Shown here: positions 1 to 64,000 of the stretch, piece by piece
How the letters are laid out: every line of letters starts with the position of its first letter
Position numbering within the stretch: the stretch's first letter is position 1
Assembly: GCF_030540765.1 (NCBI RefSeq)
Contig: NZ_JAUOEL010000008.1
Location: forward strand, 124,001 to 188,000
Reading direction: 5' to 3'
DNA from: Flavivirga jejuensis
GTDB taxonomy: Bacteria > Bacteroidota > Bacteroidia > Flavobacteriales > Flavobacteriaceae
Length of the DNA stretch: 64,000 nucleotides
Program-made: the position numbers and the translations under genes
The notes under the pieces: model-generated
The model's database searches: none
What the model was told of the DNA's origin: nothing
What the model saw: only the letters and a program-made list of their open reading frames with translations

Positions 1-405
1 GCCAGAATTCGTCTTATGCGTAGGTACATAACTGTGACCTTATTTTTAATTGTTATACTTATTGAAGCCTTTGTTTTTGGTGCACAATTTAAGGATCTTG
101 CCGTCATTTTTTCTTCAATTTTTGCAATATTGGGTATTGCTTTATTTGCTATTTGGTCAATTCTCAGCAATGTTACATCTGGTATTATCATGTTTTTTAA
201 TTTCCCTTATAAAGTAGGCGATAAAATAGAAATTCATGATAAAGATTTCCCTATTAAAGCCATCATTGAAGACATTAGAGCGTTTCAATTACACTTAAGA
301 ATTGATAATGGTGATTTAGTAACCTACCCTAATAATTTAATGCTTCAAAAAGCGGTAACTCTAGTTGAAAAAGATGCTATAGATGAAGGTATTGATGCTA
401 TTTAA
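1..405 (+). CDS. MscS-family mechanosensitive channel, 3' end
   Basis: The frame is open from base 1, so the gene starts upstream of the window; the ATG at 16 is probably internal. The visible 134 residues hold two hydrophobic segments (about 8-28 and 33-55) followed by a short soluble stretch with a pattern typical of the MscS pore helix and beta domain (SNVTSGIIMFFNFPYKVGDKIEI, seen around residues 55-78). MscS channels open on membrane tension and release solutes on osmotic downshock. The C-terminal vestibule is shorter than in E. coli MscS, as in many small flavobacterial members. No terminator is visible after the stop. Family assignment is firm; ion specificity and exact subfamily are not visible. 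Confidence 0.8.
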   Translation, partial: ARIRLMRRYITVTLFLIVILIEAFVFGAQFKDLAVIFSSIFAILGIALFAIWSILSNVTSGIIMFFNFPYKVGDKIEIHDKDFPIKAIIEDIRAFQLHLRIDNGDLVTYPNNLMLQKAVTLVEKDAIDEGIDAI

Positions 406-604
406 ATATTTAATAGATTTTATTCCAAATGGCAAAAAATAGAAGTAATAATTACAAGAAAAAAGTGGTTACAATTTAATTAACACCTTCATAAATTACT
501 GATTTTAAACTTATAAACGACTTCTAATCACCACCACTCTACAACCAACAACATTGTAACGTTAAAGAAACATTAAAAGGAACTCAATGCGCTTGTAACT
601 TTGT

Positions 605-612
605 TATATTTG
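605..612 (+). promoter_or_regulatory. Putative -7 element (TATATTTG) for the PIG-L operon
   Basis: TATATTTG matches the Bacteroidota -7 consensus TAnnTTTG and lies 22 bases before the ATG at 635. No convincing TTG/TTTG is found at the -33 distance, so confidence is moderate. Confidence 0.4.
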
Positions 613-634
613 ACCTTTAGCTAACAACTCTATC

Positions 635-3154
635 ATGCAAAAACTTATACTTTATCTACTTATAACAGTATTCTCTTTTTCAATTTCAACAGCACAAAAA
701 CCTAAAACAGCTGCATCCACAAAAATATACGAATCCATTCAAAAACTTAATTTTTTAGGCTCTGTTTTATATATTGCTGCACATCCCGATGATGAAAACA
801 CCCGTTTAATATCTTATATGTCTAATCATGTGAAAGCAAGAACTGCTTATTTATCACTTACACGAGGTGACGGCGGACAAAACCTTATAGGTACCGAAAT
901 TAGAGAGTTATTAGGTGTTATAAGAACTCAAGAATTATTAGCTGCTAGACGCATTGATGGTGGTGAGCAGCTTTTTACCAGAGCTAACGATTTTGGCTAC
1001 TCAAAACACCCAGACGAAACACTTGATATTTGGGATAAAGAAACTGTTTTAAGCGATGTGGTTTTGGCTATTAGAAAATTCAAACCAGACATCATAATTA
1101 ATCGCTTCGATCACAGAACACCAGGTTCCACACATGGACATCATACAAGTTCTGCTATGTTAAGTTTTGAAGCTTTTGATATTGCTAACGACGAAACAAA
1201 GTTCCCTTCACAATTAAAAAACACGAGTCTTTGGCAGCCAAAACGTTTATTTTTTAATACAGGCTGGTGGTTTTATGGCAGTAGAGAAAACTTTGAAAAA
1301 GCAGATAAAAGCAACATGATAAATTTCGATATTGGTGTATACTACCCTTTAAAAGGATTGTCCAATAACGAAGTAGCATCTCTGGCTAGTAGTCAGCATT
1401 TATGTCAAGGTTTTGGCCGTTTATCACAACGTGGTTCTCAAAATGAATATATAGAATTCTTAAAAGGTGATGCATTAGTTAATAATGATAATGTGTTTTC
1501 TGGTATTGACACCTCTTGGAATCGTATTGAAGGAGGAAAAGCTATCGGAGACATTTTGTCTGCTGTTGAAAACAATTTTAACTTTAAAAATCCTTCAGAG
1601 CATATTTCGCAACTTGTTGAAGCTTATCAGTTACTTCAAAACATTCATGATGAACAATGGAAAACACAAAAAACAAAGGAATTAAAAGCTATTATTGAAA
1701 TGTGTGCTGGTTTATATCTGGAAGCCTCTGCTCAAACTAATTGGGCAACACAAAACGAATCCATCAATTTAGATATTGAAGTACTAAATAGAAGTAATAC
1801 ATCCATTTCTTTAGTAAGCCTCAGTAATATTGGAGATTTAAACATTTCAAAAAACATACTTTTAGAAAACAATGTAAAATTCACATTTAAAGAAGTTCTT
1901 AAAATCAATAATACATCACCAACAACTCCGTATTGGCTTACCGAAAAAGGATCTTTAGGTATGTATAAAGCTGATGAAAAACATATTGGCTTACCAGAAA
2001 CCCCTAGAGTATTTAGTGTTGATTTCAATTTGCTTATCAATAATGTTCCCATAACGTTTACTAAGCATATTATTCAACGGTTTTCTAAACCAGATAAAGG
2101 CGAATTATATCGTCCGTTTGAAGTCATTCCAGAAGCTTCGGCAAAAATAGCAGAAAAGGTATTCATTTTCGAAAATGATAAACAACGAGATATTACTGTC
2201 ATAGTAAAAGCTGGGCGTGATAATTTAGAAGGTCATGTAGAATTATGTCATCCAAAAGATTGGAGCATATATCCAGAAAAACAAAAAGTAAACATTACAC
2301 ATAAGGGAGAAGAACAATCTGTTGTTTTTACTGTAATCCCTCCCAAAAAACAAAGTGAAGGCTCTATAAGCCCTATAGTTCATATTAATGACAAAGATTA
2401 CACAAAGGAACTAATAGAAATTGATTATGAGCATATTCCTTTTCAAACCGTTTTACTTCCCAGCGAAAGCAAGGTTGTACGTTTAGACATTAAAAAGAAA
2501 GGCGAAAACATTGCTTATATCGCTGGTGCAGGGGATGTTGTTCCTGAAAGTTTAAAACAAATTGGTTATAATGTATTAACTATTAACCCTGAAAATATTA
2601 CTCCCGAAACACTTAATCGTTTTGATGCCGTAGTTGTTGGTATAAGAGCTTATAATACCGTAGAAGCGCTACAGTTTAAACAACAAATATTATTTGATTT
2701 TGTAGCAGAAGGTGGCAACATGATTGTACAATACAATACAAATCGTAGAATCAAAGTAGATGAATTGGCTCCTTATCATTTAAAATTATCCAGAGATCGT
2801 GTTACTGATGAAAATGCTGAAGTTCGTTTTTTAAACCCTAAACATGAGCTACTAAATTACCCGAATAAAATTACGCAACAAGACTTTAAAGGTTGGACAC
2901 AAGAACGAGGTTTGTATTTTCCTAATGAATGGTCAAAAGAATTCACTCCTATTCTATCCATGAATGATAAAAATGAGACTCCAAAAGGCGGTAGTTTGTT
3001 AGTTGCCAAACACGGAAAAGGTTATTATATCTATACAGGATTAAGCTTTTTTAGAGAGTTCCCTGGAGGAGTTTCTGGCGCTTACCGCTTATTTGCTAAT
3101 ATGCTTTCTATTGGAAAAGAAGATTTAAAACAAAAAACGAAACTAAACAATTAA
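635..3154 (+). CDS. Exported PIG-L family (LmbE-like) deacetylase, 839 aa
   Basis: A signal peptide (about residues 1-20, ending SISTAQ) is followed by a PIG-L/GlcNAc-PI de-N-acetylase fold. The zinc motif AHPDDE is at 49-54 and a second histidine cluster THGHH at 166-170. Family members hydrolyse N-acetyl groups from amino sugars; the substrate here is unknown. After about residue 330 the protein continues for 500 residues of beta-rich sequence, and the last 200 residues resemble a GATase-like or ThuA-like fold, as in other long flavobacterial homologues. It heads a compact cluster with a small membrane peptide, a sodium symporter and a sugar-type oxidoreductase. That context suggests periplasmic processing of an acetylated sugar, uptake and cytoplasmic oxidation (inference). 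Confidence 0.85.
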   Translation: MQKLILYLLITVFSFSISTAQKPKTAASTKIYESIQKLNFLGSVLYIAAHPDDENTRLISYMSNHVKARTAYLSLTRGDGGQNLIGTEIRELLGVIRTQELLAARRIDGGEQLFTRANDFGYSKHPDETLDIWDKETVLSDVVLAIRKFKPDIIINRFDHRTPGSTHGHHTSSAMLSFEAFDIANDETKFPSQLKNTSLWQPKRLFFNTGWWFYGSRENFEKADKSNMINFDIGVYYPLKGLSNNEVASLASSQHLCQGFGRLSQRGSQNEYIEFLKGDALVNNDNVFSGIDTSWNRIEGGKAIGDILSAVENNFNFKNPSEHISQLVEAYQLLQNIHDEQWKTQKTKELKAIIEMCAGLYLEASAQTNWATQNESINLDIEVLNRSNTSISLVSLSNIGDLNISKNILLENNVKFTFKEVLKINNTSPTTPYWLTEKGSLGMYKADEKHIGLPETPRVFSVDFNLLINNVPITFTKHIIQRFSKPDKGELYRPFEVIPEASAKIAEKVFIFENDKQRDITVIVKAGRDNLEGHVELCHPKDWSIYPEKQKVNITHKGEEQSVVFTVIPPKKQSEGSISPIVHINDKDYTKELIEIDYEHIPFQTVLLPSESKVVRLDIKKKGENIAYIAGAGDVVPESLKQIGYNVLTINPENITPETLNRFDAVVVGIRAYNTVEALQFKQQILFDFVAEGGNMIVQYNTNRRIKVDELAPYHLKLSRDRVTDENAEVRFLNPKHELLNYPNKITQQDFKGWTQERGLYFPNEWSKEFTPILSMNDKNETPKGGSLLVAKHGKGYYIYTGLSFFREFPGGVSGAYRLFANMLSIGKEDLKQKTKLNN

Positions 3155-3156
3155 TC

Positions 3157-3267
3157 ATGACGGAAGAAAAACAACCAAAACAACCTTGGCTTAAGCTTTA
3201 TTCTATTGTATTAATTGCTAATGCCATATACTTTATAATCTTTTACTTAATCACACAATCCCTTTAA
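3157..3267 (+). CDS. 36-aa single-span membrane peptide
   Basis: A short reading frame starts 2 bases after the PIG-L stop and ends 2 bases before the symporter ATG. Its peptide has a charged, proline-containing N-terminus (MTEEKQPKQPWLKLY) and one hydrophobic helix (SIVLIANAIYFIIFYLI). The tight spacing on both sides is what a translated gene in an operon looks like. I do not know the family. A plausible role is as a small accessory subunit of the neighbouring symporter, but that is inference from position alone. Confidence 0.6.
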   Translation: MTEEKQPKQPWLKLYSIVLIANAIYFIIFYLITQSL

Positions 3268-3269
3268 TT

Positions 3270-4982
3270 ATGCAAACTTTAAATTGGATTGATTGGGTAG
3301 TCCTTGGAATAACACTAACCACTATTGTTGCCTATGGTACTTGGCAAACAAAAGGTAGTAAAAATGTTCAAGACTATTTAAAAGGTGGAAATTCATCAAA
3401 ATGGTGGACTATCGGTCTATCGGTTATGGCAACTCAAGCCAGTGCTATAACATTTTTATCTACGCCAGGGCAAGCGTTTAACGATGGCATGGGCTTTGTA
3501 CAATTTTATTTTGGCATCCCCATTGCTATGGTTGTTATATGCATGGTTTTTATTCCACTTTATCATCGTTTAAAAGTATACACAGCTTACGAGTTTTTAG
3601 AAAATAGATTTGATTTAAAAACCAGAACATTGGCTGCCATATTATTTTTAATTCAGCGAGGATTAGCAGCAGGTATTACCATTTTTGCTCCTGCAATAAT
3701 ATTATCGGTTGTTTTAGGTTGGGATTTATTAACACTTAATATTATTATTGGTGTTTTAGTTATTATCTATACGGTTTCTGGAGGGACACGTGCCGTTAAC
3801 GTAACCCAAAAACACCAAATGGTAGTTATTTTTATAGGCATGTTAGTGGCATTCTTTTTAATTGTTAGTAAACTTCCCCCAGATATTACATTTAGTAAAG
3901 CTTTAGATATTGCTGGTGCCAGTGGTAAAATGGAAGTTTTAGATTTCTCTTTCAATTTAAACAACCGCTACACGTTTTGGAGCGGTATTATAGGTGGTAC
4001 ATTTTTAATGCTTTCCTATTTTGGTACAGACCAAAGTCAAGTACAACGTTATTTATCTGGAAAGTCTGTTAAAGAAATGCAATTAGGTTTAATTTTTAAT
4101 GGTATATTAAAAGTCCCTATGCAATTCTTTATTTTGCTTGTAGGTGTTATGGTATTCGTTTTTTATCAATTTAATGAAGCGCCTGTTAATTTTAACCCCA
4201 CAGCAACCGAAGTTGTTTTAAATTCTCAATATGCCGACGAATTTAAATCACTTCTAAAGGAGCAAAAGCAGGTTTTTAACGACAAGCAAACACTTATAAA
4301 ATCATTTATAGATTCAGATAACCCAAATGCTTCAAAATATATTGCTATAGCAAATGAAGCAAATGATGCTATTAGAAACGAAGCCAAGACGCTTATCGAT
4401 AAGGCAGCAGAAGAACAAAGTATAAAGGTAGAAAGCAATGATAAGGATTATGTTTTTATTCATTTTATATTAAACAATTTACCTCGGGGGCTTATTGGAT
4501 TATTATTGGCCGTTATTTTAAGCGCAGCTATGTCTAGTACATCTAGCGAATTAAATGCTTTAGGCTCTACAACAACCATAGATTTATACAAACGAAACAC
4601 TAGCGAAAAGACCGAAGAAGAAATGGTTAAAGCATCAAGGTGGTTTACTTTTGCCTGGGGCATTATAGCCATTTGTGTAGCTTGCATTGCTAATCTTGCT
4701 GAAAATTTAATCCAATTAGTTAATATAATAGGCTCTATTTTTTATGGTAATGTATTAGGGATATTTCTTTTAGCGTTCTTTTTTAAATTCGTAAAAGGAA
4801 ATGCCGTTTTTGTAGGCGCATTAATCACGCAAGTTTTAGTTATTACCTTATATCTTTTAGATTTAAACGATATCATTAATCTACCATTTTTATGGTTAAA
4901 CTTTGTTGGCTGCGCCATAGTTATTACTATTGCATGTATTCTACAAATATTTAATAAAAATGACAAAACAATCACAGCATAA
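3270..4982 (+). CDS. Sodium:solute symporter (SSS family), 570 aa
   Basis: A polytopic membrane protein with roughly 13 hydrophobic segments and the SSS-family layout. Near residues 420-440 the stretch LSAAMSSTSSELNALGSTTTIDLYKR matches the conserved segment that contributes Ser/Thr ligands to the sodium site. Between about 310 and 400 there is a long hydrophilic, Lys/Glu-rich loop that most SSS proteins lack. The family couples sodium entry to uptake of sugars, sialic acid, amino acids or iodide; the substrate cannot be read from the sequence. Flanking deacetylase and Gfo/Idh/MocA genes favour a sugar or sugar derivative (inference). It overlaps the next gene by 23 bases. Confidence 0.85.
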   Translation: MQTLNWIDWVVLGITLTTIVAYGTWQTKGSKNVQDYLKGGNSSKWWTIGLSVMATQASAITFLSTPGQAFNDGMGFVQFYFGIPIAMVVICMVFIPLYHRLKVYTAYEFLENRFDLKTRTLAAILFLIQRGLAAGITIFAPAIILSVVLGWDLLTLNIIIGVLVIIYTVSGGTRAVNVTQKHQMVVIFIGMLVAFFLIVSKLPPDITFSKALDIAGASGKMEVLDFSFNLNNRYTFWSGIIGGTFLMLSYFGTDQSQVQRYLSGKSVKEMQLGLIFNGILKVPMQFFILLVGVMVFVFYQFNEAPVNFNPTATEVVLNSQYADEFKSLLKEQKQVFNDKQTLIKSFIDSDNPNASKYIAIANEANDAIRNEAKTLIDKAAEEQSIKVESNDKDYVFIHFILNNLPRGLIGLLLAVILSAAMSSTSSELNALGSTTTIDLYKRNTSEKTEEEMVKASRWFTFAWGIIAICVACIANLAENLIQLVNIIGSIFYGNVLGIFLLAFFFKFVKGNAVFVGALITQVLVITLYLLDLNDIINLPFLWLNFVGCAIVITIACILQIFNKNDKTITA

Positions 4983-5946
4983 AACCATAAACTGGGGGAT
5001 TATAGGCTTAGGCAATATCGCCAATAAATTTGCACAAGATTTATTAACTATTGAAGATGCCCAACTATATGCAGTAGCTTCAAGATCGCAAGAAAAAGCA
5101 GATGCTTTTGCTACAAAATATAACGCAATTAAATCTTATAATAGTTATGAAGCATTAGTAAACGATCCAAATATTGATGCTGTTTATATAGCAACACCAC
5201 ATGCATTACACAAAGAAAACACACTGCTTTGTTTAGAAAAAGGTATTCCTGTATTATGTGAAAAGCCTTTTGCTATGAACGCCGAAGAAGTCAGTATAAT
5301 GATTTCTAAAGCTAAAGAGAAAAATGTGCTTCTTATGGAAGCGCTTTGGACTAATTTTCTTCCTCATTATCAATATGTTTTAAATGAATTAAACAATAAA
5401 ACCTATGGCAATATTTTAAAGCTTGAGGCAGATTTTGGATTTTATCGTGAATTTGATGAGTCTTCCAGGCTTTTTAGAAAGTCTTTAGGCGGTGGAAGTT
5501 TATTAGATATAGGAATCTATCCTATTTTTGCTGCCCTATCTACTCTAGGTATACCACAAGACATAAAGGCAGATGCTACTTTTTTTGAAAATGGAGCAGA
5601 TTCGTCATGCAATATGGTTTTTAAGTACGATAATAACATAACGGCGAATTTAAAAAGTACGCTTTTAGAAAAAACACCTACTGAAGCTGTTTTCCACTGT
5701 GAAAAGGGAATTATTAAAATTAATAGTGGCTTTTTTATGCCTACAACCGTTTCAATCATTTCTAATGATAAAGAAGAAACCATCGATTTTAATTACAAGA
5801 CTATTGGCTATAACTACGAAATTCTTCATTTTAATAACCTCTTACGAGAAGAAAAAGTTGAAAGCGATGTTGTTACATTTCAGTTTAGCAAACAACTTAT
5901 AAAGCTTCTGGATGACGTAAGAGCATCCATTAAACTAGAATATTAA
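4960..5946 (+). CDS. Gfo/Idh/MocA family oxidoreductase, 328 aa
   Basis: A Rossmann NAD(P)-binding motif GLGNIA is at residues 16-21 and the family signature EKP at 101-103; the Lys of that motif is catalytic in this family. The C-terminal half has the usual beta-sheet substrate domain. I chose the ATG at 4960, which overlaps the symporter stop; an upstream TTG at 4930 would add ten poorly conserved residues. These enzymes oxidise or reduce hydroxyls of sugars and inositols. It is the last gene of the cluster and is followed by a strong terminator hairpin. Confidence 0.85.
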   Translation: MTKQSQHKTINWGIIGLGNIANKFAQDLLTIEDAQLYAVASRSQEKADAFATKYNAIKSYNSYEALVNDPNIDAVYIATPHALHKENTLLCLEKGIPVLCEKPFAMNAEEVSIMISKAKEKNVLLMEALWTNFLPHYQYVLNELNNKTYGNILKLEADFGFYREFDESSRLFRKSLGGGSLLDIGIYPIFAALSTLGIPQDIKADATFFENGADSSCNMVFKYDNNITANLKSTLLEKTPTEAVFHCEKGIIKINSGFFMPTTVSIISNDKEETIDFNYKTIGYNYEILHFNNLLREEKVESDVVTFQFSKQLIKLLDDVRASIKLEY

Positions 5947-5950
5947 TAAC

Positions 5951-5990
5951 AAGAAAGCGCAACTTTAAAAAGTTGCGCTTTCTTTATATT
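5951..5990. terminator. Bidirectional intrinsic terminator
   Basis: A perfect 15-bp stem (5951-5965 with 5970-5984) and a 4-base loop, with A-rich and T-rich flanks. It lies between the convergent oxidoreductase and DUF2911 genes and can serve both. Confidence 0.85.
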
Positions 5991-6025
5991 CTAATGTGGT
6001 TCAAATATATCTATGATACCCAAAC

Positions 6026-6880
6026 TTACATCGCTCCCCATTCTTTAAGAGACTCTTTATTCATTTTTACATAATCGGCATTTCCAGCTTTTTCAGCACC
6101 AGCCAAAGATTTTTTAGCAGCAGCAATAGCACCTTTCTTATCTCCTGCCTTTGCGTGAATTAAAGACTGTTGTCTTAACATCCAAAAACGTGGCTTATCT
6201 TTAGTCATGTCAATTGCTTTGTCAATCCATACTTTTGCCTCATTAATATCTTTACCTTCTTGCAAATAATAAACAGCTGCAGAGTAATAATCACCAGAAC
6301 CAGGCTCAGCCCCACTCATTACATCCTTTATACTAGCCATAACTGCTTCGTCTGTAGGTACTTCAAATTTAACACCAACATAAACATCTTCCCACATCAT
6401 ACCTAAAGAAGCGCCATTATTACTTAGATCGTCAAATGATATAGTAAACGTTTCAATCTTCATAGGCAGCTTATAAACTTTTACATTTGTTTTAGCTGCT
6501 ACATGCTTAGCGTCCAAATCTTTTGGTGTTCCAGACTCTTTTCCGTCTCCATAAAAAATAACGTCCCAAGACTCAGCATTAGGAATCGTAAAAATAGAAT
6601 ACGATCCAGCTTTAAGAGCTTGTCCATCTATAGTCACATCTGTACTAAAAGTAATTTTTGTTCTTGCATTGGCTCCTGTTCTCCAAAGCTTTCCATAAGG
6701 CACTAAATCACTAAAAATAGTACGTCCTCGCATGTTTGGTCGGGAGTACTCTAAAGCAACATCTGTTAAACCTACTTTTTGTTCCAATTTACCAAACGGA
6801 CTAGGTTGAGGGGTTTTAACTTGTGCGCTTACATTTAAAGAAAAAGTAAACACCAAGGCAATTAATAATAGATTTTTCAT
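6026..6880 (-). CDS. Exported DUF2911 protein with C-terminal TPR-like part, 284 aa
   Basis: A signal peptide (residues 1-19, ending VSAQ) precedes a DUF2911 domain. Its typical string is present around residues 40-75 (ALEYSRPNMRGRTIFSDLVPYGKLWRTGANA). The last 100 residues are helical and read as one or two tetratricopeptide-like hairpins (YYLQEGKDINEAKVWIDKAI, then KPRFWMLRQQSLIHAKAGDKKGAIAAAKKSL). DUF2911 proteins are common in Bacteroidota and have no established biochemical role. The gene is single and ends against the convergent terminator at 5951-5990. Confidence 0.85.
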   Translation of the reverse strand: MKNLLLIALVFTFSLNVSAQVKTPQPSPFGKLEQKVGLTDVALEYSRPNMRGRTIFSDLVPYGKLWRTGANARTKITFSTDVTIDGQALKAGSYSIFTIPNAESWDVIFYGDGKESGTPKDLDAKHVAAKTNVKVYKLPMKIETFTISFDDLSNNGASLGMMWEDVYVGVKFEVPTDEAVMASIKDVMSGAEPGSGDYYSAAVYYLQEGKDINEAKVWIDKAIDMTKDKPRFWMLRQQSLIHAKAGDKKGAIAAAKKSLAGAEKAGNADYVKMNKESLKEWGAM

Positions 6881-7111
6881 TTTTTATTAAGTTTAATTAT
6901 GAGTTAGAAATAATAACCATAAAATTACGCATCCAAAATCCTTTTATTGTTAACAAAAACTTAAAATAAGAGATTGTATATTTACGCGATATTAAATAAT
7001 TATAACATGACTCGGAAACAGGTTTCTCACTTATATCTTTTAGAAATAACGAATAACAAAACGAACCTATAAAATAAGAGGCACATAATCTCTAATAAAA
7101 AAATAAACTTG

Positions 7112-7768
7112 ATGAAAAAGTATTATGCAGAAATATTAGGAACATTTGCTATGGTGTTTTGTGGTTGCGGTGCTATGACGATAAACGAAATTACAAATGG
7201 GAGCATATCGCATGTCGGAGTAGCCGCTACATGGGGACTTATTGTCATGGCAATGATTTATGCCTTTGGAGAAATTTCTGGAGCACATTTTAACCCAGCC
7301 GTAACTATAGGCTTTGCTTTTGCTAAAAAATTTTCATGGAAAGAAGTACCAAAATATATACTTGCACAAGCCGTAGGTGCCATATTTGCTTGTTTTATCT
7401 TATGGTTTTTATTTCCAGAAAGTCAGTTCTTAGGAGAAACTACACCCGCAGAGGGTTTTGCTCCATTTAAAGCTGCTATCTTAGAATTTTTGCTCACTTT
7501 TTTCCTTATGGTAGTTATTATAAATGTTTCTACGGGGAGCAAAGAAATAGGTACTATGGCAGCTATTGCTGTTGGGGGTGTTATTCTTTTAGAGGCCATG
7601 TTTGCTGGCCCTATGACTAAAGCTTCCATGAATCCCATTCGTTCTATAGCTCCAGCCCTTTTTACAGGTCAATTTCAATATTTATGGTTATATATTACAG
7701 CACCAATCCTGGGTGCTATAACTGCCGTTTCTAGTTGTAAATTGGTTAAAGATAATAATTGCTGTTAA
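7112..7768 (+). CDS. MIP family channel (aquaporin / glycerol facilitator), 218 aa
   Basis: Six hydrophobic segments and the two half-helix motifs of the major intrinsic protein fold are visible: NPAVT at residues 61-65 and NPIRS at 174-178. The second motif has Ile in place of the usual Ala (NPA), while the selectivity-filter Arg that follows is kept. Such channels pass water, glycerol or small neutral solutes across the inner membrane. I start at the ATG at 7112; the TTG just before it is less likely. The gene stands alone, diverging from DUF2911. The residue set does not let me separate aquaporin from glycerol facilitator. Confidence 0.85.
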   Translation: MKKYYAEILGTFAMVFCGCGAMTINEITNGSISHVGVAATWGLIVMAMIYAFGEISGAHFNPAVTIGFAFAKKFSWKEVPKYILAQAVGAIFACFILWFLFPESQFLGETTPAEGFAPFKAAILEFLLTFFLMVVIINVSTGSKEIGTMAAIAVGGVILLEAMFAGPMTKASMNPIRSIAPALFTGQFQYLWLYITAPILGAITAVSSCKLVKDNNCC

Positions 7769-8205
7769 ACATTTTTTTAAAACTTATAATATGCTGCTCC
7801 AATGAGATTATCATTTAAAGGCTAGATCATTATATAAAATTATTGAATAATCTATTGTTTTAGATACCTAAGACCTTAATCATAAAGAATCCTGATGGTA
7901 GTATCAATATTTCTGTTTAACTTACAAAAGAAATAAGTTAAACACTTTTGTATATTTGGTGCAAATACGAAGCTCAAGAGAGCTTTATTCGTTTTTAAAA
8001 GAAAGAAAACATTTTTGCAAAATGTTAGAAAAAAAAAGAAAATACGACCAATAGTATAATTTCTAGCCTTCATTAATCTAAATAATTGAAAAAGAGACAG
8101 AATAATTGAAATGAATGTGAAGGTGGAACAATATTTGATACCATTCAATTTCAAAATAATAATCATTGCTTTGCTTTATATAAAGACAGCAAATTAAAAG
8201 ACATT
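7769..8205 (+). other. Intergenic region / long folE leader
   Basis: There is no convincing gene in these 437 bases. It holds a -7 element (7951-7958) and two hairpins downstream of it (7967-7992 and 8008-8026) that would lie in a folE leader of about 240 bases. A 96-residue minus-strand frame across it is low-complexity and is not accepted. Confidence 0.6.
7951..7958 (+). promoter_or_regulatory. Putative -7 element (TATATTTG) upstream of folE
   Basis: An exact TAnnTTTG match. Transcription would start near 7965, giving a leader of about 240 bases before folE. The -33 side has no clear TTTG at 19 bases. Confidence 0.45.
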
Positions 8206-8901
8206 ATGTATACAGACTCCTTAAAAGCAAAAAAAAACGGACATGAATTAAATGGTTTCACCATAGATGATATTGGTGACGATCACTTATTTACAGGATT
8301 GGAAACACCAATGAAACCTGATGCTTTTAAATTAAATGATTCGGAGAAAAAAGAACGTATTGCCATTCTTTTTGAAGAAATCATGGACGTTATCGGCTTA
8401 GATCTTACAGACGATTCATTAAAAGGCACACCAAACCGTGTTGCCAAAATGTATATAGATGAAATATTTTCTGGTTTAAATCCTAAAAATAAACCAAAAG
8501 CAGCGTTGTTTGATAACAAATATCAATACAACCAAATGTTAGTAGAAAAAAACATTTCGTTTTACTCAAACTGCGAACACCATTTCGTTCCTATTATTGG
8601 TAAAGCTCATGTAGCGTATATAGCATCAGGAAAAGTTATTGGTTTATCAAAGTTAAACCGCTTTGTTCAATACTACGCAAAACGACCACAAGTACAAGAA
8701 CGGTTAACAAATCAAATTGCAAACGAATTAAAAACCATTTTAGAGACAGAAGATGTTGCTGTTATTATTGATGCAAAACACTTATGTGTTTCATCAAGAG
8801 GCATTAAAGATGATACTGCTTCAACAGTTACTGCATATTATGGAGGACAGTTTAATACATCAGAAAAAATACAAGAATTACAAAATTATTTAAATAATTA
8901 A
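8206..8901 (+). CDS. folE: GTP cyclohydrolase I, 231 aa
   Basis: GTP cyclohydrolase I converts GTP to 7,8-dihydroneopterin triphosphate, the first step of tetrahydrofolate (and pterin) synthesis, as a cytoplasmic decamer. The core is intact: zinc ligands C123, H126 and C194 (in NCEHHF and KHLCVSSRG), GLSKLNR at 147-152 and KRPQVQERLT at 159-168. An N-terminal extension of about 40 residues is of the type seen in related flavobacteria. The next small gene starts 3 bases after the stop, so the two are probably co-transcribed. Confidence 0.95.
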   Translation: MYTDSLKAKKNGHELNGFTIDDIGDDHLFTGLETPMKPDAFKLNDSEKKERIAILFEEIMDVIGLDLTDDSLKGTPNRVAKMYIDEIFSGLNPKNKPKAALFDNKYQYNQMLVEKNISFYSNCEHHFVPIIGKAHVAYIASGKVIGLSKLNRFVQYYAKRPQVQERLTNQIANELKTILETEDVAVIIDAKHLCVSSRGIKDDTASTVTAYYGGQFNTSEKIQELQNYLNN

Positions 8902-8904
8902 ATT

Positions 8905-9129
8905 ATGGATATTATAGATAAAGCCTTAGAATTTGAGCAAAGAAAAATGAGATCCTTATCAACTAGCGACCGTGTTAAAATATCGCGCGAAGCAAAAGCT
9001 TTGATACTAGAGCTTAATCAAATTTATAAGGAAAAGAAAGATGAAAAAATCATGGATATTATGAAGCGACTTACTGTTATTAAACGTAAAGTTGAAAAGC
9101 GATTAAAAGGCGCTCCACTTACAGCATAA
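8905..9129 (+). CDS. Small charged helical protein, 74 aa (paralogue of next gene)
   Basis: The ATG lies 3 bases after the folE stop. The product is highly charged and predicted helical, with no cysteines, signal peptide or membrane segment. It shares most of its sequence with the 71-aa product of 9292-9507: both have LEFEQRK or VEFEQRK near residue 8, SREAKALIL or SREVKDLIL in the middle, MKRLT and a KRLKG tail. I do not recognise a named family. The conserved pair suggests a real small protein, perhaps a coiled-coil or nucleic-acid-associated factor, but the sequence does not show a function. Confidence 0.75.
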   Translation: MDIIDKALEFEQRKMRSLSTSDRVKISREAKALILELNQIYKEKKDEKIMDIMKRLTVIKRKVEKRLKGAPLTA

Positions 9130-9291
9130 ATTATTAAAAGCATAAATCACGGCTATAATCATACCTGAATACTAAAATTTATTTAATTAATCCATATAAA
9201 AATCAAAAATATCACAGATTTTACTATATTGGCGAATTGTGGGAAAACATCATTTTTTTTTCCAAGTAAAATTAAATTAAAGATTAAGATT

Positions 9292-9507
9292 ATGGGACTG
9301 ATAGAGAAAGCAGTAGAATTTGAACAACGCAAACATACATTTAAAACTACTAGCGAACGTATTGAAGCATCAAGAGAGGTTAAAGACCTAATATTGAGTT
9401 TAAACGATATTTACAAAAAGGATAAAGACCAAGACATCATGGATTTAATGAAACGTCTTACTGCCGTGAAACAAAAAATTGAAAAACGCCTGAAAGGGAG
9501 GCCTTAA
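9292..9507 (+). CDS. Small charged helical protein, 71 aa (paralogue of previous gene)
   Basis: A tandem duplicate of the 74-aa gene, with the same layout (MGLIEKAVEFEQRK... MKRLTAVKQKIEKRLKGRP). I start at the ATG at 9292, because the upstream TTG (9229) would add 21 residues that do not match the paralogue. The 162-base gap from the first copy suggests its own promoter. The function is unknown. It is immediately followed by the remnant of a short-chain dehydrogenase gene. Confidence 0.75.
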   Translation: MGLIEKAVEFEQRKHTFKTTSERIEASREVKDLILSLNDIYKKDKDQDIMDLMKRLTAVKQKIEKRLKGRP

Positions 9508-9520
9508 AAAACCTTAAAAG

Positions 9521-9849
9521 AGCACTATTATAGTAGTTGGAGGAAAAAAAGAAATTGGTAATACCATTTTAAAAAAACTTCTCCACTACTGTAAAGTAGT
9601 TAATATTAGTAACACTTCCCCAAACAAACACATGCGAATTTAACGCATTACGAATGTGATATTTTAAATGATAACTTGCCAGATATTAATATGGCTGTTA
9701 AACAATTCAAAAATATTTACCCGTTTTAAAAATAGGAAACACTCCTGCTATGGTTCTTTTTAGTTCAGTAGCTGCTAAATTAGGCATCCCCTTCCATAGA
9801 TGGCATTGTTGCACAAATGGATTGTGGTATTGTAAGCTTTAAAATCTAA
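9521..9849 (+). pseudogene. Decayed short-chain dehydrogenase (SDR) gene
   Basis: Three pieces of an SDR read in order but in different frames. The N-terminal nucleotide-binding part (9521-9640) reads STIIVVGGKKEIGNTILKK, with the GGxxxxG loop, and hits a stop at 9641. A second piece in another frame (from 9637) reads NLTHYECDILNDNLPDI. A third, from 9726, reads LKIGNTPAMVLFSSVAAKLG, the usual beta-5 segment with its serine, then IPFH. The last piece (9799-9849) reads like an SDR C-terminus ending VSFKI and a stop. The Tyr-Lys catalytic segment and much of the middle are missing, so there are at least two deletions plus frameshifts. The gene is clearly non-functional. Confidence 0.75.
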
Positions 9850-9852
9850 CAT

Positions 9853-10392
9853 ATGAATCTGTTAAAAGCTTTTCTAGCAACACTATTTTCAAAAGGAAAC
9901 AAACTGCAAAACACCGCAGCAATTTCTATTTACGATTTAACAATTAATGCGCTTAATGGAGACCCCATAAATTTATCTACCTATAAAGGAAATTATATAT
10001 TATTTGTAAATGTAGCCTCAGAATGTGGATTTACTTCACAATATAAAGATTTGCAAAAGCTATATAACACACATAAAGAGAAACTTCAAATTATTAGTGT
10101 ACCATGTAACCAATTTGGAAATCAAGAACCTGGAAATGCTAATGACATTAAAACCTTTTGCGAAGTTAATTATGGTGTGTCCTTTTTAATTACAGAAAAA
10201 GTTGATGTGAAAGGCAAAAATCAACATCCGATTTATGCATGGTTAACTCAAAAATCTAAAAATGGTAGAACGGATTCTAAAGTAAAATGGAATTTTCAAA
10301 AATATTTAGTGGATCCTAATGGTAATCTAATAGACTATTATTATTCTATAACCAATCCTTTAAGTCCAAAAATTACAAAACATCTAAAATAA
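9853..10392 (+). CDS. Glutathione peroxidase family protein, 179 aa
   Basis: A thioredoxin-fold peroxidase. The peroxidatic Cys58 sits in NVASECGFT, the NQFGNQEPG motif is at 87-94 and KWNF at 145-148, which together form the usual Cys-Gln-Trp-Asn site. C103 (TFCEVNYG) is placed like the resolving Cys of thioredoxin-dependent members, so thioredoxin is the more likely reductant than glutathione. The N-terminus (residues 1-20) is weakly hydrophobic and does not give a clean signal peptide. It begins 3 bases after the dead SDR and is followed at once by a Lacal_2735-like gene and photolyase, a small oxidative and light stress neighbourhood. Confidence 0.9.
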   Translation: MNLLKAFLATLFSKGNKLQNTAAISIYDLTINALNGDPINLSTYKGNYILFVNVASECGFTSQYKDLQKLYNTHKEKLQIISVPCNQFGNQEPGNANDIKTFCEVNYGVSFLITEKVDVKGKNQHPIYAWLTQKSKNGRTDSKVKWNFQKYLVDPNGNLIDYYYSITNPLSPKITKHLK

Positions 10393-10397
10393 AAACT

Positions 10398-10565
10398 ATG
10401 TTCGGTCTATTTAAAAAGAAATCTGAAATAGAAAAACTTCAGGATAAATATAAATTGCTAATGAAAGAATGGCATGATTTATCTAATATCAATAGATCTC
10501 AAAGTGACAAGAAATATGCTGAAGCCGAAGTTATAGCAAAACAAATTGAAGTACTTAGCAAATGA
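10398..10565 (+). CDS. Lacal_2735-like small protein, 55 aa
   Basis: A short gene starting 5 bases after the peroxidase stop. The peptide begins MFGLFKKKSEIEKLQDKYKL and ends EAEVIAKQIEVLSK, a charged helical hairpin with no membrane span. The start MFGLFKKK and the NRSxSDxKYAEA segment match what I recall of the Lacal_2735 family, small proteins of unknown function widespread in Flavobacteriaceae. Position suggests co-transcription with the peroxidase. No function is known. Confidence 0.75.
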   Translation: MFGLFKKKSEIEKLQDKYKLLMKEWHDLSNINRSQSDKKYAEAEVIAKQIEVLSK

Positions 10566-10729
10566 AACTATTTAAGTATATTTTTGTGTTCTTATTAGAG
10601 ACGCTATTTGGCAAATATTAATATATAGCACCCTTATAGTGTAGTCTTGATCTTTTAGAGTTAAATCGATTACCGATTCCCTTTTTCAATCTTAAATAAA
10701 AATTAATTGAGATGACAATTATATAGCTT

Positions 10730-12034
10730 ATGCAAGAAAAAACAAATATATTTTGGTTTCGTCGTGACTTAAGACTGAATGATAATCATGCGTTGTTTGA
10801 GGCCTTAAAAGGACAACACAATGTTTTACCTATTTTTATATTTGATTCTGAGATATTAAGTAAGCTTCCTAAAAATGATGCGCGGGTGTCATTTATTTAT
10901 AATACACTTCAAACGCTCAACACAAAACTTAAAAATGATATGAATCGTAGCATAGCTATATACTACGGGAGACCATTAAACATTTTTAAGCAATTGATTA
11001 AAGATTATAAAGTTGAATCGGTTTATACAAATCATGACTATGAGCCATACGCACGAACGAGAGATTCAGAAATCAAAACATTTTTAGATAGTCGTAATAT
11101 TGAATTTAAGACTTTTAAGGATCAGGTTATTTTTGATAAAGATGATATTGTAAAAAGTGATGACACACCTTATCTGGTATATACGCCATATATGAAACGG
11201 TGGAAGGAAACTTTTAGAAAACTTGATTTTAAAAATTATAAATCTGAGGATTTGTTATCTAATCTAATTGAAGATACCTTGCTTCCTAATTTAAATCTAT
11301 TAGATATTGGTTTCAGAGATTCAGATCAAATTATCAAACCTTATTCTGTAACGCCAAAACGGATACAAAACTACGAAGCTACTCGTAATTTCCCTGCTAA
11401 GGACAGCACTTCCAAACTAGGGCCTCATTTACGATTTGGAACTGTTAGTATTAGGAATATGGTAAAAAAAGCAGTTGCAGAAGACAACGAAATATTTTGG
11501 CAAGAGCTTATTTGGCGTGAATTTTTTATGCAAATACTCTGGCATTTTCCACACACCAATACAAAATGCTTTAAGCCAAAGTACGAACGCATTCTTTGGA
11601 AAAACAATGAAACTCAATTTAAAGCGTGGTGTGAAGGAAAAACAGGATATCCTCTAGTGGATGCAGGCATGCGAGAACTTAATGAAACAGGCTTTATGCA
11701 CAATCGTGTACGTATGCTGGTTGGTAGTTTTTTATGCAAACATTTACTTATTGATTGGCGCTGGGGTGAAGCTTATTTTGCTGAAAAGTTACATGATTAT
11801 GACATGGCTAGTAATATTGGTAATTGGCAATGGGTTGCAGGCTGTGGTGTAGATGCTGCTCCCTATTTTAGAATTTTTAACCCAACTAGTCAAATTCAAA
11901 AATTCGATAAAGACTTAGAATACATAAAAAAATGGGTTCCCGATTTTCAAGAACTCACTTACCCTACTCCCATTATAGATCATAAATTTGCTCGCGAACG
12001 TTGTTTAAAGGTTTATAAGGAAGCTCTTCAATAA
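10730..12034 (+). CDS. Deoxyribodipyrimidine photolyase / cryptochrome, 434 aa
   Basis: An N-terminal photolyase alpha/beta domain (IFWFRRDLRLNDNHALFEAL, residues 7-26) is joined to the FAD-binding helical domain. The FAD and DNA-contact motifs are recognisable: SKLGPHLRFGTVSIR near 229-243, WQELIWREFF near 258-267, TGYPLVDAGMREL near 307-319 and HDYDMASNIGNWQWVAG near 359-375. These flavoproteins split cyclobutane pyrimidine dimers using blue light. Length and motifs fit a class I CPD photolyase; whether it acts as a photolyase or a cryptochrome cannot be settled by reading. An intrinsic terminator shared with the opposing gene lies downstream. Confidence 0.9.
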   Translation: MQEKTNIFWFRRDLRLNDNHALFEALKGQHNVLPIFIFDSEILSKLPKNDARVSFIYNTLQTLNTKLKNDMNRSIAIYYGRPLNIFKQLIKDYKVESVYTNHDYEPYARTRDSEIKTFLDSRNIEFKTFKDQVIFDKDDIVKSDDTPYLVYTPYMKRWKETFRKLDFKNYKSEDLLSNLIEDTLLPNLNLLDIGFRDSDQIIKPYSVTPKRIQNYEATRNFPAKDSTSKLGPHLRFGTVSIRNMVKKAVAEDNEIFWQELIWREFFMQILWHFPHTNTKCFKPKYERILWKNNETQFKAWCEGKTGYPLVDAGMRELNETGFMHNRVRMLVGSFLCKHLLIDWRWGEAYFAEKLHDYDMASNIGNWQWVAGCGVDAAPYFRIFNPTSQIQKFDKDLEYIKKWVPDFQELTYPTPIIDHKFARERCLKVYKEALQ

Positions 12035-12151
12035 AGCTATTCTCTTAAACTTCTTAATACAGTAATTCTATTATCTACAGATTATACCTATTATTATTTA
12101 AAATGAGCTATAAATAATTTGAATTATATTTTGTTCAGATAAGATTAAAGC

Positions 12152-12185
12152 AAAAAGCTTTAAGGGACGAACCTTAAAGCTTTTT
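12152..12185. terminator. Bidirectional terminator between convergent genes
   Basis: A 14-bp perfect stem (12152-12165 with 12172-12185) with a 6-base loop, A-run on one side and T-run on the other. It serves the photolyase and the small exported protein at 12210-12554. Confidence 0.8.
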
Positions 12186-12209
12186 ATTAATCTTATAATT
12201 TTAATAAAA

Positions 12210-12554
12210 TTAATTTATTGTAATACAACCATCTTTAATGGTAATTTTATCATCTTTTTTTACTTTCACTTCTTTACATTTGTCATAGATAATAGCACCA
12301 CTACACCCTGTTTGAATTGTTACTGAAGCTGTTCTACTTTTTCCAAATTTAACTTTTGTAGTTGACCCACATGACTTTACTTTAAACTCATAGTCATTTG
12401 AGTCTTTATTGTAGTAGCGTAATGTAATTGCGAAGACGCCGTTTTCAACTTGAAGGTTTTCATTTACTTTATTAATATTGTATTCTATTGGAGAAAAAGA
12501 AACAAAACTAAAACTTAATGCAATAACTAATACTAATGTGATTTTTTTATACAT
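12210..12554 (-). CDS. Small exported protein, unknown, 114 aa
   Basis: Residues 1-20 form a signal peptide (MYKKITLVLVIALSFSFVSF). The mature part of about 90 residues is beta-rich and carries four cysteines (in KSCGS, TGCSG, YDKCKE and DGCITI), enough for two disulfides in the periplasm or outside. The spacing of short beta strands and basic residues looks like a small Ig-like or beta-sandwich domain, but I do not recognise a family. It is a single gene with its terminator at 12152-12185. Confidence 0.7.
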   Translation of the reverse strand: MYKKITLVLVIALSFSFVSFSPIEYNINKVNENLQVENGVFAITLRYYNKDSNDYEFKVKSCGSTTKVKFGKSRTASVTIQTGCSGAIIYDKCKEVKVKKDDKITIKDGCITIN

Positions 12555-12871
12555 TCTCTATTTTTTAGGTTATCCAAATCTCTCTTTTTTTTATAACATG
12601 GTATAATAATCACTATAGGAAATTAAAAAATGCTGTTAATTTTTATCAAAAATTACTTTTCATCGATCATTAGCCACTTCACATCTAAAAAACCAATAAG
12701 ATCACTAAGAAAAATCAAAGTTATTTGAGGAATTATTTTCATCTATTTACTTAAAGAAATTACTTAATCAAAGTTTATTCTTATTTATTCAAAATAGTAA
12801 GCATTAATTCAATCAATAAGTGTTTTCATCTTAAAACCCACATAGCCGTTATTGTTTTTTAAAATAAAAAT

Positions 12872-13103
12872 TTTACACTTTATTATTGTGGAAAACAAAA
12901 TCCTGAGCTGTATTTTAACGATCAAATCAGACATGGGATCTCCTCTTTTTCATAGTTAGCAAACCAAATAAGAAGTTAAACAAGGTTTAATTGATTTAAA
13001 AAAAGATATTGATAATGGAAAAATCGATGAAATCACTAAAAAATATAAAAATAATTTAGGTGATTATCTTTATATAATAAGTAAAAATTCTAATGAACAA
13101 TAA
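12872..13103 (+). pseudogene. Possible C-terminal remnant of a SAM-dependent methyltransferase
   Basis: Two coding-like pieces in different frames. The first reads NPELYFNDQIRHGISSFS and stops at 12953. The second starts near 12984 and reads GLIDLKKDIDNGKIDEITKKY then NNLGDYLYIISKNSNEQ and a normal stop at 13101-13103. From memory, both pieces fit the C-terminus of flavobacterial class I SAM-dependent methyltransferases. The frame change and internal stop make it a pseudogene. The family name is a moderate guess; the coding-like character is clearer. Confidence 0.4.
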
Positions 13104-13247
13104 GTTCTACAAACAACTCTAATACAATTATTTAACCCCTTAAAAAAATTAAACAAATCTTCACTAATACCCTTATAAGTCCCCGTTTTAGTGCTCTTTT
13201 ATATAAATTTTATTCAAGTACGTATTTTATTTTTTAAACAAAATTCT

Positions 13248-13255
13248 TACTTTTG
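13248..13255 (+). promoter_or_regulatory. Putative -7 element (TACTTTTG) for the KTSC gene
   Basis: It fits TAnnTTTG and lies 25 bases before the ATG at 13281, just after a T/A-rich stretch. No clear -33 element. Confidence 0.35.
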
Positions 13256-13280
13256 GTTATACCCACCAAATCTTTAATTC

Positions 13281-13508
13281 ATGATAAAACGAAAAAAAAT
13301 TGAATCTTCAATATTAACTAGCATTGGTTATGATAATGAGAGTAAAACTTTAGAAATAGAATTTAAAAAAAACAAGCAAATCAGGCAATATCATAACTTT
13401 CCAAAAGACGAATGGGATGAGTTTGTAAGCACTGATTCTCAAGGGCTCTACTTCTTAAAATATATAAAAGATAAATACGACGAGTTACGCTTTGCTAAAA
13501 GTAATTAA
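13281..13508 (+). CDS. KTSC domain protein, 75 aa
   Basis: The whole protein is one KTSC domain: SSILTSIGYDNESKTLEIEF (about 9-28), a QYHNFPKDEWDEFV segment and the closing GLYFLKYIKDKY. The domain occurs alone or at the C-terminus of lysyl-tRNA synthetases and other proteins and is thought to bind nucleic acid, but the function of stand-alone copies is unknown. The frame is short but has the full set of conserved aromatic and glycine positions. It is a single gene followed by a repeat-rich spacer. Confidence 0.8.
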   Translation: MIKRKKIESSILTSIGYDNESKTLEIEFKKNKQIRQYHNFPKDEWDEFVSTDSQGLYFLKYIKDKYDELRFAKSN

Positions 13509-13941
13509 TATTAATTACTTTTATTAGTCCACACTTATTGTATTGTAGCAGGAAAACTCCATTTTGAGAAGTCTGCAAAACGGGTTCAAAATTATAAGTT
13601 CAACCTGCCTATGCAGGATGCTTAATGTTATTAAGTAAATTCATGTTTGTTCGAGCGCAGTCGAGACCTTATCTAACAAATAAAGAGGTTTCGACTTTAG
13701 CCTGTCTTGATCCGAATCGAAAGGCTCAGCCAAACAATTGAGGCACTAAGTATTAAACCCTTAATGACACTGTCAGGCAAATTAAACCCGATTTTTAACG
13801 AAAGATCAGGTTTAATAGCTAACCTCTCAAGTCCATTCCTATTTATTGTGTTCTGGTTTTCCCTAAGGTTTAACACCTTTATTATATACAAAAAACAGGT
13901 ACTTAAAATTATTGAAAAGCTAAAAAATGTAAATTTAAAGA
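13509..13941. repeat. Spacer with flavobacterial dispersed repeat
   Basis: No accepted gene. It contains GTTCGAGCGCAGTCGAGACC (about 13650-13669) and a partly inverted copy starting GGTTTCGACT (about 13689). This type of intergenic repeat is common in flavobacterial genomes (established from memory). An 82-codon plus-strand frame starting at 13707 has no recognisable motif and overlaps the end of murA. Confidence 0.5.
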
Positions 13942-15252
13942 TTAATCTACTCTAATAATTTTAGCTCCAATAGCACGCAAACGTTCGTCTATACATTCAT
14001 AACCACGGTCAATTTGTTCTATGTTTTGAATTGTAGATGTTCCTTTTGCAGAGAGTGCTGCTATAAGTAATGACACGCCTGCTCGTATATCTGGCGATGT
14101 CATCGTAGTTGCTTTTAATGACGATTTATAATCATGTCCAATAACAGTAGCTCGATGTGGATCGCATAATATAATTTTTGCGCCCATATCAATTAATTTA
14201 TCTACAAAGAACAAGCGACTTTCAAACATTTTTTGATGTATTAAAACACTCCCTCTGGCTTGTGTTGCAACAACTAAAATAATGCTTAGTAAATCTGGTG
14301 TAAATCCAGGCCATGGTGCATCAGAAATAGTTAAAATAGAACCATCAATAAAGCTTTGTATTTCATAACCATCAGTATGTGCAGGAATATAAATATTATC
14401 GCCTTCTCGTTCAACAGTAATGCCTAATTTTCTAAAAACATTCGGTATTACTCCTAAATCATTCCAAGACACGTTGGTAATAGTGAGTTCACTTTTTGTC
14501 ATAGCAGCAAGTCCTATCCAACTACCAATTTCAATCATATCTGGCAACATCGTATGGTCTGTTCCTCCTAAAGATTCAACACCATCAATAATCAACATAT
14601 TAGAACCTACGCCACTTATTTTAGCACCCATTCTATTAAGCATTTTACATAATTGCTGTAAATAAGGCTCGCAAGCGGCATTATATATAGTCGTTTTTCC
14701 TTCTGCCAAAACTGCAGCCATAACAATATTTGCTGTTCCAGTAACAGAGGCTTCTTCAAGAAGCATATAAGCACCCTTTAGTTTATCGGCTTCTACACCG
14801 TAAAACTGTTCTTCTTTACTATATTTAAACTTAGCACCTAGGTTTATAAGTCCTTCAAAATGTGTATCTAATCGTCTTCGACCAATCTTATCACCACCAG
14901 GCTTTGGAATATAACCTTTTCCAAAACGTGCTAACAAAGGACCAACTATCATAATAGAGCCACGTAAACCACGTCCGTCAACTTTAAATTCATCAGATTC
15001 TAAATAATCTAAATCAAGATTATCTGCTTGAAATGTATATGAACCCTTTGCTATTTTTTCAGTCTTAACACCTAGTTTTCCTAATAAACTAATTAGCTTA
15101 TTAACATCTACAATGTCTGGAATGTTATTTATTGTTACTAATTCTGGCGTTAATAAAACAGCACATAAAATTTGTAACGCCTCGTTCTTAGCTCCTTGTG
15201 GTTGTATACTACCTTTTAGTTGATGACCACCTTCAATTTTAAATGTTCCCAT
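13942..15252 (-). CDS. murA: UDP-N-acetylglucosamine 1-carboxyvinyltransferase, 436 aa
   Basis: MurA transfers enolpyruvate from PEP to UDP-GlcNAc, the first committed step of peptidoglycan synthesis. The sequence has the full two-domain length, the N-terminal GAKNEALQILCAVLL (20-34; the KN pair binds substrate) and the loop GLRGSIMIVGPLLARFGKGY. The active-site loop reads KPGGDKIGRR with Asp121 where most bacteria have Cys115 (E. coli numbering, PGGC). That Cys is the fosfomycin target, and the Cys-to-Asp form is known to be active and fosfomycin-resistant in mycobacteria and others. It follows the DUF4290 gene with an 8-base gap, so they form an operon. Confidence 0.95.
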   Translation of the reverse strand: MGTFKIEGGHQLKGSIQPQGAKNEALQILCAVLLTPELVTINNIPDIVDVNKLISLLGKLGVKTEKIAKGSYTFQADNLDLDYLESDEFKVDGRGLRGSIMIVGPLLARFGKGYIPKPGGDKIGRRRLDTHFEGLINLGAKFKYSKEEQFYGVEADKLKGAYMLLEEASVTGTANIVMAAVLAEGKTTIYNAACEPYLQQLCKMLNRMGAKISGVGSNMLIIDGVESLGGTDHTMLPDMIEIGSWIGLAAMTKSELTITNVSWNDLGVIPNVFRKLGITVEREGDNIYIPAHTDGYEIQSFIDGSILTISDAPWPGFTPDLLSIILVVATQARGSVLIHQKMFESRLFFVDKLIDMGAKIILCDPHRATVIGHDYKSSLKATTMTSPDIRAGVSLLIAALSAKGTSTIQNIEQIDRGYECIDERLRAIGAKIIRVD

Positions 15253-15260
15253 TCGTTATA

Positions 15261-15920
15261 CTAGTAGCGTTTTCTTTGTCTGTTATTAGTATTTTTTTTG
15301 TGGTGTCCGTGCCCTTTCTTATTGTTGTTACTTGAAAATTTATTTTTAGAGCGTAACAAACTTGTAGAATCAGATAAATCTTCTTTGGAATCTTTTAAAT
15401 TAATTTTACCTCCAGAAAGTTCATATAAATGGTGAAAAATCACGGCATCTTCAACGGTGTCTTTATTCCAATTTAGAAAACACTTTTTCATATGATTTGC
15501 AATCGTATACGTTAAAGCTTCTTTCAGTTCTCCTTCTTCCCATGTATTTGCAACATCTATCATCGTTTTAATATTGTTCCCATAAAAACGATATTTAGGA
15601 AAATTTTGTGGGTATTTTAAAGGGTCTGGACGTTCTTCAAAAACTTCTTTAGTTGGCTTTTCGTAAGGAGAATCAACATCTAATTCGAAATTAGCCATAA
15701 TAAAAAGTTGATCCCAAAGTTTATGTTGAAAATCTGGAACGTCTCTTAAATGTGGTTGCATGTTTCCCATTACAGAAATAATGGCTTTTGCTATTTTATT
15801 ACGCTCCTCTTTTTTTTCTATGCTTTTAGCGTAATTAATCATTTTCTGCATATGGCGTCCATATTCAGGAATAATTAAATGCTCACGCTCTGTATTGTAC
15901 TCTAAATTATCTATAATCAA
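15261..15920 (-). CDS. DUF4290 protein, 219 aa
   Basis: The first 170 residues match the DUF4290 family, found next to murA throughout Bacteroidota (LEYNTEREHLIIPEYGRHMQKMI near 5-28; GNMQPHLRDVPDFQHKLWDQL near 52-72). The last 40 residues are a low-complexity Ser/Asn/Lys/His/Arg tail (GHGHHKKNTNNRQRKRY) likely to be disordered. It is a soluble helical protein with no signal peptide. The function is unknown; the conserved pairing with murA suggests a link to cell-wall synthesis (inference). Confidence 0.9.
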   Translation of the reverse strand: MIIDNLEYNTEREHLIIPEYGRHMQKMINYAKSIEKKEERNKIAKAIISVMGNMQPHLRDVPDFQHKLWDQLFIMANFELDVDSPYEKPTKEVFEERPDPLKYPQNFPKYRFYGNNIKTMIDVANTWEEGELKEALTYTIANHMKKCFLNWNKDTVEDAVIFHHLYELSGGKINLKDSKEDLSDSTSLLRSKNKFSSNNNKKGHGHHKKNTNNRQRKRY

Positions 15921-15987
15921 AATTAAATGTGTAGAATTAATTGTTTCTGCATGTAGTTCCTATGCGTGCGCAAAGTACAAAAAAAAA

Positions 15988-16281
15988 TTAAAGACTAATC
16001 ACCCCTTCTACTTTTTCTGCAACTTCTTTGTACTTTTCTATAACATTATCAGGGTTTTTCATCAATAAATTGATAGAAATACTTGTGTACTTTCTATTTT
16101 TAGACTCATTTTTATTGATAACAGCTCCCATGTTATTAAAAATAGCCTCTAATTCTGTTATTTTTTTAACATCAGTTTTTATAATAAACTTATATAAATA
16201 TTCTGTTGGCCAACTTGCTGTTTCATACAATTGTCCTTTTAGTTTTTCGTAAAATTCTTCGGAATTGGAAGATGTGCTCAT
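15988..16281 (-). CDS. DUF493 family protein, 97 aa
   Basis: A small ferredoxin-like alpha/beta protein of the DUF493 (YbeD-like) family, with FYEKLKGQLYETASWPTEYLYKFIIKTD at the start and the closing VIEKYKEVAEKVEGVISL. Members are about 90 residues and have an ACT-like fold without a proven role. It lies 67 bases upstream of the DUF4290 gene in the same direction, so it may head the murA operon. Confidence 0.85.
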   Translation of the reverse strand: MSTSSNSEEFYEKLKGQLYETASWPTEYLYKFIIKTDVKKITELEAIFNNMGAVINKNESKNRKYTSISINLLMKNPDNVIEKYKEVAEKVEGVISL

Positions 16282-16301
16282 AGTTTTTATATATCGAAGT
16301 G

Positions 16302-16365
16302 GTTTAAACTTTTTTAATTGAAGCGAAAAACAACAATTTTAAGACCTATTGAAAAAAGTTTAAAC
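16302..16365. repeat. Inverted repeat between divergent DUF493 and ATPase genes
   Basis: Arms at 16302-16317 and 16350-16365 are complementary at 15 of 16 positions (GTTTAAACTTTTTTA type) around a 32-base loop. It could be an operator or a hairpin in the DUF493 leader. The shared intergenic region is otherwise featureless. Confidence 0.5.
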
Positions 16366-16560
16366 TATTCATCATACAAATATACAGTTTCATCTTTTTA
16401 TATTATTATTTTTAAGTCATACTTTGGCTTTTTTTAACACAAGAAAATATCATGCTTTTAAACAAGACGCTATGTGTTAAAAACTTTAGTTATAACTGTT
16501 CTCCTTTACATTTTTTTTATAACAGTTTAATTCCGAATTTTACAGCTAAATAATAGCGAT

Positions 16561-17100
16561 TTGAGCACTAAAAAGATTGTAATTACTGGAGGTCCAGGAA
16601 CAGGAAAATCTACCATAATAAACGAATTAATAAGTAGAGGCTACTCTTGTCTTGAAGAAATTTCTCGTCAGGTCACTCTAGATGCAAAAAAAGAGGGCAT
16701 TGATCAGTTATTTTTAACCAATCCTTTATTATTTAGCGAATTACTTTTAAAAGGAAGGCAGCAACAATTTTTAAATGCAGAAACGGTTGCTTCAGACATT
16801 GTTTTTTTCGATAGAGGTCTTCCAGATGTTTTAGCTTACATGGATTACATTGGTGACTCCTATCCGCAAAGTTTTGTAAACACTTGCAAAGCATCTACCT
16901 ACGATACTGTTTTTATTTTAAAACCTTGGGAAGCTATTTATCAAAGTGATAACGAACGCTACGAAAATTTTGAACAAGCTTTAGAGATTCATGAACACTT
17001 AATAAACACGTATCAACATTATAATTACACTCTTATTGATGTCCTTTTTGACACTGTTGAAAATCGCACTAATTTTATTTTAAATACATTGAATATGTAA
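16561..17100 (+). CDS. AAA_28-type ATP-binding protein, 179 aa
   Basis: A small P-loop protein: the Walker A motif GGPGTGKST is at residues 10-18, and DIVFFDRGLPDVLAYMDY near 80-97 fits a Walker B / LID region like that of nucleoside kinases. The start codon is TTG at 16561; no ATG lies before the P-loop, and the P-loop must be included. The family is common in Bacteroidota and its substrate is unknown. The recQ gene begins 2 bases after the stop, so it is the first gene of an operon with recQ and fmt. Confidence 0.85.
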   Translation: MSTKKIVITGGPGTGKSTIINELISRGYSCLEEISRQVTLDAKKEGIDQLFLTNPLLFSELLLKGRQQQFLNAETVASDIVFFDRGLPDVLAYMDYIGDSYPQSFVNTCKASTYDTVFILKPWEAIYQSDNERYENFEQALEIHEHLINTYQHYNYTLIDVLFDTVENRTNFILNTLNM

Positions 17101-17102
17101 TA

Positions 17103-19007
17103 ATGGAACATCCCATAAACATATTAGAACGTTATTGGAACTTTACAGAGTTTAGATTTAACCAAGAAGCTATTATTAATGCGGTTATTGATAACGAAGA
17201 TACTTTTGTATTATTACCAACAGGAGGTGGTAAATCGTTATGCTTTCAAATACCAGCTTTAGCAAAAAAGGGGATTTGTATTGTTATTTCACCTTTAATT
17301 GCCCTTATGAAAGACCAGGTACAAGCCTTAAACAATAAAGGGATTAAAGCCATGGCTATTACAAGTGGGATAAGTTACAGTCAATTAGACACCCTTTTAG
17401 ACAACTGCATTTACGGAAATTACAAGTTTTTATATCTATCGCCAGAACGTTTGCAACAAGAATTGGTGCAGGATCGTATTAAACAAATGCCTGTTAATTT
17501 AATAGCTGTTGATGAAGCTCATTGTATTTCGCAATGGGGAAGCGATTTTAGACCTGCTTACAGAAACATATCGTTATTACGGCAAATACATCCTGGTGTA
17601 AATGTAGTGGCCTTAACTGCTTCTGCAAAACCAGAAGTTGTTGAAGATATTATAAAAGAACTCGATTTTATTCAACCCAAAATATTTAAACAATCTTTTG
17701 CTAGACCAAATTTAGCATACATGGTATTTCATGAAAATGATAAATATTACCGACTTGAAACCATTTTAAAAAAATATACAGCACCATCCATTATTTACGT
17801 TAGAAATAGAAAACTAACTTTAGAAATTAGTTCGTTTTTAAAATCTAAAAATATTAGTTCAACCTATTACCATGGTGGTCTTTCAAATATAGAAAAGGAT
17901 ACCAACATGACAGCATGGTCGCAAAACCAAAAACAGGTTATGGTAGCAACCAATGCCTTTGGTATGGGCATAGACAAACCTGATGTTAAAACAGTTATTC
18001 ATTTTAATTTACCAGAGAGTATTGAAAGTTATTTTCAAGAAGCTGGACGCGTGGGACGTAATGGAGAAAAGGCTTTTGCTGTGATTTTAAAAAACAATAG
18101 TGATGCTATTCTGGTAAAAAAACAGTTTTTAAGTCTTTTACCAACAGTAGATTTTGTTAAGCAAGTGTATAGAAAACTATGTAACTATTTTCAAATATCG
18201 TATGGGGAAGGCGAATACTTAACTTTTGATTTTGAATTTAATACCTTTTGTAAAACCTACAGTTTTAATGCTACCTTATGTTATAACACGTTACTACTAT
18301 TAGATAGAAATAGTATTATCACCTTATCGAAACAATTTAAAAACAAAGTAACTACACAGTTTATTATATCGAACGCTGCTCTTTTTAATTATTTAGAAAC
18401 CCACCAAGATTTTAATATCATTGTAAAATCAATATTAAGAATGTATGGCGGTATTTTCGACCACGTTACTAAAATCGATTTGATAAAAATTTCTAAGAAA
18501 GCATCGGTATCCGAAAGTAAGTTAGTGTATACACTACAACAATTAGAAAGTGATGAAATTATTACTCTTAATTTAGCAAAAACAGATGCGCAAATTACTT
18601 TTATTGAACCTCGAGAGGATGATAAAACAATTAACAGAATTGCATCAACAGTAGAACAACAAAACAAATTAAAACAGAACCAAGTTAGTGCGATGCTTGA
18701 TTATATTGAAAACGATTCGGTTTGTAAAAGCATGCAACTCCTCACCTACTTTGGCGAAAAAGATGTAAAACCATGTGGAAGCTGCTCTGTTTGTATAAAT
18801 TCAAAAAAAAGTGTTGTACCACAAAACACAAATAGCATAAAAAAACGTATTATAGAATTATTAGAAAACGGTGAGCAATCATCCAGAAACATGATCTCAA
18901 CTTTAAATTGTAAAGAATCTGATTTAAAAATAGTTTTAAAATTACTTTTAGAACATAATATTATAACCATTACACCAACAAACACGTACAAATTAAGTCA
19001 TCTATGA
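17103..19007 (+). CDS. recQ: RecQ-family ATP-dependent DNA helicase, 634 aa
   Basis: A 3'-5' DNA helicase for replication-fork repair. Visible motifs: motif 0 near FRFNQEAI (18-25), Walker A LPTGGGKSLC (38-47), DEAH (137-140), the RecQ loop CISQWGSDFRP, motif V NAFGMGIDKPDV and motif VI QEAGRVGRNG. The zinc-binding cysteines of the RQC region are present (VCKSMQLL... CGSCSVC near 541-561). There is no obvious C-terminal HRDC domain; the last 70 residues look like a winged-helix. The stop overlaps the ATG of fmt by 4 bases. Confidence 0.92.
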   Translation: MEHPINILERYWNFTEFRFNQEAIINAVIDNEDTFVLLPTGGGKSLCFQIPALAKKGICIVISPLIALMKDQVQALNNKGIKAMAITSGISYSQLDTLLDNCIYGNYKFLYLSPERLQQELVQDRIKQMPVNLIAVDEAHCISQWGSDFRPAYRNISLLRQIHPGVNVVALTASAKPEVVEDIIKELDFIQPKIFKQSFARPNLAYMVFHENDKYYRLETILKKYTAPSIIYVRNRKLTLEISSFLKSKNISSTYYHGGLSNIEKDTNMTAWSQNQKQVMVATNAFGMGIDKPDVKTVIHFNLPESIESYFQEAGRVGRNGEKAFAVILKNNSDAILVKKQFLSLLPTVDFVKQVYRKLCNYFQISYGEGEYLTFDFEFNTFCKTYSFNATLCYNTLLLLDRNSIITLSKQFKNKVTTQFIISNAALFNYLETHQDFNIIVKSILRMYGGIFDHVTKIDLIKISKKASVSESKLVYTLQQLESDEIITLNLAKTDAQITFIEPREDDKTINRIASTVEQQNKLKQNQVSAMLDYIENDSVCKSMQLLTYFGEKDVKPCGSCSVCINSKKSVVPQNTNSIKKRIIELLENGEQSSRNMISTLNCKESDLKIVLKLLLEHNIITITPTNTYKLSHL

Positions 19008-19951
19008 GAGATTTAAGAATTATCTTTATGGGAACACCAGATTTTGCTGTTACCTCTTTAAAAGCACTAGTAGAAAACCAATATCATGTAGTTGGTGTTA
19101 TAACGGCTCCCGATAAACCTGCTGGTCGTGGACGCAAACTAAACGAAAGTGCTGTGAAACTATATGCAAAGGAAGCTAACTTAAAAATTTTACAACCAAC
19201 TAATTTAAAGAGTGATGACTTTTTAGATGATTTAAAAGCACTTAAAGCAAATCTTCAAATTGTAGTAGCCTTTAGAATGCTCCCAAAAGTAGTCTGGCAA
19301 ATGCCTGAATATGGAACTTTTAATTTGCACGCATCACTACTACCAAACTACCGTGGAGCTGCACCTATTAATTGGGCGATAATTAATGGTGAAACCAAAA
19401 CGGGAGTTTCAACATTTTTTATCGATGAAAAAATTGATACTGGTAATATGATTCTTCAGGAAGAAGCTGAAATAGAAGCTGATGAAAATGTTGGAAGTCT
19501 ACATGATAAATTAATGAGCATAGGAAGCCTCTTAGTTTTAAAAACGGTTGATTTGATAAAAAAGGGTGATTTTAAGACCACTCCACAAAATGCATCCAAA
19601 GATATTAGAACGGCCTATAAATTGAATAAAGACAATTGCAAGATTGACTGGAACGACTCTATAGACAACATATTCAACAAGATACGTGGATTAAGTCCGT
19701 ATCCAGCAGCTTGGTTTACCTTAATAAACGGAAAAGATGTGTTAGACGTAAAAATATATCATGCAGAAAAAGAAATAACACCACATAAAAAAAATATTGG
19801 AACTATCGTTTCTAATAACAAAGAGTTAAAAGTTGCAGTTACAAATGGTTACATTATTATAAAAGAAATTAAGCTTCCTGGAAAACGAACTATGGATGTA
19901 AAATCTTTATTAAATGGTTATACTTTTGAAGAAAATGTCAAAGCCCTCTAA
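19004..19951 (+). CDS. fmt: Methionyl-tRNA formyltransferase, 315 aa
   Basis: It formylates Met-tRNA(fMet) with 10-formyl-THF for translation initiation. The catalytic Asn107, His109 and Asp145 and the SLLPNYRGAAPI loop (111-122) are all present, as is the N-terminal FMGTPDFAV. The C-terminal OB-like domain is of normal length. Its ATG overlaps the recQ stop (ATGA), which couples translation of the two. No terminator is clear downstream. Confidence 0.95.
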   Translation: MRDLRIIFMGTPDFAVTSLKALVENQYHVVGVITAPDKPAGRGRKLNESAVKLYAKEANLKILQPTNLKSDDFLDDLKALKANLQIVVAFRMLPKVVWQMPEYGTFNLHASLLPNYRGAAPINWAIINGETKTGVSTFFIDEKIDTGNMILQEEAEIEADENVGSLHDKLMSIGSLLVLKTVDLIKKGDFKTTPQNASKDIRTAYKLNKDNCKIDWNDSIDNIFNKIRGLSPYPAAWFTLINGKDVLDVKIYHAEKEITPHKKNIGTIVSNNKELKVAVTNGYIIIKEIKLPGKRTMDVKSLLNGYTFEENVKAL

Positions 19952-20054
19952 ACCCTTATTCTCATTGATATTTCAAAAAATCGACAAAATGCACATCCTT
20001 TATTAACAAAAGAACCAAGTTATTAACAATACCATGTTTTTCCCTTGTCATTAC

Positions 20055-20084
20055 TTGCATGGTTTCATAATCCGTATAAATTTG
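20055..20084 (+). promoter_or_regulatory. Bacteroidota-type promoter of the HU gene
   Basis: TTG at 20055-20057, 19 bases, then TAAATTTG at 20077-20084. This matches TTG-N19-TAnnTTTG. The leader to the ATG at 20142 is about 50 bases. Confidence 0.7.
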
Positions 20085-20141
20085 TAGTAGGATTTAACAA
20101 TAATGTTTAACCAATTTTATTAATAATTAAATTTTTATATT

Positions 20142-20414
20142 ATGAACAAAACAGATTTAATCGACGCAATGGCAGAACACGCAGGAATCACTAAAGCAGC
20201 TGCAAAGAAAGCTTTAGAGTGTGCAATCATTGAAATTGAAGGAGCTTTACAAAAAGGTAACAGAGTTTCTTTAGTAGGATTTGGATCTTGGTCAGTTTCT
20301 AAAAGAGCTGCAAGAGAAGGAAGAAATCCTCAAACAGGACAAACTATCAAAATTAAAGCTAAAAACGTTGTTAAGTTTAAAGCTGGATCAGATTTATCAA
20401 GTGCAGTAAACTAA
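20142..20414 (+). CDS. HU family DNA-binding protein, 90 aa
   Basis: A histone-like protein that bends DNA as a dimer. The beta-arm signature GRNPQTGQTIKI (about residues 61-72) and the N-terminal MNKTDLIDAMAEHAGITKAAAKKAL are standard. Codon use looks biased, as expected for a highly expressed gene. A consensus promoter precedes it and a strong terminator follows, so it is a single-gene unit. Confidence 0.95.
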   Translation: MNKTDLIDAMAEHAGITKAAAKKALECAIIEIEGALQKGNRVSLVGFGSWSVSKRAAREGRNPQTGQTIKIKAKNVVKFKAGSDLSSAVN

Positions 20415-20435
20415 TTGTTTACTCTTTTATATCAT

Positions 20436-20470
20436 AAAAATGCCTTCAAAATTTGAAGGCATTTTTTTTT
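20436..20470 (+). terminator. Intrinsic terminator of the HU gene
   Basis: A GC-containing hairpin with arms ATGCCTTCAAA and TTTGAAGGCAT (20440-20462), followed by a long T-run. Confidence 0.85.
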
Positions 20471-20536
20471 ATATCAGTAAAACAGTTGTTTTTTAAAGAA
20501 ATAAATATTAGATTTAATTACTAATACCTTAAAAGC

Positions 20537-21097
20537 ATGATAACAATAAAACCAAAAAAAGGTAATTTGTTAATAGCTGAGCCTGCGATAATAGGTGACG
20601 TTTCTTTTAATCGCTCAATCGTATTAATTGCAGATCATTCACAAGATGGCTCTATAGGCTTTATTCTTAATAAGCCGCTAGATTATACCATTAACGAACT
20701 AGTTCCTGAAGTTGAAGCCACTTATAAAGTTTATAATGGTGGTCCTGTAGAGCAAGATAATTTATATTTTATCCATAAAATACCAAAATTAATACCAGAA
20801 AGTATTGAAATTTCTTTGGGTATTTTTTGGGGAGGAGATTTTGAAAGAGTTGCCGAACTTATTACTAAGGGCGATATAAACGAAAATGACATTCGTTTTT
20901 TTCTTGGATATTCTGGTTGGGAAACAAACCAATTAGAAGAAGAGCTTAAAGCCAATTCTTGGGTTGTTACCGAAAATATTTATAAAAATAGTATTATAGA
21001 AAAAGACTACGAATCGTTTTGGAAAGAAAAAATGTTAGAGTTTGGAGGCGAATATAGTATTTGGTCTAATGCACCAGAAAACCCCAGCTTTAATTAA
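20537..21097 (+). CDS. YqgE/AlgH family protein, 186 aa
   Basis: The family signature GNLLIAEPAIIGDVSFNRSIVLIADHSQDGSIGFILNKPL is at about 9-48, and the later GGDFERVAELI and FFLGYSGWETNQLEEELKANSWVV segments also match. A single-domain protein of normal length. The family is widespread and its function is unproven (AlgH was first linked to alginate regulation in Pseudomonas). It may follow HU in expression or have its own promoter in the 120-base gap. Confidence 0.9.
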   Translation: MITIKPKKGNLLIAEPAIIGDVSFNRSIVLIADHSQDGSIGFILNKPLDYTINELVPEVEATYKVYNGGPVEQDNLYFIHKIPKLIPESIEISLGIFWGGDFERVAELITKGDINENDIRFFLGYSGWETNQLEEELKANSWVVTENIYKNSIIEKDYESFWKEKMLEFGGEYSIWSNAPENPSFN

Positions 21098-21109
21098 TAA
21101 TCCCAACTA

Positions 21110-21200
21110 AACCATGGCTTTGAAAGTCCATAGGTTCGCCTTAGTAGACTGAAAGCCTGCTTCGTGACATACCAAAATGTCAAATAATAAACATTCTAAA
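21110..21200. repeat. Intergenic repeat, one of two related copies
   Basis: The stretch with AGACTGAAAGCCTGCTTCGT and AATAATAAACATT shares order and wording with 57530-57600 (AGACCGAAAGTCTATTTCGT, then AGAATAAACATT). Both copies lie just downstream of gene ends, so they may form a mobile intergenic repeat or a termination region. Confidence 0.4.
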
Positions 21201-21250
21201 GCTCAATTAATCAAAAAATAATTCAATTTATTTATACGATATCTTAATAC

Positions 21251-22102
21251 TCAATTGGTTTTATCCAGTCTTATTTTCACATTTAACTTCTGCAATAATT
21301 TTTTAGAGACTTCATTAATATACACTTTCTTTCTATATTTTGTTACTGGTTGAATTCCCACAATAACATTTGTTATAAAAATTTCATCAGCCTTTTGAAG
21401 TTCGAATGGAGATATTGAATCTTCAACAATTTCGTAATCAGGTATATTTCCTATAATATCTATAAGTTGTTTACGCATAACGCCTTTTAAACACCCATCA
21501 CTTATTGGAGACGTTTTTATAATATTTTCTTTTACAACAAAAACATTACCATTAAGCGCTTCTATAACATGCTTGTTTGTATTTAAAACCAAACAATTAT
21601 TTAAATTATTTTCTTTTGCATAAATACTTCCAACAACATGTAATGCCTTATTGTTCGTTTTTAATGTAGATAATAAGCTTGGTGACACATAATAATCTTT
21701 AAATAAATCAACTTCATAAAAACCATCTTGAAGTATATAAAAATCATCTTGTATAGGTTTTACAGAAATTATAAAACTCACATCATTCGAATTTGGAGCA
21801 TATAACCCACCTTCATTTCTATGTACTATTAATTTTACTCTTGCTGAAGCCTTTAACAAATCACTAGATTCCAGTGTATCGATAATTTGCTCTTCTAAAT
21901 ATTCCATGGTGAAATTCATTGGGATTTCCATACGCATAATACGCATAGATGCCATGAGTCTAAAATAATGGTCTTCCCAAAATAAGATTTTACCAAAGCT
22001 TGTTTTTATGGTTTCAAATAAGGCATCACCATAGTTATAGCCTCTATTCCCAATTGAAAGAATCGCGTTTTCTTCTAGAATATTTCCATTAAAATTTATC
22101 AT
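21251..22102 (-). CDS. Aminotransferase class IV protein, 283 aa
   Basis: A fold-type IV PLP enzyme. The N-terminal NRGYNYGDALFETI (19-32) and the Lys148 candidate for PLP (LLSTLKTNNKALHVVGS) fit the family, which includes branched-chain aminotransferase, D-amino acid aminotransferase and 4-amino-4-deoxychorismate lyase (PabC). The length is close to PabC, and flavobacterial genes with this start are often annotated that way. The substrate cannot be settled from sequence alone. It lies downstream of the START-like gene but is separated from it by a terminator. Confidence 0.85.
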   Translation of the reverse strand: MINFNGNILEENAILSIGNRGYNYGDALFETIKTSFGKILFWEDHYFRLMASMRIMRMEIPMNFTMEYLEEQIIDTLESSDLLKASARVKLIVHRNEGGLYAPNSNDVSFIISVKPIQDDFYILQDGFYEVDLFKDYYVSPSLLSTLKTNNKALHVVGSIYAKENNLNNCLVLNTNKHVIEALNGNVFVVKENIIKTSPISDGCLKGVMRKQLIDIIGNIPDYEIVEDSISPFELQKADEIFITNVIVGIQPVTKYRKKVYINEVSKKLLQKLNVKIRLDKTN

Positions 22103-22139
22103 AAAAAAATCCCGTTCTAATAGTTAATTTAGAACGGGA
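22103..22139 (-). terminator. Terminator of the START-like gene
   Basis: An 11-bp stem (22110-22120 with 22129-22139) followed on the minus strand by a T-run (complement of 22103-22109). It lies directly before the aminotransferase ATG. Confidence 0.75.
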
Positions 22140-22162
22140 CAAATATAATTTAAAATATAGAA

Positions 22163-22552
22163 TTAAACAGAGCCAAGTACTTGCTTTAAATCAGAAATTT
22201 GATTTTCCCAAAGCATTTTAGCTTCATCTAGTTCATCTTCATCTGCAAAATCTGTAACCATTAACGATACATCTTTAGTAATTTCATCAACCTGAATTCT
22301 TATTTCGAAATACGAAGACTGGTCGTCTTCATCATTCAACCATCTAAACTTAATACGTTCACCACTTTTTTTACTTAATAATTTTGCTTGTTCTTCACTA
22401 TCATCCCATATAAAAGTGAATAATTCCCCACGAGAATTTACATTATCAGAAAACCACTCAGATAAGCCTGATGGTGTCGAAATATATTGGTATAACAACT
22501 GGGGTGATGCGTGTATCGGAAATTCTATATCAAATTTAACTTTATCGTCCAT
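22163..22552 (-). CDS. START-like / AHSA1-type domain protein, 129 aa
   Basis: A single helix-grip fold of the SRPBCC superfamily. The start KVKFDIEFPIHASPQLLYQYISTPSGLSEWFSDNV is typical of Bacteroidota START-like proteins next to aminotransferase genes, and the closing helix DEAKMLWENQISDLKQVLGSV is the usual one. These proteins have a lipid-sized cavity; the ligand is unknown. It has no signal peptide. Confidence 0.85.
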   Translation of the reverse strand: MDDKVKFDIEFPIHASPQLLYQYISTPSGLSEWFSDNVNSRGELFTFIWDDSEEQAKLLSKKSGERIKFRWLNDEDDQSSYFEIRIQVDEITKDVSLMVTDFADEDELDEAKMLWENQISDLKQVLGSV

Positions 22553-22639
22553 AAGTACCTTAAAAATTTTATGTCACCAATATATACATTAATTGATAAG
22601 AATAACAACAATTTTTAATAATATTTTATCTCATATCTG

Positions 22640-22670
22640 TTTGCTTAGAATAATATTGTTTTTATATTTG
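22640..22670 (+). promoter_or_regulatory. Consensus promoter of tRNA-Met
   Basis: TTTG (22640-22643), 19 bases, TATATTTG (22663-22670): an exact TTTG-N19-TAnnTTTG, with the tRNA starting 15 bases later. Confidence 0.8.
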
Positions 22671-22684
22671 CAGCCTTAAATTAT

Positions 22685-22758
22685 GGCGAGGTAGCTCAGT
22701 TGGTTAGAGCGTCGGATTCATAACCCGGAGGTCGGGGGATCGTGCCCCCCTCTCGCTA
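22685..22758 (+). tRNA. tRNA-Met (CAT anticodon)
   Basis: A full cloverleaf can be drawn. The acceptor stem is GGCGAGG with TCTCGCT (G-U at both ends), and the D-stem is GCTC with GAGC. The anticodon loop is TTCATAA, with the A31-C39 mismatch also seen in related Bacteroidota elongator tRNAs. The T-stem is GGGGG/CCCCC. The anticodon is CAT. The absence of three G-C pairs in the anticodon stem argues for elongator rather than initiator. CCA is not encoded. Its 3' flank is partly duplicated at 32309-32363. Confidence 0.95.
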
Positions 22759-22763
22759 CAAGG

Positions 22764-22797
22764 AAAACCCAAGATTTTTATCTTGGGTTTTTTATTT
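22764..22797 (+). terminator. Terminator after tRNA-Met
   Basis: An 11-bp stem (22764-22774 with 22781-22791) with a 6-base loop and a T-run. Confidence 0.8.
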
Positions 22798-23405
22798 TAA
22801 AACAAATCTACTCCAGAAAGCTTGTGATTTTAATTGATTATTATTCACATTTCATTTTTACATACAATTAATTAATCTTTAATTCCTATAGATTTTTTTG
22901 ATAAAAATCCGCTAAATGCATTTCTAAATATTCCTCAACCTCATCAAAAGAATCCTTTTAAAGAAATTGGTACCAAAACAAAGCATCAGATTGAGCTCCC
23001 AATATTAGATAATCTTATTAAAATTCGCCTCCATTTACGCCCACATACATACTTTACACGCTCACTAATAGATACACAACGCTTAATACATCTTTTTAGA
23101 AAGGAGGTATTAAATTCTTCAACTTTGGAATGTCAATAAACGAGGCTAGATAGATAAAAATCAAGGTAGCACAAAAATTCATCATACCATATCTATATAG
23201 TATTGAGACGTTTAACATAATCGCAAACAATATATTCGATTGAGTAGCTACTATCATTTTTTTTGCAAAAAAGTAAATAAAGAATTTCTTGAAACCAACT
23301 ATCTCATCCCTGCCTTTGCTGGCAGGCTCAAGGCAAAATCTAGGGGAATTCTTTTCGATTAAAACCATTTAAGAATAAAGTCTAATTTAAATAAAATCAA
23401 CAATT
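22798..23405. other. Spacer after tRNA-Met with an unstarted coding remnant
   Basis: No intact gene. 22876-23139 is an open frame of 87 codons on the plus strand with coding-like composition (IDFFDKNPLNAFLNIPQPHQ, later HLRPHTYFTRSLIDTQRLIH) but no ATG, GTG or TTG to start it. It may be the tail of a gene cut on insertion. A palindrome CCTGCCTTTGCTGGCAGG is near 23310-23330. I recognise no family. Confidence 0.45.
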
Positions 23406-25232
23406 ATGAGTGCAGTTCAATCTAATTTATCAGCAAGTAAGTACGGATACGATATGGTCGTAGGCACAACACAAGCGTCTATTAATGCTACGATGAAACA
23501 ATTTTTATTAAAATTCGATGGTCAAGAATTTGTAAAAATTTATGTTTACAAAAAAGATGTTCCTAAAGGACAAAGTAATTATATTGAAACAGACTACGAT
23601 GCTTATAAAAAAACATTAGGTTTTGACCCTTTTGATATTCCTAATGATGCGTCGATGGATGATGAAAAAGTTAAAAAGTTAATTGCTAATTTTTTCGCTT
23701 TCGGATTTAAAACAAAAATGGGATTACCAACTACTTTTCCTATTTCTTCTTTACCAAATATTATAGAACTAGACAAAGGAAACTCTTCGGTATCGTATCA
23801 TCTTTACTGTAAAGAATTTCAAGTTGTTAATTTAACGCCAGGAGGATATGGTGGAGGGAATTGGATAAACTTATCTCAAGAAGGAGGAGCTGCTCCATGG
23901 ATATTTCGCTTTACAGTAGATTTAGATTTATACGGAAATGACAGTGTCTTTTCTCATTTACCAAAAGATGTACAAAGCCAAGTTAAAAACCTTTGTCCAG
24001 GATCCATGTTTAGCGTTCAGCAATTGTACTTAAACCTAAATACTGCTGGATTAGAATCTACGCCAGAGATTAAAAACCTTTCCCCAACAAGTGATGTATA
24101 CATTTATTTAACAAAAATATTCTTAAACAAATATTTTGAGAATATGCAAAACAACAGTAAATCTAGTACAAATCCAGACGGTAATTATTTATTAGGGTAT
24201 TCAATTAAGCCTTCTTGTACAGGAGACTCATCTTCTATTGCTCCTACAGACTTAAACTTTATGATTTCTCCATATTTAGATAGCAAAGGAAATGCAACTA
24301 AAGCGTACGATATGTATACCTTAAATTGGTTGGTAATGACAGAATACAATAAGATGCCTGCACCTGTTCAATTTGAATGGAATTGGGTAGATGAAGCAAA
24401 AAAAACCGATTATCATGGAGCAATGGCTATTAAAAAAGGAATATTTACTAATTTCCTTAGCACAGTATTATCTCCAACACTAAAATCAGCTTGTATTATT
24501 CCTAATTGTAATGTACATGCAAACTTTATATCTGTAAAGTTCAAATGGGGGTATAAAAAAGAAACAAGTCCACAATTTTATCAAGTTGTAAATGATGGAA
24601 CTTCTAGAATTTTAACTTATAATTTTTCCAGGAAATCTCATTCCAGTGATACTCATATTCCTAATTGGGGAAATATAGACTACAATTATAATCTAAAAAC
24701 AGATGTTTATTTAGAAGGCAGAACAATTAGGACTGTTACTACAGCAACAGTATGGTTACATGTAAACGGTGGCTGGGGAGTTATAGTTGAAGGAAACTGT
24801 TCAAAGTTTAAATCCACCGTAGTATACACTATTGGAGTAAATAGTTATGGAAACTTAACAGTTACAGGAGGAACTCCTAAAATTAAAGACTTATCGGATG
24901 ATATGAATCCAAATCTTTGGTCAAAAATAGCAACTTTAGGGTTTATTGACGGGTTAATAAAGACTATGAAAAATACAACCCAAGGCTGGATGAAAAACTT
25001 TATGACTGGTCATAAAAATCGAATAGAAAGCATGTTAAACGGATCTGGAGTTTGGGTGTTTCCAGGAAGTCAAACATTTGTATTTAAGAATGCTAAATTC
25101 TCAAACAGTCAAGATTTGGTTACAGACGTAACTTATGTAGAACCATCAACTAAAATGATAGCCAAAAGATCTGCTCTTAAAGCTGCTGCATCTGTTGCTG
25201 CTACAATTAAAACCCCAGAAGCTGTATCGTAA
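23406..25232 (+). CDS. Unknown 608-aa protein, first of a two-gene cassette
   Basis: No signal peptide or membrane span. The start SKYGYDMVVGTTQASINATM (10-29) is followed by a beta-rich protein with a Gly-rich loop (TPGGYGGGNW, near 148-157), a Trp-rich segment (FEWNWVDEA, near 323-331) and a closing WVFPGSQTFVFKNAKFSN near 558-575. The last 20 residues are an Ala-rich basic tail. I recall a similar beginning and end in uncharacterised fungal proteins, and a faint resemblance of the start to the P47/OrfX (TULIP) group of clostridial toxin clusters; both are unverified. Only 31 bases separate it from the next gene, so the two are probably made together. Function unknown. Confidence 0.85.
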   Translation: MSAVQSNLSASKYGYDMVVGTTQASINATMKQFLLKFDGQEFVKIYVYKKDVPKGQSNYIETDYDAYKKTLGFDPFDIPNDASMDDEKVKKLIANFFAFGFKTKMGLPTTFPISSLPNIIELDKGNSSVSYHLYCKEFQVVNLTPGGYGGGNWINLSQEGGAAPWIFRFTVDLDLYGNDSVFSHLPKDVQSQVKNLCPGSMFSVQQLYLNLNTAGLESTPEIKNLSPTSDVYIYLTKIFLNKYFENMQNNSKSSTNPDGNYLLGYSIKPSCTGDSSSIAPTDLNFMISPYLDSKGNATKAYDMYTLNWLVMTEYNKMPAPVQFEWNWVDEAKKTDYHGAMAIKKGIFTNFLSTVLSPTLKSACIIPNCNVHANFISVKFKWGYKKETSPQFYQVVNDGTSRILTYNFSRKSHSSDTHIPNWGNIDYNYNLKTDVYLEGRTIRTVTTATVWLHVNGGWGVIVEGNCSKFKSTVVYTIGVNSYGNLTVTGGTPKIKDLSDDMNPNLWSKIATLGFIDGLIKTMKNTTQGWMKNFMTGHKNRIESMLNGSGVWVFPGSQTFVFKNAKFSNSQDLVTDVTYVEPSTKMIAKRSALKAAASVAATIKTPEAVS

Positions 25233-25263
25233 ATATATTTCTTATAACTTAATTCTAAACAAT

Positions 25264-28200
25264 ATGAATATTAAAATTAATGCTTCATCAGAATTGATGG
25301 AGAATAATAAGCAGGCAGACATTATGTCTCCTCAAAAAGCTTTTCAAGTGCTTCAAACCAAAGAAGGGCACTCATTATTTTTCTCTATAGGAACAGATAA
25401 TGTTCTTTACTTAACAAGAGAAGTACCTGGTTCTGATAGTGGATGGATAAAAACAGACTTATCTTCTTGCTTAAGTGAATTTAATGGAGGTATAAAAATA
25501 GCTGTAAAAACATTTCAAGTTGGTCAAAATATAACTACTAATAATATAGATATTGTTATAGCTATTAAAGGAAAAAATCAAGATTATATCTATACCGCTT
25601 TAAATCTAGTTAACGAAGATGCTACTTGGGCTTCAGATCTTATTTGGTCTGTACAAGCATATGATGATAAGTCGCATCCCCATCCAAAAGTTGAAGTAAG
25701 TGATATATACATTGCAGAAAGTACCAATACAGAGTATATTGTCGTAGATATTCTTAAGGACCCTAGTAATTCCAATACATTTGTAAATAGATACTACCTT
25801 GACCCAGATAAAAAAATTACAGGACAAGTTTGGAATGGACATGATTTATCTGCCGATTTAAATGCCTATACAATTTCTAGTTGTCTTGGAAAGAAATTAG
25901 ATCAATTGGTTGAAGGCATCTATACAATGGGACAAATTAATAATATCACAGAATTAATTTATACACCATTATACAATGTATTTAACCCTGCCATACCTGC
26001 AAACCCAAGTAGATTAACCTTACCTACTGGTGCAAGTGCAATGGCTTCTGTAAAAAATAACCCTGACGGAACTGCTTTATTTGTTTCTGGAGACAAAGCA
26101 TTACATTATTTTCCTTGCAACAAGCAAGAAGATGGAGATGCTAGTCAAATGATTTTACAAAATGATCTTTTCCTAAACGTTACAGAATTGCATGCAAATG
26201 CAAATAGTTCAGACATTATTGTTTGGGGACTTAACAAGCAAGGACAGGTTTTTTATACAAAGTGTGCCATAGGAAGCGAAACAGAACCAGCAGCCTGGTC
26301 TACTCCAATTCCTATCTTAACAGAAGTAACACAAATTGCAAGCTACTTGAACCCTGAAAATTCCACTAATGTAATTTTTGCTCATACAGATGGAGCTAAC
26401 CTAGTAAAACTCATTCAAAACCCTACAACCACTATGTGGGAACAGAGAAATATTACGTTACCTCCAACAGATATTAATGACGTATTATCCTTTAATACGT
26501 ACACCACTCATATACAAGTATCAAGAGAAGATAATTTAGTAGCAAGTAATCAACATGTTGATATTACATCAACTAGCCCAGTATCGGTATACATTAATAA
26601 TAAATTTGCCATTCTTTCTCCATCAGTTCCTCACCGTGTTATTACAGACGAAACAGGTACTATAACAATACTCCAAGAAACTCAAGAAATTGGTGGTGTA
26701 TGTTATAACCTTCAATTAGTAGGTGCTCCAGATACCGTTAATGTAAATCCAATGATAAAAATGATGCAGATTATGGAAAGCATTAAATCTGGAGATGATC
26801 TGGGAAATGTGGTTGTTACCAATGCAGACGGGACTACTCAAAAGCTAGTTTCTAATAGTATTTCTGCTCAGGACAAAGCGGCTACGGCTCAAGCAATTCA
26901 ACAATTTGTAGCAGCTTCAAAAAATGTTCCTCAAGATGGAAACATTCAAGGAAGAGCCAAAACAAGACATGCTGTTCTTTCGTCTTATAGTGCTAGCAGT
27001 TTTGTAGCTACAGACCATACTATCTGGGGAATGTCTTTTAATACCAATGGTTCTTCATACCATTCAGGTGAAGATGCATTATCACATTTTGGCATCCAAA
27101 AAAATAACCAAACAAACAAGTTTGCACTTCGCTCTGCGGCTGTTCAAACAGATGATATTGGACATGCTATTGCGGCTACAGCTGGAGACGTTTTTAGATG
27201 GGTTAAAGACGCTTTAAATGATGTAAAAAACTTCTTTGTACAAGTCATTGATGGCGTAGCGAATTTCTTTATTACTATTGGAGAAGTCTTATATACTTTT
27301 GTTTTAGACTGCTTCCATACTATAGCAAGTGCTATAGAATTTGTTTTCAATAAGATTAAGGTATTTATTGAAGATTTAATTAAGTGGATAGGGTTCTTAT
27401 TTAAGTGGAATGATATTATAAGAACACATGATGTTTTAAAAAATGTGTTTAAAAGAGGTATAGAGAATTCTGTAAATCAAATAGATGTTCTTAAAGAGAA
27501 TACGAACCTTATATTTGATAATCTACAAAGTCGTATAGATAGTTGGGCTGGACTTGAAACAACAATAGGAAATCTTTCAGAAAAATCTGCAGCTGCTGGA
27601 AGCTGTCCTGGAAAAGACGATCCACAATCTAACTACGGAACATATCATCTAAATAATGGTGCAGCAAAATCTAAAACCAATGCAAGTATAATAAATGGTG
27701 TAACAGATCAATTAGAAGACCTCTTAAATACCTTGGCTTCTGCAATTGAAACTGAAGGAGACATTTTTGAGAATGCTTACAATACTCTTAAAACACAAGT
27801 TATTAATCAAGTAGACACCTTACCTATTGGTGAAATTCTAAAAAGAAGTATCGCTATTATAGCAGATATATTAATTGAAAGCGTAGAAAATCTGGTAGAT
27901 ACCGCCATAGATATTATTAAGATTTTAATGCAAGGTGTATTAGACATTTTAGATGCTAAGATTGAAATACCTGTATTATCCTGGTTGTATAAGGAAATTA
28001 CAGGAAACAATCTATCTTTATTAGATGCAGTATGTTTAGCACTCGCTATTCCTACAACACTATTATATAAAATTTCTGAAAACAAAGTGCCATTTCCAGA
28101 TAACAGTACTACAAGAGCATTAATTTCTGCATCTTCCTGGAGTCAATTACAAGATGTACTAAACATCTCAGTAGTAAGCAATAGTCCACAAGCAAGAAAA

Positions 28201-28836
28201 CTTGTAGAAACAGATGGTATTAAAACGCAATCTACCGATGATGATCTAACGTCTCTTCAAAAAGGATTTATATTAGCTCTGCGACTTACTGCCTTTTGTA
28301 GTAGTTTTGCTTTTATTGGTTTAAACATAGCCAAGAAAGCAGCACCAAATTCTAAATCGACTTCTATATTACACGGTATTTGCTTCTATACAACAACAGC
28401 TCCAAATTTTGCCTCAGGTTTAATTAAAAGTACAGAACAACGTTGGGACAAAGTTATGGGCGAAGTAATCTATGGTATAACTATTATAGAGAAACTTGTA
28501 GATGTATTTACATACAGGCAAGAAACCGACCCTAAAATGAAAGTTTGGGCCAATGCTACCAAATTTATTGATTGTACTTTGGGGGTCGCTGGTCTGGTAA
28601 CAACATTTGCCCCTTTAGGCTATGGTGTTACATTACAAAGTGTAACGGTGGCTATTACAAATGCTTGTTGGAATTTAAATAGAATTATGTCTCCATTTGC
28701 AAAGGATCCTTATATGTTCACAATAAAAATGGGATTAATTGGATTCTACGGTATGGGTCAGCAATGTATTATACTAGGAAACAAAACGGTTGATAATAGT
28801 AGTTCAAAAAGTGAAGCTAATTTAGTTTTAGGATAG
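25264..28836 (+). CDS. Unknown 1190-aa protein with propeller-like and amphipathic-helix regions
   Basis: I start at the ATG at 25264, since the longer frame from 25195 overlaps the previous gene. Residues about 30-430 hold repeated short beta motifs with aromatic and Asp/Gly turns (LFFSIGTDNVLYL, TALFVSGDKALHYF, IIVWGLNKQGQVFY), as in a lectin-type beta-propeller. From about 642 to 717 there is a long, aromatic-rich amphipathic helical stretch (DVFRWVKDALNDVKNFFVQV, later IEFVFNKIKVFIEDLIKWIG). Several hydrophobic segments lie between about 915 and 1170. No signal peptide. The layout fits a carbohydrate-binding, membrane-active protein (inference). I recall fungal proteins with a similar central segment, not checked. 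A hairpin follows the stop. Confidence 0.85.
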   Translation: MNIKINASSELMENNKQADIMSPQKAFQVLQTKEGHSLFFSIGTDNVLYLTREVPGSDSGWIKTDLSSCLSEFNGGIKIAVKTFQVGQNITTNNIDIVIAIKGKNQDYIYTALNLVNEDATWASDLIWSVQAYDDKSHPHPKVEVSDIYIAESTNTEYIVVDILKDPSNSNTFVNRYYLDPDKKITGQVWNGHDLSADLNAYTISSCLGKKLDQLVEGIYTMGQINNITELIYTPLYNVFNPAIPANPSRLTLPTGASAMASVKNNPDGTALFVSGDKALHYFPCNKQEDGDASQMILQNDLFLNVTELHANANSSDIIVWGLNKQGQVFYTKCAIGSETEPAAWSTPIPILTEVTQIASYLNPENSTNVIFAHTDGANLVKLIQNPTTTMWEQRNITLPPTDINDVLSFNTYTTHIQVSREDNLVASNQHVDITSTSPVSVYINNKFAILSPSVPHRVITDETGTITILQETQEIGGVCYNLQLVGAPDTVNVNPMIKMMQIMESIKSGDDLGNVVVTNADGTTQKLVSNSISAQDKAATAQAIQQFVAASKNVPQDGNIQGRAKTRHAVLSSYSASSFVATDHTIWGMSFNTNGSSYHSGEDALSHFGIQKNNQTNKFALRSAAVQTDDIGHAIAATAGDVFRWVKDALNDVKNFFVQVIDGVANFFITIGEVLYTFVLDCFHTIASAIEFVFNKIKVFIEDLIKWIGFLFKWNDIIRTHDVLKNVFKRGIENSVNQIDVLKENTNLIFDNLQSRIDSWAGLETTIGNLSEKSAAAGSCPGKDDPQSNYGTYHLNNGAAKSKTNASIINGVTDQLEDLLNTLASAIETEGDIFENAYNTLKTQVINQVDTLPIGEILKRSIAIIADILIESVENLVDTAIDIIKILMQGVLDILDAKIEIPVLSWLYKEITGNNLSLLDAVCLALAIPTTLLYKISENKVPFPDNSTTRALISASSWSQLQDVLNISVVSNSPQARKLVETDGIKTQSTDDDLTSLQKGFILALRLTAFCSSFAFIGLNIAKKAAPNSKSTSILHGICFYTTTAPNFASGLIKSTEQRWDKVMGEVIYGITIIEKLVDVFTYRQETDPKMKVWANATKFIDCTLGVAGLVTTFAPLGYGVTLQSVTVAITNACWNLNRIMSPFAKDPYMFTIKMGLIGFYGMGQQCIILGNKTVDNSSSKSEANLVLG

Positions 28837-28852
28837 GAAAGACTACCTGTTA

Positions 28853-28890
28853 TTTAGTCTAAAGAGTATTTAGATGCTCTTTAGACTAAA
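28853..28890 (+). terminator. Hairpin after the two-gene cassette
   Basis: A 14-bp perfect stem (28853-28866 with 28877-28890) and a 10-base loop. The following bases are AATG rather than a T-run, so termination strength is uncertain. Confidence 0.55.
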
Positions 28891-29055
28891 AATGTCAGTT
28901 CGATATATTAAATATTGATAATGACTAATTTGTGCATATAAATAATGAAATTGTGTCATCCTATGTTTACAAAAAGCTAGTGTCATCAGAAGGCTATCGA
29001 AAACAAAATATATTTTGTTTGAAGATTGAAGCGTCACTTTTGAGGAGGTATCTCA

Positions 29056-29781
29056 TTATTTAAAAAGATTCATGGTCTTTAAAATTTGACTTTTAAAACG
29101 ATGACTTAAGGTAATTTTTTTACCGTTTTCCATAATAATCAAATTGTCTTGTAAATAAATATGCTTAATCATATCTATGTTTACTCCATAGTTGCGATGT
29201 ACCTGTATAAATAATGGTTTTAAGGTTTCATCGAGTAATTTTTGTAATGAAATCTTAACTAAATATTTTTGATCTGTGGTAACCAAATCACAATAATTAG
29301 CACCTGTTTCTACGTATATAATGTCCTTTATATTTACTTTAGAAATGATTTTATCGGACTTTACAAAAATATAATCCTGAAGTATAACCCCATTAGTAGT
29401 AGCAAATGCTGCAGGTTGCTGGGTAAATTCTTCAAAAGCTAATTCTATTGCATATTGTAATTCTAAGGGGTTAAAAGGTTTTATTAAATAAGAACTAGGT
29501 TCTGTATATTTAGCACATTCAAAAACGGTTCTATCCAAACTACTGGTTAGGAATATAATAGGCTTTTTTGGGCTTAACGTATTAATGGTATTGGCTAAAT
29601 TTATTCCTTTAGGCTTTCCATCAATAAAAATATCTAAAATAGCAATGTCAAAAGAGACATTATTTATCATTTCTATACCATCCTCAATAGTATTAGCTAT
29701 GATGAGATTATAATTTACATGAAGCGTTGTTTTTAAACGCTCTACATCTTCTTGATCGTCTTCAAACAGAAATATATTCAT
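29056..29781 (-). CDS. LytTR response regulator, 241 aa
   Basis: An N-terminal receiver domain with acidic residues FEDD (6-9), phospho-acceptor Asp50 (IAILDIF) and Lys101 (SSYLIKPF), then a LytTR DNA-binding domain from about 135 to the end (IIYVETGANYCDLVT, FIQVHRNYGVNIDMI). LytTR proteins bind pairs of short direct repeats about one to two helical turns apart. The gene overlaps the histidine kinase gene by 20 bases, so the pair is a two-component system. Targets are unknown. Confidence 0.92.
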   Translation of the reverse strand: MNIFLFEDDQEDVERLKTTLHVNYNLIIANTIEDGIEMINNVSFDIAILDIFIDGKPKGINLANTINTLSPKKPIIFLTSSLDRTVFECAKYTEPSSYLIKPFNPLELQYAIELAFEEFTQQPAAFATTNGVILQDYIFVKSDKIISKVNIKDIIYVETGANYCDLVTTDQKYLVKISLQKLLDETLKPLFIQVHRNYGVNIDMIKHIYLQDNLIIMENGKKITLSHRFKSQILKTMNLFK

Positions 29782-31489
29782 CCTGATGTTTTTTTCTTAG
29801 AGACAGTGATATCTGGATAAAAGAGGACGTTTCTGAAACTTCAAAAACACCTCCATTTTTTATAACAAATTCTTTGCATAACTGGTGTCCTAACCCTGTA
29901 GAGTTATAAGACTCCGAGGTATTTGAACTTGTTTTTTTATCTGGAATTGGATTCTCTATTATTAAAAGTATACTTTCGTTATCTTCTTTGGCAGTAATTC
30001 TAATCGTTCTTTCTTCTGGGATATACTTAACAGCATTATCAAAAATATTTCTAAATACAATTTTTAATGTATTATTATCCCCGATTACAGTACAGAATTC
30101 TGGTATTTGAATATTAAGATTGAGCTTCTTTAAAGCTATAACTGGTCTAAAATAATACAGCACCTGATCGATCATCGTTTCCAGATGTATCACAGTAAGT
30201 TTAAACAAAAGTTTATTTCTATTATTTAGTGCCCATTGCAAGGTATTTTCAATTAATAAACTAGTATTAGCAGCAATACCGTAACATCCCTGTATCTCTT
30301 TATCAAAATATAGTTGCTCTTTGCTATCTTTTGTACTTAAAGATAATAATTTATTGCTTAAAAAATGTACAGGAGTTTTCAGGTCATGAGAAAGAATGGT
30401 TAACAATTTATCTTTGGTCGTATTGAGCGCATCAACCTTCTTTTTTTGAAGCGTGATTTTACGATTCTTTTTTCTGAGTTTCATACCCAGAAAAAGCACA
30501 AAAACAATACCAGATAAACTAAAAAACGTAATAACAAAAGCACCATGACGTTTTAAACGTTCTTTCACCAATTTTTCTTCATTCAATCGTACAATCAATT
30601 CTTTATCTTTCTCTGCTAACTGCCAGATCTTATCTCTGTTCCAAATAGAATCTTTTACTTTTTCAGCTTCTTTTCTATAGTTCAGGGCTTTTTTAAACTG
30701 CTTTCTGTTCTCTTCTACTACAGACATATTTAAATAAGCACTTTGTAATGTTTTAAGATCTTTTGCTTTTTTTGCATACCTCAACCCTTTTTCAAAATAC
30801 GGGATAGCTATACTATCCATATACTGCTCATAATATAGATTGCCAATATCCATAGCAGATTTTGCCATGTTTAAGGTATCACCACGTTTCTCATTTATTG
30901 CCAAACTTTCCAGTAAATTCTCTGAGGCTTTAGCATAAGATTTTAAGTGTAAATAACATATCCCTAAATTATGTAGGTTAGCATTCCAGTTTATATCGTT
31001 CTCATTATGGGTGGATTTCCATTGCTCTAAAATAGTGACTGCTTTATGAAATTCTTTGAGCTCATAATATAATTGCCCCTGGGTAGCATAAGACTCTTTT
31101 ACATATAAAATCCTATTGGCATTGCCTATTTCAATAGCTTTAGAAATAGCTTTTATAGCTAACGGGTATAGTTTTTTTTCTTTAAGGATACGTCCTTTTA
31201 TAGTATATAGCCAAAACTTTGCTTCTGGTTTTTCTATAATATCTCGTCCCAGTAACTCATTACATAATCCAAAAGCTTTGTCTATATTACCTGAAGAGAA
31301 TGCTACGTGTAACTTATGGTATGTATTTCTATCATCATAAAAAGTCATAGACTCTGAACAATGGTAACATTGCTTTTTCAACTCTTGATCTATCGGGACA
31401 ATTGCTTGTTTTTCGATTCCAAAAAGGAGAAAACTATACATACTTCCTAAAAGAAAGAGACATTGTTTTTTTAATAGTATCCTGTACAT
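29762..31489 (-). CDS. TPR-containing sensor histidine kinase, 575 aa
   Basis: A signal-like N-terminus (residues 1-25) precedes about six tetratricopeptide repeats (about 50-310; e.g. NLHNLGICYLHLKSYAKASENL), a transmembrane segment near 319-343, and a kinase core with H368 in ILSHDLKTP. The N box (IFDNAVKYIPEERTI) and a closing GLGHQLCKEFVIKNGG mark the ATPase domain. This periplasmic-TPR, kinase-LytTR arrangement is common in Bacteroidota. It follows the 151-aa gene by 18 bases and overlaps the regulator, so all three likely form one operon. Confidence 0.9.
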   Translation of the reverse strand: MYRILLKKQCLFLLGSMYSFLLFGIEKQAIVPIDQELKKQCYHCSESMTFYDDRNTYHKLHVAFSSGNIDKAFGLCNELLGRDIIEKPEAKFWLYTIKGRILKEKKLYPLAIKAISKAIEIGNANRILYVKESYATQGQLYYELKEFHKAVTILEQWKSTHNENDINWNANLHNLGICYLHLKSYAKASENLLESLAINEKRGDTLNMAKSAMDIGNLYYEQYMDSIAIPYFEKGLRYAKKAKDLKTLQSAYLNMSVVEENRKQFKKALNYRKEAEKVKDSIWNRDKIWQLAEKDKELIVRLNEEKLVKERLKRHGAFVITFFSLSGIVFVLFLGMKLRKKNRKITLQKKKVDALNTTKDKLLTILSHDLKTPVHFLSNKLLSLSTKDSKEQLYFDKEIQGCYGIAANTSLLIENTLQWALNNRNKLLFKLTVIHLETMIDQVLYYFRPVIALKKLNLNIQIPEFCTVIGDNNTLKIVFRNIFDNAVKYIPEERTIRITAKEDNESILLIIENPIPDKKTSSNTSESYNSTGLGHQLCKEFVIKNGGVFEVSETSSFIQISLSLRKKHQDEYISV

Positions 31490-31507
31490 CTGTATAAGAA
31501 ACTATGC

Positions 31508-31963
31508 TTACTTAGGAATACCAACTACAGGATCGGCAGAGGTGGTTACAGTTCCTCTTGTGGTTTCAACTTCTCCAACTCCTGGTTTGTCATATTCATA
31601 AAATACTTTGATCCCATTTTCTTTTGCGACACTACTTTTATATGCAATCTGAATTAACCAAATATTTTGTTTTCCTGTCAAAGGAATTTCAGTACTTGAC
31701 CACTTTATGGCAATATTCCTGGCATAAACATCAGTATTTCCAATTCGTTTCACATCTCTAACAATAGCATCAAAATGATCAACCTTTTTAGGGATCATTA
31801 CTATTATTTCTGTACAAAAGGTTTTTTCACTATCATTAACGTCATCCGAAGATTTTTTAGTAAACGAAGCAAAAGGATCATCATCATAAAATTCGTATAC
31901 GAAACTTGATTTTAATGGATACTTCCTACATGATATTACGTTGTGTTCAGGGGCTTCTTTCAT
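31508..31963 (-). CDS. Unknown 151-aa protein, first gene of the kinase operon
   Basis: A cytoplasmic-looking protein, no signal peptide or membrane segment. It is beta-strand rich with charged loops; visible landmarks are KSSFVYEFYDDDPFASF (near 19-35), TFCTEIIVMIPKKVDHFDAI (near 48-67) and RNIAIKWSSTEIPLTGKQNI (near 82-101). The Thr/Val/Pro-rich end looks flexible. I do not recognise a family. Position 18 bases before the histidine kinase suggests a functional tie to the kinase-regulator pair and perhaps to the opposite-strand cassette. Confidence 0.65.
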   Translation of the reverse strand: MKEAPEHNVISCRKYPLKSSFVYEFYDDDPFASFTKKSSDDVNDSEKTFCTEIIVMIPKKVDHFDAIVRDVKRIGNTDVYARNIAIKWSSTEIPLTGKQNIWLIQIAYKSSVAKENGIKVFYEYDKPGVGEVETTRGTVTTSADPVVGIPK

Positions 31964-32308
31964 GATAAATTCTATATTTACGTAGTTAAACTTCTCGTAA
32001 ATATAAAAATTATAATCCTAATCGTATAAATGCAACTATGACATCTCTTCTACATTCAAATCACAATAAAATAAAATAGACTGCCCCACTACAGAGCAGC
32101 ATGATTTTTTTCTTTACGTAAAAAAACAAAAGGTATTAAACCTTCAGGAATCCTTAAACCCAATAAATAGGGATCGACTACAAAGGGCGAAGTAATAAAA
32201 CAAGATTCAGTTAAAAATAAGAAAGAGTTCAAATTACAATTCTGAATACATCTTATAGACTTCTTAAAATTGAGTTTTCCTGCTACACAATAAGTATGGA
32301 CTAATAAG

Positions 32309-32363
32309 TCATAACCATAGTTCAATCCGCTCTCGCTTCACTACAAAATAAAATCTAAGATTT
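32309..32363 (+). repeat. Degenerate duplicate of tRNA-Met 3' part and flank (att-like)
   Basis: In order it has TCATAACC (same as the anticodon loop region of tRNA-Met), GTTCAATCC (a canonical T-loop), CTCTCGCT (identical to the 3' acceptor strand), then ACAA and a flank ending AAGATTT as after the real tRNA. About 11 bases are missing between the anticodon and T arms and 5 are added after CTCTCGCT. This is the shape expected of a decayed attachment site. Confidence 0.5.
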
Positions 32364-32578
32364 CAGTCTAATTTTACACCATTTTAAACAAAAAAATAAG
32401 CCTTTCATTTAAATTTGACGCAATCGAGTAAGAAAAAGAATACAAAATTAAATTGAATTAGTTTTTAATGTGGGTTAAAATTTACATTATATAAATTATT
32501 CATCTAAATTCTTACTTTTTTAAAAAACACTAAATTATTGATTTGCAATACATAAGGTATTTAAAATCAAAATAAATG

Positions 32579-32638
32579 CATTTCATCGGATTTAAATACA
32601 CTTTATCGATGATTTTGATAGTATATATTCTATATTAG
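32579..32638 (+). promoter_or_regulatory. Two-part operator and -7 element of the 1220-aa gene
   Basis: Half-sites CATTTCATCGGAT (32579) and CACTTTATCGATG (32599) are 20 bases apart; the -7-like TATATTAG is at 32631-32638, 32 bases after the second half-site. The same layout recurs before 57826. Confidence 0.55.
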
Positions 32639-32685
32639 CCCCCATGATTTTATCTAATTAAAATTTCTCTCAAAATCAATGATTT

Positions 32686-35600
32686 ATGAAAAAAAGACTA
32701 TTTTACTTACTAATCTGTTTAATTGCTTATTACACAAACGCTCAAACACCTGGTGTTTCAACCTTTTTTGAACAAAGTCCTGGAGACACCAGAGAATATA
32801 TAGAATATATTCCAGGTAATTTACCTATAATTATATCTGCACCTCATGGAGGCGTAAAACAATCTGGAAGCACCATTGGAGGTGTGTTTTATCCAGACAA
32901 CGATGCTTCTTTACCTGATAGGAATTGTGGAACTAATGAAAGGGATGACAATACTGAAATTTTGGTTAGAGAAATTCAAGAAGAAATTTTTAATCAAACA
33001 GGTTGCTATGCACATGTTATTATCAATAATTTACATAGAACAAAACTAGATCCTAATCGGGAAATAAATGAAGCGACTTGCGGAGACTCAGACGCCATGG
33101 ATCATTGGAACGCCTGGCACAGTTTTATTGACCAGGCAAGTGCATCAGTCGAAGCTAATTGGGGAAAAGGTCTTTATATAGATTTACACGGGCAAAGTCA
33201 CTCTATTGCAAGAGTTGAATTGGGATATAATATCTCGTCTTCTCAATTAAACAGCTCAAATTTAAACGGAGCCTCTATTATTAATAACTCTACAATTAAA
33301 AACCTTGTTTCTAATAATTTAGGCTTATTAAATCATGAAGAATTAGTAAGAGGTAGTGAAAGTTTAGGTGCTAAATTAAAAGCGACTACTGCTACATTCT
33401 ACAATAATAATGTAAGCTCTGGTTGCGGTGTAACATCAGGTTACAGAGCTATTCCAAGTAATTTTGATAGCGGTGCATCTGATAGCTGCGACGATACCAG
33501 ACCATTTAGTAACTCATATTTCGCTGGCGATTTTTACAATAACTTAAGACATGGTTCTGGACCTGCTGCTAGTGACGGAACTGGAGGAAGCGGAAGCATA
33601 GACGGTATAATGAGTGAAGTAAACAGACGTGTTAGGGATTTAGGGACTTACAAAGGCAACTTTTTTGATTCAAGACCACAAACCTTAGTACCTTTTGCTA
33701 AAGATTATGCTGCCGTAATACTTGATTATATTGATACACATTATAATGATTTCGCAAAGTTTACTTATAGTTCAAGTAGCTATACTACTAATGGTAGTGA
33801 CCCTACTCCAAGTATCACTGGAGTTTCTGGGGGAAGTTTTTCCAGTACTTCTGGTTTAACAATAAATAGTACTACAGGAGTTATTGATGTTTCTAATTCA
33901 GTAGTTGGAAATTACGTTGTAACCTATACTGCTGGTACTTGTGGTTATTATAAACAGACTCAAAACGTTGAAATTACAGGTTTTACTCCAATAGCATCCT
34001 GTCAAAATATTAATGCCTTATTAGATGGAGCTGGTAATGTTACGATTACGGCTGCAGAACTAAATGATGGCAGTAGCGTTGGTAATTTATCTATAAATAC
34101 ATCCAGTTTTACTTGTGCTAATCTTGGTGCAAATAATGTAACATTAACAGCTACAGACCCTGGAAACCCTGGAAACACAGACTCTTGTGTTGCAATAGTC
34201 ACTGTAACGCAACCTAACAAACCTGCAGATGTCATTACTAATGAAACCATCTGTTCTGGTGAAACTTATACATGGTTTGGTACAGATTATACAACCAATC
34301 AAACAGCAACAACTATTGTGAATGATGGCTGTACGGCAGATCAGGTATTAAACCTAACAGTAACACCGAAACCTGCAGATGTCATTACTAACGAAACCAT
34401 CTGTTCGGGTGAAACTTACACATGGTTTGGTACAGATTACACAACCAATCAAACAGCAACAACTATTGTGAATGATGGTTGTACAGCAAATCAGGTATTA
34501 AACCTAACAGTAACACCGAAACCCGCAGATATCATTACTAACGAAACCATCTGTTCGGGTGAAACCTATACATGGTTTGGTACAGATTATACAACCAATC
34601 AAACAGCAACAACTATTGTGAATGATGGTTGTACGGCCAATCAAGTATTAAACCTAACAGTAACACCAAAACCCGCAGATGTCATTACTAACGAAACTAT
34701 CTGTTCAGGAGAAACCTATACATGGTTTGGTACAGATTATACAACCAATCAAACAGCAACAACTATTGTGAATGATGGCTGTACAGCAGATCAGGTATTA
34801 AACCTAACAGTAACACCAAAACCCGCAGATGTCATTACTAACGAAACCATCTGTTCTGGTGAAACCTATACATGGTTTGGTACAGATTATACAACCAATC
34901 AAACAGCAACAACTATTGTGAATGATGGCTGTACAGCAGATCAGGTATTAAACCTAACAGTAACACCAAAACCCGCAGATGTCATTACTAACGAAACCAT
35001 CTGTTCTGGTGAAACCTATACATGGTTTGGTACAGATTATACAACCAATCAAACAGCAACAACTATTGTGAATGATGGTTGTACAGCCAATCAGGTATTA
35101 AACCTAACAGTAACACCGAAACCCGCAGATGTCATTACTAACGAAACTATTTGTTCAGGAGAAACTTATACATGGTTTGGTACAGATTACACAACCAATC
35201 AAACAGCTACAACTATTGTGAATGATGGTTGTACAGCAGATCAGGTATTAAACCTAACAGTAACACCGAAACCTGCAGATGTCATTACTAACGAAACCAT
35301 TTGTTCGGGAGAAACCTATACATGGTTTGGTACAGATTATACGACCAATCAAACAGCAACAACTATTGTGAATGATGGTTGTACGGCAGATCAGGTATTA
35401 AACCTAACAGTAACACCGAAACCTGCAGATGTCATTACTAACGAAACCATCTGTTCTGGTGAAACCTATACATGGTTTGGTACAGATTATACGACCAATC
35501 AAACGGCTACAACTATTGTGAATGATGGTTGTACAGCAAATCAGGTATTAAACCTAACAGTAACACCGAAACCCGCAGATATCATTACTAACGAAACTAT

Positions 35601-36348
35601 CTGTTCTGGAGAAACCTATACATGGTTTGGTACAGATTATACAACCAATCAAACGGCAACAACTATTGTGAATGATGGTTGTACGGCGGATCAGGTATTA
35701 AACTTAACAGTAACACCGAAACCTGCAGATGTCATTACTAACGAAACCATCTGTTCAGGAGAAACCTATACATGGTTTGGTACAGATTATACGACCAATC
35801 AAACAGCAACAACTATTGTGAATGATGGTTGTACAGCCAATCAAGTATTAAACTTAACAGTGGATACAGGTCTATTATACTATATAGATAGCGATTTAGA
35901 TGGTTTTGGTTCTACAACTAGTGTCATGTTATGCAGCTCTACCGCTCCTTCTGGATACGCTATAAATAATACTGATTGTAATGATGGGAACCCTAATATC
36001 AACCCAGATGCAACTGAAATATTTAATAACGCCATTGACGAAGATTGTGATGGCATTGCTCAAACGACATTGGAAATAGATAATTCCAACCTTGATAATA
36101 CGGCAATATCTCCAAACCCATTTAATAATTTTATTGAGATTAAACTACCTCAAAACTTTAATAATAGAGAATTTAATATCAAAATATTTGACCTAAATGG
36201 AAGACTTATGTTCAACAAAATACTTTTGAGCAACAATGGAATTATTAAAATCCCCAAATTAAGTAGCTTAGAAGAAGCCATTTACCTAATAAAAATTCTA
36301 AATATAGAAACAGGAAATAGTGTTCTAAAAAGAATAATTCGATATTAA
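32686..36348 (+). CDS. T9SS-exported N-formylglutamate amidohydrolase-like protein with 11 repeats, 1220 aa
   Basis: A signal peptide (1-20, ending TNAQ) is followed by an N-formylglutamate amidohydrolase-like domain of about 330 residues. APHGG is at 52-56, [15 protein letters not shown] near 113-127 and YIDLHGQSH at 164-172; these carry the His, Asp and Arg expected for a zinc amidohydrolase. Next comes a beta-rich linker, then eleven 50-residue repeats (512-1059), each with [17 protein letters not shown] and a conserved Cys pair. A MopE-like Ca-binding segment (DSDLDGFGS... [15 protein letters not shown]) and a T9SS type A sorting domain end the protein. The usual family member is cytoplasmic (histidine degradation), so an exported form probably has another acyl or peptide substrate. 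Confidence 0.85.
34219..35865 (+). repeat. Eleven tandem 150-bp coding repeats
   Basis: Each unit encodes 50 residues from KPADVITN to LNLTVTP. Differences between units are mostly silent, with V/I at one site and D/N at another. The near identity implies recent amplification or homogenisation and possible length variation by recombination. Confidence 0.95.
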
Positions 36349-36457
36349 TCAATAAACTTACTCTTACAGGCAATAAATATACAGCTACAAAAATATGGAT
36401 TTGTTGAAAAATCCTTCTTTTTAATAATCTGTAAATCAACAAGTTATACCAAATATT

Positions 36458-36505
36458 CATTTCGTCGATTTTTTTTGCATTTAATCGATCCGACATATAT
36501 ATTTG
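36458..36505 (+). promoter_or_regulatory. Operator and promoter of the 2018-aa gene
   Basis: Half-sites CATTTCGTCGATT (36458) and CATTTAATCGATC (36478), 20 bases apart. The second lies between TTTG (36474-36477) and the -7 TATATTTG (36498-36505), a 20-base spacer. The leader is about 50 bases. Confidence 0.65.
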
Positions 36506-36557
36506 AACTCAATTTATTTGCCCCTTAGCTATAAATCAACCACTTACAACAAAAAAA

Positions 36558-39500
36558 ATGGTCTCTCAAAAAAAAACAATAACCTATATAATAGGTTTAC
36601 TTATTTCTATAAGCACATTTTCCCAAACAATATATTCTGAAGATTTTGAAACAAACTTTGATGTAGATACTAATGGCTGGACACTATCAAGTCCAACTGG
36701 TAATATGAATTGGGAAGGAGGAAACACAAATGGAGTCCCAAGTTCTTCAGGCACACCATCTGGAGGAACAGGACCAAGTGCAGCCAATTCAGGAAACTTT
36801 TTTACCTATGTTGAATCTTCTGGAGCCAATGCTCTTCTTAAAGAAGCAATAATAACGAGTCCTTCAATAGATTTGTCAGGATATACAAGTCCATCACTTT
36901 CCTTTTATTATCATATGTATGGAAATAATATTGGAGATTTAAATATCGATATTAATGATGGAGGAGGTTGGACAACCCTGCTTACAATATCAGGACAGCA
37001 ACAATCTAGTAATGGAGCAGCATGGCGTAACTCGTTATCTTCTGCAATAGACCTTTCTGCTTACACTGGTAGCACAGTTCAAATTAGGTTTCATGGAATA
37101 ACTTCAAATACTGGAAATTATTATCGTAGTGATTTTGCCGTTGATGATGTTTTAATAACTGGAACACTAATAGTTGGTCCAGAAATAAATATTCAAGGAA
37201 ATTTAACCGACATTGCTACTGGAGATACAACACCTATTATTGGAGATCACACCGAATTCGGTTCTATTGCCAATGCCACAACTTTCGATCGCACATTTAC
37301 TATTCAAAATACTGGTACTGCTACCCTAAATTTAACAGGAGGCACGCCTATAGTAGACATTAGTGGTAATGCTGCCTTTTCTGTTTTAACACAGCCTGGT
37401 GCTAATACTATTGCCAGTGGTGGAGATTTAACTTTCGTAGTTAGGTTTGCTCCTACAACCGACGTCACTAATGCCCAAGCCACAATTTCAATTGACAATA
37501 ATGACACTACAGATGGTGAAGATCCTTATACTTTTGTGGTACAAGGGTCATCATTTACACCTGCTCCAGAAATAAATATCCAGGGAAATTTAACCGATAT
37601 TGCTTCAGGCGATACCACACCTATAGCTGGAGATCACACCGAATTCGGTTCTATTGCCAATGCTACAACTTTCGATCGCACATTTACCATTCAAAATACT
37701 GGTACTGCTACCCTAAATTTAACAGGAGGCACGCCTATAGTAGACATTAGTGGTAATGCTGCCTTTTCTGTTTTAACACAGCCTGGTGCTAATACCATTG
37801 CTAGTGGTGGAGATGTAACTTTCGTAGTTAGGTTTGCTCCTACAACCGATATCACTAATGCACAAGCTACAATTTCTATTGATAATAATGACACTACAGG
37901 TGGTGAAGATCCTTATACTTTTGTGATACAAGGGTCATCATTTACACCTGCTCCAGAAATAAATATCCAAGGGAATTTAACCGATATTGCTTCAGGTGAT
38001 ACCACGCCTATAGCTGGAGATCACACCGAATTCGGTTCTATTGCCAATTCCACAACTTTCGATCGCACATTTACCATTCAAAATACTGGTACTGCTACCC
38101 TAAATTTAACAGGAGGCACGCCTATAGTAGACATTAGTGGTGATGCTACCTTTTCTGTTTTAACACAGCCTGGTGCTAATACCATTGCCAGTGGTGGAGA
38201 TGTAACTTTCGTAGTTAGGTTTGCTCCTACAACCGATGTCACTAATGCACAAGCTACAATTTCTATTGATAATAATGATGCCACAGGTAGTGAAAACCCA
38301 TATACATTTGTAATACAAGGGTCTTCATTTACACCAGCTCCAGAAATAAATATACAAGGAAACTCAATTGATATTGTTTCAGGAGATACCACGCCTGCTT
38401 TTGGTGATGATACCGAATTTGGAGCAACCATTACCTCAACAACAATTGATCATACTTTTACAATTCAAAATACAGGGCTATCTACTTTAAATCTAACTGG
38501 AGGATCCCCTTTAGTTGCTATTAGTGGTGATGCGGCATTTTCTATTTTAACACAACCAAGTGCTAGCAGTATTGCCAGTGGTGGAGATGTAACTTTCGTT
38601 GTTAGATTTGCTCCCACTATAGTCGGTTCAAATCTACAAGCAACTATTTCTATTGCTAATGATGACAGTGATGAAAATCCATATACTTTTGTTGTACAAG
38701 GTTCTGCACTACTGACTAATTCGCCAGGAAATGTTAGTTCTAACTTACAATTATGGTTACGTGCAGACCAAGGTATTGCTTTAACAGGAACAGATGTAGA
38801 TTCATGGTCGGATCAATCTACCAATGGATTTACTGGAACATCTGAAGGAACAGCAGATGCTGAATATGTTACTTCTGGACTTAACTATAATCCTATTTTA
38901 CGATTTTCTGGAAATTCATTTTATAATTTAGGGAACCCTTCCCAGTTAGACCTGCAACCAAACACAGATGAAATGACCATTATTACTGTGGTTGTTACCG
39001 CTGGGGCAACTACAGGAACTGTATTTGGTAAATCAAATAGTTCAACACGTAACTATCAAGTTTGGTTTGGTACCACAGATCGTGTATTACACCATACATT
39101 AGGAAGACAAGGAGGCAATCAAGCCGTACGCTGGGGAACAATTTACGCCTTAAATGAACCTAAAATTACAACTGGTATTGTTTCTAATACTGGTAATAGC
39201 CTTACCAGACTATCTCCATATGTTAATGGCGTGCTTGATCCTGCCGATGTAAATAATGGAACTTCTACAGGAAACTCTGTAACAGATGTTTTAGTTGGAG
39301 CAAGAAGGAGTGGTACAAATTCTGGTTCTGGTTATCGTTATAATGGAGACATTGCAGAAATTATAATGTACGATAGAGACTTAAATGCTACAGAGCAACA
39401 AAAAGTAGAATCCTATTTATCCATAAAATATGGTGTTACGCTAGGGTCAAATGATGCTTTTTGGGACACTGCAACCAATACGTCTTCGTCATTTGGATAC

Positions 39501-42500
39501 GCAGGAACCAGCTATGATTATATAGCTTCTGATGGTAGTACACTTTGGGATGGCGCTCTAAATGCTGGTTATGGATATAATGTTTTTGGTATTGCTAGAG
39601 ATGACGATTCAAACTTATTACAGCAAAAATCTAAAAGTGTTAATGTGATACCAGAACCCATTTTAACAATGGAAGCAGAATCTGGCTCTTTAAATACTAA
39701 TTTAAGTTATTTACTGGTTGGTAACAATGGCGATAATATAGCGTTAACCACTTCAAGTCTTCCTATACGATCAACAAATATTTTAGAAAGAAGATGGATT
39801 GTTAGGGAAAGTACTAATGATCCAGGAACGGTTACATTAGAATTTGATTTAAGCACATCACCTATCACAGATACCCAAGGAGCAAATTTAGAGTTATTAA
39901 TAGCAGATAATACAAGTTTTAATAATTACAAAAATATTGCAGGTACTTACAATGCAACTACAGATATTTTAACCTTTACAGGAATAAATTTTGAAAATGC
40001 AGAATATTTTACGTTAGGTACCACTGAAGAATACCAAGATACTTACCATTTAAGTTTTAATGGTACTACGAGATATATTGATCTTGGAGACAATAATGAT
40101 TTAACTGGAAATTTCACCATCTCTGCATGGATAAAAAGCAACACAAATAATAGAACCATAATTTCTAAAGGAAGCGCAGCTGGTTACGAGTTTAGTATTA
40201 ATAGTTCTGGGAACTTAGTTATGAATTTTAATTCTGGGACACAAACAGTAACATCAACTAATAGTGTGCCTCAAAATATATGGCACCATGTTGCTGTAAT
40301 CTATAACGGAACAACCACTAAAATTTATATCGATGGCATAGAAGATGGAACTGCTAATATTAGTACGTCACCTGTTGCCAATTCAGAAAGTTTCCTAATT
40401 GGTGCTTCTGGAAGTTCACCAAGCAATTTTTTCTCGGGTGAAATGGATGAGTTAAGAATTTGGAATCGTGCTTTAACTGTAGATCAACTTAGATTTGTTA
40501 TGAATCAGGAAATTGAAGTTTCTGGAGGAAATGTATATGGTACTATAATTCCTCAAACAGTAACTAAGCACGAAACGAGTAGTATACCCTCAGCAGATTT
40601 ATTAGCATACTATCCATTTTCTCACATAAAAGGCAATTGTGTCTTAAATGAATCTTCAAACACAACACAAAACGGAAGACTTTACAACCTCCCTACCAGT
40701 TCAATAGAAAATCAAACAACGCCCCTACCGTTTATTTCTAACGCCAATACAGATTGGGATGTATCTGCCACTTGGTTAAATAATGGCGTACAGTACATCC
40801 CTAACACGACAATTAATGGAACAAATGTAGATTGGAATATTGTTGAAATTAATCATAATATTTCTGTTGACAGAGATTTAAATGTTTTGGCATTACTGTC
40901 CAATTCTAACGAACTTACCATAAATGGTAATACAGCCTTAAATACAGGACATGGGTTAACCATAACTCACTATTTAAAACTTGATGGTTCTATAGATTTA
41001 GAAGGGGAATCTCAGCTAATCCAAACTACAGGTAGTGATTTTGATGCTACAAGTACGGGGACTTTAGAAAGAGACCAACAAGGCACTTCTAATACCTATT
41101 TATATAACTATTGGGCTTCGCCTGTTGCTCCTACAAGTAATACAAATTACACCTTGCCTAATGTATTCAATAATATTAATTTTCTGGGCTCTGGGTATAA
41201 TGGTACAGCTCTACCTGTTGCTGTTGCAGATTATTGGATATGGAAATATGCCAATAGAGTAAGTGATACCTATTCTGAGTGGCAACATATTAGAAGTACA
41301 GGAACAGTATCACCTGGAGAAGGATTCACTATGAAAGGTCCTGGTACAGCAACTCCAGACCAAAACTACGAATTACTAGGACAACCAAATAATGGAGATA
41401 TTACTTTAACACTAAGTAAGGATAATGATTATTTAGTTGGAAACCCTTACCCATCGGCTATTGATGCCAATACTTTTATTTTAGATCATCTTAGTGTTAC
41501 AGAAGGTGGTAATTATTCAAATGCAACAGAAAATATTATTAATGGTGCGCTCTATTTTTGGGATCATTTTGCTATTAACACACATGTATTAAACTCATAT
41601 CAAGGAGGCTATGCGATTTATACATTAATGGGAGGTGCGCTCTCTATTTCAAATGATGTGAGAATTGATGCTACTGGAGGCGTAGGTACAAAACTGCCAG
41701 AAAGGTATATTCCAGTTGGTCAGGGATTTTTTGTGTCCGCGGTACTAGATGCTAATTTAATTGGAGATCCAAACGATCCTGCCATAACATTACCAGTTAA
41801 TGGTGGAACTATCACTTTTAGAAACAGCCAACGTGTGTTCCAAAAAGAGGTCGTTTCTGGATCAAATACTGGATCTTTATTCCTTAAGACTAATTCTAAA
41901 GGAAAATCGGCTACAACTCATAAAGAAACAGATCCAAGAGAAAAAATCAGACTAATGTTTGATTCTCCAGATGGTTACCACCGTCAATTACTTGTTGGCA
42001 TTGATGAAAACGCATCCAACGGATTTGATATAGGGTATGATGCGCAGCTTATTGAATCTAATAGTGAAGACATGTATTGGCATGCTAATAATTCCAACTT
42101 AATCATTCAGGCAGTTAATAACTTTAATAAAGAACAAATACTTCCCTTAGGTGTGAAAATAAACACAGAAGGTTTAGCCACAATAAAAATTGATGAATTA
42201 AAAAATATCGATAGCAATCAAAACATTTATTTACACGATAAGGAGCTAAATACATATCATGACTTACAACAAAATGATTATGAAGTTTATTTAACCTCGG
42301 GTGAGCATTTAGAACGTTTTGAAATAACATTCTCAAATAATAATACATTGCTAGATGTAGACTCTGTTGAAAATAAGGACCTACAAGTATATTTCTCTAA
42401 TAAAAAAGAGAGTATTATTGTTCATAACCCTATTTTAAAACAAATTAAATCTATAGAAGTATATAATATTTTAGGGCAATCTATTTATGAATTTAACACA

Positions 42501-42614
42501 GAAACCAATAAAAATTATATAGAAAATAAAACACCTAATATTATAACTGGTACTTATATTATCAAAATGAAAACAGAAGCAGAAACCATTTCTAAAAAAG
42601 TATTAGTTAAATAA
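36558..42614 (+). CDS. T9SS-exported LamG / choice-of-anchor-D multidomain protein, 2018 aa
   Basis: A signal peptide (about 1-23) leads into a MAM-like domain (EDFETNF... DDVLIT, about 28-204). Four choice-of-anchor-D repeats follow (208-720; three nearly identical, one diverged), then a ConA-like segment (LQLWLRADQG...), a LamG domain (about 1155-1310, FTISAWIKSNTNN... MDELRIWN) and a C-terminal module of about 630 residues shared with the products of 52278 and 57826 (HYLKLDGSIDLEGESQLIQT, NPYPSAIDANTFILDH). It closes with a T9SS type A sorting domain. The exported modules suggest binding of polysaccharide or a role as adhesin or surface scaffold. The exact ligand is not visible. Confidence 0.85.
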   Translation: MVSQKKTITYIIGLLISISTFSQTIYSEDFETNFDVDTNGWTLSSPTGNMNWEGGNTNGVPSSSGTPSGGTGPSAANSGNFFTYVESSGANALLKEAIITSPSIDLSGYTSPSLSFYYHMYGNNIGDLNIDINDGGGWTTLLTISGQQQSSNGAAWRNSLSSAIDLSAYTGSTVQIRFHGITSNTGNYYRSDFAVDDVLITGTLIVGPEINIQGNLTDIATGDTTPIIGDHTEFGSIANATTFDRTFTIQNTGTATLNLTGGTPIVDISGNAAFSVLTQPGANTIASGGDLTFVVRFAPTTDVTNAQATISIDNNDTTDGEDPYTFVVQGSSFTPAPEINIQGNLTDIASGDTTPIAGDHTEFGSIANATTFDRTFTIQNTGTATLNLTGGTPIVDISGNAAFSVLTQPGANTIASGGDVTFVVRFAPTTDITNAQATISIDNNDTTGGEDPYTFVIQGSSFTPAPEINIQGNLTDIASGDTTPIAGDHTEFGSIANSTTFDRTFTIQNTGTATLNLTGGTPIVDISGDATFSVLTQPGANTIASGGDVTFVVRFAPTTDVTNAQATISIDNNDATGSENPYTFVIQGSSFTPAPEINIQGNSIDIVSGDTTPAFGDDTEFGATITSTTIDHTFTIQNTGLSTLNLTGGSPLVAISGDAAFSILTQPSASSIASGGDVTFVVRFAPTIVGSNLQATISIANDDSDENPYTFVVQGSALLTNSPGNVSSNLQLWLRADQGIALTGTDVDSWSDQSTNGFTGTSEGTADAEYVTSGLNYNPILRFSGNSFYNLGNPSQLDLQPNTDEMTIITVVVTAGATTGTVFGKSNSSTRNYQVWFGTTDRVLHHTLGRQGGNQAVRWGTIYALNEPKITTGIVSNTGNSLTRLSPYVNGVLDPADVNNGTSTGNSVTDVLVGARRSGTNSGSGYRYNGDIAEIIMYDRDLNATEQQKVESYLSIKYGVTLGSNDAFWDTATNTSSSFGYAGTSYDYIASDGSTLWDGALNAGYGYNVFGIARDDDSNLLQQKSKSVNVIPEPILTMEAESGSLNTNLSYLLVGNNGDNIALTTSSLPIRSTNILERRWIVRESTNDPGTVTLEFDLSTSPITDTQGANLELLIADNTSFNNYKNIAGTYNATTDILTFTGINFENAEYFTLGTTEEYQDTYHLSFNGTTRYIDLGDNNDLTGNFTISAWIKSNTNNRTIISKGSAAGYEFSINSSGNLVMNFNSGTQTVTSTNSVPQNIWHHVAVIYNGTTTKIYIDGIEDGTANISTSPVANSESFLIGASGSSPSNFFSGEMDELRIWNRALTVDQLRFVMNQEIEVSGGNVYGTIIPQTVTKHETSSIPSADLLAYYPFSHIKGNCVLNESSNTTQNGRLYNLPTSSIENQTTPLPFISNANTDWDVSATWLNNGVQYIPNTTINGTNVDWNIVEINHNISVDRDLNVLALLSNSNELTINGNTALNTGHGLTITHYLKLDGSIDLEGESQLIQTTGSDFDATSTGTLERDQQGTSNTYLYNYWASPVAPTSNTNYTLPNVFNNINFLGSGYNGTALPVAVADYWIWKYANRVSDTYSEWQHIRSTGTVSPGEGFTMKGPGTATPDQNYELLGQPNNGDITLTLSKDNDYLVGNPYPSAIDANTFILDHLSVTEGGNYSNATENIINGALYFWDHFAINTHVLNSYQGGYAIYTLMGGALSISNDVRIDATGGVGTKLPERYIPVGQGFFVSAVLDANLIGDPNDPAITLPVNGGTITFRNSQRVFQKEVVSGSNTGSLFLKTNSKGKSATTHKETDPREKIRLMFDSPDGYHRQLLVGIDENASNGFDIGYDAQLIESNSEDMYWHANNSNLIIQAVNNFNKEQILPLGVKINTEGLATIKIDELKNIDSNQNIYLHDKELNTYHDLQQNDYEVYLTSGEHLERFEITFSNNNTLLDVDSVENKDLQVYFSNKKESIIVHNPILKQIKSIEVYNILGQSIYEFNTETNKNYIENKTPNIITGTYIIKMKTEAETISKKVLVK
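37179..38711 (+). repeat. Four tandem 387-bp coding repeats
   Basis: Units start at 37179, 37566, 37953 and 38340 with PEINIQGN. The first three are almost identical in DNA, the fourth is diverged and slightly shorter. Each encodes one choice-of-anchor-D domain of 129 residues. Confidence 0.9.
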
Positions 42615-43171
42615 TAGTTTTCCAAAATACTTTGCAAAAGGGGTTCGTGTCATTCAGAACGAAGTGAAGAATCTCACTGTCTTTACATTAAATAAAAATA
42701 AAAGGTTTTGAATTTCAATCCTGAGCGGGTATTTCTTAATGAGATCCTTTAAAGATGCTTCGCTGTGCTCTGGACGACAAACGATTGAAAAATTAATCAT
42801 TTATATATAATAAAAAAAAACGTCAATGGTAGATCTGTGTTAAAAATTTTAACTAGCGGATGAAATGACGTAATTGAGGTGTCATTCAGGAGGTACGACT
42901 GAAGAATCTTTAAAGATTAATGATAAAGATTCTTCGCTGCGCTCTGAATGACAAATAATTGAAAATAAAGTATTTACAAAAAAATATCAATGATAGCGAA
43001 GCGAAGAATCTCACTATCTTTACATTAAATAAAAATAAAGGGTTTCGGATTTCAATCCTGAGCAGGTATTTCTTAATGAGATCCTTTAAAGATACTTCAT
43101 TGCATACAGAATGACTCTTTTAAGCAACCACTTTCTTTGTTTTAAAGCAAAGAGTTTACTACTCCATAGAT
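42615..43171. repeat. Spacer packed with dispersed flavobacterial repeats
   Basis: A 96-bp direct repeat occurs at 42666-42761 and 43003-43098 with few differences (starting GAAGAATCTCAC). Between them is an inverted pair, GTCATTCAG (42881) with CTGAATGAC (42944), enclosing two copies of the GAAGAATCTT motif in opposite orientation. No gene is visible. Confidence 0.7.
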
Positions 43172-46100
43172 TTAGTCTTTAATTAACTTCTTTGTTATAG
43201 TAGTTCCAGAGCTTTTACTCATAATTTTAATAAAGTAAGCACCTTTACTTAATTGATTTAAACCAATTGCTATTTCAACTTTGCCATTTTTACTTAGCAC
43301 ATTTTTATTGTAAATAATTCTTCCTTTTAAATCGAATAGTACAATCTCAAATGTGTCATTATTATAATTTAATGGCACTTTTACGTTAATAGTTTCATTA
43401 AATGGATTGGGTATTATAGATACATTTTCAAGATTAAAACTATCAGCACCTAAAGTTGTTTGAGCTGTTCCGTCACAATCTTCATCAATAGCATTATCAG
43501 GAATTTCGGTTGCATCGGGATTAATACCCACATCAGAATCATTACAATCCGTTACTGGTAATATACTTGTTGTATAACCTAATCCAGGACTCGTACAACT
43601 TTGTGTTGTTGATACCGCATAATTATCTCCATCAGAATCTAAATACCATACTGTATCGGGATTAATACCCACATCGGAATCATTACAATCCGTTACTGGC
43701 AATATACTTGTTGTATAACCTAATCCTGGACTCGTACAACTTTGTGTTGTTGATACCGCATAATTATCTCCATCCGAATCTAAATACCATACTGTATCGG
43801 GATTAATACCCACATCAGAATCATTACAATCCGTTACTGGTAATATACTTGTTGTATAACCTAATCCTGGACTCGTACAACTTTGTGTTGTTGATACTGC
43901 ATAATTATCTCCATCCGAATCTAAATACCATACCGTATCGGGATTAATGCCTACATCGGAATCATTACAATCCGTTACTGGCAGTATGCTTGTCGTATAA
44001 CCTACCCCAGGACTCGTACAACTTTGTGTTGTTGATACCGCATAATTATCTCCATCAGAATCTAAATACCATACTATATCGGGGTTAATACCCACATCAG
44101 AATCATTACAATCCGTTACTGGTAATATACTTGTCGTATAACCTAATCCTGGACTCGTACAACTTTGCGTTGTTGATACCGCATAATTATCTCCATCGGA
44201 ATCTAAATACCATGTAGTACTAAGATCTTGAATTTGAACAAGTGTTAAAACAATATCATAAACTGCAAAGGCATCCATTTTACCAGTAAAATAAGCATCT
44301 GAAGAATTTTGAAAACTATCATTTCCACTTAATTTTCCTCCAATGCCACCATAACTAAAATGACTGGATATAGATGAAGGTGCTCCTGTATTAATGGCTA
44401 CTTGTACACCATCTATATACAATTTATGACTTGTCGTCGCACCATCATAAACTAAAGCGATATGATGCCAATCACCATCATTTGGAAAAGGTGCGCTTAA
44501 TGTCGTTTCAATAGAAGAAGACTCTCTAACTATTGATTCTAAATTTGAACCATTCAGTCTTATAGCAATACCAATGTTCTGACCTCCTTCATCAAATATA
44601 TCTTGAATTCCTGTTAAATTAGTTGGTTTAATCCAAGCAGCAATACTTCTTGAACTTGTTGATGCATTTAAAAAATTATCTGGAGAAACACCATTAGTGG
44701 CATATTGAATAGCTTCGGTTCCATTAAAAACGACAGATCGGTCACCTTCTTTAAAATCTAAAATATCGTATGAAATCCCTGTGGATGTTAAAGCTGTTGG
44801 ATTATGTGCATTTCCAGAAGCATCATCTGTATTACTTGCTATATCAAAATCCCAATAAGCTTCATATCCACTTGTTGGCTGACAACCAGCTGTTGAATTG
44901 GCAATAACGAAACATGAAGCGTTCTGAATTAGTGACACCGATAAGGCCGTGTTATACACAGAAAAGGCATCCATTTTACCTGTAAAATAGCTATCTGCGG
45001 CAACACCAAAACTATCCCAACTACCAATCACGCCAGCAATACCACCTCCTGTAGTATTATGAGTACCAATAGAACTAGGTGCCGAACTGCTTGTAGCTGC
45101 TTCTACACCATCAATATATAGTTTCTGACTCGTAATCGACCCATCATATACTAAAGCAACATGATGCCAATCGCCATCCGATGGAAAAGCAACACTCAAA
45201 CTATTTGAAATTGTTGAAGACGTTCTTACAATAGACTCTAAATTGGAGCCATTAAGACGCATGGCTATACCTACCGTATTACCGCCTTCATCAAAAATTT
45301 CTTGAATTCCTGACAAATTAGTAGGTTTAATCCATACTGAAACTGTTCTGGCAGTTGTTATTTCAGATAAAAATGTAGCACTGCTATAGTTTATATCGAC
45401 CGTGCCATCAAATATGACCGATTGATCTCCTTCTTTAAAATCTACTGCATCATAAGTTAACGTACCATTTATTGGGTTGGGATCATTCCCATTTCCAGAA
45501 GCATCATTGGCATCACTAACAGAATCAAAATCCCAATAAGCTTCATATCCTGCTGCTGCCTGACAACCATCGGTTGAATTTGAACCACCTCCAGAAGTAC
45601 TAATTATATAGGGCAAAGGAACCGTTTCTCCATTACTTCTGTAAGTTGGCAAAGGAGCCGATATATTGATTAAATGATTCTGTAAATCGGTACTCATATC
45701 ATTACCAATAGTCAATGTTGCTAAATCTGGACTTCCCGTTAATAAATTAGTAGTTTCACTAATATCATTTATTAAATCATATAATTCATAAGACGCTGTT
45801 TCATAATTATGTATGAGTTTATAATCTCCTTTTCTAATAACAGAAACAGGTCTTGCATCTCGGTTTGAATCTATAAGATACCCTGGATAATGCCAATATA
45901 AGGCGTCTCTGCCTAAAGCTGTTCCGTTAGTTAATAGTTGCCAATGACTCAATCCATCTATATCATAACCACTTGGTAAAGTACCACCAGCAGCCTCTAC
46001 AAATGTTGGGTATATATCGAATCCAACAATAGGAGTTGTATTAATTGTACCCTTATTTAATAGCCAAGGAGCCTCAGACCATACAATACTAACAGATCTA

Positions 46101-47194
46101 ATTCCGCCTTCGTACCACTCGCCTTTCATACCTCGTAAAGGACCAGCATCATCACTATGAACTGCCCCTCCGTTATCCGAAATAAAATAGACCAAAGTAT
46201 TAGCAGATAACATGTTGCCAGGATTTCTGGGATCAGCCGTCGTTTTTAAATAATCTATTAATCTCCCGATAGTTTGATCCATACCTTCTGCTAAAGCAGC
46301 TTGCCCTGGTTTTCTATCATGTCCCATGGAACTTGGATTACTAATAGCTTTAGCATTATATTTCGCCCTTAAATCTGGCCGTGCATCACTTGGATTAAAA
46401 GGACCATGTATTGCAAAGTTGCTAAAATGCATAAAAAAAGGACTGTTAATATTTGCATCAATAAAATCCATAGCTGCATCAGCCATAGCATCAGTAACAT
46501 GTTTTGCTGTTCCCTCTAAAGAATTATCTCCTGCCAACATTAAAGATTCTGCTTCAGTATAAGGATCTGCATAAGGATCTAATTCGGGTCCAATACTACT
46601 ACCAAAAGTATATGGAGCACCACTGTTAGAAGCAAAGTAATTTCCTGGATTCCCTTTAGTTCCTCCTCCATAATTAACATCAAACCCTTGGTCTGTTGCT
46701 GCATTATCTGTAACATCTGTTGCCTCATTTTCTCCAACATGATATTTTCCTAAATGCACCGTTTTATAACCTGTTTCCCGCATGGTTTCTGCAAGAGTTA
46801 TCGCCGCAACTGGAAGTTCATCTACACCACTTGGCAATCCATTATCTGGACCTATAAGCAAAGTAGAATTCCCGCCTCTATTTAAATTATCAACAGCAAA
46901 TATATTATTTGTTGGTCGTGAGGCATATTGCCCGCTTAAAAGGGCAGCTCTAGTTGGTGCACAATTTGAACCATTAACGTAGCCATACGGAAAAGCGATA
47001 CCTTCACTAGCTAATGTTGCTAGTCTGGGGGTTTCAAAAAAATCACTCGAATTGCCTAAATTTGTTAATCCTGTACTAACTTGAGACCAGCCCATATCGT
47101 CAGCAATAATAACAATGACATTTGGAGATTGAGAGTAAATTTTATTAACTACAATAGAAAATAATAGCAATAAGTAGATAGTTATTGTCTTCAT
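43172..47194 (-). CDS. T9SS-exported sulfatase with LamG and MopE-like repeats, 1340 aa
   Basis: A signal peptide (1-21) precedes a type I sulfatase domain (about 23-535). The active-site C78-A-P-T-R82 motif needs conversion of Cys78 to formylglycine; metal ligands D32-D33 (IIADDMG) and the later FISDNGG are present. Two LamG domains follow (about 560-740 and 780-970), then five 47-residue MopE-like repeats with Ca-loop motifs (WYLDSDGDNYAVSTTQSC) and a T9SS sorting domain. Such enzymes remove sulfate esters from marine polysaccharides; the LamG modules may bind the substrate. The closest relative is the next gene. The maturase is not in the window. Confidence 0.9.
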   Translation of the reverse strand: MKTITIYLLLLFSIVVNKIYSQSPNVIVIIADDMGWSQVSTGLTNLGNSSDFFETPRLATLASEGIAFPYGYVNGSNCAPTRAALLSGQYASRPTNNIFAVDNLNRGGNSTLLIGPDNGLPSGVDELPVAAITLAETMRETGYKTVHLGKYHVGENEATDVTDNAATDQGFDVNYGGGTKGNPGNYFASNSGAPYTFGSSIGPELDPYADPYTEAESLMLAGDNSLEGTAKHVTDAMADAAMDFIDANINSPFFMHFSNFAIHGPFNPSDARPDLRAKYNAKAISNPSSMGHDRKPGQAALAEGMDQTIGRLIDYLKTTADPRNPGNMLSANTLVYFISDNGGAVHSDDAGPLRGMKGEWYEGGIRSVSIVWSEAPWLLNKGTINTTPIVGFDIYPTFVEAAGGTLPSGYDIDGLSHWQLLTNGTALGRDALYWHYPGYLIDSNRDARPVSVIRKGDYKLIHNYETASYELYDLINDISETTNLLTGSPDLATLTIGNDMSTDLQNHLINISAPLPTYRSNGETVPLPYIISTSGGGSNSTDGCQAAAGYEAYWDFDSVSDANDASGNGNDPNPINGTLTYDAVDFKEGDQSVIFDGTVDINYSSATFLSEITTARTVSVWIKPTNLSGIQEIFDEGGNTVGIAMRLNGSNLESIVRTSSTISNSLSVAFPSDGDWHHVALVYDGSITSQKLYIDGVEAATSSSAPSSIGTHNTTGGGIAGVIGSWDSFGVAADSYFTGKMDAFSVYNTALSVSLIQNASCFVIANSTAGCQPTSGYEAYWDFDIASNTDDASGNAHNPTALTSTGISYDILDFKEGDRSVVFNGTEAIQYATNGVSPDNFLNASTSSRSIAAWIKPTNLTGIQDIFDEGGQNIGIAIRLNGSNLESIVRESSSIETTLSAPFPNDGDWHHIALVYDGATTSHKLYIDGVQVAINTGAPSSISSHFSYGGIGGKLSGNDSFQNSSDAYFTGKMDAFAVYDIVLTLVQIQDLSTTWYLDSDGDNYAVSTTQSCTSPGLGYTTSILPVTDCNDSDVGINPDIVWYLDSDGDNYAVSTTQSCTSPGVGYTTSILPVTDCNDSDVGINPDTVWYLDSDGDNYAVSTTQSCTSPGLGYTTSILPVTDCNDSDVGINPDTVWYLDSDGDNYAVSTTQSCTSPGLGYTTSILPVTDCNDSDVGINPDTVWYLDSDGDNYAVSTTQSCTSPGLGYTTSILPVTDCNDSDVGINPDATEIPDNAIDEDCDGTAQTTLGADSFNLENVSIIPNPFNETINVKVPLNYNNDTFEIVLFDLKGRIIYNKNVLSKNGKVEIAIGLNQLSKGAYFIKIMSKSSGTTITKKLIKD
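43510..44214 (-). repeat. Five tandem 141-bp coding repeats (MopE-like)
   Basis: Each 47-residue unit reads WYLDSDGDNYAVSTTQSCTS then a DCNDSDVGINPD Ca-loop. The copies differ only by a few silent or conservative changes. Confidence 0.9.
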
Positions 47195-47237
47195 AAATCT
47201 TGAGGTTAGTTATTTTTAAGTCTCAACGAAGTTATTG

Positions 47238-47271
47238 CATTTCACCGAATAAAACAATCATTTTAGCGATT
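47238..47271. promoter_or_regulatory. Operator-like motif before the first sulfatase (opposite orientation)
   Basis: CATTTCACCGAAT (47238) and CATTTTAGCGATT (47259) are 21 bases apart, like the operators of the plus-strand T9SS genes but pointing away from the sulfatase. It lies in the 178-base gap upstream of 47194. Confidence 0.4.
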
Positions 47272-47312
47272 TATTGATATAAATAGTACATTTATATAAA
47301 GATTTAACGCAC

Positions 47313-47340
47313 AAAAAAGAGAAGAACATAGTTCTTCTCT
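47313..47340 (-). terminator. Terminator of the second sulfatase gene
   Basis: A 10-bp perfect stem (47318-47327 with 47331-47340), then a T-run on the minus strand (complement of 47313-47318). Confidence 0.8.
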
Positions 47341-47372
47341 TTAAATAAAAGTACACTAAATTTTACTTTATT

Positions 47373-50300
47373 CTAATCTTTTATAACCCGCTTGTGAACG
47401 GTTTTTCCATCAATATTTATATTAATTAAATATTGACCACTTTCTAAATTTGAAGTAGGGATTTTAATTAATGTTTCTTTTGAATAATTCTTTTCGACAA
47501 TCAATTGACCAAGCATATTGAATATTCTTACATTAGATCGAATATACTCAGCTTGGATTTTAATAATCAACTGCTCCTTAAACGGGTTAGGATAAAGTAT
47601 AGCTTCAATTTCGGTTAAATTAAACGCCTCCTCTGCTATCGTTTCATTTTCGGGTTTCGTCTTACTTGAAGCTATTTTTGAAGTTCCTCCAGAAGTACTG
47701 CAACCACTTATAATAACATCATCAATATAAACCCAATCTGAATTTCCTGAGGCATCAGCTCGAAATCTTAGCTGTGTGGTAGCAGTAAACGGACCAGAAA
47801 TTAGGACTTGATCTGTATAAAATTGATTGTTTACAAATTCATCATCTCTATTCCATTCTTCTACTGTTGTAAAACTTCCTCCACCATTTGTAGATATTTG
47901 CAACCAAAAGTCTTCATTACTATTATCCATACTTCTACAGTAATAACCAAAATCAACAGTTATTTCTTCATAAGCTGTTAAATCTAAATTATCTGTGGTT
48001 CCAACTGAAGTCGAGGTATTATCTCGTAATCGCATACTATAAGTTCCAGTTGTTGCGTACGTAGCATTTGGATTTCTATAGGAATCTGAACCTCCGTCAT
48101 TCCATATCCCCCAACCAGACTCAAATCCTTCAGAATTTAACACCGAATATGTACAGCCTACAGAATTTACAGTTACAATAACATCATCATCAGAACTACA
48201 TCCATTTTGTGTAACAGTTACGGTGTAGGTTGTTGTAGCTATTGGACTTACTGCTATACTTGCTGTGGTAGCGCCTGTACTCCATAAATAAGTTCCGCCG
48301 CCTGTAGCCGTTAAAGTGGTACTATCTCCATTATTAATAGTAACATCAGATCCAGCATCGGCAGTTGGTAATGTATTGACGGTTACTATAACATCATCAT
48401 TATCTGATGTCACACCATCTGAAACCGTTACCGAATATGTTGTTGTACTTACAGGACTTACTGTTATACTTGCTGTGGTAGCTCCTGTATTCCATAAATA
48501 AGTCGTGCCACCTGAAGCTGTTAAAATCGTACTATCGCCTTCACATATGGTTACATCTGCCCCTGCATTGGCAACAACAGCTGCTACTGTACAAGCAGAA
48601 TCGTTTATTTCGGTGGCATTTAATACCTCATCATAAACAGTAAATGCATCCATTTTTCCTGTAAAAAAAGCATCCGAGGAATTAGCAAAACTATCATTGC
48701 CACTAATTTTTCCACCAATACCTCCTTTACCAGTATGCGTATTAATAGATGCCGCCGCCGTACCAGATGCTACTTCTAATCCATCTATATATAGTTTTTG
48801 ACTTGTATTTGCCCCATCATAAACCAAAGCGACATGATGCCAAGCACCATCGTTTGGAAATGCAGCACTTATTTGGATAAACGAAGAAGCACTTTCTCTA
48901 ACAACCCCTTCTAAATTACTCCCATTTAATCGCATGGCTATCCCAATAGATCCGCCACCTTCATCATATACATTTTGAAGACCTACTAAGTTTGTCGGTT
49001 TAATCCATGCCATCATAGTTCTGGCACTATGGCCACTAACCATAAAATCTCCTGGCGATCCTGGTGAGTATTGAATACTTGAACTGCCATTAAATACAGC
49101 AGACTGATCTCCTTCTTTAAAATCTGACGTATCTGCTGTAATAGAACCAACGGTCGCAATTGGGTTATGTAAATTGCCAGAGGCATCTTCGCCTATGCTT
49201 GAATTTGCCGAATCAAAATCCCAATAAGATTCATAACCACTAGTAGGTTGACAACCTGCTGTAGAATTTCCGACTACTAAGCAAAAAGCTTCTTCTATTT
49301 GAGTATTTGATAAAACGGTGCCATACACAGAAAACGCATCCATTTTCCCAGTAAAATAACTATCGGCAGCATTTGCAAAACTATCATAATTACCAATAAC
49401 GCCGCCAATTCCACCACCAGTAGTATTATGGGAAGCAATAGAACTTGGCGCAGCACTACTGGAAGCCACCTCAACACCATCTATATATAATTTATGACTC
49501 GTAGTTGCTCCATCATACACAAGTGCCACATGATGCCAATCACCATCATTCGGGAATGGCGTCGATACATTATCTGCAATAGATAAGGAACTTCTAACAA
49601 CAGACTCTAAATTTGTACCATTAAGACGCATCGCTATACCTACCGTATTACCACCTTCATCAAAAATTTCCTGAATTCCGACCAAATTAGTTGGTTTAAT
49701 CCAAGCAGATACTGTTCTTGCTGAAGTTGCAGGAGATATAAATGTCGCACTGCTATAATTAATATCTACTGTACCGTCAAAAACAGCCGATTGGTCGCCT
49801 TCTTTAAAGTCTACAGCATCATAAGTAAGTGTACCATTAACTGGGTTAGGATCATTTCCATTTCCAGAAGCATCATTAGCATCACTGGCAATATCAAAAT
49901 CCCAATAAGCCTCATAACCACTTACAGCTTGACAACCATCTGTTGAATTTGGAACACCTCCACTAGTGCTTATAATATATGGTAAAGCAACTGTAGTGCC
50001 ATCACTCCTATATGTAGGCAACGGAGCTGAAACAGCAATTAAATGATTTTGTAAATCGGTACTCATTTCATTACCAAGCATCAAAGTGGCTTGGTCTGGA
50101 CTCCCCGACAACAAGTTAGTTGTTTCGCTAATATCGTTTATAAGATCATACAACTCATACGATACTGTTTCATAATTGTAAATTAATTTATAATCTCCTG
50201 TCCTTATTATTGATACAGGTCTTTGATCTCGGTTGGAGTCAATAAGGTATCCAGGAAAGTGCCAATAAATAGATTCTCTAGTCATACTAGTACCATTTGT

Positions 50301-51560
50301 TAGCATTTGCCATTGGCTGGCACCATCAATATCATATCCTGTAGGCAACGTTCCCCCAGCTGCTTCTACTAAAGTAGGATATAAATCGAAAGCTATTACT
50401 GGCGTGGTATTAACAGTTCCTTTATTAGCTAACCACGGGGCTTCAGACCATGCTAGCGTTACCGATCTAATCCCGCCTTCATAATATTCACCTTTCATGC
50501 CACGTAGTGGTCCAGCATCATCACTACTTATAGCTCCCCCGTTATCCGAAATAAAATACACCAATGTATTCTCAGATAGCATCTTACCTGGATTTCTTGG
50601 ATCGGCAGTTGTTTTTAAATAATCTATTAGTCTTCCAATAGTTTGATCCATACCTTCTGCAATCGCAGCTTGTCCTTTATTGTTATGCCCCATTTGACTA
50701 GGAGTTTTCGCATCATATTTGGCATACAAATCTGGTCTGGCATTCGCCTGATTAAATGGTCCGTGAATAGCATAATTACTAAAATGCATAAAAAAGGGAT
50801 TGCTCTTTTCTGCTTCCATAAAATCAATCGCCGCATCTGCCATGGCATCTGTAACATGTTTTGGAGTGCCTTCTAATGAATTGTCTCCAGCAAGTGCTAA
50901 CGACTCTGCTGCTGTATATGGGGCTGCGTATACATCAAGTTCTGGTCCAATATTACTACTAAAAGTATAAGGCGCACTACTCGATGCAAAATAACTTCCT
51001 GGTGCCCCAGAAGTACCTCCTCCATAATTATAATCGAAACCTTGATCGGTTGGCGCATTATTAGAAGTACTGGAAGCTTCATTTTCCCCTACATGATACT
51101 TACCTAAATGCGAGGTAGTGTATCCTGCTGTTTTCATTGTTTCTGCAATGGTTATAGCACTTGAGGGTATTTCATCTATGTTATTATTAGACGCTAAACC
51201 CATATCTGGACCAATCAAAGTAGAGTTAGAACTCGTATTACCTCTATTTAAGTCATAGACATTAAATATGTTGTTAGTTGGTCTTGACGCATACTGACCA
51301 CTTAACAACGCTGCTCGCGTAGGTGCACAATTGGCGCCATTCACATAGGCATATGGAAATGCAATGCCTTGCGATGCTAATGTTTCCAAGGTTGGGGTTT
51401 CGTAAAAATCACTTGGGTTGTTCAAATTTGTTAATCCCGTACTGACTTGTGACCAGCCCATATCGTCGGCAATGATAACAATTACATTAGGGGATTGAGA
51501 AGAGAGATGATTAAAAAATAAAATAAATAGCAATAAACATAAATACTTGGTAGTTTTCAT
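47373..51560 (-). CDS. T9SS-exported sulfatase with LamG and Ig-like domains, 1395 aa
   Basis: A close paralogue of the neighbouring sulfatase: signal peptide, the same N-terminal domain with C78-A-P-T-R82, D32-D33 and FISDNGG, and two LamG domains. It then differs: two PKD/Ig-like repeats (ADVTICEGDSTILTASGGTTYLW and DVTINNGDSTTLTATGGGTYLW) and a choice-of-anchor-type beta-sandwich (SEGFESGWGIWNDGGSDSYRN...) take the place of the MopE array. A T9SS type A sorting domain closes it. The two genes probably arose by tandem duplication followed by swapping of C-terminal modules. No nearby FGly maturase is visible. Confidence 0.9.
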   Translation of the reverse strand: MKTTKYLCLLLFILFFNHLSSQSPNVIVIIADDMGWSQVSTGLTNLNNPSDFYETPTLETLASQGIAFPYAYVNGANCAPTRAALLSGQYASRPTNNIFNVYDLNRGNTSSNSTLIGPDMGLASNNNIDEIPSSAITIAETMKTAGYTTSHLGKYHVGENEASSTSNNAPTDQGFDYNYGGGTSGAPGSYFASSSAPYTFSSNIGPELDVYAAPYTAAESLALAGDNSLEGTPKHVTDAMADAAIDFMEAEKSNPFFMHFSNYAIHGPFNQANARPDLYAKYDAKTPSQMGHNNKGQAAIAEGMDQTIGRLIDYLKTTADPRNPGKMLSENTLVYFISDNGGAISSDDAGPLRGMKGEYYEGGIRSVTLAWSEAPWLANKGTVNTTPVIAFDLYPTLVEAAGGTLPTGYDIDGASQWQMLTNGTSMTRESIYWHFPGYLIDSNRDQRPVSIIRTGDYKLIYNYETVSYELYDLINDISETTNLLSGSPDQATLMLGNEMSTDLQNHLIAVSAPLPTYRSDGTTVALPYIISTSGGVPNSTDGCQAVSGYEAYWDFDIASDANDASGNGNDPNPVNGTLTYDAVDFKEGDQSAVFDGTVDINYSSATFISPATSARTVSAWIKPTNLVGIQEIFDEGGNTVGIAMRLNGTNLESVVRSSLSIADNVSTPFPNDGDWHHVALVYDGATTSHKLYIDGVEVASSSAAPSSIASHNTTGGGIGGVIGNYDSFANAADSYFTGKMDAFSVYGTVLSNTQIEEAFCLVVGNSTAGCQPTSGYESYWDFDSANSSIGEDASGNLHNPIATVGSITADTSDFKEGDQSAVFNGSSSIQYSPGSPGDFMVSGHSARTMMAWIKPTNLVGLQNVYDEGGGSIGIAMRLNGSNLEGVVRESASSFIQISAAFPNDGAWHHVALVYDGANTSQKLYIDGLEVASGTAAASINTHTGKGGIGGKISGNDSFANSSDAFFTGKMDAFTVYDEVLNATEINDSACTVAAVVANAGADVTICEGDSTILTASGGTTYLWNTGATTASITVSPVSTTTYSVTVSDGVTSDNDDVIVTVNTLPTADAGSDVTINNGDSTTLTATGGGTYLWSTGATTASIAVSPIATTTYTVTVTQNGCSSDDDVIVTVNSVGCTYSVLNSEGFESGWGIWNDGGSDSYRNPNATYATTGTYSMRLRDNTSTSVGTTDNLDLTAYEEITVDFGYYCRSMDNSNEDFWLQISTNGGGSFTTVEEWNRDDEFVNNQFYTDQVLISGPFTATTQLRFRADASGNSDWVYIDDVIISGCSTSGGTSKIASSKTKPENETIAEEAFNLTEIEAILYPNPFKEQLIIKIQAEYIRSNVRIFNMLGQLIVEKNYSKETLIKIPTSNLESGQYLININIDGKTVHKRVIKD

Positions 51561-52188
51561 ATTTAAAAAAATTGGTTAGTAATCAACAAGTTAGTGTTTT
51601 TTTTCAATAAAAAACGAATGTTTAAACTTGTTTATAAATATTTTCCTTCGAAGAACAACAGTAAAAACGTCTAAAAAATCGTAAGTAATAGATTATCAAT
51701 ACATTAAATCATGTATTACAAAAAAACGATACGATGTTGTATCTTAACTTAATTATTAACTAAAATGAAATTTTTGCATTTAGAACATGCATAAGACTGA
51801 TTTACAGACATAAAATAATATCAAAAACTACTTCTAAGTCACAAAATTTTATTTTCAATACCTGCATTGCAGATTTTTATCTGTAAAATTCAATCGAATT
51901 GACGAATTTTTATCAAAAAATAAAGCCTGTTAAATAAGTGCCAAATCTACCTATTGGAATCGTAATATTTAACGCTTAAAAATAAGCGAAAATTTTATAA
52001 AAAAAACCATCCTATAAAGCCATTATTCTTTTCAAATTTAGTTGTCATTTTTTTAAAATCACCTCAAAATATCAAGCAAATACTACATCATGACATCTAA
52101 GTATTACATTTAAACAAGTTAAATTTAATTATCTAAAAATCAATAAGTTACAAAGATATAAAAACAAAAGTAATCTCCAACCCACATG

Positions 52189-52236
52189 CATTTTGTCGAT
52201 TTTATTTGCATTTCATAGAATATTGTAATATATTAG
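52189..52236 (+). promoter_or_regulatory. Operator and promoter of the 1729-aa gene
   Basis: Half-sites CATTTTGTCGATT (52189) and CATTTCATAGAAT (52209), TTTG at 52205-52208 and TATATTAG at 52229-52236. The geometry is identical to 36458-36505. Confidence 0.65.
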
Positions 52237-52245
52237 CTTCAAATA

Positions 52246-52262
52246 TTTAGTCCCAAACTAAA
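52246..52262 (+). promoter_or_regulatory. Palindromic leader element (copy 1)
   Basis: TTTAGTCCCAAACTAAA, a 6-bp stem with a 5-base loop, 15 bases before the ATG. The same 17 bases occur before 57826. Confidence 0.55.
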
Positions 52263-52277
52263 AATTCTAACCGCTTT

Positions 52278-55200
52278 ATGGGAAACTTTCCTTCATTCTA
52301 CAGACACCTCCTTTTTGGAGTATTTTTATGTTATAGTTTTACAGCTATTTCACAAGATTTTAATGTACAACATATTCAAGACGATATTGATGAAACTGGT
52401 GGCACTAATACTAGTTTTACAGCAGTTTCTTCTTTAAATAATGCAGTTGCTTTGGCAAATAATAACAGAAAAACCCATGGAGGCTCTAATGGCGTTACTG
52501 CTGGAAGGCAAGGAGACGATATGGCTGGAGCTCGTACTTTAACTGGCACTGGAACATTATCATACTATCGAGAATCTGGTTCAGAAAATGAAAACACAAG
52601 ATTTAACACGTCTATTTGGGAATATATAGGTTCTGGAGGTGGCCCTAATGAAATGATTGTTAGAGGACGATATGTTATAGACCTTAACGGCGGAACTTAT
52701 ACCGTCGATGAAGCTATTTCAGGAATCTCTAATAAAGATAAGTGTATCCCTTTTATTACTGGGATAATGAATAATTCTGTTGCTGGTAATGCCGATTCTG
52801 GAACAGCCATAGCCTATTTAACAAGCGATACTAACTTAAGAGTAGAAAAAGGAGGAACTAACACTCCTAATGTTCGTGTTTATATAACTCTAGTAGAATT
52901 TACAGGATCCAACTGGACCGTTTTACATGGAGATTCTGGAGATACAGGAGGAAATACAGGTACGATAACTTTATACGACAGTTCAGACGGCACAGGAACA
53001 ATAACAGATGTAAGTGACTGGTCCAATGCTATCATATTTAGCCATCACAGAGGAGATACAGCCATTGCTGGTACTAATGACGGAAATTCTGCTAACTGGC
53101 CCATGACAACACCAGGAAGTAATGACCAAACTGTAAATTGGACTTCCCATAGTTCTCACCTTTCAGATGGTACCAATCGTAATTTTGTACATGTATTAAA
53201 TAATTCTGAAGTAACCGTAACCAGATTTAGTGATGCTTCTGTAGGAACTTCTATAACTATAGATATAACCTCAGCAGGACTAACAGATTTAAGTCAAGCT
53301 ATGGTAGTTGGTTCAACGTATCATAGTGGTTCTGGTATTGGTTATGGTAGAGGATGGAGAAATTATAAATTAAATTCATTAACACAAGCCGAACACTGGA
53401 CACATCGTGCTGGAGGAGGGACATCTACTGTAGGCACCAGTATGCAAATTGTAAATTTTATTTATACCCCAACCCAAACCGAAGGTCCAGGAGGTATTAC
53501 AACAAACTTAGAATTATGGCTTAAAGCAGATTCTGGTGTGGAAGAAGCTACTAGTGATGCTGCTGAGAATACTGATCCTGTTTTAAATTGGTTGGACAAT
53601 ACCATAAGCAACAACGATGCGACACAAATTACAGGAACCAATAAGCCGACCTATACAGATGGCGTTTTAAATTTTAATCCTGTAATTGATTTTGATGGAG
53701 ATGACCTTTTACAAACTCCTGCAATAACTACTAATTCTGACATGACCGTATTTACCGTTGCAGAAGGACAAAGTGGTGTTCAAAAACAAATATTAAATTT
53801 AAACGGTGGTGATAATATTATTATAGAATATCTAGATGCCACCCCCACTTTTAGAGCAAGAATGTATGATGGAGTGAATACTGGAGAAATATCAACGTCA
53901 ACCGATGTAGCAGATGGAACAACCTATATTGCAAATTATGATGTATATTCAAATACTGATTCTGAACTCTTTATTAATGGTTCTTCAGTTGGAAAAGATG
54001 CTACAAATGCATATGCCCCAACAAGTCCAATTGCCAACATAGGTGGACATCCTTCAAATACAGCAAAAAGATGGGATGGTGGTATCGCTGAAGTTATTGT
54101 ATATAATGGGTCTATAACAAATACCGAAAGAGACAAGATAGAATCTTACCTAGCTATTAAATATGGAGTTACATTGGGTACAAATGGCACATCTCAAGAT
54201 TATGTGGACTCAGATGGCAGGGTTATTTGGGATCAACTTGATAATGTAGGTTTCAATTATAACGTTACAGGTATTGGACAAGACGATGTTGCAGAATTAA
54301 ATCAAAAACAATCAAAATCCATTAATACAACAGATGATATAACTATTGGCATCAAAGATATCGCTACTAACAACAGTACAAATACAAATTCCTTTTTAGC
54401 CGATAAAACCTTCTTAATGTGGGGGCATGATGATGGCGCCACAACAGCAACGACTGATATCACTAAAGATTTTGGAGCTGGAACAGGTGTAACAAGTAGT
54501 GTAAGTGTAACTCCAATCATCAGAAAATGGAAAATGGTAGTTACAGATTCTGTTCCCACTATAAAACTTTCAATACCAGAATCTATGGTATCTGCTACCA
54601 ATGCAGGAGGTGAAGAATATGTTATGATCGTTGCAGACGATGCTTCGTTCACAACTAATGTAACATCAGCAACCATGGAAGATGTCGGTACAGAATTAGA
54701 AGTTGATTTCTACTTTGAAGGGACTAAATACATTACATTTGGTTCTACACCAGAAATCGCCATAGGGTCTCGTTCTGCACATTTTGATAATTATCTAACA
54801 AACGATACCTATTTAGATGCTGGCGATGTAAATGATTTAGATAATACAGATTTTACTATTAGCGCCTGGGTGAAACGTGATGTAGGAGAAAATAAATTCG
54901 ACATCGTTTCTAAAAGAAATTACTTCCACGAAGCTCCTGGTCCTCCTGCTGAAACGTATACGCATGGCTATGCGTTTAGAATAAATTCAACCAGCCAATT
55001 TAGAATGGTTTGGAGAGATCCTGACGATAGCTCTAACAATATCATGGAAACCTCTGCCACCATTCCAGAAAATGAATGGCACCATATAGCAGCAACTTAT
55101 GACTCTGGCACTAACATGGTGAGTTTATATATTGATGGTTACCTGGAAGATAGTGATGACGCATTAGATCCAATAGAAACACCATCAGATTCTCATTTCT

Positions 55201-57467
55201 TGATTGGAGCAGCACATCATATTAAAAGGCAACAAAGAATGAGAGGTAGTGTTGATGAAGTACGTGTTTGGAATGTAACACTTTCGGGAGACCAGATACG
55301 ATATATCATGAACCAAGAAATAGAGAATAATTCTAATTTTGCTGATGGTGTAGTTTTACCAACTTCTACTACCAAAAATGAAGTCATACCAATTCCGTGG
55401 GCTAACTTAATTGCCTATTACCCAATGAGTACTTTAGTTTTTGGTAGCATTAAAGATGAATCTGATAGTGGTAATGATGCTACTATGATAAATTACAGTG
55501 ATTTAGATAATCAAACTGCTCCTTTACCATACAAAACAGCAGGAGATGGTGATTGGGATACTTCAGCTACTTGGGAAAATGGCGATGTACAATATTTACC
55601 AGGAGTTGATTCATATTTAGCTGCATTGGAGACTATTGATTATAATATTGTCCAAATAGACCATAACATCACTATGGACAATTCAAATACAACACTTATT
55701 CCTGCTTCAAGAAATGGTAACAGAACTATTTTAGGCTTAATTGTTAATAGTGGCGGTGATCTGCAAATCAATGGCAGTACTGCTTCTAATACTGGTTTTG
55801 GGTTAACTGTTTCTCATTATCTTAAACTAGACGGAACTATAGATCTGGAAGGCGAATCTCAATTAATTCAAACGACAGATAGTGATTTTGACGTAACAAG
55901 TACTGGTACTTTAGAAAGAGATCAACAAGGAACTTCCAATACATATCTTTATAATTATTGGTCGTCTCCTGTAGCTCCAACTAGTAATTCGAATTACACA
56001 GTACCTAATATAATATCTAATGTTAGTTTTTTAACGTCAGGATATAATGGTACGGCAACCCCTAGTATTGCAAATGCCGATTATTGGATCTGGAAATATG
56101 CTAACAATCCTGCTAATGATTACTCGCAATGGGAGCATGTTAGAAGTACTGGGAGTATTTCACCAGGTCAAGGTTTTACAATGAAAGGACCAGGTACTAG
56201 TGGCGATCAAAACTATATACTATCTGGACAACCTAATAATGGAGATATTACCCTAACATTAAGTGATGATAATGACTATTTAGTTGGAAACCCTTACTCA
56301 TCTGCTATTGATGCCAATGCCTTTATTTTAGATCATATTAGTATTACAGATGGCGGTAATTATTCAGATCTAACAGAAAATATTATTAATGGTGCGCTTT
56401 ATTTTTGGGATCATTTTGCTAATAACACGCATACATTGGGAGCATATCAAGGAGGCTATGCGACTTATACATTAATCGGAGGTGCCCTTGCTATTTCAAA
56501 TGATGTAAGAATTAATGCTACAGGAACCGTAGGCACAAAACTGCCAGAAAGGTACATTCCAGTTGGTCAGGGATTTTTTGTATCCGCAAAATTAGATACT
56601 AATTTAGTTGGAGAGCCAAACGATCCTGCAATAACATTGCCAGTTAACGGCGGAACCATTACATTTAGAAACAGTCAACGAGTTTTCCAAAAAGAGATCG
56701 TTTCTGGATCAAATACAGGATCCTTATTCTTTAAATCAAATACAAAAGAAAAATCTGCTGTCAATTCAAAAACAGCAGATCCAAGACAAAAAATCAGACT
56801 AATGTTTGATTCTTCCGAAGGATATCATCGTCAATTATTAGTTGGAGTAGATCAAAAAGCCTCAAATGATTTTGATTTAGGTTATGATGCGATCCTAATA
56901 GAATCTAATAAAGAAGATATGTATTGGAAGGTAGGAGCATCAAAATTAACAATTCAGGCAGTAAACAACTTTAACCAAGAACAAGTTTTACCGTTTGATT
57001 TAAAAATTAATAAAGAAGGATTAGCAACGATAAGAATTGATGAATTAGAAAACATGACTAATGATCAAGATATCTTTTTATTTGATAAGGAACTAAATGT
57101 TTATCACAATTTAAGGCAAAGTGATTATGAAATTTTCTTATTTCCTGGTGAATATCAAGATCGTTTTGAAATTACTTTTTCTAATAACGCGCATCAAATA
57201 TTAAGTAAGGATGCTATTGAAAATGATAACATAGAAACATACTTTTCAAATAAAAAACAAAGTATTATTATTCATAACCCAACATTAAAAAACATACAAT
57301 CTATTGAAATGTTTAACATACTAGGACAATCCTTATTACAATTTGAACCTAAAACAAATAATAATTATATACAATACACCATCGCCCAAATTAAAACAGG
57401 CAGTTATATATTGAAAATAGGTACAGAAGAAGGAACAGTTTCTAAAAAAGTATTAATCAAAAAATAG
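52278..57467 (+). CDS. T9SS-exported LamG protein, 1729 aa
   Basis: A signal peptide (about 1-25, CYSFTAISQ) precedes a novel N-terminal beta region (about 26-390), a ConA-like segment (LELWLKADSGVEE..., about 410-640), a LamG domain (about 840-1010, FTISAWVKRDVGENK... VDEVRVWN) and the C-terminal module of about 640 residues shared with the 2018- and 1635-aa proteins. It ends with a T9SS sorting domain. The C-terminal half is close in DNA to that of 36558-42614, so exchange or recent duplication is likely. A surface or extracellular role in polysaccharide binding or attachment is probable but unproven. Confidence 0.85.
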   Translation: MGNFPSFYRHLLFGVFLCYSFTAISQDFNVQHIQDDIDETGGTNTSFTAVSSLNNAVALANNNRKTHGGSNGVTAGRQGDDMAGARTLTGTGTLSYYRESGSENENTRFNTSIWEYIGSGGGPNEMIVRGRYVIDLNGGTYTVDEAISGISNKDKCIPFITGIMNNSVAGNADSGTAIAYLTSDTNLRVEKGGTNTPNVRVYITLVEFTGSNWTVLHGDSGDTGGNTGTITLYDSSDGTGTITDVSDWSNAIIFSHHRGDTAIAGTNDGNSANWPMTTPGSNDQTVNWTSHSSHLSDGTNRNFVHVLNNSEVTVTRFSDASVGTSITIDITSAGLTDLSQAMVVGSTYHSGSGIGYGRGWRNYKLNSLTQAEHWTHRAGGGTSTVGTSMQIVNFIYTPTQTEGPGGITTNLELWLKADSGVEEATSDAAENTDPVLNWLDNTISNNDATQITGTNKPTYTDGVLNFNPVIDFDGDDLLQTPAITTNSDMTVFTVAEGQSGVQKQILNLNGGDNIIIEYLDATPTFRARMYDGVNTGEISTSTDVADGTTYIANYDVYSNTDSELFINGSSVGKDATNAYAPTSPIANIGGHPSNTAKRWDGGIAEVIVYNGSITNTERDKIESYLAIKYGVTLGTNGTSQDYVDSDGRVIWDQLDNVGFNYNVTGIGQDDVAELNQKQSKSINTTDDITIGIKDIATNNSTNTNSFLADKTFLMWGHDDGATTATTDITKDFGAGTGVTSSVSVTPIIRKWKMVVTDSVPTIKLSIPESMVSATNAGGEEYVMIVADDASFTTNVTSATMEDVGTELEVDFYFEGTKYITFGSTPEIAIGSRSAHFDNYLTNDTYLDAGDVNDLDNTDFTISAWVKRDVGENKFDIVSKRNYFHEAPGPPAETYTHGYAFRINSTSQFRMVWRDPDDSSNNIMETSATIPENEWHHIAATYDSGTNMVSLYIDGYLEDSDDALDPIETPSDSHFLIGAAHHIKRQQRMRGSVDEVRVWNVTLSGDQIRYIMNQEIENNSNFADGVVLPTSTTKNEVIPIPWANLIAYYPMSTLVFGSIKDESDSGNDATMINYSDLDNQTAPLPYKTAGDGDWDTSATWENGDVQYLPGVDSYLAALETIDYNIVQIDHNITMDNSNTTLIPASRNGNRTILGLIVNSGGDLQINGSTASNTGFGLTVSHYLKLDGTIDLEGESQLIQTTDSDFDVTSTGTLERDQQGTSNTYLYNYWSSPVAPTSNSNYTVPNIISNVSFLTSGYNGTATPSIANADYWIWKYANNPANDYSQWEHVRSTGSISPGQGFTMKGPGTSGDQNYILSGQPNNGDITLTLSDDNDYLVGNPYSSAIDANAFILDHISITDGGNYSDLTENIINGALYFWDHFANNTHTLGAYQGGYATYTLIGGALAISNDVRINATGTVGTKLPERYIPVGQGFFVSAKLDTNLVGEPNDPAITLPVNGGTITFRNSQRVFQKEIVSGSNTGSLFFKSNTKEKSAVNSKTADPRQKIRLMFDSSEGYHRQLLVGVDQKASNDFDLGYDAILIESNKEDMYWKVGASKLTIQAVNNFNQEQVLPFDLKINKEGLATIRIDELENMTNDQDIFLFDKELNVYHNLRQSDYEIFLFPGEYQDRFEITFSNNAHQILSKDAIENDNIETYFSNKKQSIIIHNPTLKNIQSIEMFNILGQSLLQFEPKTNNNYIQYTIAQIKTGSYILKIGTEEGTVSKKVLIKK

Positions 57468-57706
57468 TTATTTTTTTGTGTATTACATAAGATACTGAAT
57501 ATCAAATGACTCTATAAACTTCCAGTTCATAGAGTAGTTTTGGCAGACCGAAAGTCTATTTCGTAAAATACCGAAATAAAAGAATAAACATTATAAATGT
57601 AAATTTGTGAAACCTGCCAGCCAGCAGGCTGGTTCGTGTCAAAAATTTTTAGAAGCTAAAAGCTCTAAAACATATATTTTCAGATGTATTTTAAGACAAA
57701 TACGTA

Positions 57707-57767
57707 CGCTTAATCGAATATTTAACACACTTTATCGTGTTTTTTACAAAATAAAAATATATATTTG
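57707..57767 (+). promoter_or_regulatory. Operator and -7 element of the 1635-aa gene
   Basis: Half-sites CGCTTAATCGAAT (57707) and CACTTTATCGTGT (57728), 21 bases apart; TATATTTG is at 57760-57767, 32 bases after the second half-site, as before 32686. Confidence 0.55.
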
Positions 57768-57797
57768 CCTCATAATCAATTACATTAATAAGAACTG

Positions 57798-57814
57798 TTT
57801 AGTCCCAAACTAAA
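57798..57814 (+). promoter_or_regulatory. Palindromic leader element (copy 2)
   Basis: TTTAGTCCCAAACTAAA, identical to 52246-52262, 11 bases before the ATG at 57826. It could affect ribosome access or mRNA stability. Confidence 0.55.
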
Positions 57815-57825
57815 TAAACCTATTT

Positions 57826-60800
57826 ATGAAAGTTATGACCCGCAGATATTCGCTGATGGCACTTATCTTTAGCATGTATGTTTCCTTTACTGCTATATCA
57901 CAAACTATTGCTACATACGATTTTGAAAGTGGATTACAAAGCTGGATAGATGGTGGTTCCGATTCTGGTTTAAATACTAATTCCATATATGCCAGTAACG
58001 GCTCTCAATCAATTTACTCAAAAGACGATGACACATCTCAAAATGACACAACATCTCCTGTTTTAAATCTTTCTGCATATAGTTCTGTAGATTTTTCTTT
58101 TTCATTTATAGGTCGCGGTATAGATACTGGAGAAGGTTTTTCTTTACAATATTATAATGGATCCAGTTGGTCTACAATTAAAACTTACATACTGGGAACA
58201 GATTTTACTTCAAACAACTATAGTTATACTTTTTATCAAACTATAAATAGCGGACTTTCCTCTAATGCCCGATTCAGGTTTAGAAGTACTTCAAATGCTA
58301 ATAATGAATACAGTTATTTTGATGATATACTAATAAAAGTTTCAGAGCCAGAAATAGATGTAGCAGGTAATAATCTGTCCATTTCTAATGGAGATATTAC
58401 GCCCTCTAATTCAGACCATACTTCTTTTGGCACCTCTAATTCTGGAACACTTGTTACAAGAACCTATACTATTTACAATAAAGGAGGTAGCGATCTAACC
58501 ATTTCTAATATTGCTTTATCAAATACCACGGACTTTTCAATTATAGCACCTTTGTATGCATCTCCAGTTGTTCCTTCTTCTGGTGTAACTACATTTACAA
58601 TTCAATTTAATCCGCCTACTCTAGGAACAAAAACATCTACTGTAACTATTACCAATAATGACTCTGATGAAGGTTCCTATCAATTTAATATTGATGCTCG
58701 TTCCGAACAGAATTTCTTCGATAGTGATGGTGATGGCATACTTGATAATATTGATATTGATGATGATAATGATGGGATCCTCGATTCGGAAGAAGAACTA
58801 TCCTGTAGCGCATCTTCAATAGCCACAACAACAAATTATAAATTCTTAAATGAAACATTTGGAGAAGGCCACAGAACAACCATTAATACAACTTATGATG
58901 CTATAACAACCTATTGTTACGAAGATGGCACTAATGGCGCAAGCACAACAGCATGTCCAAGTTTAAGTGATAATAACTTAGGTGACGGTGAATATGTTGT
59001 GTATTATAAAGCTGGAGATGGAGATGGCGTAAACGATACCCCTAATGCAGAAGTAGCAAGTTGGGCAGATAATTATTGGTATACTGGCGAAGATCATACT
59101 TCTGGAGATACAAACGGAAGAATGGCTATGTTTAATGCATCTTACAATCCTGGAACCTTTTATACAGCAACCATTATAGGATCATTACCAAACATCCCCA
59201 TTACCTATAGTTTTTGGGTATTAAATTTAGATACAGAAGATGCCCCAGGTATAACAACCAGGCTTAGACCAGACATATTAGTAGAATTTAGAGATGTAAA
59301 TAATAATGTTTTAGCCTCAATAACAACTGGAGACATCCCGCCTTCTATAAATGGAGATCCAGCTGGAAGTTGGCATCAGTTTACAGCAAACCTAACTTTT
59401 AATGTAAGTGAGTTTTATGTTTACTTTATAAATAACGAAGTTGGTGGTGCTGGTAATGATTTAGCAATAGACGATATTGTAATATCACAGACATTATGTG
59501 ATACCGATAAGGATCGTGTTGCAAATATTTTTGATTTAGATTCAGACAATGATGGGATTCCAGATGTTGTTGAAGCTGGTTTAGGAAATTATAGTGATGG
59601 TAATGCTACACTAACCAATAGTGGCAGTTGGGTTGATTCCAACAATAATGGAATGCATGATTTAAGTGAAGGGCACAGTACCTTAGATTCAGATCTGGAT
59701 GGTACTCCAAATTACTTAGATTTAGACTCTGATAATGATACTATTTTTGATGTAGATGAATCTGGAGCTACTAATTCTGGCAGTGCCACATACCAAAATG
59801 GAGATGGTGATATTACTGGAGATGGTGTTGGAGATGGAACAGATACAGATGCTGTTAGAGAAACAGATATTAACTCCGATGGTATTTCAGAATATTTTAC
59901 TGATGGCATTTTAGATCTATATGATTTTTTTAATGGAAATACATTTGCTACTGGCTATGGCAATTCAAACCAAGGATCTACGGGGTCTGGCTGGGAACAT
60001 TATCTAGCAGATAGCGATAATGACAATACTCCTGATTATATTGATACTACTTCAGATGGATCAACTTACGATATTTCACATACTTTATATGCAAGTTTAG
60101 ACGGAAATAACGATGGTGTAATTGATGATACAAATGATGCTGAAGGCGATGGCATTATTGATTTATTTGATACAGATGATGCCGTTTTTGGTTCCCCAAG
60201 AGATTTAAATAGTAAATATCATTTATTTTTTGACGGACGTAATGATTATGCTGCAGAAAGTACTGTAATTAATGAATGGGATGAGGCCACCATCATGTCC
60301 TGGATAAAAACAGATCCTTTATCTTCTGGAATTCAAATAATTGTTGGTCAAGATGAATTTTATTTACAACTCAATGCCGATAAAAGCATTACAGCCTACG
60401 CCGATGGTTATACCATTTCAAGTAGCTCAAGCATAGCAATAAATCAATGGACACATATAGCAGCAACTTATAGTTGCGATTGCCTGGATGGTATGTTTAA
60501 ATTATATATTAACGGATCTGAAGTAGCAAGTACCACAACGTCTTCTGGGGCGTTAAACACAGATACTTCCAGCTTTACTATTGGCAGAAAACCAGATACC
60601 GATACTCATTATTTTTATGGCTATATAGACGAATTAAGAGTTTTTGATAAAGCGTTATCTGAGAACGAACTTCATAAAATGGTGCATCAGGAAATTGAAA
60701 ATAATGCAGGTATTGTTAGAGGCACCACAATTCCTCTAGACATAACAGATTTTATTGATACTTCAAACATAACCCCTTTAAGTTGGTCTTCGTTGCAACG

Positions 60801-62733
60801 CTATTATAGACTAGACACTTATAAAGATGATATTATAGACGATTTAACAACCAGTTCTATAGATACTGGTTCTGGTGCCAAAATTTATAACTCAAAAATA
60901 ATTAATGGTCAAACAGCGCCGTTACCTTACGTTACAACATCTTCATGCAGTGGCAATTGGTCTAATTCCAGCAATTGGGAACAAGGTAATTTATGGGATA
61001 TCAGTAACACAACACCAGCTTGTGCTATAGTTCAAATAAAAGGTAATTTACAAACAAGCACAGATCTTTCTACTGTAGGCTTAATTCTAGATAGCGGAAG
61101 TAAACTCGAAGTTAATGGAGATTCTGGGTTGTTAAATTCTTGGTATTTAAAACTAGACGGAGACATAGATTTAGAAGGTGAATCCCAGTTAGTTCAAACC
61201 GAAGATAGCACCTTAGATGCAACCAGTTCTGGAACACTTGAAAAAGATCAGCAAGGAACAGCAGATACTTATACCTATAACTATTGGTCGTCTCCTGTAG
61301 GATTACCCAATAGCTCTACAAATAATAACAGTTATAAATTACCAAATGTTATTACTAATGTTAATTTCTTAACCTCTGGATATAATGGTGCGGCATCTCC
61401 AGTGGGAATTGCTGACTATTGGGTTTGGAAATTTAGTAATCAACAAAGTGAAAATTACTCAAAATGGCAACACGTACGTAGTACAGGAACATTACTTGCT
61501 GGTGAAGGTTTTACAATGAAAGGTCCAGGAACTGGTTCTATTAGTACATCACAAAACTATATACTACATGGTAAACCAAATAATGGAGACATCAATCTAA
61601 CTATAAGTACAGGAAATGACTACTTGGTTGGTAATCCATACCCATCTGCAATAGATGCTGTACAATTTATATTAGATAATGGCGCAACAATAGCAGGCTC
61701 AGGCTCTACAACAGGAACATTATATTTCTGGGAGCACTGGGGAGGTGGTTCTCATGTTCTTCGTGAATATCAAGGAGGTTATGCAACCTATTCGCTTTCA
61801 GGAGGTGTACCAGCTGCCTCAAAAGGTACTAACCATGCAGATGTCGCTACAGGAGGTACGCCAGCCAAAACACCTGGACGTTATATCCCAGTAGCTCAAG
61901 GGTTCTTTGTTACTGCAGAAACTGGTGGTACTATTAAATTCAATAACGGCCAAAGAGTCTTTCAAATTGAAGATGGTAGTAACTCCGTATTTACTAAATC
62001 ATCTAATACTAAAAATGCCGAAACAAATTCTGGTAATAAGTCTAACACCGAGGATACCAGAATGAAACTAAGAATTGGTTTTAACTCTATAAATGACATA
62101 CACAGACAATTATTATTGACTGTGGATGAAAACGCATCTGCAAATTACGATTGGGGTTACGATTCAAAATATATAGATACTCAGGTAGATGATATGTATT
62201 GGCTAATTAATAATGAAAAATTCACCATTCAAGGTATAAATAACATTAACGAGCAAACTATTATCCCTCTAGGAATTCATACTAATAAAGATGGTTTTAA
62301 TAGTATTACCATTGATAAATTAGAAAATAATTCTAACGATTTAGATATTTATTTACATGATAAAGAACTAAATATATACCAAAACTTAAAACAAGGCGAT
62401 TATGAAATGTCCTTAGCTGCTGGTGAATATTTAAATCGTTTTGAAATTACATTCGCTAAAGATCAAAGCTTAGCTGTAAATGATATTAATAATAGTCAAA
62501 TAGAGGTTTATTTTTCTAACGAAAAAAATAGCATCATTATCAATAACCCTATTTCTAAACGAATAAAATCTGTTGAAATGCTTAATATAATTGGGCAATC
62601 GTTATTCAAATTTCAAACAAACACAAACGAAAATCATCTGGCATATAATACGAATCAAATTAAAACAGGAAATTATATCTTGAAAATACAAACTGAATAT
62701 GGCATGATTTCTAAAAAAGTCTTAATAAAATAG
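57826..62733 (+). CDS. T9SS-exported LamG / thrombospondin-3-type protein, 1635 aa
   Basis: A signal peptide (about 1-26) leads into a MAM-like domain (YDFESGLQSWIDGG... YFDDILIKV), a choice-of-anchor-D domain (PEIDVAGNNLSISNGDITPS), and Asp-rich Ca-binding repeats of thrombospondin type 3 kind (DSDGDGILDNIDIDDDNDG). A second beta-sandwich and more Asp-rich repeats follow, then a LamG domain (about 800-965, MSWIKTDPL... IDELRVFD) and the C-terminal module shared with the 2018- and 1729-aa proteins, ending in a T9SS sorting domain. Calcium-binding repeats suggest a rigid stalk. A terminator follows at 62795. Confidence 0.85.
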   Translation: MKVMTRRYSLMALIFSMYVSFTAISQTIATYDFESGLQSWIDGGSDSGLNTNSIYASNGSQSIYSKDDDTSQNDTTSPVLNLSAYSSVDFSFSFIGRGIDTGEGFSLQYYNGSSWSTIKTYILGTDFTSNNYSYTFYQTINSGLSSNARFRFRSTSNANNEYSYFDDILIKVSEPEIDVAGNNLSISNGDITPSNSDHTSFGTSNSGTLVTRTYTIYNKGGSDLTISNIALSNTTDFSIIAPLYASPVVPSSGVTTFTIQFNPPTLGTKTSTVTITNNDSDEGSYQFNIDARSEQNFFDSDGDGILDNIDIDDDNDGILDSEEELSCSASSIATTTNYKFLNETFGEGHRTTINTTYDAITTYCYEDGTNGASTTACPSLSDNNLGDGEYVVYYKAGDGDGVNDTPNAEVASWADNYWYTGEDHTSGDTNGRMAMFNASYNPGTFYTATIIGSLPNIPITYSFWVLNLDTEDAPGITTRLRPDILVEFRDVNNNVLASITTGDIPPSINGDPAGSWHQFTANLTFNVSEFYVYFINNEVGGAGNDLAIDDIVISQTLCDTDKDRVANIFDLDSDNDGIPDVVEAGLGNYSDGNATLTNSGSWVDSNNNGMHDLSEGHSTLDSDLDGTPNYLDLDSDNDTIFDVDESGATNSGSATYQNGDGDITGDGVGDGTDTDAVRETDINSDGISEYFTDGILDLYDFFNGNTFATGYGNSNQGSTGSGWEHYLADSDNDNTPDYIDTTSDGSTYDISHTLYASLDGNNDGVIDDTNDAEGDGIIDLFDTDDAVFGSPRDLNSKYHLFFDGRNDYAAESTVINEWDEATIMSWIKTDPLSSGIQIIVGQDEFYLQLNADKSITAYADGYTISSSSSIAINQWTHIAATYSCDCLDGMFKLYINGSEVASTTTSSGALNTDTSSFTIGRKPDTDTHYFYGYIDELRVFDKALSENELHKMVHQEIENNAGIVRGTTIPLDITDFIDTSNITPLSWSSLQRYYRLDTYKDDIIDDLTTSSIDTGSGAKIYNSKIINGQTAPLPYVTTSSCSGNWSNSSNWEQGNLWDISNTTPACAIVQIKGNLQTSTDLSTVGLILDSGSKLEVNGDSGLLNSWYLKLDGDIDLEGESQLVQTEDSTLDATSSGTLEKDQQGTADTYTYNYWSSPVGLPNSSTNNNSYKLPNVITNVNFLTSGYNGAASPVGIADYWVWKFSNQQSENYSKWQHVRSTGTLLAGEGFTMKGPGTGSISTSQNYILHGKPNNGDINLTISTGNDYLVGNPYPSAIDAVQFILDNGATIAGSGSTTGTLYFWEHWGGGSHVLREYQGGYATYSLSGGVPAASKGTNHADVATGGTPAKTPGRYIPVAQGFFVTAETGGTIKFNNGQRVFQIEDGSNSVFTKSSNTKNAETNSGNKSNTEDTRMKLRIGFNSINDIHRQLLLTVDENASANYDWGYDSKYIDTQVDDMYWLINNEKFTIQGINNINEQTIIPLGIHTNKDGFNSITIDKLENNSNDLDIYLHDKELNIYQNLKQGDYEMSLAAGEYLNRFEITFAKDQSLAVNDINNSQIEVYFSNEKNSIIINNPISKRIKSVEMLNIIGQSLFKFQTNTNENHLAYNTNQIKTGNYILKIQTEYGMISKKVLIK

Positions 62734-62794
62734 TTGAGTTAGTTATTTAAGTTAGTCGCTTAAATCCCAAATCTATTTTGCTTAACTATATTTC

Positions 62795-62831
62795 AAGTCC
62801 TGAATTGACGTTCAGGACTTTTTTTATTTTA
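62795..62831 (+). terminator. Terminator between convergent genes
   Basis: A 10-bp perfect stem (62795-62804 with 62811-62820), a 6-base loop and a long T-run on the plus strand. Confidence 0.85.
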
Positions 62832-64000
62832 TAAGAGTGATTAAAGCCTCTAAAGAAACTTTATGCTGCTCTCCAGAAATCATATGCTTTAATGTATATG
62901 TGTTTGAGTTTATTTCCTCATCTCCCACTAAAACAACAAACGGAATAGCGCGTTTATTTGCATGATTCATTTGCTTTTTCATTTTAGCAGCATCAGGATA
63001 CAATTCAGAATTTATACCCTGCAATCGTAATTTATTAATAGCTTTTAAACTAAACAAAGCTTCTTTATCTCCAAAGTTTATAAAAAGTACGGCAACATTT
63101 TTATTGACAGTTTCTGGAAATAATCCTAATTCTTCAAGCACTAAATAGATGCGATCTAAACCAAAACTAATCCCCACACCACTTACATTTTTCATTCCAA
63201 AAATGCCAGTTAAGTCATCATAACGACCACCGCCTCCAATGGAGCCCATTTTCACAGTTTTAGGTGCCGACACTTCAAAAATAGCACCTGTGTAATAGTT
63301 TAATCCACGAGCTAATGTGACATCTAATTGCAATCTTGCTGTTGATAATCCTAACTCTGAAATTGCCGTATTTATAAAAGATAATTCTTCAATACCTTTT
63401 TTCCCTTCCTCAGAAGCCGATAAAATAGTCTTTAAACTTTCAATTTGAGATTCAAAAGAACCAGATAATGTAAACAAAGGTTGTAGTTTAGAAATACCAT
63501 CTTCCGAAATACCTTTTCCAAGCATTTCTTCTTTTACCTTCTCCTCACCTATTTTATCTAACTTATCTAACGCTACCGTAAAATCGATTAATTTATCTGA
63601 AGCTCCAATAACCTCGGCTATTCCAGATAAAATTTTGCGATTATTAACTTTTATGGTAACACCCTCCAGTTTTAAGGCTGAAAATACCCTATCGTATAAT
63701 TGGATAAATTCTACTTCTTGCCAAAGTGATTTACTACCAACAACATCGGCATCACACTGGTAAAACTCTCTAAAACGTCCTTTTTGTGGTCTGTCTGCTC
63801 TCCAAACTGGTTGTATCTGGTAGCGTTTAAAAGGAAACTCAATCTCATTTTGATGCTGCACTACATAACGCGCAAAAGGTACTGTTAGATCGTAACGGAG
63901 TGCTTTTTCAGATATACTTGATGTTAATTTATTAGAATTCTTTGTATCATAAGCCTCACCATTAGCTTTAGATAAATAATCTCCAGAATTCAAAATCTTA
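62824..64000 (-). CDS. hisS: Histidyl-tRNA synthetase, C-terminal part
   Basis: The frame is open to the window edge, so the N-terminus lies beyond 64000; the TTG near 63993 is internal (KILNSGDYL). Motif 2 with its loop (FKRYQIQPVWRADRPQKGRFREFYQCDADVVG) and the histidine-binding and motif 3 segments (ARGLNYYTGAIFEV, GGGGRYDDL, GVGISFGLDRI) are intact. The C-terminal anticodon-binding domain follows. The enzyme charges tRNA-His. It converges on the 1635-aa gene, with a terminator between. Confidence 0.95.
   Translation of the reverse strand, partial: KILNSGDYLSKANGEAYDTKNSNKLTSSISEKALRYDLTVPFARYVVQHQNEIEFPFKRYQIQPVWRADRPQKGRFREFYQCDADVVGSKSLWQEVEFIQLYDRVFSALKLEGVTIKVNNRKILSGIAEVIGASDKLIDFTVALDKLDKIGEEKVKEEMLGKGISEDGISKLQPLFTLSGSFESQIESLKTILSASEEGKKGIEELSFINTAISELGLSTARLQLDVTLARGLNYYTGAIFEVSAPKTVKMGSIGGGGRYDDLTGIFGMKNVSGVGISFGLDRIYLVLEELGLFPETVNKNVAVLFINFGDKEALFSLKAINKLRLQGINSELYPDAAKMKKQMNHANKRAIPFVVLVGDEEINSNTYTLKHMISGEQHKVSLEALITLIK

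Follow-up and report, generated by a model that had tools for sequence, protein, structure and literature searches.

Tandem direct-repeat boxes before giant T9SS surface-protein genes of Flavobacteriaceae, probably read by an orphan LytTR response regulator

Most sites of LytTR regulators consist of two repeats, direct (or inverse), each 9-11 nt long and with a gap of 11-13 nt, and the accessible part of the same account describes YpdB of E. coli, a LytTR regulator, as binding a direct repeat of GGCATTTCAT and states that yhjX is its sole target (PMC4847170). The K-12 record, in which YpdB is currently named PyrR, holds two copies at −114 and −93 from yhjX, which gives a period of 21. In the LRS of Streptococcus mutans, direct repeats upstream of promoters activate (PMC6193735, accessible portion), and one known pair of LytTR-type regulators acts on shared repeats with opposite effects, PlnC as activator and PlnD as repressor (PMC2714321, accessible portion). 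For Flavobacteriaceae, the available portions of three articles dealing with LytTR in Flavobacterium or in the family contain no LytTR binding site (PMC10197871, PMC10057207, PMC7440613), and, in titles and abstract openings with few subscription journals covered, no operator governing the T9SS cargo genes of this family, nor any regulator of them, was found.

We analysed a stretch of 64 kb of Flavivirga jejuensis DNA (the window; positions are given in Table 1) in which four promoters each carry two boxes of about CAYTTNRTCGAT. An earlier note had reported two copies 20-21 bases apart before the genes starting at 32686, 36558, 52278 and 57826, the second copy lying 20 or 32 bases from the −7 element, with leaders of 40-60 bases. 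All of this was confirmed by measurement, with spacings of 20, 20, 20 and 21, distances from box 2 start to −7 start of 32, 20, 20 and 32 bp, and distances from the −7 end to the ATG of 47, 52, 41 and 58 bp, respectively. A scan of both strands of the 64 kb for pairs at spacings of 14-29 with at most 4 mismatches summed over the pair returned five pairs, namely those of the four named promoters and one at 47238/47259, while about 0.25 window pairs at spacings 20 and 21 together were expected from 20 Markov shuffles. Single boxes in the window were not enriched (341 versus 329 expected at ≤3 mismatches); the signal is the pair, not the single box. Its period of 20, read as a core of 9 nt followed by 11 nt of spacer, fits the LytTR operator format at the low edge of the range. 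Since the base before box 2 was G in 10 of 12 own-genome matches to an IUPAC pair leaving that base unspecified, the true half-site is longer, about TGCAYTTNRTCGAT. The pair at 36458/36478 was the best match in a sampled 1.2 Mb, within which the window holds the densest set of sites. The pair of the 57826 gene is regarded as the weakest of the four (PWM score 11.1, under the threshold of 16) because spacing 21 is at background genome-wide. The fifth pair is reversed relative to the minus-strand gene starting at 47194, and it sits between a TTG and TAACTTCG that can be read as the −33 and −7 of this gene.

Table 1. Features of the operator pairs, promoters, candidate readers and target genes (window coordinates unless a contig is named)
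Feature	Position	Strand	Score or method
LytTR response regulator, lineage-restricted, beside a TPR histidine kinase	29056..29781	-	
Operator pair before the 32686 gene, spacing 20	32579..32610 (boxes 32579-32590 and 32599-32610)	+	PWM 25.8
−7 element TATATTAG, beginning 32 bp after the start of box 2	32631..32638	+	
Target: 1220-aa T9SS type A sorting-domain protein	32686..36348	+	
Operator pair, spacing 20	36458..36489 (boxes 36458-36469 and 36478-36489)	+	pair scans
TTTG (−33-like) abutting box 2, 20 bp from −7 element	36474..36477	+	
−7 element TATATTTG, beginning 20 bp after the start of box 2	36498..36505	+	
Target: T9SS type A protein of 2018 aa, bearing choice-of-anchor D and LamG domains	36558..42614	+	
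Arylsulfatase-like T9SS type A protein of 1340 aa, possibly a target of the reversed pair	43172..47194	-	
Fifth pair, spacing 21	47238..47270 (boxes 47238-47249 and 47259-47270)	+	PWM 18.4
Operator pair, spacing 20	52189..52220 (boxes 52189-52200 and 52209-52220)	+	pair scans, PWM
TTTG (−33-like) abutting box 2, 20 bp from −7 element	52205..52208	+	
−7 element TATATTAG, beginning 20 bp after the start of box 2	52229..52236	+	
Target: 1729-aa LamG-domain T9SS type A protein	52278..57467	+	
Operator pair, spacing 21	57707..57739 (boxes 57707-57718 and 57728-57739)	+	
−7 element TATATTTG, beginning 32 bp after the start of box 2	57760..57767	+	
Target: 1635-aa choice-of-anchor D/LamG T9SS type A protein	57826..62733	+	
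Candidate reader: orphan LytTR response regulator, 6 kb past the right end	C32:193701-194396 (window-equivalent 69701-70396)		

Beyond the window, pairs with at most 3 mismatches at spacing 20 numbered 12 in the whole 6.0 Mb genome versus 3 for the reversed pattern. Two sequence-only model searches (R1 and R2) were used as a first look only, because just 150 of 5005 and 150 of 12827 candidates, respectively, were scored. With a PWM built from 37 sites (33 hand-picked from relatives and four own, three of them in the window), 15 pairs scored at least 18 in the 1.2 Mb sample versus 0 in reversed sequence, and spacing-20 pairs numbered 18 versus 0 in the reversed control, or 14 versus 0 when the four own training sites were left out. 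Among spacings of 14-45 a clear excess was seen in this sample at 20 alone; spacing 21, which is that of the 57826, 47238, FIST and kinase sites, was not enriched (5 versus 11 in control). All 17 sites scoring at least 17 were intergenic, though about 87% of the sample is ORF, and all lay within 300 bp of a gene start; nine run along the gene, six are directed away from the sole nearby gene start and two lie between two starts. A leader element, TTAGYCCCMA, was considered as a general companion of the pair and rejected (6 versus 2 in the reversed control in 1.2 Mb), only three of its six occurrences being before genes, all three in the window cluster. The products of 36558, 52278 and 57826 are paralogs, 44-48% identical over their C-terminal parts, and therefore common promoter ancestry is possible for these three, among which upstream duplication could still have acted. 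As a sole cause, upstream duplication was rejected, because sites also precede unrelated genes across the genome and the family.

The Bacteroidota promoter consensus is TTTG/TAnnTTTG. To place the pair relative to it we used 91 sites scoring at least 17 with flanks, 33 from the own genome and 58 from relatives (mainly best matches), which are not independent events because many are orthologous or overlap in arrays. Among them, TAnnTT[TAC]G occurred at offsets of 20 (12 sites), 30 (6), 31 (1) and 32 (3), and all other offsets between 12 and 70 held 0 or 1 each; with shuffled downstream letters 0.16 was expected at offset 20 and 0.49 at 30-32, the maxima of 500 trials being 2 and 4. A −7 element at 19-21 or 30-32 was present in 24 of the 91 sites, and the remaining 67 have no TAnnTT[TAC]G there; the own genome contributes 8 of its 33 sites, five in the first class (19-21) and three in the second (30-32). 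In those 24 the pair reaches into the −33 region or lies shortly before it, a position typical of LytTR-type operators relative to the −35/−33. This clustering indicates that two promoter classes about one turn apart recur across the family. The earlier note had taken the difference between the two offsets for about one helical turn; the two classes stand, and the turn is indeed approximate, the difference being 12 bp in the window and 20 (12 sites) against 30-32 (10 sites) in the larger set. A TTTG 18-22 bp before the −7 element was found in 10 of the 14 first-class promoters (offsets 19-21), always abutting box 2, while 0 of 10 promoters of the 30-32 class have TTTG at the −33 position, and three of the 14 in the 20 class hold the exact 20 bp without a TTG. 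Pair and −7 element are kept before the ortholog of the 32686 gene in one congener (G001) and before that of the 36558 gene in another (G004), where the flanks are similar too.

We then considered which genes carry the site. In the 1.2 Mb sample, a site scoring at least 16 within 300 bp was present for 8 of 24 ORFs of at least 1000 aa with a signal-peptide-like start (called by an in-house heuristic) and for 9 of 895 other ORFs, and the proportion was 4 of 18 (p=7e-5) without six window genes. The enrichment before large secreted-looking genes is present outside the window as well; secreted-looking proteins below 500 aa showed no site enrichment in this sample (4 of 299). In the window, TIGR04183 was passed by each of the four target proteins and by the product of the 43172 gene. 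Both arylsulfatase-like neighbours have a T9SS type A sorting domain and the pair is at just one of them. Outside the window, sites precede T9SS proteins of 3843, 1951, 1405, 1301, 1161 and 666 aa; of 11 outside-window targets compared with NCBIfam, three matched TIGR04131, three others TIGR04183 and five neither (two incomplete at their ends), and no sorting domain was found in nine other proteins scanned with Pfam alongside the candidate regulator. One site lies before an open frame, at least 3239 aa long and rich in repeats, whose adhesin-repeat matches are only sub-threshold, and lipoprotein-like genes of the own genome are also preceded by sites. Signalling genes with sites comprise a FIST sensor and a PAS histidine kinase, both with best sites at spacing 21, an HPt-receiver pair and a histidine phosphatase; counterparts of the HPt and phosphatase sites were seen in relatives (L311, L065, L081), and the phosphatase site lies 4-7 bp before the start codon in the own genome, G028 and G034. 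The proposal of a shared two-part operator driving large T9SS genes is well supported as regards the operator, on the strength of spacing, intergenic placement, recurrence in the family, promoter classes and a YpdB-like half-site, while "T9SS" proved too narrow, since other gene types are included and some T9SS genes have no site.

The pair recurs in most relatives tested. In 149 family genomes of 148 genera, counted without regard to kinship, 569 pair-pattern matches were found versus 45 in control, and they follow one of the 24 LytTR matches of the own genome, an orphan response regulator (PF00072, E 1.6e-18; PF04397, E 5.6e-19; both above curated cut-offs). Two or more matches occurred in 101 of the 122 genomes whose ortholog of the orphan is at least 60% identical; none of the 4 genomes with a 45-53% relative and none of the 23 lacking the orphan reached this number. 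Mean matches were 6.5 with a ≥88% ortholog (58 genomes), 2.8 with a 60-72% ortholog (64 genomes), 1.0 with a 45-53% relative and 0.35 without the orphan, and densities per Mb were 1.79 versus 0.12 in control with a ≥88% ortholog and 0.13 versus 0.12 without the orphan. Exceptions are G024 (92%), G158 (88%) and G021 (63%), which have an orphan ortholog but no match, and G156, G137 and G114, where the orphan is present with just 1 match each. A second LytTR (L095), present in 66 of 149 genomes at its own cut-off, was rejected as the reader, as its presence is not associated with the site (47 of 66 versus 54 of 83, p=0.48). Genomes without the orphan may have lost other things too, and co-occurrence is a correlation.

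The orphan lies among rpsF-rpsR-rplI-like and priA-like genes, as read from their translations, and no membrane inhibitor partner was seen in the flanking genes. In 11 of 11 congeners (G001-G011) the orphan's product agrees with that of the own genome at every one of 230 aa, while 19-29% of third codon positions differ between the congeners and the own genome; the absence of any amino acid change despite such divergence is striking in itself. In a LytTR tree of 74 sequences from nine genomes (24 own and 50 of 63 from eight family genomes, 10 sequences of G016 and 3 of G021 being omitted), the orphan's clade was the sole one with members from the own genome and the site-bearing G019, G020 and G034 and none from the site-free G013 and G035, whose LytTRs are all in the tree; it also includes a member from the site-free G024 and a diverged one from the site-free G021. 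In the own genome the orphan gene is itself preceded by an imperfect pair, and 40 bp from its box 1 stands a −7-like TACTATTG that departs from the −7 pattern at one position, in a stretch that is similar across the genus and the ≥91% orthologs. Within the genus this pair does not rise above noise (score about 10; no match in G010), and it comes near consensus in G019 and G025 (score 21), being stronger in some genera only; the orphan may regulate itself.

From half-site and phylogenetic distribution, the most likely reader of the pair is probably the orphan LytTR and not the LytTR encoded in the window. We consider it likely that tandem half-sites read by the orphan control, across the family, one regulon made up of giant T9SS surface proteins and of further genes for secretion substrates and signalling. 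Binding of the pair by a LytTR protein is our inference. In such a model, half-sites of TGCAYTTNRTCGAT with a period of 20 bp would be bound by a LytTR-type response regulator, two monomers sitting on one DNA face two turns apart. In the first class box 2 abuts the −33-like TTTG and starts 20 bp before the −7 element; in the second, whose promoters have no TTTG at −33, the pair is shifted upstream by about one turn (30-32 bp before the −7 element). The orphan is possibly phosphorylation-dependent.

The earlier note had named the window LytTR as the regulator to examine, and a reading in which this protein, with its TPR histidine kinase, serves operators specific to the cluster has its location to recommend it, as the gene lies 2.8 kb from the first operator, in the part of the 1.2 Mb sample with the densest site set, and its product has a fitting LytTR architecture. 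However, among 21 relatives its ortholog was found in G009 only (88%; next best 42-43%), yet all the congeners G001-G011 have 6-12 pair-pattern matches each, and a related-locus search with it gave 3 loci, one of them close (Flavivirga sp. 57AJ16, 88%). With sites spread over genome and family and not just the cluster, the window LytTR was rejected as the conserved reader and the cluster-specific reading is very improbable, although this protein may later have taken over some of the sites. It is also improbable, if somewhat less so, that a factor outside the LytTR family reads the two-turn direct repeat and that the LytTR gene was merely co-lost in reduced lineages. Such a reading would draw on the correlative nature of the co-occurrence and on the smaller average size of genomes without the orphan (2.6 versus 3.6-3.9 Mb), but eight orphan-less genomes of 3-5 Mb also have 0-1 matches each, the half-site resembles that of YpdB, a known LytTR half-site, and the orphan's own promoter carries the imperfect pair.

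The direction of control was weighed in the same way. Both the phasing at 30-32 and the missing TTTG at −33 in that class speak for an activator, and for the forward sites activation is somewhat better supported than repression, which leaves the "activator dimer" of the earlier note a plausible reading. That a repressor, be it the orphan LytTR or another protein, occludes the −33/−7 region with no activator involved seems unlikely as a general account, as it would leave both the 30-32 phasing and the missing −33 (0 of 10) unexplained, together with the three of 14 promoters that retain exactly 20 bp without a TTG, and as the upstream direct repeats of LRS activate (PMC6193735, accessible portion). 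Nevertheless, the fusion of TTTG to box 2 in 10 of the 14 promoters of the 20-bp class, the reversed 47238 pair between −33 and −7, and the phosphatase sites 4-7 bp from start codons would be compatible with repression at some promoters; the six of 17 sites directed away from the sole nearby gene start, and the precedent of PlnD repressing from PlnC's repeats (PMC2714321, accessible portion), point the same way.

If the orphan LytTR is the reader, a near-invariant protein and a readable 32-bp site would together provide a family-wide handle on the display of giant adhesins and large surface proteins, and the regulon would be predictable in any such Flavobacteriaceae genome. More tentatively, the orphan could be a master switch of surface display in the family, acting via the operator of 20-bp period, which at some promoters is fused to the −33 element, on giant T9SS adhesins, on itself and on phosphorelay parts that possibly feed it (the FIST sensor, the PAS histidine kinase, the HPt-receiver pair and the histidine-phosphatase gene), in a closed circuit that would time adhesin display.

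Compared with described systems, the pair is most like the YpdB/yhjX operator, as both consist of tandem direct half-sites with the core GCATTT, in many copies GCATTTCAT, and the operator there is read by a LytTR-domain response regulator. The period is 21 there and 20 here, a TCGAT extension is conserved here, and the large regulon predicted here differs from the single target yhjX; moreover, the orphan is no ortholog of YpdB, to which it is 28% identical and which ten own-genome LytTRs match better, placing it eleventh. The LRS of Streptococcus mutans resembles the present arrangement in that its direct repeats are spaced by two turns and lie immediately before the promoter, and in its autoregulation (PMC6193735, accessible portion), whereas the regulators there are encoded with a membrane inhibitor and the orphan carries a receiver domain and has no partner of that kind next to it. 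PorX-SigP of Porphyromonas is likewise a case of T9SS-related regulation in Bacteroidota, and as described in the accessible parts of two reports (PMC4800418, PMC5005315) it concerns machinery genes and acts via an ECF sigma factor, in contrast to the cargo genes with a LytTR-type operator found here.

The orphan LytTR response regulator considered as candidate reader of the paired boxes shows zero amino acid differences across 12 genomes of the genus, with third codon positions differing by 19-29%. Its gene has ribosomal-protein-like genes on one side and a priA-like gene on the other. The LytTR operon of the window is a member of a paralogous set that includes C28:527293 and C28:76039, and this set is variable among congeners.

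Beyond the four T9SS genes, the pair before the arylsulfatase-like gene (Table) is flanked by TTG and TAACTTCG, resembling the −33 and −7 elements of that gene, and the gene may be repressed through the pair. The sequence AATCAAYAAGTTA occurred three times in a 1.2 Mb sample of the own genome, against once in the reversed control, and 3/3 copies fall within the window cluster, being located 5' of the 36558 and 52278 operators and within the 51560-52278 gap. The leader motif TTAGYCCCMA gave 6 matches in the same sample size, against 2 in the reversed control; TTAGYCCC strings that resemble the 17-bp TTTAGTCCCAAACTAAA of the 52278 and 57826 leaders also lie 3' of the −7 element of 32686 and in leaders of related genes in two relatives (G001 and G034).

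Features of the pairs, their flanking elements and the LytTR genes (G000, own genome; plain positions, window; L065 and L081, loci in relatives)
Feature	Position	Context
AATCAAYAAGTTA	36434, 51581, 52138	three copies in window cluster
LytTR response regulator	G000:C32:193701-194396	6 kb beyond window's right end
Fifth pair	47238-47270	reverse orientation relative to minus-strand arylsulfatase-like gene 43172-47194
Four-box array (two pairs)	G000:C23:505325-505408	reverse orientation, before 1405-aa T9SS type B protein
Pair	G000:C30:33941-33972	between 3' end of two-component regulator gene and tsaE-like gene
Pairs	L065, L081, G000:C30:385322-385511	just 5' of histidine-phosphatase (SixA-like) gene
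17-bp inverted-repeat-like TTTAGTCCCAAACTAAA	52246-52262, 57798-57814	common to 52278 and 57826 leaders
LytTR + TPR histidine kinase operon	29056-31963	

In the own genome, G028 and G034, a gap of 4-7 bp separates the pair from the start codon of the histidine-phosphatase gene, and additional pairs lie further 5' in the own genome and G028. An array similar to the four-box array is found in the congener G005 (L321). Judged by pair sequence alone, likenesses of the pair next to the tsaE-like gene occur in G001, G006, G007, G008 and G010. The two-component regulator gene beside the own-genome pair presumably resembles porX.
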